Positions 1 through 39,014 of a DNA stretch of 39,014 nt are shown here, one piece after another (the first letter of the stretch is position 1; every line of letters begins with the position of its first letter). The notes beneath the pieces are model-generated. The model was not told the origin of the DNA and ran no database searches. It saw only the letters and a list, made by a program, of their open reading frames with translations. Source of the DNA: Alkalihalobacillus bogoriensis ATCC BAA-922 (lineage in GTDB: Bacteria > Bacillota > Bacilli > Bacillales > Bacillaceae_F); the NCBI RefSeq assembly GCF_000621445.1, contig NZ_JHYI01000039.1:1-39014 (forward strand). Direction: 5' to 3'. The translations under genes and the position numbers were made by a program.

Positions 1-111
1 CTCATTTCTCATAAAGTTTGATGTGAAATTTATACATATTTTCTATATTTTTAAATCAAAGTGAATCTGGATTAATATTCTTCATCAATTGTGGATATAT
101 TTGCAAGGCCA

Positions 112-289
112 ATGACATGTGTTCCGTTATTCTTGAAAAAATCATCATAATTCAAACATTATCGGACATCTGTTCCGTTATGGAACATATTCACAGCCCA
201 ATCATCGTGAGTTTCAACAAGTAACGGATCTTGTGTCCGTTAGAATTTTGAAAAGGCATTAACAGCACAAATAACAGAATAGATGTCCG
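112..289. repeat. FFRR palindromic element, copy 1
   Basis: Four copies of an 18-base motif (consensus CGGACATCTGTTCCGTTA): forward at 112-129 (degenerate, ATGACATGTG...) and 163-180, reverse at 222-239 and 272-289. Start-to-start spacing is 51, 59 and 50. The element lies beyond the terminator of the sensor kinase gene. What it does is unknown. Confidence 0.85.
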
Positions 290-317
290 ATAGATACGAG
301 TAAGAACGTACGCAAAA

Positions 318-354
318 GGAAGAAAGCCGACTCTAACTATGTCTGCTTTCTTCC
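318..354 (-). terminator. Terminator of the CheB-CheR-kinase gene
   Basis: Inverted repeat GGAAGAAAGC / GCTTTCTTCC with a 17-base loop, followed on the minus strand by TTTTG. It starts five bases past the stop codon at 359, so it fits a rho-independent terminator for that gene. Confidence 0.75.
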
Positions 355-358
355 TTTG

Positions 359-3300
359 TTACAATATAATTGTTATATTCGTGCCTTTATTAACTTCACT
401 TTGAATGGTCAATACACCATCATGATTATGAATAATCTTTTGTGTCACCATCAATCCAAGCCCCGTTCCTTTTTCTTTCGTTGTAAAAAATGGTTGTCCA
501 ACCTTTTTACGAATATTTTCTGGAATACCCTTACCTGTGTCTTTTATGCTAATTTCGATCGATTCTTCCTGCATTAAGGCTGTAACCGTCAATGTCCCAC
601 CATTTGGCATCGCTTCGATCGCATTTTTTATCAGGTTAATAAACACTTGCTTAATTTGATATTCAACACAACGGATTTGATATTTTTCAGTCTCCAGCTC
701 TTTTATAATTTCAATATTGTTCATATTAGCTTGAGCTTCGAGTAGTCCACATACATCTTTAATAATCGTGATTAGATTTTTCTCTTCAAACTCTATCGAA
801 CGTGGTTTACTTAAAAACAAAAGTTCACTTACTATCATATTTATCCGGTCGAGCTCAGAATCCATAATTTCTAAATACTTTTTTCCTGCTGTGTTTGTTT
901 CCAATAATTTCGTAAAACCTTTTAAAGAGGTTAGAGGATTTCGAATTTCGTGTGCTACCCCTGCAGCAAGCTGACCGATCGCTAACATCATTTCAGACTC
1001 AAGCAACAATGTTTCGGTGTGTTTTTTCTCAGTCACATTTTCGGCAATACGAAGAAAGCTAAATGTATCTCCTTCTTCATTTAAAAGTGGCATCAGTGTG
1101 ACAGACTCCCATACTTGTTCGCCATGCTTAAATCGATGTTCCACTTCACCATCCCACATTTCTCCAGACTCGAGCTTTTTCCATATTTGCTCCTCATCCT
1201 GCGGTAATAAATCATCTAGTGTTGTACCTTTTATATCTCCTTGTTCAATACCTGTTTGCTTCGTAAATTGTTCATTGGCATATTCGATTTGCCCTTCTTT
1301 ATTAAAGATAGATACACTTACAGGGCTGTTTTGTATTGCGTAAGAAAGCAACTGGAGCTGTTCGTTTAATTTTTTCAAATCTGTAATGTCGTGGAATGTT
1401 AAAACAACCCCTTCAAGCTTTTGATTTTTCGACAAATACGGCAGCACTCTAAGAAAATACCATTTCCCATCTTTCGTTGAGATTTCTTTTTCAATGGCTT
1501 GGGAGCTTTCGAGAACTTGTCTTGCATCCTCTACAAAAGAATAATAGGTAAAATTATGCGAAATGTGACTAAGTGGTCTCCCAATATCCACTTCTATTAC
1601 ATTGATTTCTTTCTCTATCGCAGGCGTAAAACGTCGAATACACAAATTATCGTCAAGGAAGATCGTACCGATTTTTGTACTAACTAAGAGATTATCCATA
1701 TCATCTGTTAATTCAGTCAACAACATTATTTTTTCTTGGTATTCTGTATTAACCGTCATTAGCTCTTCGTTTAATGATTGTAGCTCTTCATTTGAACTTT
1801 GCAACTCTTCATTAGCTGCAATTAATTCTTCATTTGTTGATTGCAACTCTTCATTTGAAGTTTCAAGCTCTTCTTTTGTAATTTGCAAATATTCTTTTGT
1901 ATGCTGTAATTCTAATTCTAATTCATCAATCCGCCGAACAAACTCATTACTTGAATCAAATTGTTCTTGTATACGAATATGCGAAACCTTTTGCCCACCT
2001 TCTTCAAAAAAGAGAATGACCAAGTTATCATGATCGTGCAAACGAAAAGGTTTGGCCTTTACATTTATTATTTTCTCTTCCCCTTCTATTTTCACTTTCA
2101 CATCATGATAAAAAACTTCTACTTGGTCTTGACGGACTTTACGAATCGCTGCTCGAACGGTTAAATCCAAATCTTCATGAACAAGTTTTAAAATATGTGT
2201 CGTTAGCTCACCTTGTGGAAATCGAAGAATTTGATGAACGGGACCAGTAGAATGAATCATTTTATTGTCTTCATCAATGATGACAGTAGGTGAAACATAT
2301 TCTTTCAGAATCGCCTTATCAATGGCATCTGAAAATGAATAAGTTGTCGGTTCAAAAGAAGAAAATCCCGTTTTCTTTCGTGACACTCTCACTCGATTTA
2401 TTATATGATCATCATAACTTATCGTATTTGGTGTATATGGACTTTTACTATGACGATATTGATAAATACTCCATTTTCGTATGTAAGGATTAAATAAAGT
2501 TGATTTGCCAACGGTTTCACTCGATCCTAAAAATAAATACCCTTTTGAATGTAAGGCAAAGTGAAATAGCGACATCAGTTTTTGCTGTGATTCTGCTTGT
2601 AAGTAAATGAGAAAGTTCCGACATGAAATCAAATCTAAATTAATAAATGGCGGATTACGTAAAAGATTATGTTGGGCAAATACAATCATCTTTCTAATTT
2701 TTTCACTTACTTGATAGCCTTCACTTGTCTTCGTGAAAAATTGGTTCCGTATTTTTTCAGGTATAGAATGTGCGGCCGATTCAGAGTAAAGCCCTTGACT
2801 CGCAAACTCAATTGCAACCTCATCAATATCTGTAGCAAAGATTTTTATTTGATATCGTTCTTTTATTTCATCCATATACATTTTACATAATATAGCTAGC
2901 GTATACGCTTCTTCCCCTGTTGAACACGCCGCTACCCATATCCGAATTTCTTTCGATTCTTTATTATTTTCAAAAATTTGCGGAATGACTTCCTTTTGTA
3001 ATTCATTAAATGCTTCTGGATCACGAAAGAACGAGGTCACTCCAATTAACAAATCTTTCTTTAAATTTGTGATTTCATCTGGATGATTTATAAGAAATTG
3101 TAAATAATCATGTAAATTAGAGAATCGATTGATCCCCATTCTTTTCTCGATCCTGCGCATTACACTTTTTAATTTATAGTAAGAAAAATCAATATGAAAC
3201 ATCTTTTTAATCAATAATAAAATGTCAGCAAAATCACTGTTTTCATTTAACTGATTTTCTGTTATTGCTAATGGTAAGGACGATATACTATAGTTTCCTT

Positions 3301-3901
3301 GAACAATACTTTGAATCTCTCTCCCAATTTCATCGGCCTTTAGAATATAGTCAACCATTCCTGTTAAAATCGCACTTTTCGGCATCCCGTCAAACTTAGC
3401 ATCTGTTTCTTCTTGAACAATCGTAATTCCGCCATGTGCTTTAATTGCTTGAATTCCTTTAGAACCATCACTCCCCGTTCCTGATAAAATAACTCCGATT
3501 GCATTTGAATTCTGATCTCTCGCTAAGGAGTGAAAAAATAAATCGATTGGTAAATGAAGTTTCGTATCGATTTTTTCTGTTAGTATCAGTTTGCCATTTT
3601 CTAGTGTTACCGTTTGTTTTGGTGGCAATAAATAAACATGATTGGGCTGTATTATCATATTGTGTTCAATTTCCATAATTTTCATTGTTGTATGTCTCGT
3701 CAGGAGCTCTGCCATAAAGCTTTTATAATTTGGGGATAAATGCTGAATAACAACAAAAGCAATCCCCGTCTCAGCCGGTAAATGATCAAGCATCATCTCT
3801 AGTGCTTCTAACCCACCCGCTGAAGCCCCGACTCCTGCAATATAAAACGATTTTCTTTCAAGATTATTTGCTTTGTTAATTTCTACATGAGCTTCATCCA
3901 A
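359..3901 (-). CDS. CheB-CheR-PAS hybrid sensor histidine kinase
   Basis: A multi-domain signalling protein. Residues are numbered from an ATG at 3958 (1199 aa). The CheB methylesterase domain (about 38-225) keeps the catalytic Ser46 (GASAGG), His73 (QHLSP) and the SGTGSDG Asp motif. A CheR methyltransferase domain follows (about 235-500, with AACSTGEEAYTLA). Then comes a long signalling coil of NEELQS heptads, PAS-like regions, a HisKA box (AHEIRNPLTS, His1003) and an HATPase domain with N, G1 (DTGKGIP) and G2 (GTGLGL) boxes. No CheB receiver domain and no membrane segment are seen. The ATG at 3958 has no ribosome site; the TTG at 3901 follows GAGGGAAGGGG, so I prefer it. The family is common as orphan sensors. 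No response regulator or chemotaxis gene is nearby, so partner and signal are unknown. Confidence 0.9.
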   Translation of the reverse strand: MDEAHVEINKANNLERKSFYIAGVGASAGGLEALEMMLDHLPAETGIAFVVIQHLSPNYKSFMAELLTRHTTMKIMEIEHNMIIQPNHVYLLPPKQTVTLENGKLILTEKIDTKLHLPIDLFFHSLARDQNSNAIGVILSGTGSDGSKGIQAIKAHGGITIVQEETDAKFDGMPKSAILTGMVDYILKADEIGREIQSIVQGNYSISSLPLAITENQLNENSDFADILLLIKKMFHIDFSYYKLKSVMRRIEKRMGINRFSNLHDYLQFLINHPDEITNLKKDLLIGVTSFFRDPEAFNELQKEVIPQIFENNKESKEIRIWVAACSTGEEAYTLAILCKMYMDEIKERYQIKIFATDIDEVAIEFASQGLYSESAAHSIPEKIRNQFFTKTSEGYQVSEKIRKMIVFAQHNLLRNPPFINLDLISCRNFLIYLQAESQQKLMSLFHFALHSKGYLFLGSSETVGKSTLFNPYIRKWSIYQYRHSKSPYTPNTISYDDHIINRVRVSRKKTGFSSFEPTTYSFSDAIDKAILKEYVSPTVIIDEDNKMIHSTGPVHQILRFPQGELTTHILKLVHEDLDLTVRAAIRKVRQDQVEVFYHDVKVKIEGEEKIINVKAKPFRLHDHDNLVILFFEEGGQKVSHIRIQEQFDSSNEFVRRIDELELELQHTKEYLQITKEELETSNEELQSTNEELIAANEELQSSNEELQSLNEELMTVNTEYQEKIMLLTELTDDMDNLLVSTKIGTIFLDDNLCIRRFTPAIEKEINVIEVDIGRPLSHISHNFTYYSFVEDARQVLESSQAIEKEISTKDGKWYFLRVLPYLSKNQKLEGVVLTFHDITDLKKLNEQLQLLSYAIQNSPVSVSIFNKEGQIEYANEQFTKQTGIEQGDIKGTTLDDLLPQDEEQIWKKLESGEMWDGEVEHRFKHGEQVWESVTLMPLLNEEGDTFSFLRIAENVTEKKHTETLLLESEMMLAIGQLAAGVAHEIRNPLTSLKGFTKLLETNTAGKKYLEIMDSELDRINMIVSELLFLSKPRSIEFEEKNLITIIKDVCGLLEAQANMNNIEIIKELETEKYQIRCVEYQIKQVFINLIKNAIEAMPNGGTLTVTALMQEESIEISIKDTGKGIPENIRKKVGQPFFTTKEKGTGLGLMVTQKIIHNHDGVLTIQSEVNKGTNITIIL

Positions 3902-4041
3902 TGAAAAATAACCCCTTCCCTCACAAACTCCACATACCCTATTAAAGCTAGTATACAAAAAAAAGAGAGTTCAAAAAAATATTTCCTCACTTTTTGAATA
4001 CTGTGTTTCGTATTGTTCTATTTTCCCTTTCTAAAAATGAG

Positions 4042-4069
4042 AAAAAAGCCTAAATAGTTTCATTTAGAC
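4042..4069 (-). terminator. Terminator after VOC gene
   Basis: On the minus strand CTAAAT-gaaact-ATTTAG is followed by GCTTTTTTC, downstream of the VOC gene stop at 4098. The stem is short (6-7 pairs), so confidence is moderate. Confidence 0.6.
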
Positions 4070-4097
4070 TTCTACATTAAAAGATTATTAGAATCTC

Positions 4098-4457
4098 TTA
4101 ATCGATTCTACAAATCATTAAATGGTTCCCATCGGGGTCTTTAAAATTAAACCAATGACCATGTTCAATCCCCGTTATCACTTCGATTCCTTTGTCTTTC
4201 ATATACTGATAGGCTGCCTCAATATTGTCTGTATTAAAATGGAGCAACGGTGTTCTTGCATAAACATCAGGTGTATAAATTTTGCTATCAAGCACGATGT
4301 TTTGTCCATTATTATCTAGAGGTATGCAACAAAGATGGCCATGAATAATATCAAATGTTGGCTCTAGCTGTAACAACGAACAATACCAGTCACGCGCTTT
4401 TTCAATATCACTTACCGGAATGAAAATAGCGCCAACTTTATTTTGAATAATTCCCAT
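4098..4457 (-). CDS. VOC (glyoxalase/dioxygenase-like) family protein
   Basis: A 119-residue single-domain vicinal-oxygen-chelate fold protein. Family signs are the N-terminal strand GAIFIPVSDIEKARDWYCSL and the C-terminal HWFNFKDPDGNHLMIC, where DPDGN is the classic closing motif. Such proteins bind metal and catalyse isomerisation, ring cleavage or drug sequestration, or act as binding proteins; the substrate cannot be read from sequence. The start is the ATG at 4457 because GAGGGAG lies 10 bases upstream; an in-frame ATG at 4490 lacks such a site. It stands alone, followed by its own terminator. Confidence 0.8.
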   Translation of the reverse strand: MGIIQNKVGAIFIPVSDIEKARDWYCSLLQLEPTFDIIHGHLCCIPLDNNGQNIVLDSKIYTPDVYARTPLLHFNTDNIEAAYQYMKDKGIEVITGIEHGHWFNFKDPDGNHLMICRID

Positions 4458-4581
4458 TAACGACACACTCCCTCTGTATTCTTTTAACACATATTATGAG
4501 TGTGGTTAGGGGAAATTGGAATGTGTAGGAAGGCCCAATTTCTTCAAAATAACAAAACACGATATACCCTCACTTCACGTT

Positions 4582-4761
4582 CGGACATTTGTTCTGCTAT
4601 TTCATAAAAAACTAGCTTTTTTCAATCTTTATCGGACATCTGTTCCGCTATATAACCATATCAGCTTGGAATCAATCGCCATTATGGTTAGTTAACGGAA
4701 CAGATGTCCGATAGCATTTGAAAAAGTGATGTTTTAATTAAATTAGCGGAACCAATGTCCG
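4582..4761. repeat. FFRR palindromic element, copy 2
   Basis: Forward motifs at 4582-4599 and 4633-4650, reverse motifs at 4693-4710 and 4744-4761; spacing 51, 60, 51. The outer pair (first forward, last reverse) shares the variants ATT and GCTA. It sits between two minus-strand genes. Confidence 0.9.
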
Positions 4762-4781
4762 TTAGAATATATCGGTATCTT

Positions 4782-5153
4782 TTACTTTTGCAAACTACTT
4801 AAGTGTTCATGTTTAATTTTCCAATTCCCGTCGTTGTCTTTCACAAATAAATTTGTCGCTCTACCAGAACCTGAAACAAACTGACCATTAGCATATCCTT
4901 CGTAATGGTATGTATAAATACTCGTTGCTGAATACTCATCTACAGAAAGCCACTGGACATCTGTAGCAGAATATACCTCTTCTTGTATAACAGTCCAAGC
5001 GTTTTCGAAGTATTGTTGAATCTCTTCTTCTGTTTTACAAGTTTTGTCAGTGAACCAATATACAGCATCTTCATGCAGGAGCTGTTTTACGTTGGCGAAG
5101 TTATGTGTATTTGTTGCTTCTATATATTGCCTTAATGCTTTTTCATAACTCAT
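4782..5153 (-). CDS. NTF2-like / SnoaL-type protein
   Basis: A 123-residue protein of the NTF2-like (SnoaL/ketosteroid-isomerase) fold type. The N-terminal helices (ALRQYIEATNTHNFANVKQLL) and HEDAVYWF are followed by strands ending GSGRATNLFVKDNDGNWKIKHEHLS, the usual family pattern of a closing beta-sheet with a DGxWKIxHxHxS tail. Such folds serve as small-molecule binding cups or isomerases; no function can be assigned. The ATG at 5153 is chosen because AGGTGG lies 8 bases upstream; the GTG at 5165 overlaps that site. The next gene upstream (5247-5621) encodes another protein of the same fold class, so the two may be an old pair. Confidence 0.75.
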   Translation of the reverse strand: MSYEKALRQYIEATNTHNFANVKQLLHEDAVYWFTDKTCKTEEEIQQYFENAWTVIQEEVYSATDVQWLSVDEYSATSIYTYHYEGYANGQFVSGSGRATNLFVKDNDGNWKIKHEHLSSLQK

Positions 5154-5246
5154 TATTAATACCACCTTTTAAAGGAATCCCTGTTTTTGTACTACCTTCA
5201 GAACACAACGTTTCGTTTCTAGCATTTTTTCGTTCTCCTCTGTTTG

Positions 5247-5621
5247 TTAAGGTCTCTTGAATTCATTTACTTTTAAACTTGTAATCGTTCCTTGATGAAA
5301 AGACAACTGCCATCTTTCATCAATGTATTTCCATATCGAGCTTCGTAATGTATTACGATTTCTCGTTTTATCCTCAATAAAATATGTTGTTAGAACAATA
5401 TCATCCGCTAACATTTGCAAATCAAAATGATGCAACGTCATATCAGTTAATACAACTCCCGTTTCCAAACACTCTTCTTTCGTAAACATAAACCCAGAGC
5501 TTCCGATTTCATAAAAATCATCTGCCAAAATCTTGTTCATTTCCTCCCGCGATTGTCGTACGGAAAGAGCCGTGTGACGTTCTTCTAATCTTTTAATCTG
5601 CGCTTTTAATTGTTCACTCAT
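5247..5621 (-). CDS. DUF4440-like NTF2-fold protein
   Basis: A 124-residue soluble protein resembling the DUF4440 group of the NTF2-like fold: an N-terminal helix (LKAQIKRLEERHTALSVRQSREEMNKILADDF), then YEIGSSGFMFTKEECL, a strand-rich centre (DMTLHHFDLQMLADDIVLTTYFIED) and the RSSIWKYIDERWQLSFHQGT ending typical of that family. The start follows AAGGGAGGAAGAAAA, a strong ribosome site. It is separated from the next gene by about 90 bases and might be cotranscribed with it. No catalytic residues can be named; role unknown. Confidence 0.75.
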   Translation of the reverse strand: MSEQLKAQIKRLEERHTALSVRQSREEMNKILADDFYEIGSSGFMFTKEECLETGVVLTDMTLHHFDLQMLADDIVLTTYFIEDKTRNRNTLRSSIWKYIDERWQLSFHQGTITSLKVNEFKRP

Positions 5622-5646
5622 TTTTCTTCCTCCCTTAGCTATTAGA

Positions 5647-5674
5647 AAAGGCCATCTGTCTAACAGAGGCCTTT
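5647..5674 (-). terminator. Terminator after methyltransferase gene
   Basis: Minus strand AAAGGCC-(tCTGT-tag-ACAGat)-GGCCTTTT forms a two-part stem just past the stop at 5680. It separates the methyltransferase from the DUF4440-like gene. Confidence 0.7.
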
Positions 5675-5679
5675 CTACA

Positions 5680-6441
5680 TTAATTCATTGTCGCTTTTAT
5701 AATAAACCGATGTTGATTTACTTCAAAATAACCTTTCTCATTAATGAGTAAATGAATGTCATACAACCGTTCTTTGAAAGCTTCAACAGTGAAATTTGGA
5801 ACTTGCCACGATACTGCTTTTAAATAATAGATTAATGCCCCGACATCATAAAAGCGTAGGTGCGGATACTCTTCTTTTGCTGTCAATACAGTAAACCCAT
5901 GCTGTTCGAGTTCTTTTTTTGCAAAAGTTTCATTCCAATGTGCGTATGGTCCTTTTTCTGAAACACTGAGCGCTTTATTTATTCCGATACAATCAAATCC
6001 CCCCACTTGTTGCGTAAAAAACAAGCCGCCTCGTTTCAGCACTCGTTTTACTTCTTGTGGGTCATATGCTTCATGTCGATTTATAATGACAGCAAATTGA
6101 TTGTCCTCAAAAGGAAGTGGAGCATCTTCTTCAATCGCCACAACGGTTACACCTAATGGGGTTAACCTTTGTTTTGCTACGCTAACATTTGGCTTATACC
6201 CTTCTGTCGCCACACACACCGGCGGAAAGGGCTGAAGCTTCGAAAGAAACTCGCCTCCCCCTGTTCCCATATCTAATAAGGAAGAAGTTGTTTGCACAAG
6301 CGACATTGCCATACTTCCATATGACCATGAAAGTAAGCTATTATTCATTCTTCCTGTTTCGGTGATAAAGGAAAAATCCCAGCCCGAGAAAGGTTCTTCT
6401 ATACTGTTTAGCAATTGATAAAACTGTTGTTTTTGATCCAT
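5680..6441 (-). CDS. Class I SAM-dependent methyltransferase
   Basis: A 253-residue Rossmann-fold methyltransferase. Motif I is LLDMGTGGGEFLSKL (SAM-binding glycine loop, about residues 55-69), followed by CVATEGYKPNVSVAKQRL (acidic ribose-binding residue region) and the post-motif strand FAVIINRHEAYDPQEVKRVLKRGGLFFTQQVGG. The C-terminal part resembles small-molecule methyltransferases of the UbiE/Methyltransf_11 type. The substrate is not predictable. The start follows AACGGAGGGAAAAG. A long upstream stretch with an extended -10 promoter candidate and a short leader ORF precedes it. Confidence 0.85.
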   Translation of the reverse strand: MDQKQQFYQLLNSIEEPFSGWDFSFITETGRMNNSLLSWSYGSMAMSLVQTTSSLLDMGTGGGEFLSKLQPFPPVCVATEGYKPNVSVAKQRLTPLGVTVVAIEEDAPLPFEDNQFAVIINRHEAYDPQEVKRVLKRGGLFFTQQVGGFDCIGINKALSVSEKGPYAHWNETFAKKELEQHGFTVLTAKEEYPHLRFYDVGALIYYLKAVSWQVPNFTVEAFKERLYDIHLLINEKGYFEVNQHRFIIKATMN

Positions 6442-6512
6442 ATCTTTTCCCTCCGTTACTCTTTTATTTTAATCGTAGAGTATTTCATTTGCGGAGGAGC
6501 TCTTGGACGGTT

Positions 6513-6539
6513 TTATATGTTGTGTTCATAACCTTTCAT
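6513..6539 (-). other. Possible 8-codon leader ORF upstream of methyltransferase
   Basis: An AGAGGTGG ribosome site is followed by ATG and an 8-residue reading frame (MKGYEHNI) ending in TAA. It lies about 70 bases upstream of the methyltransferase gene. A second overlapping short frame (MNTTYKTVQELLRK) follows. Nothing shows it is translated. Confidence 0.25.
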
Positions 6540-6576
6540 ATTGTTCCACCTCTCTTCGCTTTCAATTATTTTTCAT

Positions 6577-6585
6577 AGTATACCA
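6577..6585 (-). promoter_or_regulatory. Extended -10 promoter candidate for methyltransferase gene
   Basis: Minus strand TGGTATACT is a TGn-extended -10 box close to consensus, about 140 bases upstream of the methyltransferase start; no good -35 box is seen. The rest of 6590-6700 shows no recognisable gene. Confidence 0.35.
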
Positions 6586-6704
6586 GATTATCGAGTTAAT
6601 TTCTTCCATTTTATGTTATTGCTGCTCAAGTGGAACCTCTATTTCAAGTTGTGGTTCATCGTTAGATAAAAGTCATAGTTCTCAAAGATTTTTCTATATC
6701 CGTT

Positions 6705-6883
6705 CGGACATCTATTCCGTTAATTTCACTAAAACCACTCATTCCCCTAATCGTTCGGACATCTGTTCAGCTATTTGCTTCATTTCACGTTACTTCCTTG
6801 CTTTTTTCCGTATGTAACGGAACAGATGTCCGTAACGATTTGGAAAGAGGCATTTTTTCTTTCATTAACGGAATAGATGTCCG
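6705..6883. repeat. FFRR palindromic element, copy 3
   Basis: Forward motifs at 6705-6722 and 6756-6773, reverse motifs at 6815-6832 and 6866-6883; spacing 51, 59, 51. The outer pair carries the variant CTATT/AATAG and is exactly complementary; the inner pair carries CTGTT/AACAG. It is nearly the same sequence as copy 4 on the other side of the GNAT gene. Confidence 0.92.
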
Positions 6884-6965
6884 ATGATTCGTCCCATTAT
6901 TCCAAGGCTTTTTTTCTAATCCCGTTTTTCTTAATCTACTTGAACTCTGATACTATTTAAATGTT

Positions 6966-7676
6966 TTATCCCTTATCAAATATATGCACATCACCAATTT
7001 TCTTAAATCCTAATGATTTATAAAGAGGAACCGCCATTTCGGTCGCTACTAGAACACTGCCAATCGTATCAACACTATTCATCTCCTGTAACAAGGTCTT
7101 ACAAACTTCTTTTGCTATTCCACGCTTTCGATAATGAGGGTGTGTAAAAACTTGATGAATACAAACCATTTTATTAACTAGCATCCCTTTTCCATAACAA
7201 ATAGGGTTTTCTTGCTTATAAAAGTATGAAGAAACAATCTTTTCATTGTCAAAATCAATTACTTCTCTTTGATAAAAACTATTTATAACATTCGCTGTTT
7301 CTGTTTGTTTGACCTTATATACATGTTGATTAGGAGAATATCGTGGAATAGGTGCAAGTGACATGAGTATATCGTGGAACTTTAATTCATAACCGTACTG
7401 TTCACACTTTTTATACCATTCTGGTGTGATTAAGGTCTTCGGGGAAAAACAAAATATCCAGTGGGGCTGTTCAAATATTTGTAGATTATTATTCTCTTTA
7501 ATAAGGTATGGAGTCTTAACCATAATACCGTGCTTTCTCCCACCAACTTCTTTATTGAAAGTAATTTGAACATATTCGTTGGCATACCTAATATCTTCTA
7601 TCACCTTTTCTTTTAGCTTACAAAAGCTTTCAATGTAAGTATCAACGGCACTAGAAAAAGTAATGAACTCGGACAT
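6966..7676 (-). CDS. GNAT family N-acetyltransferase
   Basis: A 236-residue protein with a GNAT domain in its C-terminal half. The acetyl-CoA pyrophosphate-binding signature is HPHYRKRGIAKEVCKTLL (the R/Q-x-x-G-x-A/G loop, about 178-195), preceded by strand MLVNKMVCIHQVFT and followed by LVATEMAVPLYKSLGFKKIGDVHIF, the usual closing motif. The N-terminal half (1-125) is not recognised. It probably acetylates a small molecule or protein amine; substrate unknown. The start follows GAAGGGGGAAGGCGTAAT. The gene is bracketed by two nearly identical repeat elements (6705-6883 and 7756-7934), which may mean it moved or duplicated with them. Confidence 0.82.
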   Translation of the reverse strand: MSEFITFSSAVDTYIESFCKLKEKVIEDIRYANEYVQITFNKEVGGRKHGIMVKTPYLIKENNNLQIFEQPHWIFCFSPKTLITPEWYKKCEQYGYELKFHDILMSLAPIPRYSPNQHVYKVKQTETANVINSFYQREVIDFDNEKIVSSYFYKQENPICYGKGMLVNKMVCIHQVFTHPHYRKRGIAKEVCKTLLQEMNSVDTIGSVLVATEMAVPLYKSLGFKKIGDVHIFDKG

Positions 7677-7755
7677 ATTACGCCTTCCCCCTTCATCATT
7701 TTCAATTTATCTTGGCTAGAAGATCATCCCTTTTTTCACACTACGAATATCCATA

Positions 7756-7934
7756 CGGACATCTATTCCGTTAATGTAACTAAAATTACCCATTTCCCAT
7801 TTCGTTCGGACATTTGTTCCGCTATTTTCGTCATTTCAAGTTACTTCCTTGCTTTTTCCCGTATGTAACGGAACAGATGTCCGTAACGATTTGGAAAGAG
7901 GCATTTTTTCTTACATTAACGGAATAGATGTCCG
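7756..7934. repeat. FFRR palindromic element, copy 4
   Basis: Forward motifs at 7756-7773 and 7807-7824, reverse motifs at 7866-7883 and 7917-7934; spacing 51, 59, 51. Spacers as well as motifs match copy 3 closely, for example the shared run from GTATGTAACGG to CATTTTTTCTT. Confidence 0.92.
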
Positions 7935-7969
7935 ATAGACTCGTCTATGCAAGAAGTTCACACGCCCAG

Positions 7970-9754
7970 CTATTTAAACCATAATTTCTTATAGCTCACC
8001 CGTCCGTACCGTTCTAATGAAACTCCTTTTAACGCCGCTTCCTTGACATGAACAGCATGACGCCGGTGAAATAAGTTGATGACCACACGTCTGTCAATTA
8101 GACCTTTTTCTAATTCTATCAGTTTTTTCAGTTGGTTTGTCCGTTCTTTCTCTTGCCGAATGTCTACTAGTTTTTTATGAAGTTCACTTGTTAACTCACC
8201 ATCTAATAATGGCCGGACAAAGGCACCTTTCAAATGAAATAACCGATAAAACGAATAGACTAAATCATGTCCAAAAGCGAAGCCACCCATTACGATGTCC
8301 GCTTCTTGTAACCTATCTTTTTTTATCAGTTCATCAATTGGAAAAACAGCGGTTTTTACGTTCACTCCGATGTTGGACCATTCTTTTTGGAGCCAACTTA
8401 TTTCTCTTAACACCGATGCATTTTTTCTAAGTTGCGTTCCGTAAAGGGTGATTGTTTCACCCTTGTATCCCGCTTTAGCTAACAAGGCTTTTGCCTTTTC
8501 TTTATTATATTCATGACCTGTGGCACAGTTCGTTTCACTAATTAATTGACTTTCAGCAGGGAAATATCGTTCCTTTTCAATGTCATCACATAGAGCTTCT
8601 TTATTTATTGCATATGCTAATGCTTCTCGGAAAAACTCTGACTGGTGCAAACCATCCTTCCATAAATTAAACGTAATGTATGTTGCTCCTTCTTCAGGAA
8701 ATTCCACTTCTTGCCACGCCATCGGGGTATCATCTGTTTGCTTATTTACATCAAAATAAGAAATCATATTTGGTACTTCAGTTTCATCCGGCATCGTAAT
8801 AATTTCGACTTTATCTAAAAAAGGACGTCCATTGAAATAGTACGGATGGACTTCTAGTCTCATCAATGTATCATCATGAACCGTTACCTTAAACGGACCT
8901 GTTCCAATAGGATACTTTGTGAAGTTAGGTTCGCTTTTGATGACATCAAGTGGGACAATCGACAACTGTTCATGACACAAGGCATGCGGAAATAAATAAT
9001 CCGGCCCATAAAGCTGAAACTGAACAACCCACTTTTTTATTTTCTTTATTTCTTTTATATTCGTAACCATCCAACCATTCGGGAAACTTCCGGTTTGTAA
9101 CCGTTGAAAGGTTTCCACCACATCATCAGCGCTACACTCGCGGCCATGGTGAAACAAGACCCCTTTTCTTAAATAAAAGGTCCATGTACAGCCAGAAGAA
9201 TCAACTTCCCAATAATGGGCTAATGATGGCTCCACTTGATTTGTTTTTTCATTAAAAACTAGCAATGTATCAAACAAGTGGTTGACGATGTGGTTTTCAT
9301 GAATAGACTTTGTAAGAGGCGGGTCTAGATGAACAATGGAATGATAAAACGGATAGCGAAGAAGATGAACAGAGTCATCCTCTTTTGTTTCTTCAAAATA
9401 TCCAAATTGGCCTTGTAACCACTCATTTATTTTTTTCCTATAGTAAGGTGACATGGCAGAGAGTAATTGTAAGCCTTCTCTATAGTGATTTGCTTTAAAA
9501 TACGTTTTTGCCATCGAATACATAAGCTCATCTTGATTTTTTAATAACGTTAACGTCGGCTTTTTTCCCCTTCCATATTCCACTTCCCAGTCAATCCACT
9601 GCTTTTCCTTCATCTCATTAATCACTTTTTTTGTATATCTTGGGGAACAGCATAAAAGGTCAGAGAGTTCTTTTACGGTTATGTGGAAAGGATCATTTTC
9701 TTTTTGACTAGGTAATCCTTTTCGTAGATGTAGATAATGCTCTGTAATTTTCAT
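7970..9754 (-). CDS. SgrR-type regulator with solute-binding domain
   Basis: A 594-residue protein with an N-terminal winged-helix region (about 1-110; VKELSDLLCCSPRYTKKVINEMKEKQWIDW is the helix-turn-helix and GRGKKPTL the wing), fused to a family-5 extracellular-type solute-binding domain (about 130-560; LAHYWEVDSSGCTWTFYLRKGVLFHHGRECSADDVV and YPIGTGPFKV are typical of SBP_bac_5). It has no signal peptide, so it acts in the cytoplasm as in SgrR: the binding domain senses a small ligand and the N-terminus binds DNA. The start follows GGGAGGG. It is divergent from an MFS exporter gene 119 bases away, which it most likely controls; the ligand is unknown. Confidence 0.88.
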   Translation of the reverse strand: MKITEHYLHLRKGLPSQKENDPFHITVKELSDLLCCSPRYTKKVINEMKEKQWIDWEVEYGRGKKPTLTLLKNQDELMYSMAKTYFKANHYREGLQLLSAMSPYYRKKINEWLQGQFGYFEETKEDDSVHLLRYPFYHSIVHLDPPLTKSIHENHIVNHLFDTLLVFNEKTNQVEPSLAHYWEVDSSGCTWTFYLRKGVLFHHGRECSADDVVETFQRLQTGSFPNGWMVTNIKEIKKIKKWVVQFQLYGPDYLFPHALCHEQLSIVPLDVIKSEPNFTKYPIGTGPFKVTVHDDTLMRLEVHPYYFNGRPFLDKVEIITMPDETEVPNMISYFDVNKQTDDTPMAWQEVEFPEEGATYITFNLWKDGLHQSEFFREALAYAINKEALCDDIEKERYFPAESQLISETNCATGHEYNKEKAKALLAKAGYKGETITLYGTQLRKNASVLREISWLQKEWSNIGVNVKTAVFPIDELIKKDRLQEADIVMGGFAFGHDLVYSFYRLFHLKGAFVRPLLDGELTSELHKKLVDIRQEKERTNQLKKLIELEKGLIDRRVVINLFHRRHAVHVKEAALKGVSLERYGRVSYKKLWFK

Positions 9755-9820
9755 TTGAATTTCCCTCCCACTTAAAAGGTGAACATATTAAAATGATATG
9801 AACACTTTTTAGACACCTTT

Positions 9821-9849
9821 TTGAAATTTACACTAATTGTAGCATAAAT
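9821..9849 (+). promoter_or_regulatory. SigA-type promoter for MFS gene
   Basis: TTGAAA at 9821-9826, a 17-base spacer and ATAAAT at 9844-9849, ending 24 bases before the start at 9874. Just upstream (9777-9810) lie TGAACA-type repeats (GTGAACAT and ATGAACAC) flanked by AAAAGG and CTTTTT; these could be the binding site of the divergent SgrR-like regulator. Confidence 0.55.
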
Positions 9850-9873
9850 TTCTAGTTTGATGAGGTGTTTATT

Positions 9874-11106
9874 ATGAAAGAAGCCGTTCAATATTCTGAA
9901 ACACAAAAGCCTTTATCCCTTTGGAGGAACCGTCAATTTCTTTTGTTATTAAGTGGAAGTTCTATATCTAATCTGACATTTTACCTTTTTACACTTGCTT
10001 TGCCGATTATTATTTATGAACTTACAACATCCACCTTAGCGATGGGTACGATGAGAGCGATAGAGTTTCTCCCAAATCTACTACTAGCAATCTTTATTGG
10101 TGTTATCGTCGACCGTTTTAGCCGAAAGAAAGTTCTATTAAGTTCAGTTTCAGTACAGGCGATAGCTCTCGGTATGATCATTGTGATTCTCGCTTCTTCC
10201 CATTTACAATTATGGCATTTGTATTGTTTAGGTTTTATTTTATATACTGCTAGCTATACATTTGGGAATGCCTATCATACCGTCTTACCACTAATTGTAG
10301 GAAAAGCTCAGTTAGCTTCTGCTAATTCGATTATATCCTTTTCCCAAACTACGATTAGGTTAGTTGGTCCAGCCTTGGCTGGCGTCATATTATTGGTTCT
10401 AAATTATATATTCGGATTGACTATTACACTCATTGGTTTACTTTGCTTGCTTCTGTTCACTTGTTTGTTAAAGGTGCCAGAAGATCAAACATTACATGCA
10501 GAAAAGAAAAGTATATTCGCCGATATTAAAGAAGGGTGGAACTGTTTACTTGCCAATAAAGAACTTTGGCATTTAACGATTATGGTTCTGTTAAGCAATA
10601 TTGCATCAGCAGCCACATTAGCGATATTAGTCTTTTATGCACTTGATTCGATGAAGGTCATCGAAAGCCAGCTCGGTATTATATTATCAGGGTCTGCAGT
10701 AGGTGGATTAATCGCAGCTTTAATTGCTAAGAAAATTACGAAGTGGATAAAGAGAGGCCCTTTGTTTTTGCTTTCACTCGGACTTGAGAGTTTCGGCTAT
10801 CTTCTCCTCTTCTTTTCTTTTGATTGGTATTGGTTAGCGATCGGGATGTTTTTTAATGGATTTACAGGCGGAATTATCAATATTCATTACTTTACCCTTC
10901 GCCAAGAAACAACGCCGAACCATTTACTTGGCAGAGTGGCAGGTACTTCTTCGATGATGATGAAATTAGCCGTCCCTTTTTCCTTTTTAAGTGTTGGGGC
11001 GTTAGGAGAAGTGATTCCTGTTCATTATATTTTCCTAGGATCATGTTTGTTGACGATTTTAATTATATTGTACTTGGCAAAAACACCAGTGGCTAAGATG
11101 AAATAA
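9874..11106 (+). CDS. MFS family efflux transporter
   Basis: A 410-residue, roughly 12-segment membrane protein of the major facilitator superfamily, in the MFS_3/macrolide-exporter-like group. Motif A between segments 2 and 3 is visible as GVIVDRFSRKKVLL. A central cytoplasmic loop (EDQTLHAEKKSIFADIKEGWNCLLANKELWHLT) resembles the loop of that group. It probably exports a hydrophobic compound by proton antiport; the cargo is unknown. The ATG at 9874 is used because GAGGTG lies 6 bases before it; the GTG at 9865 is inside that ribosome site. It is divergent from the SgrR-type regulator and has its own terminator. Confidence 0.88.
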   Translation: MKEAVQYSETQKPLSLWRNRQFLLLLSGSSISNLTFYLFTLALPIIIYELTTSTLAMGTMRAIEFLPNLLLAIFIGVIVDRFSRKKVLLSSVSVQAIALGMIIVILASSHLQLWHLYCLGFILYTASYTFGNAYHTVLPLIVGKAQLASANSIISFSQTTIRLVGPALAGVILLVLNYIFGLTITLIGLLCLLLFTCLLKVPEDQTLHAEKKSIFADIKEGWNCLLANKELWHLTIMVLLSNIASAATLAILVFYALDSMKVIESQLGIILSGSAVGGLIAALIAKKITKWIKRGPLFLLSLGLESFGYLLLFFSFDWYWLAIGMFFNGFTGGIINIHYFTLRQETTPNHLLGRVAGTSSMMMKLAVPFSFLSVGALGEVIPVHYIFLGSCLLTILIILYLAKTPVAKMK

Positions 11107-11110
11107 GAGA

Positions 11111-11148
11111 AAAAAGCGCAGGCTATTTTCATACGCCTACGCTTTTTT
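11111..11148 (+). terminator. Terminator after MFS gene
   Basis: AAAAAGCGCAGGC / GCCTACGCTTTTTT with one mismatch and an 11-base loop, immediately after the stop codon. Confidence 0.85.
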
Positions 11149-11286
11149 ATAGTTTGTAATTTTTGAAAAATAAAAAAAGAAGGAAATATTTTCTTTTTAT
11201 TGTATAGTTATTAAGAAATACTTGTTCAACTGAACGATTAGTAGAACAATCGGTAAGAGCAATTAGAAAAAAAGAGGTGAAACCAA

Positions 11287-11445
11287 TTGGATGCATTGTT
11301 GATAATTATCGTAATAATTATTTCTTTATGGTCGCTTACCAAGACTTTGGAAAAACTTACAGACAAAATTTTAACAAGTCACAACAAGCAGAATGAACTA
11401 TTGGAAGAAATAAAAGCAAGACTTGATAATGAGGTAAAAAAATAA
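11287..11445 (+). CDS. Small single-span membrane protein (hypothetical)
   Basis: A 52-codon frame with a TTG start. AGAGGTG lies 7 bases upstream, and the product fits a tiny membrane protein: a hydrophobic N-terminus (DALLIIIVIIISLW, residues 2-15) followed by a charged, helix-forming tail (residues 17-52, with NELLEEIKARLDNEVKK). The predicted topology is one short membrane segment with a cytoplasmic coiled tail. A terminator hairpin follows at 11471. I do not recognise the family. The 140 bases upstream hold no gene but contain a GTTCA-A-CTGAAC inverted repeat (about 11224-11235) that could be an operator. Confidence 0.65.
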   Translation: MDALLIIIVIIISLWSLTKTLEKLTDKILTSHNKQNELLEEIKARLDNEVKK

Positions 11446-11470
11446 GGATGATCCGCTAATCGAAGTGTCA

Positions 11471-11494
11471 GTCATATCATTGATATGGCTTTTT
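11471..11494 (+). terminator. Terminator after small membrane ORF
   Basis: GTCATATC-att-GATATGGC followed by TTTTT; 8 pairs with one G-T. It lies 25 bases past the stop of the small ORF, which supports that ORF being a real transcription unit. Confidence 0.75.
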
Positions 11495-11600
11495 CATTAT
11501 TTTAGACCTCATGTGAATATTTCACTGTAATGTCATTCTATTTTCGATAAACGCTTATCAAGATACCTTTTACTCTTCGTTTGTAGACAAGACGCATTTA

Positions 11601-12212
11601 TTAATGACCATGGTGAGGGCCTAGTTCTTCTTCTGTCACCCATTTATGATTCGTAATAACATCTCCCCCTGTTGTTAAGGTGAAATCAACCATATAAACT
11701 GTTGTTTTTTGAACAGAGTCAATCGTTGCCACTGCACCTTCCATGCCTGTCATATGATCTGCATCAAGGATCACTTCTGTACCAACTTCCACTGGCGCTT
11801 CTCCAACATCCGCTAACTCTTCGTGAATGACCCATTTATGATTTATTTCAGGATCTCCACCTGTTGTCGGTGTATATGACACGGTATACACATACGTTTC
11901 ATACGCCCCAACAACCGTTGCTTCGGCCCCTTCCATTCCACTCATATGACCATCAACGATTAAGGCGGTTTCCCCGACTTTGTATGAAGGATTTTCGGCT
12001 ACTTTTAAGTTTTGAGGAACTTCACCTGAACTAGAATGATCCATATGGGCATGATCGTCATGATTCATTTCCGTTTCTTCTGTTTCTTCCATTTCTACTG
12101 GTGTTGCTTCGTCATTTTCATGAGCATCATGTGGTTCTTCATTCGTATTTCCACAGGCCGCTACTGATAAAGCTATAAAAATAACCACTGTACCAAACAT
12201 CGTTTTTTTCAT
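11601..12212 (-). CDS. YdhK-like lipoprotein with two DUF1541 repeats
   Basis: A 203-residue secreted lipoprotein. The signal peptide ends in the lipobox SVAAC (Cys20), so the protein is anchored in the outer leaflet of the membrane. An acidic His/Asp-rich linker (about 21-60, HDAHENDEATP and MNHDDHAHMDHS) leads into two tandem DUF1541 units. These share the pattern HMSGMEGAxAT, TVxYxTVSYTPTTGGDPEINHKW and HMTGMEGAxAT, VYMVDFTLTTGGDVITNHKW. The Met/His-rich motifs suggest metal (perhaps copper) binding, which is inference. The start follows GGGGTGATGGT. It is divergent from the FetA-FetB metal exporter genes, which fits a metal-related role. Confidence 0.88.
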   Translation of the reverse strand: MKKTMFGTVVIFIALSVAACGNTNEEPHDAHENDEATPVEMEETEETEMNHDDHAHMDHSSSGEVPQNLKVAENPSYKVGETALIVDGHMSGMEGAEATVVGAYETYVYTVSYTPTTGGDPEINHKWVIHEELADVGEAPVEVGTEVILDADHMTGMEGAVATIDSVQKTTVYMVDFTLTTGGDVITNHKWVTEEELGPHHGH

Positions 12213-12378
12213 ACCATCACCCCGATAATTATTTTACTTTAAAAGTATGTGTTTTTTGTGAAGAAAAAATAGAAGGGATAAAATTCAAAATCTCCAATTC
12301 CGTTCTTGTCCAATTATTGGTATCATTTTCACTAGATTCACATTAGAGATTAATTGAGAGAGAGTGTGAGGAACCTTT

Positions 12379-13038
12379 ATGTTTCAATTAAAAAATATTA
12401 AAGTAAATGGCATCTTAACTATTCCTGACTTAACAATCCCTACACTGAAAACAACTTCAATTATTGGACCAAGTGGAAGTGGGAAAACAACACTGTTGCG
12501 ACTATTAAACAATGTATCTAGTGCTGATGAAGGGAAGATTTTTTATAATGAAGAGCTCCTTACTTCAATTGATCCTATTCAATTAAGAAGAAATGTCGTC
12601 ATGTTACAACAACATCCTATTATTTTTGAAGGAAGCGTCGGAGACAATTTACAAACAGGATTACGTTTTTCTAACAAATCGTTAGCCACTGAGGAAGAAA
12701 TGAAAACACTTCTACACGCATTTCGGATTAAAGCTGACTTAACTAAAGATGCGATGTTATTATCCGGTGGGGAAAAACAACGACTCGCACTAGCAAGAGT
12801 ACTGTTAATGAAACCTGAAGTATTACTTTTAGATGAACCGACTTCTGCATTGGATGAAGATACAGCCTTTGAAGTCATGAATCAACTTCTTGGCTTTACT
12901 AAACACATATCTTGCACAGTCCTTTTTATTTCCCATTCCAAAGCGATTATCGACACGTTTGCAGAACATATCATCGACCTTTCCTATTATAGTCATACCG
13001 TTCTAACTAAGGAGGTTTCCCATGAACTCTGCGATTGA
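12379..13038 (+). CDS. fetA: FetA-like ABC transporter ATP-binding protein
   Basis: A 219-residue ABC ATPase: Walker A GPSGSGKT (30-37), Q-loop VVMLQQHP, signature LSGGEKQRLALARVLL, Walker B VLLLDEPTSALD and the H-loop FISHSK. It is short, as in FetA/YbbL. Its partner gene starts inside it (overlap 13022-13038), so the two are translationally coupled. In the known Escherichia coli system FetA energises FetB to export iron and protect against oxidative stress; the same role is inferred here. The start follows GTGAGGAACCTTT. Confidence 0.88.
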   Translation: MFQLKNIKVNGILTIPDLTIPTLKTTSIIGPSGSGKTTLLRLLNNVSSADEGKIFYNEELLTSIDPIQLRRNVVMLQQHPIIFEGSVGDNLQTGLRFSNKSLATEEEMKTLLHAFRIKADLTKDAMLLSGGEKQRLALARVLLMKPEVLLLDEPTSALDEDTAFEVMNQLLGFTKHISCTVLFISHSKAIIDTFAEHIIDLSYYSHTVLTKEVSHELCD

Positions 13039-13798
13039 TTTAATGTTTTGGCAAGTGCTTGTAGCTTATATTTTTATTATCATCTTATTATGGATTGTCC
13101 GCATCAAAGGAATTAAACGTGAAAAAGAAATCATGATCGCAACGATAAGAATGACACTTCAACTTATATTGGTCGGATATCTTCTCGTTTACATTTTTGA
13201 AAATCCTCATCCAATTTTCACTTTGCTTATTTTATTCATTATGCTTGCCTTTGCCACACATAATGTATTTAAACGAGCTAAGCTCGAGTTAACAAAATCA
13301 TTAAAACAATCCATAACTATCTCAATGGTCGTCGGGATAACGATAAGTTTAACCTTCTTTATTTTTCTCGTCTTAACATTATCACCTTGGTATGACCCAC
13401 AATTCGTCATTCCAATCGCAGGTATGATTATTGGTAATTCGATGACAGGTATTACATTAGGAGTAAACCAGCTTTTACATGGGATGAAAACCGAAAAAGC
13501 AGAAATTGAAGCGGCGTTAATGCTCGGTGCCACACCAAAAACGGCAGCGAAAAAAATAACAAACCAAGCTTTTGACGCAGCGATGCTCCCAACAATTAAT
13601 TCCATGGTTGGGATGGGAATTATCTTTTTACCTGGAATGATGACAGGTCAAATTTTATCAGGGCTCTCACCGATTACAGCGGTGAATTATCAAATTGCTA
13701 TTATGCTTGCAATCGTTGGCAGTGTTTCTTTATCTGTTATTACATTTTTGCATCTTGGCTATAAAACATTTTTTAATGAGAAACAACAGCTTTTATAA
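13022..13798 (+). CDS. fetB: FetB-like iron export permease (UPF0014)
   Basis: A 258-residue integral membrane protein of the UPF0014/FetB family with about seven hydrophobic segments. The family signature regions IAGMIIGNSMTGITLGVNQL and KAEIEAALMLGATPKTAAKK, followed by NSMVGMGIIFLPGMMTGQILSG, are clear. It forms the channel for the FetA ATPase encoded just upstream. The start codon follows AAGGAGG in the 3' end of fetA. The 3' end overlaps an antisense decayed DUF1648 gene (13773-13986). Confidence 0.9.
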   Translation: MNSAIDLMFWQVLVAYIFIIILLWIVRIKGIKREKEIMIATIRMTLQLILVGYLLVYIFENPHPIFTLLILFIMLAFATHNVFKRAKLELTKSLKQSITISMVVGITISLTFFIFLVLTLSPWYDPQFVIPIAGMIIGNSMTGITLGVNQLLHGMKTEKAEIEAALMLGATPKTAAKKITNQAFDAAMLPTINSMVGMGIIFLPGMMTGQILSGLSPITAVNYQIAIMLAIVGSVSLSVITFLHLGYKTFFNEKQQLL

Positions 13799-13986
13799 TC
13801 ATTAACAAACTTACTATTGGCAAAAGAGCTAAAAACCCTTTGTTTCTATAATTAATGTCTCCAAATATCGTGAAATGAATTGGAATGTCGTGAGGAAGTA
13901 GATACCAATTCATCACAACATAGCCAATGTGACCGACAAATAATTAAAAGGACAGAAATCAAATCAATCCACTCCAAAACAGCCAT
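13773..13986 (-). pseudogene. Decayed DUF1648-domain membrane protein gene
   Basis: Reading the minus strand gives GHIGYVVMNWYLLPHDIPIHFT, then IFGDINYRNKGFLALLPIV, ending at a TAA at 13773. The run LPxxIPIHFxxxGxIxxRxxK is the core of DUF1648. The N-terminal part (ATG at 13986, MAVLEWIDLISVLLII) is in another frame, so a single-base shift lies near 13935. The remnant is only about 70 codons and its tail overlaps the end of fetB. It is probably the remains of a larger gene; no ribosome site is evident. Confidence 0.5.
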
Positions 13987-14058
13987 CGTGTATCAGTTTC
14001 TTTATTTAGCTATACTCTCGGTAGGAATAACAGGTTTCGTATTCAACGCATCTTTTAC

Positions 14059-14238
14059 CGGACATACAGTACGCTATTTTAGAAAAAACAAGTATTTTTT
14101 CATCCGTTAAGGACATCTGTTCCGTTATTTCACTAGTAACAGTATTAATTTTACTAGTTTAACGGTGAATAACGGAACAGATGTCCGAACCTCTACTGAA
14201 TATCGCAATTTCACCCTATTTAACGGAATATTTTTCCG
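14059..14238. repeat. FFRR palindromic element, copy 5
   Basis: Forward motifs at 14059-14076 (degenerate) and 14110-14127, reverse motifs at 14170-14187 and 14221-14238 (degenerate); spacing 51, 60, 51. The inner pair is exactly complementary over TGTTCCGTTA. The outer copies are mutated but still in register, which argues for age rather than recent arrival. Confidence 0.85.
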
Positions 14239-14241
14239 TTC

Positions 14242-14275
14242 AAAAAAAAGGACGCATGACATCTTCATGCGTCCC
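14242..14275 (-). terminator. Terminator after DUF5667 gene
   Basis: Minus strand GGACGCATGA-agatg-TCATGCGTCC followed by eight T. A 10-pair GC-rich stem directly after the stop at 14281. Confidence 0.92.
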
Positions 14276-14280
14276 CTTCA

Positions 14281-15330
14281 TTATTCTTTTTCCTTTTTAC
14301 CTTTATTTCCTCGTTCTTTTTCTTTCTCTTTATTCTGTTCTCCTTGTCTCCCTTGCTTCTGTTCGTTTCGTTCTGCTTTCTTTTCTTGTTTATCCTCTTT
14401 TTTCTGTTCTTTCTTTGCTGCCTTTTCTTGCTGTTGCTGTTCTTTCTTTACTTGCTTTTCTTCTTTCTTTGCTTCATTCTTTTGTTGCTTCTCTTGCTCT
14501 GGCTTCTTTTGTTTGTTTTGCTCAGCAACTTTTTCTTTTCCTTTATTCACAACGACTTGTTTCTCTGCTTCATTGGTTGTCTCAGAAACTTCAGCTATCT
14601 CAATTTTTTTCTCTTCTTCAGTGGAAGGACCCTCTTGTTCTATTTCTTTTTCTTCGCCTTCCTCTATTTCTTCTTTGACTGCCTGCTTTTGTTGTTTCTC
14701 CTCAATTTTAGCAAGGTGTTTATTTACTTTTACTTCTAATTTTTCTTGAGCTTTTTCGATATTTTTTTGAAGCGCTTCTTTTGCCTTTGGATTTTCAACT
14801 TTTTCAAGAGCCGCGGTTAGAGCAACAATGTTGGCAGAAAACTTTTCTTCCAATACAGCTCGATTCGGGTCAACAGCCGTTACTTCCTCTTGTGCTCCTT
14901 CTTCTACCTCTTCAGTTAATTCTTTTTCTTCGACTCCATTTTCTTCTTTTATCTTTTCTAGCGCGGCTTCTTGTTGGTCAAGAGCTTTTTGTAAAATCTC
15001 AGTGGCTGCCTCAACATCGCCAAGTTCGAATAGTGCTTCTGCTTCTTTTATCCGTTCTTCTACAAACGAAGCAAGTAATTCCGCTTCTTTATCTTCATTA
15101 AACGTAAATGCAAGTTGAACATTTTCCTTTAGCTTTTTTAAAAAGTAAAAGAAATCTCCTGGCAAAAGAGCAGGTGCTTCAATAATAACCTCTTCCTCTG
15201 CTACAATTTCAATAGGCTCATCATTTTCAGCAAAAACTTGCCCTGCCCCGATAGGAAACGCAACTAAAGCACCTAGAATCAGCGTTGCTACTAGTTTACG
15301 AGTGTTTCGTTGTATTTTCATTTTTTGCAT
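14281..15330 (-). CDS. Secreted DUF5667 protein with charged tail
   Basis: A 349-residue exported protein. A signal peptide (KLVATLILGALVAFPIGAGQVFA) is followed by a DUF5667-like domain: ALLPGDFFYFLKKLKENVQLAFTF, NEDKEAELLASFVEERIKEAEALFELGDVEAA. The rest is a long coiled, Glu-rich middle and a Lys/Gln/Glu tail (about the last 100 residues, EKQxKKEQQQQEKAAKKE type). There is no sortase signal or C-terminal membrane segment, so it is secreted or held by charge. The ATG at 15330 follows GGGGAGG; an in-frame ATG at 15423 lies inside the riboswitch and is not used. A c-di-GMP riboswitch controls the leader, so the product probably belongs to the sessile/motile switch; its function is unknown. 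Confidence 0.85.
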   Translation of the reverse strand: MQKMKIQRNTRKLVATLILGALVAFPIGAGQVFAENDEPIEIVAEEEVIIEAPALLPGDFFYFLKKLKENVQLAFTFNEDKEAELLASFVEERIKEAEALFELGDVEAATEILQKALDQQEAALEKIKEENGVEEKELTEEVEEGAQEEVTAVDPNRAVLEEKFSANIVALTAALEKVENPKAKEALQKNIEKAQEKLEVKVNKHLAKIEEKQQKQAVKEEIEEGEEKEIEQEGPSTEEEKKIEIAEVSETTNEAEKQVVVNKGKEKVAEQNKQKKPEQEKQQKNEAKKEEKQVKKEQQQQEKAAKKEQKKEDKQEKKAERNEQKQGRQGEQNKEKEKERGNKGKKEKE

Positions 15331-15403
15331 AAAAAAATCCTCCCCAGAATAGTTGTTCGGAAGAAGTCGATAATCCTCATTTACATAAGGGTATTCTTCA
15401 TTC

Positions 15404-15486
15404 TTCAGCAGCACAGCCACCATTGCGGTTTCGCTTTAGGTCTGTAACTTTGCGTCTCCATCTTTCAATGGATTTGCCTTTTTCAA
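15404..15486 (-). promoter_or_regulatory. Cyclic-di-GMP (GEMM-I) riboswitch
   Basis: Minus strand shows all the conserved GEMM-I blocks in order: AAGGCAAATCC, a GAAA loop closed by CCAT/ATGG, GACGCAAAG, ACAGACCTAAAG, then ATGGTGGCTGTGCTGC. The core starts right after a promoter and lies about 75 bases upstream of the DUF5667 start. Downstream, CTTCC (about 15363-15367) could pair with the GGAGG ribosome site. The GAAGAATGAAGAAT at the aptamer's 3' edge could pair with CTTCTTC and free it, which would fit translational control. The pairing model is inference. Confidence 0.9.
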
Positions 15487-15492
15487 ATGAGA

Positions 15493-15521
15493 ACGATAAT
15501 AAAGTTATATGTGTCGTTCAA
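15493..15521 (-). promoter_or_regulatory. Promoter of the riboswitch transcript
   Basis: Minus strand TTGAAC (15516-15521), 17-base spacer, TATCGT (15493-15498). The predicted start falls a few bases before the GEMM-I aptamer. Confidence 0.6.
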
Positions 15522-15598
15522 CATTATTATTAATCATAATGGATTCAGTGATAAATTGAAAGTACATTTCACCTTGAAAAAAATACCAAAATTCGTAT

Positions 15599-15726
15599 CG
15601 GACATTTGTTCCGCTATTCTACAAAAAATCATGTGTTCTATGATTCTATCGGACATCTATTCCGTTATCCTTCTTTTTTCTCATCCTATTTTAGTTATTA
15701 TAATAAAATAGCGGAACAAATGTCCG
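15599..15726. repeat. FFRR palindromic element, copy 6 (FFR, last motif lost)
   Basis: Forward motifs at 15599-15616 and 15650-15667, reverse motif at 15709-15726; spacing 51 and 59. The fourth motif, expected at about 15760, would fall inside the 3' end of the gene at 15744-16193 and is not recognisable. Confidence 0.85.
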
Positions 15727-15743
15727 AACGGTATCTTCTCCAC

Positions 15744-16193
15744 TCATTCATCGATGACAGAAACAATACTTTCCTCAGGCAAGACAGTTTTAATAAATTC
15801 TACATCAGCAGCTGTCATCTCGTTACCGAAAAATTCGGTACCCCAATGCTCTGAGCTAAAAATACATGAACCCTTTTTATATAAAAAAATAGAAAACCAT
15901 TTTAGCTGGCGATGTTTATTAACAAAGTCCGTTACTAAATACTCCTTTTTCTTGTCTGTCATTTCTCCACCAAAATAAACGAGAGACAGTGAATTCGGAA
16001 TTTCATGGAATTCGTCATACCTCTGTTTCAACTCTTCTATGACTTCTTTTTCTTCCTCCCAACAATGAATTTCTATAGTATCAGCCCGAGTGATAAAACG
16101 ATTCATCAGCTTCAGCCAATAGCGATAGTCAAAGTCAGTTGGAATACAATGAGGCGAATTTTCAAATATAGATATAGAAAAATAAATCTTCAT
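15744..16193 (-). CDS. Hypothetical protein
   Basis: A 149-residue acidic, soluble-looking protein of no family I recognise. It has alternating strands and helices (MKIYFSISIFENSPHC, RYWLKLMNRFITRADTIEIHCWEEE, LSLVYFGGEMTDKKKEYLVTDFV, WFSIFLYKKGSCIFSSEHWGTEFF). There is no signal peptide or membrane segment. The start follows GGAGGAGAATAAGG and lies two bases after the stop of the upstream gene, so it is the last gene of a run that includes the membrane protein at 16196-16705. Confidence 0.7.
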   Translation of the reverse strand: MKIYFSISIFENSPHCIPTDFDYRYWLKLMNRFITRADTIEIHCWEEEKEVIEELKQRYDEFHEIPNSLSLVYFGGEMTDKKKEYLVTDFVNKHRQLKWFSIFLYKKGSCIFSSEHWGTEFFGNEMTAADVEFIKTVLPEESIVSVIDE

Positions 16194-16195
16194 CC

Positions 16196-16705
16196 TTATT
16201 CTCCTCCTTTTCTTTTTCTAACAAAGAAAACAATTGAGCTAGAAAAAATAGCGATAAAAAACAACAAGTAAATCGTCATGACGACCAATCCGTTCTTTTT
16301 TTCTTCCGCCTTTTCCTCTGCTTCAGCACTAGACTTTAATTTATGACTTTTGACTACTGGTTCCGTACTCGATTCACCTAAGTAAATCTCCTCTCGTATT
16401 GCCTTTAGAAAATATCCATTTTCAACTTCAACCGCAATGGCTTCTTCCGTAGTCACTCCCTTTATTTTATAAAACTTTGTCCCTTTTTGATAAGCATTTG
16501 AAAAATTTTCCGGTAACAACTCCATATCTGAATACGTTGTTACTTGACCAATCTCTTCTTCTACCTTTTCAATCTTCGTATCTGTTACAACATACAGATT
16601 TTCTTCCCAAGTAATAAAAGGATACGCCCAGGATGTAGCAACCGTGGTTAATGGAGAAAAAAATAAACAAAGTATTACGATGAAAAATAACACATTTTTC
16701 TTCAT
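16196..16705 (-). CDS. Exported protein with C-terminal membrane anchor
   Basis: A 169-residue type I membrane protein: a signal peptide (KNVLFFIVILCLFFSPLTTVATSWA), an outer domain of about 95 residues (YPFITWEENLYVVTDTKIEKV, YQKGTKFYKIKGVTTEEAIAVEV), a Glu/Lys-rich stalk, and a C-terminal membrane helix (LVVMTIYLLFFIAIFSSSIVFFV) with an RKRKGG stop-transfer end. Small exported proteins of this shape occur in Bacillus without known function. Its ATG overlaps the stop of the VOC gene (ATGA), indicating coupling. Confidence 0.75.
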   Translation of the reverse strand: MKKNVLFFIVILCLFFSPLTTVATSWAYPFITWEENLYVVTDTKIEKVEEEIGQVTTYSDMELLPENFSNAYQKGTKFYKIKGVTTEEAIAVEVENGYFLKAIREEIYLGESSTEPVVKSHKLKSSAEAEEKAEEKKNGLVVMTIYLLFFIAIFSSSIVFFVRKRKGGE

Positions 16706-17088
16706 GAGGATGGAATACCTTTATCACATTGCACATTAAATAAGTTTCCGTCAGGGTCATAAAAATGAAGAAATTGATTTCCTACTCCATCGTCTTCAAT
16801 TGCTTCGACCTTGACATGATGTTGCTGTAAAAGGGCGTATAACTCCTTAATTTCTTTTGTTTGAAACCCTATAACATTGTGTTGCTTTCCATTAACAGTA
16901 AAATTAGCTTTTGTCTCATCAGCTGTTTCTACTAAAAATAGCATTTGACCAGAAGGCAAATTAAGTTGAGCTAAATTCTCTTCTTCACTTTCCCAAACGA
17001 ACTCTAGTCGTAACACTTCTTTATACCAATCAATCGCCTTTTTTAAGTTTTTCACAGGGATTTCTGTAAACAAAATGTTTTCTAGCAT
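16702..17088 (-). CDS. VOC family protein
   Basis: A 128-residue glyoxalase-fold protein: LENILFTEIPVKNLKKAIDWYKEVL at the N-terminus and QFLHFYDPDGNLFNVQCDK at the C-terminus, with DPDGN as the closing family motif. Metal-binding and catalytic residues cannot be fixed without a structure; it could be a lyase, a dioxygenase or a resistance-type binding protein. The ATG at 17088 follows GGAGT by 8 bases; the ATG at 17103 has no site. The stop overlaps the next gene by the ATGA arrangement. Confidence 0.82.
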   Translation of the reverse strand: MLENILFTEIPVKNLKKAIDWYKEVLRLEFVWESEEENLAQLNLPSGQMLFLVETADETKANFTVNGKQHNVIGFQTKEIKELYALLQQHHVKVEAIEDDGVGNQFLHFYDPDGNLFNVQCDKGIPSS

Positions 17089-17108
17089 TAGCACATACTC
17101 CATTTCAT

Positions 17109-17639
17109 TTAGTCTTTATTAGTTATCATCCAACTAGGCAACAAAGAAAGATGATTATCTTTTAATACGATGACCTTCTCTCCATATGGATGTAACATCT
17201 CTATGATCTCTTGTTTACTCTCATATTCAAACGTCTTGTTCCATTTAAACATTGAACAGAAAATCTGCCATGTCGGTTTATAATGTGCTTTTTCTATTGT
17301 TAACTTTTGCAAAAGAAACCGTTTGATTATCCGTCTTTGTCTTGTTCGGTAGTTTGTATTCAAAAAAATAATGACGTCTGCGGCAGCAAAACTCGCTGAA
17401 ACCCACTTATGATGAGATCCTTCAATAATCCATGTTTGTTTAGTTATCATTGTTTGTAACAAGTTATCGCGCTGCTCATCACCTCTTCTTATATCACCTG
17501 ATTCGGTTCTTTCCCAAACAACATTATCTAGCTCATAATAAGGGATGCTTCTTTCTTTAGATATCAACTTTGCTAACGTTGTTTTTCCACTTCCAACCGA
17601 ACCGATAATATGAATCTTGTTAGGTCCATTGTTTCTCAT
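17109..17639 (-). CDS. P-loop kinase-like ATPase (FlaR/topology-modulation type)
   Basis: A 176-residue nucleotide kinase-like protein. The P-loop is IIGSVGSGKTTLAKLI (about 11-26), followed by ELDNVVWE, TWIIEGSHHKW (the usual acceptor-side loop of this group), VIIFLNTNYRTRQRRIIKRF and a helical C-terminus. Bacillus members are often annotated as DNA topology modulation protein FlaR or AAA_18 adenylate-kinase-like. The real substrate is not known. It lies 11 bases after the racemase gene in the same direction. The ribosome site (AGAGTGA) is weak. Confidence 0.8.
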   Translation of the reverse strand: MRNNGPNKIHIIGSVGSGKTTLAKLISKERSIPYYELDNVVWERTESGDIRRGDEQRDNLLQTMITKQTWIIEGSHHKWVSASFAAADVIIFLNTNYRTRQRRIIKRFLLQKLTIEKAHYKPTWQIFCSMFKWNKTFEYESKQEIIEMLHPYGEKVIVLKDNHLSLLPSWMITNKD

Positions 17640-17650
17640 ACTATCACTCT

Positions 17651-18340
17651 TTACGATAAGGCTTTATTTACAGCTGCAACGGTATGAATAGAGGTTGTGT
17701 TAAATAAGGGGACACTCGAATCTTCTTCCTGAACTAACAATCCAATTTCAGTACAACCTAATATGATTCCTTCCGCCCCATTCATTCGTAATGTATCAAT
17801 CACTTGTTTGTATACTTCTTTAGATTCTTGTGTAATTTTTCCTAAGCAGAGCTCTTCATAAATAATTCGGTGTATCATTTCACGCTCAGTTTCATTTGGA
17901 ATAACAATGTCAATGCCAAAGTCTATTATCCTAGATTTATAAAAATCTTGTTCCATCGTATATGAAGTGCCTAATAACCCTACTTTTCTTAAACCTCTTG
18001 TTTTAATTTGAGCCGCTGTCGCATCAGCAATATGCAGAACCGGGATTTTAATATAAGCTTCAATTTGGCTTACGACTTTATGCATTGTATTTGTACAAAT
18101 TACAATAAAGTCAGCACCTGCTTTTTCTAATGCGAGTGCAGCTTCACCTAATCTTTGTCCCGCTTCTTCCCATTTTCCTTTTGCCTGGAGTATTTCCATT
18201 TCAGCAAAATCAACACTAAACAAGATACATTTGGCGGAGTGTAAACCTCCACGTCTCCTTTTCGTTTCTTCATTAATCATACGATAATATTCAGCTGACG
18301 ACTCCCAACTCATTCCTCCGATTAAGCCAATCGTTTTCAT
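17651..18340 (-). CDS. Aspartate/glutamate racemase family protein
   Basis: A 229-residue PLP-independent racemase of the YgeA/aspartate racemase type. Both active-site cysteines are present: CTNTMHK (about Cys82) and GCTEIGLL (about Cys195). The start motif IGLIGGMSWESSAEYY is diagnostic for the family. It interconverts D- and L-amino acids in the cytoplasm, probably aspartate or glutamate; the exact substrate is uncertain. The start follows ATAGGAG. It is the first gene of a five-gene minus-strand run. Upstream (18341-18420) lies an AAAC-aatc-GTTT inverted repeat. Confidence 0.88.
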   Translation of the reverse strand: MKTIGLIGGMSWESSAEYYRMINEETKRRRGGLHSAKCILFSVDFAEMEILQAKGKWEEAGQRLGEAALALEKAGADFIVICTNTMHKVVSQIEAYIKIPVLHIADATAAQIKTRGLRKVGLLGTSYTMEQDFYKSRIIDFGIDIVIPNETEREMIHRIIYEELCLGKITQESKEVYKQVIDTLRMNGAEGIILGCTEIGLLVQEEDSSVPLFNTTSIHTVAAVNKALS

Positions 18341-18515
18341 CCTATACTCCTATCAAAACTAAAATTTAAACAATCGTTTAATTAAAAACTATACTAGTTA
18401 TTCCTTCCATATTTACTTTTATTTTATCATGTTCAATCGTCATGACCATAGGAACGAACAATCATTTTTTGATATTGCCACTTGAAAAACAATTTTAGTT
18501 GTAACTTAAAACTTA

Positions 18516-18544
18516 TTGACCTCCGTCCGAAAATGAGAGATAAT
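18516..18544 (+). promoter_or_regulatory. SigA-type promoter for subtilase gene
   Basis: TTGACC (18516-18521), 17-base spacer, GATAAT (18539-18544): a near-consensus promoter 44 bases before the start codon. Confidence 0.75.
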
Positions 18545-18587
18545 AACTAAGACTATTATCCTAAAAAAACAACATGAAGGGAGCTCT

Positions 18588-21500
18588 ATGAAATTGAATA
18601 CAGGAAAGAAAGTAAAACAAACGATCATTGTTCCAATTTTAGTTTCAGGTTTAATTGCGAATTCAATTATACCTTCTCACGTCCTTGCCTCCTCTACTAT
18701 TGAACAACAACAAGAATTCAATGTAATCGTTGTTTATAAAAATAGTAACGGTAAGGAAAAAATTAAAACTCATGCAGTAAACGTAAAACAAGAACTAGAC
18801 ACATTACATGCCGTATCTGTTACTTTATCTCATGATGGGTTACGTACCCTTCAAAGCGACCCTGATATTGCTTATATTCAACATGATGAAGAAATTCAAT
18901 TACTCTCCCAAGGTCCACTTCCTCAATGGAATGTGGAAGCCGTAAATGCCCATAAAGCTTGGGAAGAAGGTTTTACTGGATCTGGCGTTAAAGTCGCGGT
19001 TGTCGATTCTGGGGTTTCCCTTCATCCTGAATTAAATGTTAAAGAGAGAATTTCATTTTTAGAAAATGATCCTGGGACACAAAACGATGAATCCTCACCT
19101 GAAGATTTCGATGGTCATGGTACCCATGTTGCTGGAATCATTGCTGCAAAAAAGGGTGGTGGAACCATTGGAGGACGAGATGTTGTCGGAGTCTCTCCTG
19201 ATGTTGAGCTTTATTCTCTTAAAGTGATTGATGTACAAAGCGGGAGTATTCTTGACCTTATTAAAGCTATCGACTGGTCGATTGAAAATGAAATGGATAT
19301 TGTAAATATGTCATTAGGTTTAAGCAGTGACTCTCCTTTGTTACGAGACGCTGTGAACCGAGCATATGCTGCAGGAATTTTACTAATTGGAGCTAGTGGC
19401 AATGACGGTGTTGGAACGCCTGTTAATTATCCAGCTAACTATGATTCTGTTATTGCTGTTTCTTCAGTTACCCAATTGAAAACAATTTCTAGCTTTTCCT
19501 CTACTGGACAACAAGTGGAATTCACTGCACCCGGTAGTAGCATTATAAGCACTTACAAAATGTTACCAGGCCAACAAGGAACTTATGAACCATTAAGTGG
19601 TACATCAATGGCTGCGCCTCATGTTGCTGGATTTTTGGCACTTCTTAAACAAAAGAATCCTCATATGTCGGCTTCAGAGCTTCGTGAAGAATTACAGTGG
19701 TATGTAGATGATTTAGGAGACGAAGGTCGAGATGAATTATTTGGGTACGGCTTTATAAATTATTTAGCTTTAGATACAGAGCCCCCAGCTAACATTACAA
19801 ACTTGCTAACTAGTTCCGTTTCAGATCAATCTATTTCTCTTTCATGGACAAATCCGACAGATGAAGATTTTGAAAAAGCCCTTATTTCTTTAAATGATGA
19901 AATGATTGGAGAAACTACAGGAAATACTTTTACTATTCATGAGCTATTACCAGACACTGAATATCAGATTGTCATATCCTCCACTGATAAAAGAGGAAAC
20001 AAATCTGATGGTGTTCTACTCGTTGTTCAAACATTAGCATCATCAATTGAAGAAAGTGCTGAGGAAACTGAGCAACCAGTAGGAGAACCAATCCAAGAAG
20101 ACGAGGAAACTCAAACAATTACACTTGAAGAAATTAATCACTTCCAAGTTTCAAGCAAAACTTCTCATTCAATTTCTGTTGAATGGTCGAACCCTGACCA
20201 TGTTGACTTTGAGAAAGTAAACTTATATTTAAATGGAGAGCTTACTAGTGAAGTCTCTTATCCAAATACGTCATATACGTTTTCACAACTCGCTTCTTCT
20301 ACTCAATATGCAATTACCGCCAAAGCTGTTTATGCTGGCTCAGAATCAGAAGGTATTAGGATTACAGTTGAAACCGAACCATTGCATAATGAAAATGTTG
20401 AAGACGAAACTGATAATCCTTCAAGAGACAACGATAATGACCAAAATAACAATAATGATGGTCGTATAGAAGAGGACCGAGATGACGAGGAAGCTGACTC
20501 TCCTTCCAATGACAACGATAATGACCAAAATAACAATGATGATGGTCGTATAGAAGAGGACCAAGATGACGAGGAAGCTGATTCTCCTTCCGATGACAAC
20601 GATGATGACGAAGATAACAATGATGACGGTCGTTTGGAAGAGGATCGGGATGACGAGGAAGCTGACTCTCCTTCCAATGACAACGATAATGACCAAAATA
20701 ACAATGATGATGGTCGTATAGAAGAGGACCAAGATGACGAGGAAGCTGATTCTCCTTCCAATGACAACGATGATGACGAAGATAACAATGATGATGGTCG
20801 TTTGGAAGAGGATGGGGATGAAGCAAACTCTGAACCTCCTACAAATAACGATGACAATACCGAAAATGTTGAAAACAATCCTAGCCTTCCAGTACCTGAA
20901 TCAGAAACAGATAATGAACAGAATCATGAAATCCCTGTCCCTACCGAGGTCATGAAATTGCACTTACCATATGGTATCAATATGTTAGTTAGAACATTTA
21001 AAGAAGCTGCTTTTGAATTAGGTGGCATAATGGGTACGAGAGTTTTAGATTCACAAGGGAATGACGTTGATGGCAATCGTGATATGGAAGATGGTTTTAT
21101 TGTCATCCAAAATGGTAGAGCTTATATTATTGAGATTGTTCGATACGAGCTTGATAGCTCACCTGTACAACAACCTAGTCATGGAGTACCTGCCCCTCCA
21201 AATCCAAATGTGACAAAACCAAAACCTAGTACTCCAGTAAAAGCACCAGTCAACGCTAAGCCGATTAAAGTACCTTCAAAGCCAAGTGTTGAAAAGCCAA
21301 AACAAAAGCAAGAACAAATTGCAACTACTGGACCAAAACAATCGAAACAAAAGAAAGTTCAACCTATTAAACAACCAACAGTAACAAAAGTGGTAAACAC
21401 ACCACAAAGAACACCATTAACTTCTTCTACCGAAAGCATAGCCCTTTCACCAGTAAGTGATACAAGGTTCGAGATTGAAAAAATTGCCCAGCTTTCAGGA

Positions 21501-21881
21501 ACTACCATATCTTCTTTAACTGATGAGGAAGCGATTCAAGCGATTCGATTAGATATTCAGAAGAAAAAAGAAGACAAAATGCTAGCAATTGCAGATTTAT
21601 TAGGCGTGAGTGTTGATGAACTAGACAACGGAACAACGAAAGAGTTGATGGAAAGACTAAAAGACCAGAAACAATCACTTTTAGTAGAAATTGCTGAAAA
21701 AGTGAATGTATCCGTTGAAGGACTTTCATTTAATGAAGCCATTTCATTCATAAAAAAACAACTTCAAGAAACGGTACAGATTCGCATTGAGGACCTTGCT
21801 AGTAAGCTAGACGTTTCAATTATTGGGTTAACACCTAATGAAGCATTAACAATAATAAAAGAAGCAGTGAAAGGAGAATAA
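18588..21881 (+). CDS. Large secreted S8 subtilisin-like protease
   Basis: A 1097-residue exported protease. A signal peptide (1-35) and an I9-type propeptide (about 42-104) precede the S8 domain with catalytic Asp140 (VVDSGVS), His177 (DGHGTHVAG), oxyanion Asn272 (ASGND) and Ser340 (SGTSMAAPH). Two fibronectin III-like modules follow (about 398-482 and 515-600). Next is an Asp/Asn/Glu-rich region of five imperfect repeats (about 608-755, DNDNDQNNNDGR units). After that come a small strand-rich domain (LPYGINMLVRTFKEAAFELG to YIIEIVRYEL), a Pro/Lys-rich linker, and four C-terminal repeats of 32-38 residues (961-1097). The acidic repeats may bind calcium and the linker may cross the cell wall; both are inference. 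No sortase motif. The start follows GAAGGGAGCTCT. Two coiled-coil proteins are encoded directly after it. Confidence 0.93.
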   Translation: MKLNTGKKVKQTIIVPILVSGLIANSIIPSHVLASSTIEQQQEFNVIVVYKNSNGKEKIKTHAVNVKQELDTLHAVSVTLSHDGLRTLQSDPDIAYIQHDEEIQLLSQGPLPQWNVEAVNAHKAWEEGFTGSGVKVAVVDSGVSLHPELNVKERISFLENDPGTQNDESSPEDFDGHGTHVAGIIAAKKGGGTIGGRDVVGVSPDVELYSLKVIDVQSGSILDLIKAIDWSIENEMDIVNMSLGLSSDSPLLRDAVNRAYAAGILLIGASGNDGVGTPVNYPANYDSVIAVSSVTQLKTISSFSSTGQQVEFTAPGSSIISTYKMLPGQQGTYEPLSGTSMAAPHVAGFLALLKQKNPHMSASELREELQWYVDDLGDEGRDELFGYGFINYLALDTEPPANITNLLTSSVSDQSISLSWTNPTDEDFEKALISLNDEMIGETTGNTFTIHELLPDTEYQIVISSTDKRGNKSDGVLLVVQTLASSIEESAEETEQPVGEPIQEDEETQTITLEEINHFQVSSKTSHSISVEWSNPDHVDFEKVNLYLNGELTSEVSYPNTSYTFSQLASSTQYAITAKAVYAGSESEGIRITVETEPLHNENVEDETDNPSRDNDNDQNNNNDGRIEEDRDDEEADSPSNDNDNDQNNNDDGRIEEDQDDEEADSPSDDNDDDEDNNDDGRLEEDRDDEEADSPSNDNDNDQNNNDDGRIEEDQDDEEADSPSNDNDDDEDNNDDGRLEEDGDEANSEPPTNNDDNTENVENNPSLPVPESETDNEQNHEIPVPTEVMKLHLPYGINMLVRTFKEAAFELGGIMGTRVLDSQGNDVDGNRDMEDGFIVIQNGRAYIIEIVRYELDSSPVQQPSHGVPAPPNPNVTKPKPSTPVKAPVNAKPIKVPSKPSVEKPKQKQEQIATTGPKQSKQKKVQPIKQPTVTKVVNTPQRTPLTSSTESIALSPVSDTRFEIEKIAQLSGTTISSLTDEEAIQAIRLDIQKKKEDKMLAIADLLGVSVDELDNGTTKELMERLKDQKQSLLVEIAEKVNVSVEGLSFNEAISFIKKQLQETVQIRIEDLASKLDVSIIGLTPNEALTIIKEAVKGE
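20405..20824 (+). repeat. Acidic tandem repeats inside the subtilase gene
   Basis: Five imperfect copies of a unit of about 84 bases coding for Asp/Asn-rich blocks ending GRIEEDxDDEEADSP or GRLEED. The alternating order of the R-I and R-L forms suggests that pairs of units were duplicated together. The number of units is likely to vary between strains. Confidence 0.85.
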
Positions 21882-21883
21882 AC

Positions 21884-22132
21884 ATGAAGAAAACTATAAT
21901 ACTATTTGCTATTTCTCTGCTTCTTGTTTCAACTGGTTGTACAAAAAAAGAAGTTACTCCTCCTCCTGTATCTGATGAGGAAGTGGCTAATCTTGAACAA
22001 ACCATTACCGAGTTAACGGATACTGAAGATGCCTTAAATGAACTGGAAAACACAGTAATGGAACTTGAGAAACTAGAACAAGAACTATTAGAGCTAGAGC
22101 GCTTAGAAATGGAATTGGAAGAAATAGAATAG
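21884..22132 (+). CDS. Small Glu-rich coiled-coil lipoprotein
   Basis: An 82-residue lipoprotein: the signal ends in lipobox VSTGC (Cys19), then a short Pro-rich stretch (TPPPVSDEE) and a single long heptad helix of Glu/Leu (about 33-82, ELENTVMELEKLEQELLELERLEMEL). It should form a parallel coiled coil on the outer face of the membrane. The start is 2 bases after the protease stop, with AAAGGAG at the end of the protease gene, so the two are cotranscribed and probably coupled. Function unknown; it may tether or chaperone the protease. Confidence 0.8.
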   Translation: MKKTIILFAISLLLVSTGCTKKEVTPPPVSDEEVANLEQTITELTDTEDALNELENTVMELEKLEQELLELERLEMELEEIE

Positions 22133-22142
22133 GCTTATAATC

Positions 22143-22181
22143 ACCAACTACCCACCCTTTACGGGTAGTTGGTTCTACTTT
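22143..22181 (+). terminator. Terminator after lipoprotein gene
   Basis: CCAACTACCC-accctttac-GGGTAGTTGG, a perfect 10-pair stem, followed by TTCTACTTTT. The T tract is interrupted, so some read-through into the next gene is possible. Confidence 0.7.
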
Positions 22182-22201
22182 TCTTGAAAGGATGTTAGGA
22201 A

Positions 22202-22456
22202 TTGGGAGACAAACCATTTGATGAGCTAAAAAGACTTGAAGAAGAATGGAAAGAGCTTGAAGAGATGCAAAAAGAAATGGAAGAAATGGAGCAAGAGGAA
22301 CGAGAATATCAAGAAATGCAGGAACTTCTAAATGATATGAAAGAAACAGAAGAGCTTGACCGTTTTGAAAAAGAGTTTAAATCTGAGCTTGAGCTAGAAA
22401 AAAACAAAAAGAAACCTAAAAGCTTATTAAACTTATTTGGGTTATTAAAAAAATAA
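22202..22456 (+). CDS. Glu-rich coiled-coil protein
   Basis: An 84-residue, very acidic helix-forming protein (ELKRLEEEWKELEEMQKEMEEMEQ... type heptads over about 7-70) with a short hydrophobic C-terminal patch (SLLNLFGLLKK). No signal peptide. The start is a TTG, supported by GAAAGG 10 bases upstream; the only nearby ATG is in another frame. It resembles the heptad part of the lipoprotein encoded just before it, so the two may have a common origin. Function unknown. Confidence 0.65.
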   Translation: MGDKPFDELKRLEEEWKELEEMQKEMEEMEQEEREYQEMQELLNDMKETEELDRFEKEFKSELELEKNKKKPKSLLNLFGLLKK

Positions 22457-22573
22457 TATAAGAAAAACGCGGGAGGGTCTTTTCTTTCAAGCGAAGTGCG
22501 CAGCCTTCGCTCTTCTTGAAATAGCTTTCAAAGCTTCACTGCTATTTCAAAATTTTTATATGCTTTCTTATAT
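22456..22573. other. Structured island with nested inverted repeats
   Basis: A perfect outer inverted repeat ATATAAGAAA (22456-22465) / TTTCTTATAT (22564-22573) encloses two hairpins. The first is TTTCAAG...CTTGAAA (22485-22491/22515-22521) with an inner AGCGAAG/CTTCGCT. The second is TTGAAATAGC...GCTATTTCAA (22516-22525/22541-22550), with AGCTTT-C-AAAGCT inside. The two share 22516-22521, so they cannot both form fully. This could be a structured RNA or a small mobile element. Confidence 0.55.
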
Positions 22574-22576
22574 GTT

Positions 22577-22614
22577 AAAAAATGCATCTTCATATTTGGT
22601 AGATGCATTTTTTT
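22577..22614. terminator. Bidirectional terminator
   Basis: AAAAAATGCATCT-tcatatttggt-AGATGCATTTTTTT. A-tract on one side and T-tract on the other let it work for both the coiled-coil gene (plus) and nadD (minus). Confidence 0.85.
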
Positions 22615-22628
22615 AATAGGTTCACCTG

Positions 22629-23246
22629 CTATGGTTTTTGTTCTTCATATAATCGATGAGTGAGCGCATAATCAAGTGCCGGTTGTGGAACTAAATATCG
22701 GACACTTAACCCATCAGCAATCCGTGACCGAATTAAAGTCGAACTCGTCTCAATGTTGACTCCTTTACTTAAACAATCAAAGCGGTGTTCATGTTTTGTT
22801 AAAAAGGAGTTTTTCGCAATAATACCGGCCATATCAAATCCTTCTCTTCCCATAACAATAAAGTAATTGTTTTCAATCAGTTCAAACCCTTTATGCCAAT
22901 TTGTTATAGACGCTAGGTTATCGGCACCCATAACAAAGACTAACTCGTCCTTTGGGTATTGTTGTTTTAACTTTTCCATCGTGTTATACGTATACGTCTC
23001 CCAACCTTCTGCATCCATTTCAATAGGACTCACTTGGATTTTCTCATTGTCAGCAATTGCAAGCTCCACCATTTTTAAGCGATGTTCGTCCGCTGTTAAC
23101 GCTCGGTCTTTGTCCCGCCGCTTTTGAGAAGAAGGGACAAGAATAATACCATCTAGTTTCCGTCGGTCGATGACCATTTCCATTGTGACTAGATGCCCAA
23201 TCGTAATCGGGTCACATGCAGATCCAAATACACCGTACTTTGCCAT
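22629..23246 (-). CDS. nadD: Nicotinate-nucleotide adenylyltransferase
   Basis: A 205-residue nucleotidyltransferase that adenylates nicotinate mononucleotide to deamido-NAD. The nucleotide-binding signature is GVFGSACDPITIGHL (GxFxP..GH type; Ala-Cys stands where Phe is usual), with the second motif ETSSTLIRSRIADG (the ISSTxIR motif). VFVMGADNLASITNWHKG is typical of NadD. The ATG at 23246 is preferred to the GTG at 23255 because GGGGTGGG lies just upstream. It follows pncB by 23 bases and completes a three-step salvage route. It may be a second NadD, because Bacillus usually carries one elsewhere. Confidence 0.85.
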   Translation of the reverse strand: MAKYGVFGSACDPITIGHLVTMEMVIDRRKLDGIILVPSSQKRRDKDRALTADEHRLKMVELAIADNEKIQVSPIEMDAEGWETYTYNTMEKLKQQYPKDELVFVMGADNLASITNWHKGFELIENNYFIVMGREGFDMAGIIAKNSFLTKHEHRFDCLSKGVNIETSSTLIRSRIADGLSVRYLVPQPALDYALTHRLYEEQKP

Positions 23247-23269
23247 TCCACCCACCCCTTTATCTACCT

Positions 23270-24361
23270 TTATAAGTTTACTTTCTCTAGCCGCGGATTC
23301 GGGTTGTACCTTCTCCCTTTTTTCGCTTCATGCTCACCATCAAGCAACACATTATCACCAGTAAAACCAATGTTTACTTTTAGTAGGCTTCCTCCGATTC
23401 CATACACATCAACAGGTGCTTCTTCATCTTCAAATTGTTTAATCCGTTCGGCGGTAAACCCTCCACTAACAACAATTTGAACATGCTGTAGTCCTTCCTC
23501 ATCTAATGCATGCCGAAGTGCTTTTACTAATGGAACATTGACACCACGAGGATCAAACGTACCTAATACTTCTTCATGACGGATAAAATATTTATCAATC
23601 ATCGTTTTTGATGTATCAATACGAACCCCTTTTAATTTTTTTCCAAATGCTTTCCCAACTTTAATTGAATCTGTAATGACGTCATTATTATAATCGGTTA
23701 AAGCGATTAAATCATCATCCGGAAATGTATTTAAATAGGCCCGAGACGCTTCGACAATATCGCCATTAAAAAGTTGAATTAACGCATGGGGCATCGTGCC
23801 TAATCCTTTCTCTCCCCACCATTCGTTCATTGCATGTGTTGCTTGTGCGGTCATCCCACCAATATAAGCCGCATACCCATCTCCTACTTGGTTGCTAAAA
23901 TGGTCATCACGGTCACCCATGAAAATGACTTTTTTTCCAGTGGCTGCTTTTACAACACGGTATACATTTGTTGCTACACTTGTGCGTCGTGCGAGAATCC
24001 CGTCGATAATTCCTTCTAGAAAGCCAAATTGATGATACCCACCTTTGACCGTTAGTACAGTTTCAAATGGTTTGATTTTGTCTCCATCTTTAAGAGCATA
24101 GATTTCCAATGTATCTGGTGCATCAGCAAACGTTTGAATGAGTGCAATCGCTTCATCGATCCCACAAAGAACGGCATGTTCTTTTTGAAAAAACTGCATC
24201 GTTACGACCTTGTCTTGTTTGTATTTCTTTGCAATTTCTCTTGTTTTTAAAAAGTAAACAGCTGAATACCACCCTTCACCAACACGTTCATCAAATTTAA
24301 ATGTTTTGTTAGTTAATCGCTCGATTTCTCCTTGTATTTTTAGTGCAATTTCCTTTCCCAT
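23270..24361 (-). CDS. pncB: Nicotinate phosphoribosyltransferase
   Basis: A 363-residue enzyme that converts nicotinate and PRPP to nicotinate mononucleotide, an ATP-stimulated step of NAD salvage. Family features are ERVGEGWYSAVYFLKTREIAKKY near the N-terminus, GVRIDTSKTMIDKYFIR, the phosphate-binding loop IVVSGGFTAERIKQFE and VDVYGIGGSLLKV. The length matches the shorter bacterial NAPRTase form. The start lies 3 bases after the pncA stop with GGGGAGG overlapping that stop, so the genes form an operon. Confidence 0.9.
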   Translation of the reverse strand: MGKEIALKIQGEIERLTNKTFKFDERVGEGWYSAVYFLKTREIAKKYKQDKVVTMQFFQKEHAVLCGIDEAIALIQTFADAPDTLEIYALKDGDKIKPFETVLTVKGGYHQFGFLEGIIDGILARRTSVATNVYRVVKAATGKKVIFMGDRDDHFSNQVGDGYAAYIGGMTAQATHAMNEWWGEKGLGTMPHALIQLFNGDIVEASRAYLNTFPDDDLIALTDYNNDVITDSIKVGKAFGKKLKGVRIDTSKTMIDKYFIRHEEVLGTFDPRGVNVPLVKALRHALDEEGLQHVQIVVSGGFTAERIKQFEDEEAPVDVYGIGGSLLKVNIGFTGDNVLLDGEHEAKKGRRYNPNPRLEKVNL

Positions 24362-24364
24362 CGT

Positions 24365-24922
24365 TTAGTCCTCCCCTCGTTTTACAACGGTACCATTTAG
24401 CACGTTTTGAATATGCTCAAGTGCGTATTCATGTCCTTTTGGATTAAAACTAGCAGCAGCGGCTTCATAGACGGTGATGCTGTAGCCAAGATTATACGCA
24501 TCAATCGCTGTATGCAATAAACAAATATCTGTACATACACCAACAAGCTCAATTTCATTAATGTGACGTTCCCGTAATTTTATATCTAAATTTGTTCCAG
24601 CAAACGCACTGTACCGTGTTTTATCAATCCAAATGACATTCTTTGATTGTTCAATTTCTTGATAATACGCTCGTAATTGACCAAATAGTTCTCGGCCCTT
24701 TGTATTACGTATATTATGTTCAGGGAAAAGTTTGCTTTCTGGATGATAATGGTCTTCCTGATCATGCAAATCAATAGCAAATACAATGTAATCATTTTGC
24801 TCATATGCTTTTTTTGTTCTTTCGATAATCGCGGTTTCAATCTGTACAGCTGGTTCTCCAACCGGTAATGCTCCGTCTACAAAATCCTTAGTGTAATCAA
24901 TATTAATTAATGCTTTTGTCAT
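24365..24922 (-). CDS. pncA: Nicotinamidase (isochorismatase family)
   Basis: A 185-residue cysteine hydrolase that deamidates nicotinamide to nicotinate. The catalytic triad is visible as Asp in LINIDYTKDF, Lys in IDKTRYSAF and Cys in VGVCTDICLLHTA; the metal-site DLHDQEDHYHPESKLFPEH stretch is also present. The ATG at 24922 is chosen because AAGGAG lies 8 bases upstream. It is the first gene of pncA-pncB-nadD and is preceded by a palindrome also found before the NrtR-like gene. Confidence 0.92.
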   Translation of the reverse strand: MTKALINIDYTKDFVDGALPVGEPAVQIETAIIERTKKAYEQNDYIVFAIDLHDQEDHYHPESKLFPEHNIRNTKGRELFGQLRAYYQEIEQSKNVIWIDKTRYSAFAGTNLDIKLRERHINEIELVGVCTDICLLHTAIDAYNLGYSITVYEAAAASFNPKGHEYALEHIQNVLNGTVVKRGED

Positions 24923-24948
24923 TGTCTTCACTCCTTATATTAATTGTC

Positions 24949-24967
24949 AATTAACGAATTGTTAATT
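24949..24967. promoter_or_regulatory. NrtR-type operator before pncA
   Basis: AATTAACGAATTGTTAATT, which matches the site before the regulator gene at 16 of 19 positions under the pattern AATTAnCnAnTTGTTAATT. It overlaps a perfect palindrome TTAATTG-T-CAATTAA (24940-24954). The site lies 27 bases upstream of the pncA start, a good position for a repressor. Confidence 0.7.
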
Positions 24968-25012
24968 TATTACGAGAGGAAAGGGTGTTTCACTCTACTC
25001 ATAATCTATTTT

Positions 25013-25816
25013 TTATCGATATATCGTATGGACACTTTGATAATCTACAAAGCGGTATAATCGCGTTGGACGTTTAGACTCTTTAGTTGGTACTGTCATT
25101 TTCGGCTCGCCATCTTTATTTGTAACAAGTTCAATGAATGGCAATGTTGGTGCTTTTCGAAAAAAGGAAGACTTTGTTCCAAGCACAGATGCTGGTGCTA
25201 CGGCTAACAACACATCACGTAAATCAGAGAGGATAAATTCTTGTGGTAAAAAATTTTTAGCAACGGTTGTCTCAAGCATGTCTCTTGTAATAAAAGCAAG
25301 GGCATCTTTTATGATTTGGTTATGGTCAAATGCTAAGTCTAGCTTAAATACATCTTGGATTGAAAATAAGGCAACTTCTTTGGCATCATCAGAACCTTTG
25401 CGACTTTCCAACAGTTTTTCTTGGACAATGGCATAATGAGCATTTGATATAATCCAGCCTCTCGGGTCTCTTCCTTCTTTATCATACACATTAAAATGTT
25501 GGACATGAATATTCGTTACTTTCGTTTCTTCCTCAAGCTCTCGAATAGCCGCTTCATACGCTGTTTCTCCAGGGTCAATAAACCCTCCTGGTAGCGCCCA
25601 CTTATTTCCTTCAATGTTCGGATTGCCTTCTGAATCATTGTCTCCCCGCTTAATAAGCAATAACTTTAATACACGACTTGTTGTTTGCTCTTCATTAATA
25701 AAGGAATTGTCTTTTGCAATTGTGAAAACTGCAATGTCTGCTGTATAGCCATCAGGAGTTCGATATTTCGTTGGGTCATATTTTTTTAAAAACTCTTCTT
25801 CTGTTTGATCTGTCAA
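25013..25816 (-). CDS. nrtR: NrtR-type Nudix regulator of NAD metabolism
   Basis: A 267-residue protein with an N-terminal Nudix domain (Nudix box at about 78-100, GFIDPGETAYEAAIRELEEE) and a C-terminal winged-helix region (about 180-260, LPQEFILSDLRDVLLAV, SSFFRKAPT, RLYRFV). The box deviates at the last conserved Gly (TKV instead of xGU), as expected when the domain senses ADP-ribose rather than hydrolysing it. NrtR proteins repress NAD biosynthesis genes. The location next to pncA-pncB-nadD and the shared palindrome support this. A Nudix hydrolase without a regulatory role is the alternative. Confidence 0.82.
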   Translation of the reverse strand: MTDQTEEEFLKKYDPTKYRTPDGYTADIAVFTIAKDNSFINEEQTTSRVLKLLLIKRGDNDSEGNPNIEGNKWALPGGFIDPGETAYEAAIRELEEETKVTNIHVQHFNVYDKEGRDPRGWIISNAHYAIVQEKLLESRKGSDDAKEVALFSIQDVFKLDLAFDHNQIIKDALAFITRDMLETTVAKNFLPQEFILSDLRDVLLAVAPASVLGTKSSFFRKAPTLPFIELVTNKDGEPKMTVPTKESKRPTRLYRFVDYQSVHTIYR

Positions 25817-25847
25817 AAAAGTAAACTCCTTTCTTTTCGAGAGTATT

Positions 25848-25866
25848 AATTATCAATTTGTTAATT
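25848..25866. promoter_or_regulatory. NrtR-type operator before the regulator gene
   Basis: AATTATCAATTTGTTAATT, a 19-base near-perfect palindrome about 30 bases upstream of the Nudix regulator start, and the partner of the site at 24949-24967. It suggests autoregulation. Confidence 0.68.
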
Positions 25867-25914
25867 GTTATTTATATTATATTTGCTTTTTTTTACAAAT
25901 GCAAGGATTTTTCC

Positions 25915-26866
25915 TTACCCCACTTTTGGTTGCTTGCTCTCTTTTTTGCTACTCTCCGAATGCTGCTCAACAAATACACTTATTATCGCAAAAGTAAGTA
26001 ATACTAAAATCCCGATTAATGTACCTGTTGACCACTGCACCCTAGTATCAAATATTTGAAAGAAAAATGTAAACACAGGAATAAAGGCAATGCTAATCAT
26101 GACAAAAAATGGCTCACAAACACGAATACCAAGTTGTAATAAATAAAGAGGGAGAATGACGCCAAACACAGTTACTACAGCGATCCAAATCAAGTCAGTA
26201 AAAACAACAAACTTCATAGAACCATTTCCAGTGGCGATTATTAGAGTAACCGGAACAATGATGTAAAAACGGTGAGCTAATATTGTCGTTGAATTCCAGC
26301 CGCGCTCACTTAATTTTTTCCGCATACACAGCAGCAAATCCACAAATCAATGAGGCAAGTAAACCTACCACCATATGGAGAGAAGAGCTTAGCTCAACTC
26401 CAGAACGACCTGTAAGTGAAGTCCAAAATAAAAAACAGCTACCAATTAAAATTCCAACCCCAATTCCCCATTTAGCCGGGCTAGCTTTTTGTGAAAATAA
26501 AAGCTTTCCAAGAAGTAGGGCAAATAACGGCCCCACTCCAATTTCAATTGCACTGACAATGGCTGGCTCGACATATTTAAGCGCATAGTAAAATGTAATA
26601 ATGGCGACAGCTGTACTAGCATTTAAAAAAAGAAGGTCCTTTTTTCCTTCTTTTATGAGAAATGTTCGATTACTCTTTGAAAAATGAGAAAGCACATTAA
26701 ACACAATAATCGTTATGGAAAAGCTAATAAATATAAAGACAAAAGGGTCTAACCCTTGGACTTTGTTCGCGTAATATACTTGTGTAGCGGCACTAAAAAT
26801 GGCAGAGCCTAGTAAAAACATCGCTCCTAATAAAAAAACAGAACTCTCCTGTCTTGGATTATTCAT
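25915..26866 (-). pseudogene. EamA/DMT family transporter, split by a frameshift
   Basis: Two adjacent minus-strand frames together make one ten-segment EamA-type exporter. The first (26866-26306) has segments up to GLLASLICGFAAVYAEKIK and the family stretch PAIVSAIEIGVGPLFALLLG. The second (about 26318-25915) continues SERGWNSTTILAHRFYIIV through the second EamA repeat to EQHSESSKKES. The break is at a run of six A on the minus strand (26314-26319): removing one A joins EK to LSERGW. It is a recent inactivation, a sequencing error, or slippage. The start follows GGGAGATTATATAA. The substrate is unknown. Confidence 0.8.
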
Positions 26867-26914
26867 TTATATAATCTCCCATTTCAATGTTTTATCCATA
26901 GGGTAACATTTTTT

Positions 26915-27460
26915 TTACAAAGAATGGGTCCAAAACACAAATAAAAAATAAAAAATGGTAATTCCAATGAACAACATGAGTATTCGAAAGACCGTTACAT
27001 ACATATGTTTTGGAAAGAGCCATTTACAAATCCATAATAAAAAAGCAAACAATAATGTCACCATTGTTTCAAATCCAAACAATTCAATAAAATGGTCATC
27101 GTCCTGTTCTTTTGGTTTAAACACGTAATACAAACAAATAAATCCTGGAACACTCAACAGCAGAAGCAGAATTAAAGGAACGAGTGATGTTTTTAAATCT
27201 ATGGGATTTTGTTCAATTGAACCCGCTGGTCGTTCAGTAGAGAATAACGATATGTCATGCAATAAAATAGGCGCAACTAAAATAACACAAATAAAAGCTA
27301 CACTAAGAACGGCTGCTATATAGGGAAATCTATGTTGGAATGGATTGGATTGACCATTTACATTAATTTTTGCAAACATGTCTTGCTTTTCTTCCTTAGT
27401 TAAATAGACTTTTTTTTGGAGCGATTGGAATTGTTGTTCATAGTTCTGAAATGAATCCAT
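26915..27460 (-). CDS. Membrane protein, probable sigma-factor partner
   Basis: A 181-residue protein with a soluble N-terminus (1-45, NYEQQFQSLQKKVYLTKEEKQDMFAKI) and four predicted membrane segments (about 47-68, 92-112, 130-147, 157-178). Its start lies within the 3' end of the ECF sigma gene (23-base overlap), with AAGGAGG 8 bases upstream. This placement is typical of anti-sigma factors, and the N-terminal helix could hold the sigma factor. No zinc anti-sigma HxxxCxxC motif is present. The assignment is from context. Confidence 0.6.
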   Translation of the reverse strand: MDSFQNYEQQFQSLQKKVYLTKEEKQDMFAKINVNGQSNPFQHRFPYIAAVLSVAFICVILVAPILLHDISLFSTERPAGSIEQNPIDLKTSLVPLILLLLLSVPGFICLYYVFKPKEQDDDHFIELFGFETMVTLLFAFLLWICKWLFPKHMYVTVFRILMLFIGITIFYFLFVFWTHSL

Positions 27461-27971
27461 TTGAATAGCCCTCCTTCTCCCATTCTGTTTTAAACGCTTT
27501 CAGTCCTCTTATCAAATTCGATTTCACCTTGCTTTCACTCCACCCAAGAATATTGGCGGTTTCTTTTGTAGAAAGTTCTTTTATTTTTCTTAATACAATG
27601 ACATCTCTATAATTTCTTTTTAAACTTTGTAGAACTTGTATTATTTCTCGTTCAGATTCCGTAAACAAAAATTGATTTTCAGGGGATTCTGCACTTTTGG
27701 CTCTAGCAGAAATGAGATGCTGGAACAACATGATTTTTTTGTTACGACGAATCATATCGATTGTCATATTTCTCGCAATTCGAAATAGCCATGCTTTTGG
27801 ATTCCGACCATCAAAGCTGCTCATTTTTTCATAAGCTTTTATAAACGTATCTTGCGTTAAATCTTTCGCTTCGTTATAATCTGAAATCATAAAATAAATA
27901 TACTGAAAGATATCATCACAATACTCTTCATACCAGTTTTTCAACAACAATTTCGACTCTTCATGATTCAC
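27438..27971 (-). CDS. ECF RNA polymerase sigma factor
   Basis: A 177-residue ECF sigma factor. Region 2 is DIFQYIYFMISDYNEAKDLTQDTFIKAYEKMSSF with the RNA polymerase and -10 recognition part NPKAWLFRIARNMTIDMIRRNKK; region 4 is QSLKRNYRDVIVLRKIKELSTKETANILGWSESKVKSNLIRGLKAF, the -35 recognition helix-turn-helix. It resembles Bacillus ECF factors for envelope stress, but the subgroup is uncertain. The GTG at 27971 is preferred because AGGAG lies 8 bases upstream; the GTG at 27977 is too close to it. Confidence 0.9.
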   Translation of the reverse strand: MNHEESKLLLKNWYEEYCDDIFQYIYFMISDYNEAKDLTQDTFIKAYEKMSSFDGRNPKAWLFRIARNMTIDMIRRNKKIMLFQHLISARAKSAESPENQFLFTESEREIIQVLQSLKRNYRDVIVLRKIKELSTKETANILGWSESKVKSNLIRGLKAFKTEWEKEGYSNGFISEL

Positions 27972-28100
27972 TCTCACCTCTCCTTTCTCTTATAAGTAAA
28001 ACGAATTCATTCACAAAAAAGATGCACTTTTATGTTTTTTCATTCAACAAAGGAATCAAGGGTACACTAACAAACAGATTTTTACTGAAGGAGGGATAAA

Positions 28101-29057
28101 GTGTTGTCTTATTTACTCTTATTACTAGGCTTTGCTCTTCTTATTAAAGGGGCAGAATATTTTGTTCAAGGTGCATCAAGCATTGCTGCTGCGTTAAAGG
28201 TCTCTCCAATGTTGATTGGATTAACGATTGTCGCCTTTGGAACAAGTTCACCGGAAGCAACCGTAAGTATAGTTGCAGCTATGGAGCAAAATGCTGGAGT
28301 TGCAGTTGGAAATGTAGTCGGCAGTAATATTTTTAACATAACCCTTGTTGTGGGGGTGGCTGCTTTTTTATATCCATTAAGGGTAGAAAGTAATACCATT
28401 CGTAAAGAAATTCCTTTTACATTATTAGCAAGTATTGCTTTACTCATTTTACTTAGTGATAAAATGCTACAATTTGTATCGGATAATGTTTTAACTCGCA
28501 GTGATGGCATTATTCTCTTATTGTTTTTTGCTGTTTTTTTATATTATTTATTTGAAGTCGCTAGACAAAATTGCGTGAAAGAAGGTACAGCATCACCGAA
28601 ACAATCGTTGTCTTGGGGGAAACTCATATTCATTACAATTATAGGATTAGCCGCCATTATTATCGGTGGTGATCTTGTTGTCAATCATGCTACTTCAATT
28701 GCCTTGTCATTTGGAATGAGCCAAACGTTAGTCGGATTAACAATTGTTGCTGTCGGTACCTCATTGCCAGAACTCATCACATCGATTACCGCAGCATTAA
28801 AAAAAGAAAGTGATATCGCATTAGGCAATATCGTTGGTAGTAATATTTTTAATATTTTATTTGTCCTTGGTTCTGCTTCTGTCATTTCCCCATTATGGGT
28901 TGAGGATAAAATTTTTGTGGATGTTTATATCATGATTGTTTTCACTCTGCTTTTATTGCTATTTTCTAGAACCAATTATAAAGTCGGGAAAATCGAAGGA
29001 GTTATTTTAGCAAGCTTTTACGTCATTTATATGGTTTATATTATCATCCGTAATTAG
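28101..29057 (+). CDS. Calcium/sodium antiporter (CaCA, YrbG-like)
   Basis: A 318-residue membrane protein with about ten segments in two inverted halves. Each half has the alpha-repeat signature: GLTIVAFGTSSPEATVS with VGNVVGSNIFNITLV, and GLTIVAVGTSLPELITS with LGNIVGSNIFNILFV. The acidic residues in GTSxPE are the ion-binding sites. Members exchange Ca2+ for Na+ (or K+/H+) across the cytoplasmic membrane. The start is GTG with GGAGG 6 bases upstream. It is convergent with the hydrolase gene and the two overlap by 14 bases at their 3' ends. Confidence 0.92.
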   Translation: MLSYLLLLLGFALLIKGAEYFVQGASSIAAALKVSPMLIGLTIVAFGTSSPEATVSIVAAMEQNAGVAVGNVVGSNIFNITLVVGVAAFLYPLRVESNTIRKEIPFTLLASIALLILLSDKMLQFVSDNVLTRSDGIILLLFFAVFLYYLFEVARQNCVKEGTASPKQSLSWGKLIFITIIGLAAIIIGGDLVVNHATSIALSFGMSQTLVGLTIVAVGTSLPELITSITAALKKESDIALGNIVGSNIFNILFVLGSASVISPLWVEDKIFVDVYIMIVFTLLLLLFSRTNYKVGKIEGVILASFYVIYMVYIIIRN

Positions 29058-29835
29058 GAGTCGATCTGATTATATGGTGAGGTAACGCTTGTTGTTCGAT
29101 CCAGCTCTCAACAATCTCATTAAATAACATCGGGTTTGCTAAAGACACACCATGACCTATATTAGAAATCACTAACCCTGTAATAGAAGGATGACTTTTG
29201 ATAAGGTCTTGAAGCGACTTTTTCATAATTGACCGTTCTTTTTCCCCAACAGTAACAAGGATGTTTGCTTTTGCATTAGAAAACGTGGCCGGAATCGTAA
29301 ATGCCATGTTTTCTTCCATGATCCGTAGAAATGTATCTTTTTTTACTTGTTTACTTTCTTGAAAATAAACATCAAACAAATCTTGTTGAATATACATCGA
29401 TTTCGCTTGTAGTTGGGCAAATGATTTCAATTTTACTAGCGGAAAGGTAAACATCATCGACCTTAGCATTAGTTTTGCAAAGGGAATCGGGCGAACTAAC
29501 GGACTGTTTACTATCGCATTATTGATTACGTTAGGATTTATACTGAGCATCGAGATTAGAACTTGAGCACCTAAAGAAAATCCAACAACGGTAACAGCTC
29601 TTCCGTTTCTTTTTTCCTCTAGTAACGCGAGAACCTGTTCTGCACTTTCTTTTATTGTAAACGAGGTCGTATTTTCACTCTTTCCTTGTTCAGGTAAATC
29701 AGGAACGAGGCAATGGTACCTTGAAGAAAAGTAGGAAACTTGTTTATCCCACATCCATCCACTTACTCCTCCGCCATGAAGAAACACAAGTAGTGGGTTG
29801 TCATTTGAGCCGTATTCTTTGTAATAAAGATTCAT
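29044..29835 (-). CDS. Alpha/beta hydrolase
   Basis: A 263-residue alpha/beta hydrolase. The oxyanion region is LVFLHGGGVSGWMWD (His20-Gly), the nucleophile elbow VVGFSLGAQ (Ser about 101), the acid in TVGEKERS and the catalytic His in SNIGHGVSLANP. It could be an esterase or C-C hydrolase of soluble cytoplasmic type; the substrate is unknown. The start follows AAAGGAAG. It overlaps the antiporter gene tail to tail. Confidence 0.87.
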   Translation of the reverse strand: MNLYYKEYGSNDNPLLVFLHGGGVSGWMWDKQVSYFSSRYHCLVPDLPEQGKSENTTSFTIKESAEQVLALLEEKRNGRAVTVVGFSLGAQVLISMLSINPNVINNAIVNSPLVRPIPFAKLMLRSMMFTFPLVKLKSFAQLQAKSMYIQQDLFDVYFQESKQVKKDTFLRIMEENMAFTIPATFSNAKANILVTVGEKERSIMKKSLQDLIKSHPSITGLVISNIGHGVSLANPMLFNEIVESWIEQQALPHHIIRSTPNYG

Positions 29836-29934
29836 TTTAACTTCCTTTCTATATATTCTTTGACTCTAATCACTTGCTTGTTCACTCTGTCTGCTGTACG
29901 ATGAGCAAGGAGAAATTGCAAGGGAAGTGGAATA

Positions 29935-30516
29935 ATGGAGAGTCATCTTTTAGCAAATTTATACCGCGTTCGATACATTGAACGTTGGAGTTTAATGAGA
30001 AATGTAATGAAAGAAAATGTAGCCGAACATTCCTATCATGTTTCGCTTTTAACACACTGCTTATGTTCCATTGCTTCTGAAATTTATGGGAAACAAATTA
30101 ATACAGAGAAAGCGGTAACGTTATCACTGTTTCACGATGTAACAGAGGTATTTACGGGCGATATCCCCACACCGGTGAAACATCATAACCGGGATATTCT
30201 AAATAACTTCCGTGATATTGAAAAGCTTGCTGCGGAAAAATTAGTGAAGCAAGCACCAAATGAGTTAAAGCATGTTTATCAAGAAGCCATTTGTGATTCT
30301 ACTGATGACGAGTTGATGAATTATATAAAAGCGGCTGACCTGATTGATGCTTATTTAAAATGTACAATTGAACTGTCAGCAGGAAATCGTGAATTTGTCG
30401 TAGCAAAAAAACAAATTGAAGAAAAAATTATCCAACTAAACATGCCTGAAGTAGACTATTTTCTTCGTCATTTTGCTCCTAGCTTTGAAAAAACATTGGA
30501 CGAGATTTCAGAATAG
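29935..30516 (+). CDS. yfbR: 5'-deoxynucleotidase, HD family
   Basis: A 193-residue HD-domain phosphohydrolase of the YfbR type. Metal ligands are visible as His33 in VAEHSYHVSLL, His-Asp in LSLFHDVTEVFTGDIPTPVK and Asp in IKAADLIDAYLKC. YfbR dephosphorylates deoxyribonucleoside 5'-monophosphates and so helps balance dNTP pools. The start ATG at 29935 follows GGGAAGTGG. An FFRR element lies downstream. Confidence 0.88.
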   Translation: MESHLLANLYRVRYIERWSLMRNVMKENVAEHSYHVSLLTHCLCSIASEIYGKQINTEKAVTLSLFHDVTEVFTGDIPTPVKHHNRDILNNFRDIEKLAAEKLVKQAPNELKHVYQEAICDSTDDELMNYIKAADLIDAYLKCTIELSAGNREFVVAKKQIEEKIIQLNMPEVDYFLRHFAPSFEKTLDEISE

Positions 30517-30533
30517 AAGTCTGTCATTTCTAA

Positions 30534-30711
30534 CGGACATACGTTCCGTTATTCTTATGTTTTTTCACCTTTTTCTACTGCAAACGGACATCCATTCCGC
30601 TATTTCACTTAAATTCAAAGATATTTTCGGATATCCATTAACATAACGGAACAGATGTCCGTAACATCTTGAAAACTAGCTTTTTTTTTGAAATAACGGA
30701 TCTCATGTCCG
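30534..30711. repeat. FFRR palindromic element, copy 7
   Basis: Forward motifs at 30534-30551 and 30585-30602, reverse motifs at 30644-30661 and 30694-30711; spacing 51, 59, 50. An extra partial motif (TTCGGATATCCATTA, about 30627-30640) lies in the centre. The element fills the gap between the convergent yfbR and epimerase genes. Confidence 0.88.
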
Positions 30712-30720
30712 TTAACTTTT

Positions 30721-31608
30721 TTAGCTAACAATATGATCGAGTGTTTTTTCTAAAGTATCAAACTTAAATTGATAACCTTCCTGTTGCAATCGTTCAGGAA
30801 GAACCCAACGACTCTTTAACACAAGCTCCGTTTCGGTCTTAATAAAGACAGCCCCTAACTCAAGCATCCATTTCGGTGCAGGTAATCCAAATGACCTATT
30901 CATCGCTGTACGCATATGCTTCATTAGCTCACGATTAGTGACAGGATTAGGAGCAGCGCCATTAAATACTCCACTTAGGTCTTCTCTATCTTGTAAAAAT
31001 AAAACAATTTGATATAAATCCTCAACATGAATCCAACTGAACTTTTGATTTCCTTTTCCTTGTGCTCCTCCAAGTCCAAATTTTACAAGGTTTTGATACG
31101 GCGTCATTACCCCGCCACCTTTTCCTAGTACTATTGCTATTCGTAACGCAATTTGTCTTGTCTTTGGTAAATCAAACGAAAAGAACGCTTCTTCCCACGC
31201 TTTGGCAACATCAACAGAGAAACCAGACCCTAATTCTCCTTTTTCTTCTGTCATCGCCCGATCTTCTGCATGACGATAGATTGTCGCTGTACTAGAGTTA
31301 ACCCAAAGTTTCGGGGGATGTTCGCATTGTTTAATGACTTCACCAAGTAGTTTCGTAGTTCTCACTCGTGAGCCCATAATTTCCTGTTTATTTTTTTCGT
31401 TATATCTACAGTTAACTGATTTACCTGCTAGATTAATAAGCAATTCTGCCTCATTGACTGCCTCAACAAGTGCAGTATGATCATCCCATGATATATGTTG
31501 TGGTTGTCTAGAGATAATTTTCACATCATATCCGTTATTCCGCCATTGTTTCTCAAAATACTGACCAATAAAACCTGTACCACCTGCTATGACTATTTTT
31601 TTCGTCAT
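30721..31608 (-). CDS. TIGR01777 family epimerase (SDR)
   Basis: A 295-residue extended short-chain dehydrogenase-like protein. The NAD(P)-binding loop is VIAGGTGFIGQYF, followed by INLAGKSVNCRY (the family-typical loop) and a C-terminal DUF1731 region (PVTNRELMKHMRTAMNRSFGLPAPKWMLELGAVFIKTETELVLKSRWVLPERL). The classical Tyr-x-x-x-Lys is altered (SVDVAKAWEEA). Function is unknown despite wide occurrence. The start is the ATG at 31608, which follows AATGGAG; an in-frame ATG at 31632 lacks a site. Confidence 0.88.
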   Translation of the reverse strand: MTKKIVIAGGTGFIGQYFEKQWRNNGYDVKIISRQPQHISWDDHTALVEAVNEAELLINLAGKSVNCRYNEKNKQEIMGSRVRTTKLLGEVIKQCEHPPKLWVNSSTATIYRHAEDRAMTEEKGELGSGFSVDVAKAWEEAFFSFDLPKTRQIALRIAIVLGKGGGVMTPYQNLVKFGLGGAQGKGNQKFSWIHVEDLYQIVLFLQDREDLSGVFNGAAPNPVTNRELMKHMRTAMNRSFGLPAPKWMLELGAVFIKTETELVLKSRWVLPERLQQEGYQFKFDTLEKTLDHIVS

Positions 31609-31837
31609 ATGTATCGACTCCATTCCTAGCATTCTTTTCTTTATATTATAACGTTATTTACAATCTTTTAACGATTTATTTTCAATCCCTCTTACTAAAG
31701 TAGTATCGGCTACAAAGCATGCTTCAAGTATTTTTATAAATATCCATAAATGATTTTATCTAATAATCCATGACACATTCCACCCTGATTTTCATACTGT
31801 GATAAAACCTACAAAAAAAGGGGAGGAATGTGTCCTT

Positions 31838-32029
31838 ATGCAAACTTTAACTATGATAAAACAAGGTCTTCACCTACATTGTATTCCTGTCGTCGAAACT
31901 GACCTTCTGTATATTCATAACGTATTACAAACAATTAATCAAGCTCAAACATCGTTTGATGATCACCCCATGCTCCATGAAAAAGCACCGATTACAGTTG
32001 TAGACCCTGAGGTGATCCAATTTGACTGA
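31838..32029 (+). CDS. GatC/AtzG-like small subunit (probable)
   Basis: A 63-residue protein starting at an ATG with GGAGG 10 bases upstream. The pattern IPVVETDLLYIHNVLQTINQA...D with a C-terminal PITVVDPEVIQFD resembles GatC or AtzG, small partner proteins that wrap around an amidase subunit. It overlaps the amidase start by 8 bases, which supports a two-subunit enzyme. Similarity is from pattern only; it could also be an unrelated small protein. The 230 bases upstream, shared with the divergent epimerase gene, contain an AAGCATGCTT palindrome and no gene. Confidence 0.6.
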   Translation: MQTLTMIKQGLHLHCIPVVETDLLYIHNVLQTINQAQTSFDDHPMLHEKAPITVVDPEVIQFD

Positions 32030-33404
32030 ACTTTATTCTTTCTCTGCGACAGAGCTTGCTAGGTTATTAAAATCGAAACAAATTTCTCCAGTTGACATTA
32101 TTCAATCTACATTTGATCGCATAAAGCAAGTAGATTCTTCCGTCAATGCGTATATTACAACATTAGAAGAAATAGCACTTCGACAGGCTACCTTAGCAGA
32201 AACAGAAATAATGAATGGATTATATAAAGGTCCACTACACGGTATTCCGATTGGCATTAAAGATAACTATGAAACGAAAGGAATTCCGACGACAGCTGGA
32301 TCAAAGATAAAAGAAAACTATATTCCAGATCAAACTGCTACTTCTGTTGAAAAGTTGCTATGTGCGGGCGGAATTATGACTGGAAAACTAAATATGCATG
32401 AGTTTGGAGGTGGGCTAACAAATACGAACATCCATTACGGTCATACGAGAAACCCGTGGAATTTACAACACACTCCTGGTGGGTCTAGTGGTGGAAGTGC
32501 TGCCGCATTAGCTGCTGGTTTGGCTACACTTACTACTGGAACCGATACATTTGGTTCCATTCGTGTTCCTGCTTCTATGTGTGGAGTCTATGGCTTAAAA
32601 CCAACGTATGGTTTAGTGAGTACAAAAGGAGTTACACCGTTAGCTTGGTCATTAGATCACGCAGGACCAATGGCTCGTTCCGTATCCGACCTTGCCCTTA
32701 TGTTACAAGTGATGGCTGGCTATGATCCTCAAGACCCTGCTAGCATTAAAGCACCAGTACCACATTACAAAGAATACTTACGAAAGGGAATAAAAGGGAT
32801 AAAAATCGGTGTTCCTACCAGCTATTTAGAAGGATTGGATGAAGATGTTTCATTCTTATTTAATAGCGCTTTACACACACTTCAACAACTTGGGGCAACC
32901 ATTACAGAGGTGAAAATAGAAGAATTATCACTTTCTAGCTTTGCCAATTATGTCATTACAACTGGTGAAGCTGCCACATATCATTATGAAAAGCTTCAAC
33001 AAAACTTCGAGGATTATGCACCAGATGTTCGAATTTTCTTTGAAACAGGGGTACTCACAAATACACCTCAATATGTAAGGGCTCAACAAGCACGTCGCGC
33101 GCTCACTGAAGCATTCCAATCTGTATTTGACGAAGTCGACCTTTTACTTGGACCAACCGTTCCGATTATAACACCAGCGTTTGCTGAAGAAATGGTAAAA
33201 CAAAATCTAGAAATAACAAAACGCTCTATGCCTTTTACAGCACCACCCAACTTAACTGGTACACCTAGTCTAGCAGTTCCTATGGGTGTCGCTCGCAATG
33301 GCGTTCCTGTTGGAATGCAGTTCATCGGAAACCACCTGTCTGAAAAACTTTTATTTCAAGTAGGAAGTAGCTGGGAGGAAACAAACCCACTAGATAAGAA
33401 ATAA
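32022..33404 (+). CDS. Amidase signature family protein
   Basis: A 460-residue amidase. The Ser-cisSer-Lys triad is visible: Lys in GIPIGIKDNYETKG, cis-Ser in PGGSSGGSAAALAAG and the nucleophile in TGTDTFGSIRVPA, where Phe replaces the usual second Gly. It hydrolyses an amide bond; substrate unknown. The lack of a nearby gatB argues against a tRNA amidotransferase, and AtzE-like or other amidases are more likely. The start is TTG with GAGGTG 7 bases upstream, overlapping the end of the GatC-like gene. Confidence 0.88.
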   Translation: MTELYSFSATELARLLKSKQISPVDIIQSTFDRIKQVDSSVNAYITTLEEIALRQATLAETEIMNGLYKGPLHGIPIGIKDNYETKGIPTTAGSKIKENYIPDQTATSVEKLLCAGGIMTGKLNMHEFGGGLTNTNIHYGHTRNPWNLQHTPGGSSGGSAAALAAGLATLTTGTDTFGSIRVPASMCGVYGLKPTYGLVSTKGVTPLAWSLDHAGPMARSVSDLALMLQVMAGYDPQDPASIKAPVPHYKEYLRKGIKGIKIGVPTSYLEGLDEDVSFLFNSALHTLQQLGATITEVKIEELSLSSFANYVITTGEAATYHYEKLQQNFEDYAPDVRIFFETGVLTNTPQYVRAQQARRALTEAFQSVFDEVDLLLGPTVPIITPAFAEEMVKQNLEITKRSMPFTAPPNLTGTPSLAVPMGVARNGVPVGMQFIGNHLSEKLLFQVGSSWEETNPLDKK

Positions 33405-33410
33405 AGCATC

Positions 33411-33452
33411 AATAAACCAAGAGAGTCATTCTCTTGGTTTATTAAAATTTTT
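33411..33452 (+). terminator. Terminator after amidase gene
   Basis: AATAAACCAAGAGA-gtcat-TCTCTTGGTTTATT, a perfect 14-pair stem followed by AAAATTTTT, just past the amidase stop. Confidence 0.9.
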
Positions 33453-33470
33453 CATTCCATCTATCTTTTC

Positions 33471-34175
33471 TCATTGTTTTTGCACAACATATGTCACTGC
33501 ATTTGTTTTCAATAATACTGCTTTATTATCGCGATTAATTTGAAAAGACAAAGGCTTAATTGTGGATTGAAGAAGTTTCCAGCCGTAATAAGCTTGCTGG
33601 AGTTTATTCAACATCTCAGTTGTAGAGAGGTTTACTTCAATGAGAGGATTTAAATTCTCATTTGTTTGCATATCGATTTCTTCTAGTTCTGAATTGACAA
33701 TAAGACAGTTGATCCCATTTCCTTTTGTTGCTGCTTCGATTCGTGAAAGGACATTATCTAATGTCTGTTCAGAATCTACATGCTCTAGACAAGAAACGGC
33801 AACGATAAAGTCATATTCATTTGTTCCCATTGAATAAGTGCCAATGTCAGATTGAATAGCTTTAATCTTATTTTCAACACCATATTGTTTACTATATTGT
33901 TTTAACTTTTGTAAAGCCGATTCAAGAATATCTACACAAACAACATCCCCTTCTCTGTCTACCATGTTTTGCGCGATAGGGATACTATTTCTACCAACAC
34001 CGCTACCTAAATCCAACACCTTTATTTTTTCATTCTGAGATAACATACAAAATGAATCGATTACCGTTTTTACTGGTTTATGTAACCAAGAACCTTCTTC
34101 AAATAATCGGTAGTTTTCATAACAAGACTCATGATACCGTTTTTCCTCTTCCCTTATTCGCTGAATGTGATCCAA
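33471..34175 (-). CDS. SAM-dependent methyltransferase
   Basis: A 234-residue class I methyltransferase: motif I KVLDLGSGVGRNSIPIA, motif II VVCVDILESALQKLKQY, and post I DFIVAVSCLEHVDSEQTLDNVLSRI. The C-terminal half has a strand-rich cap. It resembles Methyltransf_25/TehB-like proteins; TehB-type tellurite or thiol methylation is possible but not shown. The start is TTG with GGAGG 5 bases upstream; no better start is present. It stands alone, with a repeat element upstream. Confidence 0.82.
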   Translation of the reverse strand: MDHIQRIREEEKRYHESCYENYRLFEEGSWLHKPVKTVIDSFCMLSQNEKIKVLDLGSGVGRNSIPIAQNMVDREGDVVCVDILESALQKLKQYSKQYGVENKIKAIQSDIGTYSMGTNEYDFIVAVSCLEHVDSEQTLDNVLSRIEAATKGNGINCLIVNSELEEIDMQTNENLNPLIEVNLSTTEMLNKLQQAYYGWKLLQSTIKPLSFQINRDNKAVLLKTNAVTYVVQKQ

Positions 34176-34253
34176 AACTGCCTCCTTGTTACTTCACTTT
34201 AAATTTCTTAAATCATTTTATGTTTGACCTGACAGATCAAACATTTTCCTGTA

Positions 34254-34382
34254 CGGACATTTGTTCCGCTATTCCCTCCAATTCAGCCTCGTATCTCTCA
34301 TCAAATGTAAAATAATGAAATTCATGTCCGGACCCCTACGAAAAATATGGACAATTTGCAATAATAACGGAACAAATGTCCG
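34254..34382. repeat. FFRR palindromic element, copy 8 (FRR, first motif lost)
   Basis: Forward motif at 34254-34271, degenerate reverse motif at 34313-34330 and reverse motif at 34365-34382; spacing 59 and 52. The first forward motif, expected near 34203, is not recognisable. It lies between the methyltransferase start and the YczE-like gene. Confidence 0.8.
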
Positions 34383-34423
34383 TAACAATTAAAAAAACAC
34401 AAACAAAACATCGTCTGTTTGTG

Positions 34424-35134
34424 TTATGTTGCAGGTTTGACTTGATACACGAGCTTTTCAATTTTTGGATACCAAAACTGAATGTATGGTCCAATAAACA
34501 ATGCAACAATTAATGTACCGAATCCAATCGGACCTGCAACGAGTAAAGCTAAAAGTAAAGCTAATAATTCAGTTAACATTTTTGCAACCATAAGTTTAAA
34601 CCCAAATAACATTTGTAAAGCAATCATAAAACCATCAACAGGAATTGGCGCAAATCTTGCTTGTAAATATGTTGCGACTCCGATTGAAATAAGGGTCAAT
34701 CCTATCGCAAATGTTACAATTTGCATAAGTATCTCGGCAACCTCAAGTTGTCGAAACGCAATCAATAACCAAAAATCAACAAAATATCCGAGCAAAAGCG
34801 TTGTCAAGATGGATGTAACTTCAGGACGTTTTCTAAGCAATAACGCATTGACACCAATCATAGTTAAACTGACGATAATAACCCATGTTCCCACTGTTAA
34901 GCCAACTCGCTGTGACAAGCCAACTGTCAGAGCATCCCAAGGACCCACTCCAAGGTTGGCGTTAATCGTTAGTGACACACCACAAGATAAGATAAATAAA
35001 CCGAAGACATAACATAATCCCCGCTTAAATGTAAGATTCACAATATCACCTATTCTATTTAAGACTCTTTTTATAGCATCCCAAGTATCGCAAACGACAA
35101 TCAGTTTCGCAAATAAAACGTCTGATATTATCAT
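34424..35134 (-). CDS. YczE/YyaS/YitT family membrane protein
   Basis: A 236-residue membrane protein with five or six segments. The family stretch LSCGVSLTINANLGVGPWDALTVGLSQRVGLTVGTW and the later GVATYLQARFAPIPVDGFMIALQ are characteristic of the YczE group. Function is unknown. The ATG at 35134 overlaps the stop of the MATE gene (ATGA), and GGAG lies 8 bases upstream. This gives an unusually long N-terminal extension (about 35 residues) before the first segment. Confidence 0.85.
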   Translation of the reverse strand: MIISDVLFAKLIVVCDTWDAIKRVLNRIGDIVNLTFKRGLCYVFGLFILSCGVSLTINANLGVGPWDALTVGLSQRVGLTVGTWVIIVSLTMIGVNALLLRKRPEVTSILTTLLLGYFVDFWLLIAFRQLEVAEILMQIVTFAIGLTLISIGVATYLQARFAPIPVDGFMIALQMLFGFKLMVAKMLTELLALLLALLVAGPIGFGTLIVALFIGPYIQFWYPKIEKLVYQVKPAT

Positions 35135-36483
35135 TCGGTTTTCTCCACAACAGCATACTTATGCCAATTCCCAAACATATAGTACCCACTAGCAAACAAA
35201 CTACTAATGATAAAACTTACGCCCATGCCAAGCGCGATGCCATCTTCCCCCAGCCATACAGCAAACCAATACGTCAAAGGATATCGTAACACCCAAAAAG
35301 AAATGATATTGAGTATTAATACAGGGAAGAATGCTCCAGCTGCACGGACAATCCCATTTAAGACAAAATTAATACCTAGAAAAGGATAAAAAAAGGCGAC
35401 TAACCGCAAATAGCGAGCACCGTATTCAATTGTTGACTCATCATTTACAAATAACGCGATAAATATTGGTGCAAAAATAAAGGCAATACAACTTATGATA
35501 ACAGTCACAGTTCCAATTAAAAATAATCCACTTTTCGTTATTAATGAAACTCGATCCCACTTTTGTGCGCCAATATTTTGACCAGCCATACTATTTACGG
35601 CCGAACCTAGCGTCATCGCTGGTAGCATAATTAAACTGTCGATTCGTTGAGCCGCACCAAAACCAGCGACAACTTCTTCTCCAAAAGTGGTTACGACCGA
35701 CATAATTGCCATCACCCCAGCCGATATCACCATCATCGACAATCCCGATGGCAATCCCATTCGAAACAATGCTATAAATTGAGTTTTTTCTGGAATTGTC
35801 GGCATGGTGAAAGGAACACCTGTTTTTGTAATCGAATAAATCAATCCATATAAAAATGCAATACCTTGCGAAACAATCGTAGCTAATGCTGCTCCTTCAA
35901 TTCCCATATTAAAGCCAGAAATAAACAACGGGTCTAAAATCGTGTTTAAAATAACTGCGATAATCACAAAACGTATCGGTGTTTTGCTATCGCCCATTGC
36001 TCTTAACACTGTTCCAATAAAATTATAACCGAATAAAAACACAATCCCGATAAAATTAAGTTGTAAATAAGAAACCGCCATTGGTAATGTCGTATCTGGT
36101 GTTCCTAGCCATATTAATATTGTTTCAGCAAACATCAGTCCAATGATTCCTAACACAATGGTCAATGTTCCAAGGACAAATACAAATGTATTTAATGCTT
36201 TTTTTAAGCCTTCTTCATCCTTTGCTCCCTTATATTGTGACAAAACCGTCAAACTGGCTCCGTTCACACCGATAATAAACGAAAGAATAGTAAAGACGAC
36301 TGTCGCAGAAATCGATATCGCTGCTAACGCATGGGACCCAATTAAATTTCCAACCCAAATGCTATCGATAAATTGATACGAAGTTTGCAGCAGGTTTGCA
36401 AAAAAAATCGGCCATGAAAACAATAACATCTTTTTTGAAATCTGTCCTTCGGTAAAATCCATTTGATTACTTGAATGTCCCAT
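35131..36483 (-). CDS. MATE family efflux transporter
   Basis: A 450-residue, 12-segment MATE exporter. Each half begins with the family pattern: FSWPIFFANLLQTSYQFIDSIWVGNLIGSHALAAIS and FRMGLPSGLSMMVISAGVMAIMSVVTTFGEEVVAGFGAAQRID. It uses an ion gradient to expel cationic or hydrophobic compounds; the cargo is not predictable. The start follows GGGGAGTGCC. It is the first gene of a two-gene operon with the YczE-like protein. The 180 bases upstream hold an AT-rich promoter region and the tRNA operon terminator. Confidence 0.9.
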   Translation of the reverse strand: MGHSSNQMDFTEGQISKKMLLFSWPIFFANLLQTSYQFIDSIWVGNLIGSHALAAISISATVVFTILSFIIGVNGASLTVLSQYKGAKDEEGLKKALNTFVFVLGTLTIVLGIIGLMFAETILIWLGTPDTTLPMAVSYLQLNFIGIVFLFGYNFIGTVLRAMGDSKTPIRFVIIAVILNTILDPLFISGFNMGIEGAALATIVSQGIAFLYGLIYSITKTGVPFTMPTIPEKTQFIALFRMGLPSGLSMMVISAGVMAIMSVVTTFGEEVVAGFGAAQRIDSLIMLPAMTLGSAVNSMAGQNIGAQKWDRVSLITKSGLFLIGTVTVIISCIAFIFAPIFIALFVNDESTIEYGARYLRLVAFFYPFLGINFVLNGIVRAAGAFFPVLILNIISFWVLRYPLTYWFAVWLGEDGIALGMGVSFIISSLFASGYYMFGNWHKYAVVEKTE

Positions 36484-36623
36484 GGCACTCCCCTTTTTTC
36501 TTCTCTATAGGAGTATATTTATAAATAGCCCTAATTACGAAAGAATTGAGAAATTTGAAGTTCTTCTTCAGTATGGGGCAACATGCTCAATTTTTCAAAA
36601 AAATTAGATTATCTCTTCAAAAC

Positions 36624-36648
36624 AAAAAAACTGCTCGTGAGCAGTTTA
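36624..36648 (-). terminator. Terminator of the tRNA operon
   Basis: Minus strand AAACTGCTC-ac-GAGCAGTTT followed by TTTT, 15 bases past the last tRNA gene (Leu-UAG). Confidence 0.9.
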
Positions 36649-36663
36649 ATTCTATGTATAAGA

Positions 36664-36748
36664 TGGTGCGGGTGAAGGGAGTCGAACCCCCACGTCATAA
36701 GACACTAGATCCTAAGTCTAGCGCGTCTGCCAATTCCGCCACACCCGC
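36664..36748 (-). tRNA. tRNA-Leu (UAG)
   Basis: 85 bases with encoded CCA. Acceptor GCGGGTG/CACCCGC; anticodon loop CTTAGGA gives UAG; long variable arm typical of Leu. Last gene of the cluster. Confidence 0.95.
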
Positions 36749-36763
36749 AATTTTTTTTAAAAA

Positions 36764-36839
36764 TGGTGAGCCATGAAGGATTCGAACCTTCGACCCTCTG
36801 ATTAAAAGTCAGATGCTCTACCAACTGAGCTAATGGCTC
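36764..36839 (-). tRNA. tRNA-Lys (UUU)
   Basis: 76 bases with encoded CCA. Acceptor GAGCCAT/ATGGCTC; anticodon loop CTTTTAA; T arm GAAGGTTCGAATCCTTC. Confidence 0.96.
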
Positions 36840-36875
36840 TTGCTTTGTTGAAACAAAATATTACTGTAAACCAAA

Positions 36876-36951
<76 letters not shown>

Positions 36952-36954
36952 ATA

Positions 36955-37030
36955 TGGTGGAGGATGACGGGATCGAACCGCCGACCCCCTGCTTGTAAGG
37001 CAGGTGCTCTCCCAGCTGAGCTAATCCTCC
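36955..37030 (-). tRNA. tRNA-Val (UAC)
   Basis: 76 bases with encoded CCA. Acceptor GGAGGAT/ATCCTCC; anticodon loop CTTACAA. Its first 17 bases (GGAGGATTAGCTCAGCT) recur twice upstream as truncated copies. Confidence 0.96.
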
Positions 37031-37060
37031 GTTGTGTTGTTGAAGATATTCAATGATGTT

Positions 37061-37188
37061 CCCTGTTTCTTCCTCTTCTCGTTTTCCAAGAGGCTAATGC
37101 GTCGAAACAACTCGTTGCATATTCAAGCAGTGATGCTTGTAGCTGAGCTAATCCTCCGTAGTATTTTTGATGTTAATTCAATGTAGTA
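37061..37188 (-). repeat. Truncated tRNA-Val copy plus spacer module (unit 1)
   Basis: First of two tandem units of about 128 bases. On the minus strand it contains the tRNA-Val 5' flank, the 17-base tRNA 5' end (37141-37157), then a module with CAAGCA-tcac-TGCTTG, GCAACGAG, TCGACGCAT and GAAGAGGAAGAAACAGGG. No complete tRNA can form. Confidence 0.85.
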
Positions 37189-37316
37189 CCCTGTTTCTTC
37201 CTCTTCTCGCTTTTCCCAAGAAGCTAATGCGTCGAAACAACTCGTTGCATATTCAAGCAGTGATGCTTGTAGCTGAGCTAATCCTCTGTTGTATTTTGAA
37301 GTTAATTCAATCTACA
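37189..37316 (-). repeat. Truncated tRNA-Val copy plus spacer module (unit 2)
   Basis: Second tandem unit, nearly the same as unit 1. The tRNA 5' end lies at 37271-37287 and has one change in the acceptor (TCCTCT for TCCTCC on the plus strand). Region 37317-37330 is plain AT-rich spacer. Confidence 0.85.
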
Positions 37317-37330
37317 ACCATATAATATAA

Positions 37331-37405
37331 TGGTGACCCGTACGGGATTCGAACCCGTGTTACCGCCGTGAAAGGGCGGTGTCTTAACCGCTTGACCAAC
37401 GGGCC
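37331..37405 (-). tRNA. tRNA-Glu (UUC)
   Basis: 75 bases with encoded CCA. Anticodon loop CTTTCAC; T arm ACGGGTTCGAATCCCGT. Confidence 0.96.
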
Positions 37406-37409
37406 ATTA

Positions 37410-37484
37410 TGGCTCCACAGGTAGGACTCGAACCTACGACCGATCGGTTAACAGCCGATAGCTCTACCACTGAGCTACTGTGGA
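37410..37484 (-). tRNA. tRNA-Asn (GUU)
   Basis: 75 bases with encoded CCA. Acceptor TCCACAG/CTGTGGA; discriminator G; anticodon loop CTGTTAA. Confidence 0.96.
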
Positions 37485-37487
37485 ATA

Positions 37488-37564
<77 letters not shown>

Positions 37565-37588
37565 AACTTTCTAGTAATACGTAAAAAA

Positions 37589-37665
37589 TGGTCGGGAAGA
37601 CAGGATTTGAACCTGCGACCCCCTGGTCCCAAACCAGGTGCTCTACCAAGCTGAGCCACTTCCCG
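37589..37665 (-). tRNA. tRNA-Pro (UGG)
   Basis: 77 bases with encoded CCA. Acceptor CGGGAAG/CTTCCCG; anticodon loop TTTGGGA. Confidence 0.96.
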
Positions 37666-37677
37666 AACATAAAAAAA

Positions 37678-37754
37678 TGGCGCGCCCTGAGAGATTCGAA
37701 CTCCCGACCTTTTGATTCGTAGTCAAACACTCTATCCAGCTGAGCTAAGGGCGC
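37678..37754 (-). tRNA. tRNA-Arg (ACG)
   Basis: 77 bases with encoded CCA. Acceptor GCGCCCT/AGGGCGC; discriminator G; anticodon loop CTACGAA; A34 would be edited to inosine. Confidence 0.96.
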
Positions 37755-37808
37755 AACTTTATTCATTATAAACAGTTTTACTGCTAGACATACTATTTAA
37801 TAGAATTA

Positions 37809-37897
37809 TGGTGCCGAGGGCCGGACTTGAACCGGCACGATAGTCACCTACCGCAGGATTTTAAGTCCTGTGTGTCTGCCAATTCCACCACCCCGGC
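37809..37897 (-). tRNA. tRNA-Leu (UAA)
   Basis: 89 bases with encoded CCA. Anticodon loop CTTAAAA; long variable arm CGGTAGGTGACTATCG. Confidence 0.96.
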
Positions 37898-37975
37898 ACA
37901 TACAAAGAACTAGGTACATTATTAAATTACGTCATATTTTGTTTAAATGACTTGTCCATTTGGACAGTACCTATT

Positions 37976-38050
37976 TGGAGCGGAAGACGAGATTCGAACT
38001 CGCGACCCCCACCTTGGCAAGGTGGTGTTCTACCACTGAACTACTCCCGC
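37976..38050 (-). tRNA. tRNA-Gly (GCC)
   Basis: 75 bases with encoded CCA. Acceptor GCGGGAG/CTTCCGC (one mispair); discriminator T; anticodon loop TTGCCAA. Confidence 0.96.
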
Positions 38051-38057
38051 AAAAAAA

Positions 38058-38132
38058 TGGCTGGGCTAGCAGGATTCGAACCTACGCATGACGGAGTCAA
38101 AGTCCGTTGCCTTACCGCTTGGCTATAGCCCA
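38058..38132 (-). tRNA. tRNA-Gln (UUG)
   Basis: 75 bases with encoded CCA. Acceptor TGGGCTA/TAGCCCA; discriminator G; anticodon loop CTTTGAC. Confidence 0.96.
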
Positions 38133-38146
38133 ATATTTATAATAGA

Positions 38147-38223
38147 TGGGGCGATTGATGGGAATCGAACCCACGAATGCCGGAGCCACAATCCGGTGCG
38201 TTAACCACTTCGCCACAACCGCC
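38147..38223 (-). tRNA. tRNA-His (GUG)
   Basis: 77 bases counting an encoded G at position -1 that faces C73. Anticodon loop TTGTGGC; CCA encoded. Confidence 0.95.
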
Positions 38224-38238
38224 ATGTTGTGTTTGTTT

Positions 38239-38312
38239 TGGCAGGGGCAGTAGGAATTGAACCCACACTGACGGTTTTGGAGACCGTAGTTCTACCTTTA
38301 AACTATGCCCCT
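38239..38312 (-). tRNA. tRNA-Trp (CCA)
   Basis: 74 bases with encoded CCA. Acceptor AGGGGCA/TGCCCCT; anticodon loop CTCCAAA. Confidence 0.96.
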
Positions 38313-38337
38313 ATCATTAAGGAATGTTTAAACTAAA

Positions 38338-38421
38338 TGGTGGAGGGGGACGGATTCGAACCGCCGAACCCTAAGGAGCGGATTTACAGTCCGCCGCGTT
38401 TAGCCACTTCGCTACCCCTCC
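38338..38421 (-). tRNA. tRNA-Tyr (GUA)
   Basis: 84 bases with encoded CCA. Acceptor GGAGGGG/CCCCTCC; anticodon loop CTGTAAA; long variable arm. Confidence 0.96.
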
Positions 38422-38427
38422 ATAAAA

Positions 38428-38503
38428 TGGTGGCTCGGGACGGAATCGAACCGCCGACACATGGATTTTCAGTCCATTGCTCTACCGACTGAGCTACCGA
38501 GCC
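38428..38503 (-). tRNA. tRNA-Phe (GAA)
   Basis: 76 bases with encoded CCA. Acceptor GGCTCGG/CCGAGCC; anticodon loop CTGAAAA. Confidence 0.96.
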
Positions 38504-38542
38504 AACTATTATGTATGAATAAATTCTAAATCATTTTGTTAA

Positions 38543-38618
38543 TGGCGGTCCCGACCGGGGTCGAACCGGCGATCTCCTGCGTGACAGGCAGGCATGTTAA
38601 CCACTACACCACGGGACC
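38543..38618 (-). tRNA. tRNA-Asp (GUC)
   Basis: 76 bases with encoded CCA. Acceptor GGTCCCG/CGGGACC; anticodon loop CTGTCAC. Confidence 0.96.
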
Positions 38619-38674
38619 ATTTTTTAGAAATAAAAAGTAGTTTTGCTTTTTTAGGCAATCCTACAATGTTTTTT

Positions 38675-38751
<77 letters not shown>

Positions 38752-38897
38752 ACGTTATAAAGTTAATGGATGTTGTTTTCGCTCTGAAGTGAACTCTTCC
38801 TCTTCTTGCTTTCTCTACGATGTGTATGCGTCGAGTTTACTCGATGGGTTTTCATCGATGTTTCGCTCGTTGCTCCACCCCATGACGTTATAAAGTT
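38752..38897 (-). repeat. Truncated tRNA-fMet copy plus spacer module
   Basis: On the minus strand the tRNA-fMet flank and 5' end (ACTTTATAACGTC, then GGGGTGGAGCA) occur upstream of the real gene (tRNA part about 38872-38884) and again at the gene itself. Between them is a module with GCAACGAG, CTCGACGCAT and AAGAAGAGGAAGA, the same blocks as in the tRNA-Val units. Confidence 0.8.
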
Positions 38898-38916
38898 ATG
38901 CTTTTGTTTAATAATA

Positions 38917-39009
38917 TGGCGGAGGAAGAGGGATTCGAACCCCCGCGCGGTTTAACCCGCCTGTCGGTTTTCAAGACCGATCCCTTCAGCCGGACTTGGG
39001 TATTCCTCC
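38917..39009 (-). tRNA. tRNA-Ser (UGA)
   Basis: 93 bases with encoded CCA. Acceptor GGAGGAA/TTCCTCC; discriminator G; anticodon loop CTTGAAA; long variable arm. It is the first tRNA of the cluster in this window; the cluster or an rRNA operon probably continues beyond the edge. Confidence 0.95.
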
Positions 39010-39014
39010 GCATT

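What the first reader, a model, noticed from the sequence alone, without database searches (positions are those of the whole stretch)
112..34382. A dispersed palindromic element with fixed forward-forward-reverse-reverse geometry
Eight intergenic elements (112, 4582, 6705, 7756, 14059, 15599, 30534, 34254) are each built from an 18-base motif, CGGACATCTGTTCCGTTA. I count 30 motif copies; six elements have all four copies and two have three. The order is always F, F, R, R, so each element is a palindrome of about 180 bases. None lies inside a gene body. I do not recognise the family. Density is about one per 5 kb, but none is seen between 15.8 and 30.5 kb. Such an element could be a non-autonomous mobile sequence, a protein-binding array, or a source of structured RNA.
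Basis: seen in the sequence. Interest (0 to 1): 0.92.

Follow-up and report, generated by a model that had tools for sequence, protein, structure and literature searches.

The report
Four-motif curved palindromes between bacterial genes
Many short DNA palindromes, most of them holding four copies of one motif at rigid, helix-matched spacing, sit between genes in this Bacillus-like bacterium and some relatives, and look more like docking sites for an unknown protein than like random debris.

Summary
In detail: eight elements, 30 motif copies, order F-51-F-59/60-R-51-R. They belong to a genome-wide family: 528 motif hits at up to 2 mismatches, control 1. Full-length relatives with the same geometry but other motif "dialects" occur elsewhere in class Bacilli: 22 of 398 genomes at E<=1e-5, own included.

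Beyond the finding:
1. A- and T-runs in the spacers are phased at about 10.25 bp, and tandem copies with intact neighbours mostly step by about 10 bp, so the DNA should be curved with the sites on one helix face.
2. In 22 orthologous copies in a sister species core motif positions changed 1.4%, spacers 7.6%, four-fold sites 17.1%: the core is selected in place.
3. All four copies are about equally conserved, and arms hardly covary: double-stranded DNA recognition fits better than RNA.

Elements are enriched between convergent genes, depleted between divergent ones.

Best reading: a dispersed, once-mobile, BIME-like docking array for an unidentified protein. No partner protein, target duplication or clean empty site was found. 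I recognised no described family in Rfam or the papers searched; it fails most REP/RAYT tests.

The parts
112..289 (.). Element 1: F1 112-129 (3 mismatches), F2 163-180 (0), R1 222-239 (4), R2 272-289 (2)
4582..4761 (.). Element 2: F1 4582, F2 4633, R1 4693, R2 4744; all four copies kept at the syntenic site of sister species G006
6705..6883 (.). Element 3: F1 6705, F2 6756, R1 6815, R2 6866; visibly similar to element 4 along its whole length
7756..7934 (.). Element 4: F1 7756, F2 7807, R1 7866, R2 7917
14059..14238 (.). Element 5: F1 14059 (6 mismatches), F2 14110 (1), R1 14170 (0), R2 14221 (4); between convergent ORFs 13022-13798(+) and 14281-15423(-)
15599..15726 (.). Element 6, three copies: F1 15599, F2 15650, R1 15709; no R2 here (13 mismatches at the expected place), though the G006 site has all four
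30534..30711 (.). Element 7: F1 30534, F2 30585, R1 30644, R2 30694; between the convergent ORFs 29935-30516(+) and 30721-31632(-), 18 and 10 bp from their ends
34254..34382 (.). Element 8, three copies: F1 34254, decayed R1 34313 (5 mismatches), R2 34365; no F2 here (13 mismatches), though the G006 site has all four

Best explanation
Each element is a dispersed extragenic palindrome carrying four binding sites for one DNA-binding protein, probably a dimer because the motif is a quasi-palindrome (TAWCGGA-N7-TCCGYTA). The sites lie on one face of DNA that is intrinsically curved by A-tracts phased with the sites, so bound protein would hold about 180 bp in a compact bent or wrapped complex. Copies arose by whole-element copying (inferred mobility) and many are then kept in place because the complex is useful at gene ends, for example as a transcription or supercoil boundary between genes. 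SHOWN: fixed four-site geometry, phasing of A/T runs, in-place conservation of the core, similar conservation of all copies, placement away from divergent gene pairs, polarity with the local gene strand. INFERRED: the protein, its dimer state, real curvature and wrapping, and the boundary function.
For: (a) Geometry is kept while spacer sequence is not: modal spacings in 68/72, 67/72 (59 or 60) and 62/72 in the own genome; 50/51-58/60-50/51 in most elements of genomes from eight other families, exceptions being e.g. L063, L210, L211, L213. (b) A/T runs of 3 or more are phased: at 10.25 bp 0.56 vs 0.35 after shuffling spacers, z 11.2, n=67; of 19 periods only 10, 10.25 and 10.5 are raised. 31 elements from other genomes: z 8.4 at 10.0 and 6.2 at 10.25, 0.1 at 10.5, negative at the 7 other periods. 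(c) Distances from R to the next F with intact spacing on both sides, 14 cases: 32/33 (7), 42/43 (2), 52/53 (3), 133 (2). (d) Orthologs in G000 and G006, 22 pairs: core 17/1204, variable positions 49/344, spacer 173/2274, four-fold sites 2057/12043; the core is lowest in each of three regions taken apart. (e) Core bits of the four copies 1.73-1.81; ortholog core changes 2, 3, 4, 6 of 280 each: no clear strand preference. (f) 71 elements: 30 convergent, 37 co-directional, 4 divergent, against 64, 187, 58 of 309 gaps of at least 250 bp; Fisher p 0.0004 for convergent, 0.007 for divergent (gaps that hold elements are in the background). (g) No match in phages (2 element queries), plasmids (3) or viral contigs (1 pattern).
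Against: No partner protein found. Spacer length is not more constant than other non-coding DNA between orthologs (54 of 64 same vs 89 of 117 control windows, p=0.25), and indels are as frequent per base in spacers (26/2274 vs 58/3878), so the length constraint rests on the family-wide geometry. Elements share ancestry, so the phasing z-scores are not independent events. Spacers differ more than non-coding flanks (173/2274 vs 214/3878), and A/T runs in spacers are only mildly more conserved than the rest (42/778 vs 131/1496), so selection on curvature itself is weakly supported at best. Outer copies F1 and R2 match each other at variable positions beyond chance (89 vs 66.8 expected), which a plain four-site array does not predict. 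Elements turn over between more distant species.
Confidence: 0.5

Rival explanations
1. Selfish non-autonomous mobile element (MITE or REPIN-like): the four motifs are transposase sites, two per end in direct order and inverted between ends, and copies have no host role.
For: Ten loci of G745 compared in two subfamilies: element identity 0.76-0.89 (1.0 for the close pair L278/L279) while flanks are often near 0.5, e.g. L275/L278 0.84 against 0.49 and 0.45. Dialects and copy numbers differ between genomes. Tandem arrays. Outer copies F1 and R2 covary like terminal repeats.
Against: Purifying selection on the core at fixed orthologous sites. No F-F ... R-R pair enclosing genes within 10 kb in 1.579 Mb (one pair with a 223-bp step and weak R copies). 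No target duplication or clean empty site. RAYT/IS200 domain present in carriers and non-carriers alike, not found in carriers G270, G159 (80% complete) and G211.
Confidence: 0.3
2. RNA element at 3' ends: the palindrome is transcribed and acts as a terminator or mRNA-stabilising hairpin.
For: Stable predicted folds (12 elements, mononucleotide shuffles). Sense strand more stable in 32 of 47 co-directional cases, orthologs of both genomes counted; 27 of 37 in G000 alone. In sense orientation inner position 15 is U-G in 25, Watson-Crick in 17 and mismatched in 5 of 47; in antisense 25 are mismatched. Median distance to the upstream stop 72, to the downstream start 104.
Against: RNAalifold on 44 diverse elements: 14 pairs, 2 with compensation, covariation term -0.13 kcal/mol. 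Spacer arms no more complementary within an element than between elements (0.464 vs 0.484, n=30; 0.446 vs 0.493, n=27). Polarity follows the local majority strand even between convergent genes (15:3). Intrinsic-terminator scan of window 1-16500 finds 8, 9.7 expected, one of them beside element 5 and one at the end of element 6. Central spacing is conserved although a loop length should be free.
Confidence: 0.15
3. Ordinary operator array for a transcription regulator of the neighbouring genes.
For: Palindromic motif, repeated sites.
Against: 87 clusters in 32% of the genome and only 4 of 71 between divergent genes.
Confidence: 0.03

Closest known systems
REP / BIME elements (enterobacteria, pseudomonads)
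   Same: Many dispersed extragenic palindromic motifs combined in regular arrays, species-specific sequence.
   Different: BIMEs alternate REP orientation (abstract of PMC2817692 as shown in the listing); here the order is F,F,R,R at 51-59-51. No GTAG/GTGG foot and no linked RAYT gene seen.
REPINs (PMC3116915, passages read)
   Same: Conserved 16-18-mers inverted around poorly conserved spacers; tandem clusters.
   Different: Four motif copies instead of two; compensatory spacer changes, called common in REPINs, not seen; no RAYT beside the elements examined; phased A/T runs.
bcr1 and related repeats of the B. cereus group (PMC3446304, passages read)
   Same: Interspersed intergenic repeats in Bacillales of similar length (bcr1 given as 147-167 bp in PMC2267715); bcr1-bcr3 are called MITE-like and often lie in UTRs.
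   Different: The title of the 2004 bcr1 paper (reference list) calls it specific to the B. cereus group; sequences could not be compared. This family occurs in several orders or families of Bacilli.
Bhal-1 of Bacillus halodurans (PMC2267715, passages read)
   Same: 74 bp, 36 copies, listed as type I with a stem-loop: the size would fit the inner F2-R1 part (77 bp here).
   Different: Its sequence is not in the passages seen, so identity could not be tested; no four-site structure is mentioned there.
Transposon ends with several transposase sites (Tn7, Mu; recalled, from no call)
   Same: Direct sites within an end, inverted between ends, helical phasing and bending.
   Different: No genes between ends in the sequence searched, no TG..CA termini, no target duplication seen.

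Membership tests
REPIN / RAYT-REP | conserved inverted end motifs around a variable spacer | tested here: met
   core 1.73-1.81 bits on average; spacers low outside the A/T runs
REPIN / RAYT-REP | compensatory changes in the spacer (hairpin kept) | tested here: not met
REPIN / RAYT-REP | RAYT gene flanked by copies | tested here: not met
   PF01797 in 36 of 40 genomes, carriers and non-carriers alike. Of 30 loci with about 1.5 kb on each side, one (L227, IS200-type gene of G005) has a diverged FFRR and one (L242, G235, RAYT-like size) a weak two-motif hit with 4 mismatches each; 28 have none. RAYT-like loci of the own genome and of G006 were not fetched.
REPIN / RAYT-REP | GTAG/GTGG tetranucleotide at the hairpin foot | tested here: not met
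   consensus before CGG is ATAR on one side and NTAW on the other; requirement from PMC6006769, passages read
BIME | REPs in alternating orientation | tested here: not met
   69 of 87 clusters are plain F,F,R,R; most others are partial or tandem forms of it
BIME | binding of gyrase, IHF or Pol I | not testable with these tools
   needs binding assays; this feature is recalled
MITE | terminal inverted repeats | tested here: met
   F1 and R2; their variable positions covary
MITE | target-site duplication at a filled versus empty site | tested here: inconclusive
   no clean empty site
MITE | autonomous relative with the same ends | tested here: inconclusive
   none within 10 kb spans in 1.579 Mb of the own genome at up to 3 mismatches; 68% of the genome was not read
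bcr1-bcr18 | same consensus | not tested
   sequence not available in the passages read
Rfam RNA family | covariance-model match at the element | tested here: not met
   at gathering scores for the whole window; lax scans of window 4400-8100 and five relatives gave on elements only matches far below the gathering score

The most novel reading that the evidence does not exclude
A chromosome-wide docking system of Bacilli: an unidentified DNA-binding protein, coevolving with species dialects of its site, assembles on tens to hundreds of four-site curved-DNA arrays placed between genes, often between convergent ones, and oriented with the local gene strand. It would act as supercoil, transcription or nucleoid boundaries, as an independent counterpart of BIMEs that uses neither REP sequences nor RAYT.
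Probability: 0.3. Interest if true: 0.85.

Novelty: new variant of a known kind. Interest (0 to 1): 0.62.

Why it matters
Whether dispersed extragenic palindromes are selfish debris, RNA structures or chromosome architecture is a long-standing question. This family makes it testable: its four-site helical geometry is kept in carriers from several families of Bacilli while the sequence is not, and orthologous copies show in-place selection on the motif core. Finding the binding protein could reveal a new chromosome-organising or gene-boundary factor in Gram-positive bacteria.

Tried and rejected
RNA structure as main function: little covariation. Intrinsic terminators: not enriched in the stretch scanned. 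RAYT/Y1 transposase as partner: no association. Phage or plasmid carriage: no matches for two element queries in phages, three in plasmids and one pattern in viral contigs. Gene-bearing version (F-F ... genes ... R-R): none within 10 kb spans in 1.579 Mb. Empty sites: between G000 and G006 one G000 site without an element in G006 but with diverged surroundings, one reduced to F-R, and one G006 site (D:32078) without an element in G000, again diverged. G257/G212 (about 91% identical) gave only composite repeats of about 700 bp in which this element lies among other palindromic modules. Congeners of R. marisflavi are only about 70% identical, too far for junctions. Absence by strict pattern proved partly wrong: G005 has 3 hits with it but 88 matches, both strands counted, with the profile. 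Spacer-length constancy: not significant. A resemblance of TGTCCGATA to serine-resolvase half-sites is recalled and was not pursued.
Full report
OBSERVATION. The window holds eight elements built from CGGACATCTGTTCCGTTA, six as F,F,R,R and two with one copy missing, 30 motif copies in all; chance expectation at up to 3 mismatches is 0. The genome of the window (5.0 Mb, unnamed) has 528 hits at up to 2 mismatches, against 1 for the reversed control. In 1.579 Mb of it I found 87 clusters with at least 3 copies, 69 of them plain F,F,R,R, and 72 elements with full geometry: F-F 51 in 68, F-R 59 or 60 in 67, R-R 51 in 62.

ANATOMY. The core of each copy is near-invariant, positions 7-9 and 15 vary, and the spacers are poorly conserved except for an A-run about 26-29 bases and a T-run about 37-40 bases after each motif start. 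With the adjoining bases the motif reads TAWCGGA-N7-TCCGYTA, a quasi-palindrome. A/T runs are phased at 10.25 bp: 0.56 observed against 0.35 in 40 spacer shuffles, z 11.2, 67 elements; of 19 periods tested only 10, 10.25 and 10.5 were raised. In 31 elements from other genomes (up to two per locus, some closely related) z is 8.4 at 10.0 and 6.2 at 10.25. Shared ancestry makes these z-scores non-independent. In tandem copies with intact spacing on both sides (14 cases, several in one array) the R-to-next-F distance is 32/33 in 7, 42/43 in 2, 52/53 in 3 and 133 in 2; of 14 further cases with one intact side, 5 have 32, 33 or 42, and the rest 20 (2), 25, 28, 38, 63, 65, 77 and 118.

SELECTION IN PLACE. 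Sister species G006 is largely syntenic in the stretches compared. Of 43 element clusters in 779 kb of G000, 25 could be mapped, 17 could not (one or both flanks found no collinear match in the G006 stretches held) and 1 was at an edge; G006 has motifs at 24 of the 25 sites, one of them reduced to F-R, and none at one. In the other direction 28 of 37 were mapped; one G000 site has no motif and two are unclear. In 22 alignable pairs (2 skipped for low coverage, 1 for an irregular pattern) the divergence is: core 17/1204 (1.4%), variable motif positions 49/344 (14.2%), spacer 173/2274 (7.6%), four-fold sites of nearby genes 2057/12043 (17.1%). The core is lowest in each of three regions taken apart. 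Non-coding flanks differ by 214/3878, so spacers evolve faster than flanks. All four copies share the constraint, which suits recognition of double-stranded DNA.

RNA OR DNA. Predicted folds are stable and the sense strand is often the more stable one (32 of 47). But spacer arms are not complementary beyond the family consensus, and an alignment of 44 diverse elements shows 14 consensus pairs with 2 compensated. The asymmetry at inner position 15 follows the local majority gene strand: 11:2 and 25:3, with 31 of 72 elements uninformative (Fisher p 7e-6), including between convergent genes (15:3). This points to replication or regional direction at least as much as to transcription. Outer copies F1 and R2 match each other at variable positions more than chance (0 of 2000 permutations in G000, n=39; p 0.002 in G006, n=35; the two genomes share orthologs), while no paired F1-R2 change was seen in 20 ortholog pairs. 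This correlation is unexplained.

PLACEMENT. Of 71 elements with two neighbours, 30 lie between convergent, 37 between co-directional and 4 between divergent ORFs; for all gaps of at least 250 bp the numbers are 64, 187 and 58 of 309 (simple ORF caller, gaps with elements included; Fisher p 0.0004 for convergent and 0.007 for divergent). Co-directional elements lie nearer the upstream stop (median 72) than the downstream start (median 104).

DISTRIBUTION. A strict motif pattern has at least one hit in 33 of 397 genomes of the order, many with only 1-3 hits; the reversed control hits 6. High counts are patchy. A sequence-only profile (R1, from 44 elements) hits 22 of 398 genomes in the class at E<=1e-5, own included, 14 of them in one family (f50) of 4.7-7.5 Mb genomes outside the order, and 4 of 398 in the phylum at E<=1e-6, three of them in the class. 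These are lower bounds, since the filter is strict. G005, in the same genus, looked almost empty with the strict pattern but gives 88 profile matches; G745 reaches the limit of 150 scored and G554 gives 38 (a palindrome is counted on both strands, so sites are about half). Dialects differ, for example CGGACATACAGTCCCTTATTT in G005 (L260, L266) and AACGGACACTGCGTCCGTTATTT in G745 (L249), while the full-length profile alignment and the geometry are kept in most. Named carriers are Gracilibacillus lacisalsi DSM 19029 and Rossellomorea marisflavi Bac144. No matches in phage, plasmid or viral-contig collections for the queries tried.

MOBILITY. In G745 ten loci in two subfamilies share 0.76-0.89 identity over the element (1.0 for one neighbouring pair) while flanks are often near 0.5 (e.g. 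L275/L278: 0.84 against 0.49 and 0.45); some pairs share flank as well (L249/L261, left 0.81). So whole elements, sometimes with extra modules, have been copied. No precise empty site or target duplication could be shown. At one site G005 has an element and the syntenic gap of about 136 bp in G000 has none. The Y1 transposase domain shows no association.

INTERPRETATION. The four-site geometry, helical phasing, strand-neutral constraint and in-place selection are best explained by a bound protein on curved DNA; the protein, its action and the benefit are inferred. Functionally this resembles BIMEs, but of the four REP/RAYT-defining features tested three were not met, so I do not file it there. 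The purely selfish reading is the main rival; it explains spread and dialects but not in-place conservation of the core. In PMC2267715 (passages read) the Bhal-1 repeat of B. halodurans (74 bp, 36 copies) might be the inner part of this family; its sequence was not in the passages seen. Searches of the held papers by terms and by five motif strings found no description that I recognised as this family (listings, and passages of five papers). Subscription papers are mostly outside that library, so prior description is not excluded.

Noticed in passing
window 36667-39009: Cluster of 19 tRNA genes on the minus strand within 2.4 kb.
   Followed up: no
window 15404-15488 (-): c-di-GMP-I riboswitch (75.5 bits) overlapping the first codons of the called 380-aa ORF 14281-15423(-); the true start is probably downstream. 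Element 6 lies upstream of it.
   Followed up: no
G257 (L060, L202, L203) and G212 loci: The FFRR element sits inside composite repeats of about 700 bp with other palindromic modules (CCTGCGGG-type), whose junctions carry half-motifs TAACGGA/TCCGTTA.
   Followed up: partly
L227 (G005:C1:1202616-1205972): A diverged FFRR element lies about 300 bp downstream of an IS200-type transposase domain in G005.
   Followed up: no
G000 C1:79832 and its G006 counterpart: In G006 the element is reduced to a single F-R pair, as if both direct repeats had recombined.
   Followed up: partly
G000 C1:328098-328400: An F-F pair is followed 223 bp on by a weak R-R pair (3 mismatches each), perhaps an element with an enlarged centre.
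   Followed up: no
window 18588-21881 (+): ORF of 1097 aa, subtilisin-like from reading the translation, with a repeated acidic D/N/E-rich tract past its middle (not searched).
   Followed up: no
G942:C60:52387-52571 (L280): One nearly full-length match in a genome outside the class; transfer or contamination cannot be told apart.
   Followed up: no
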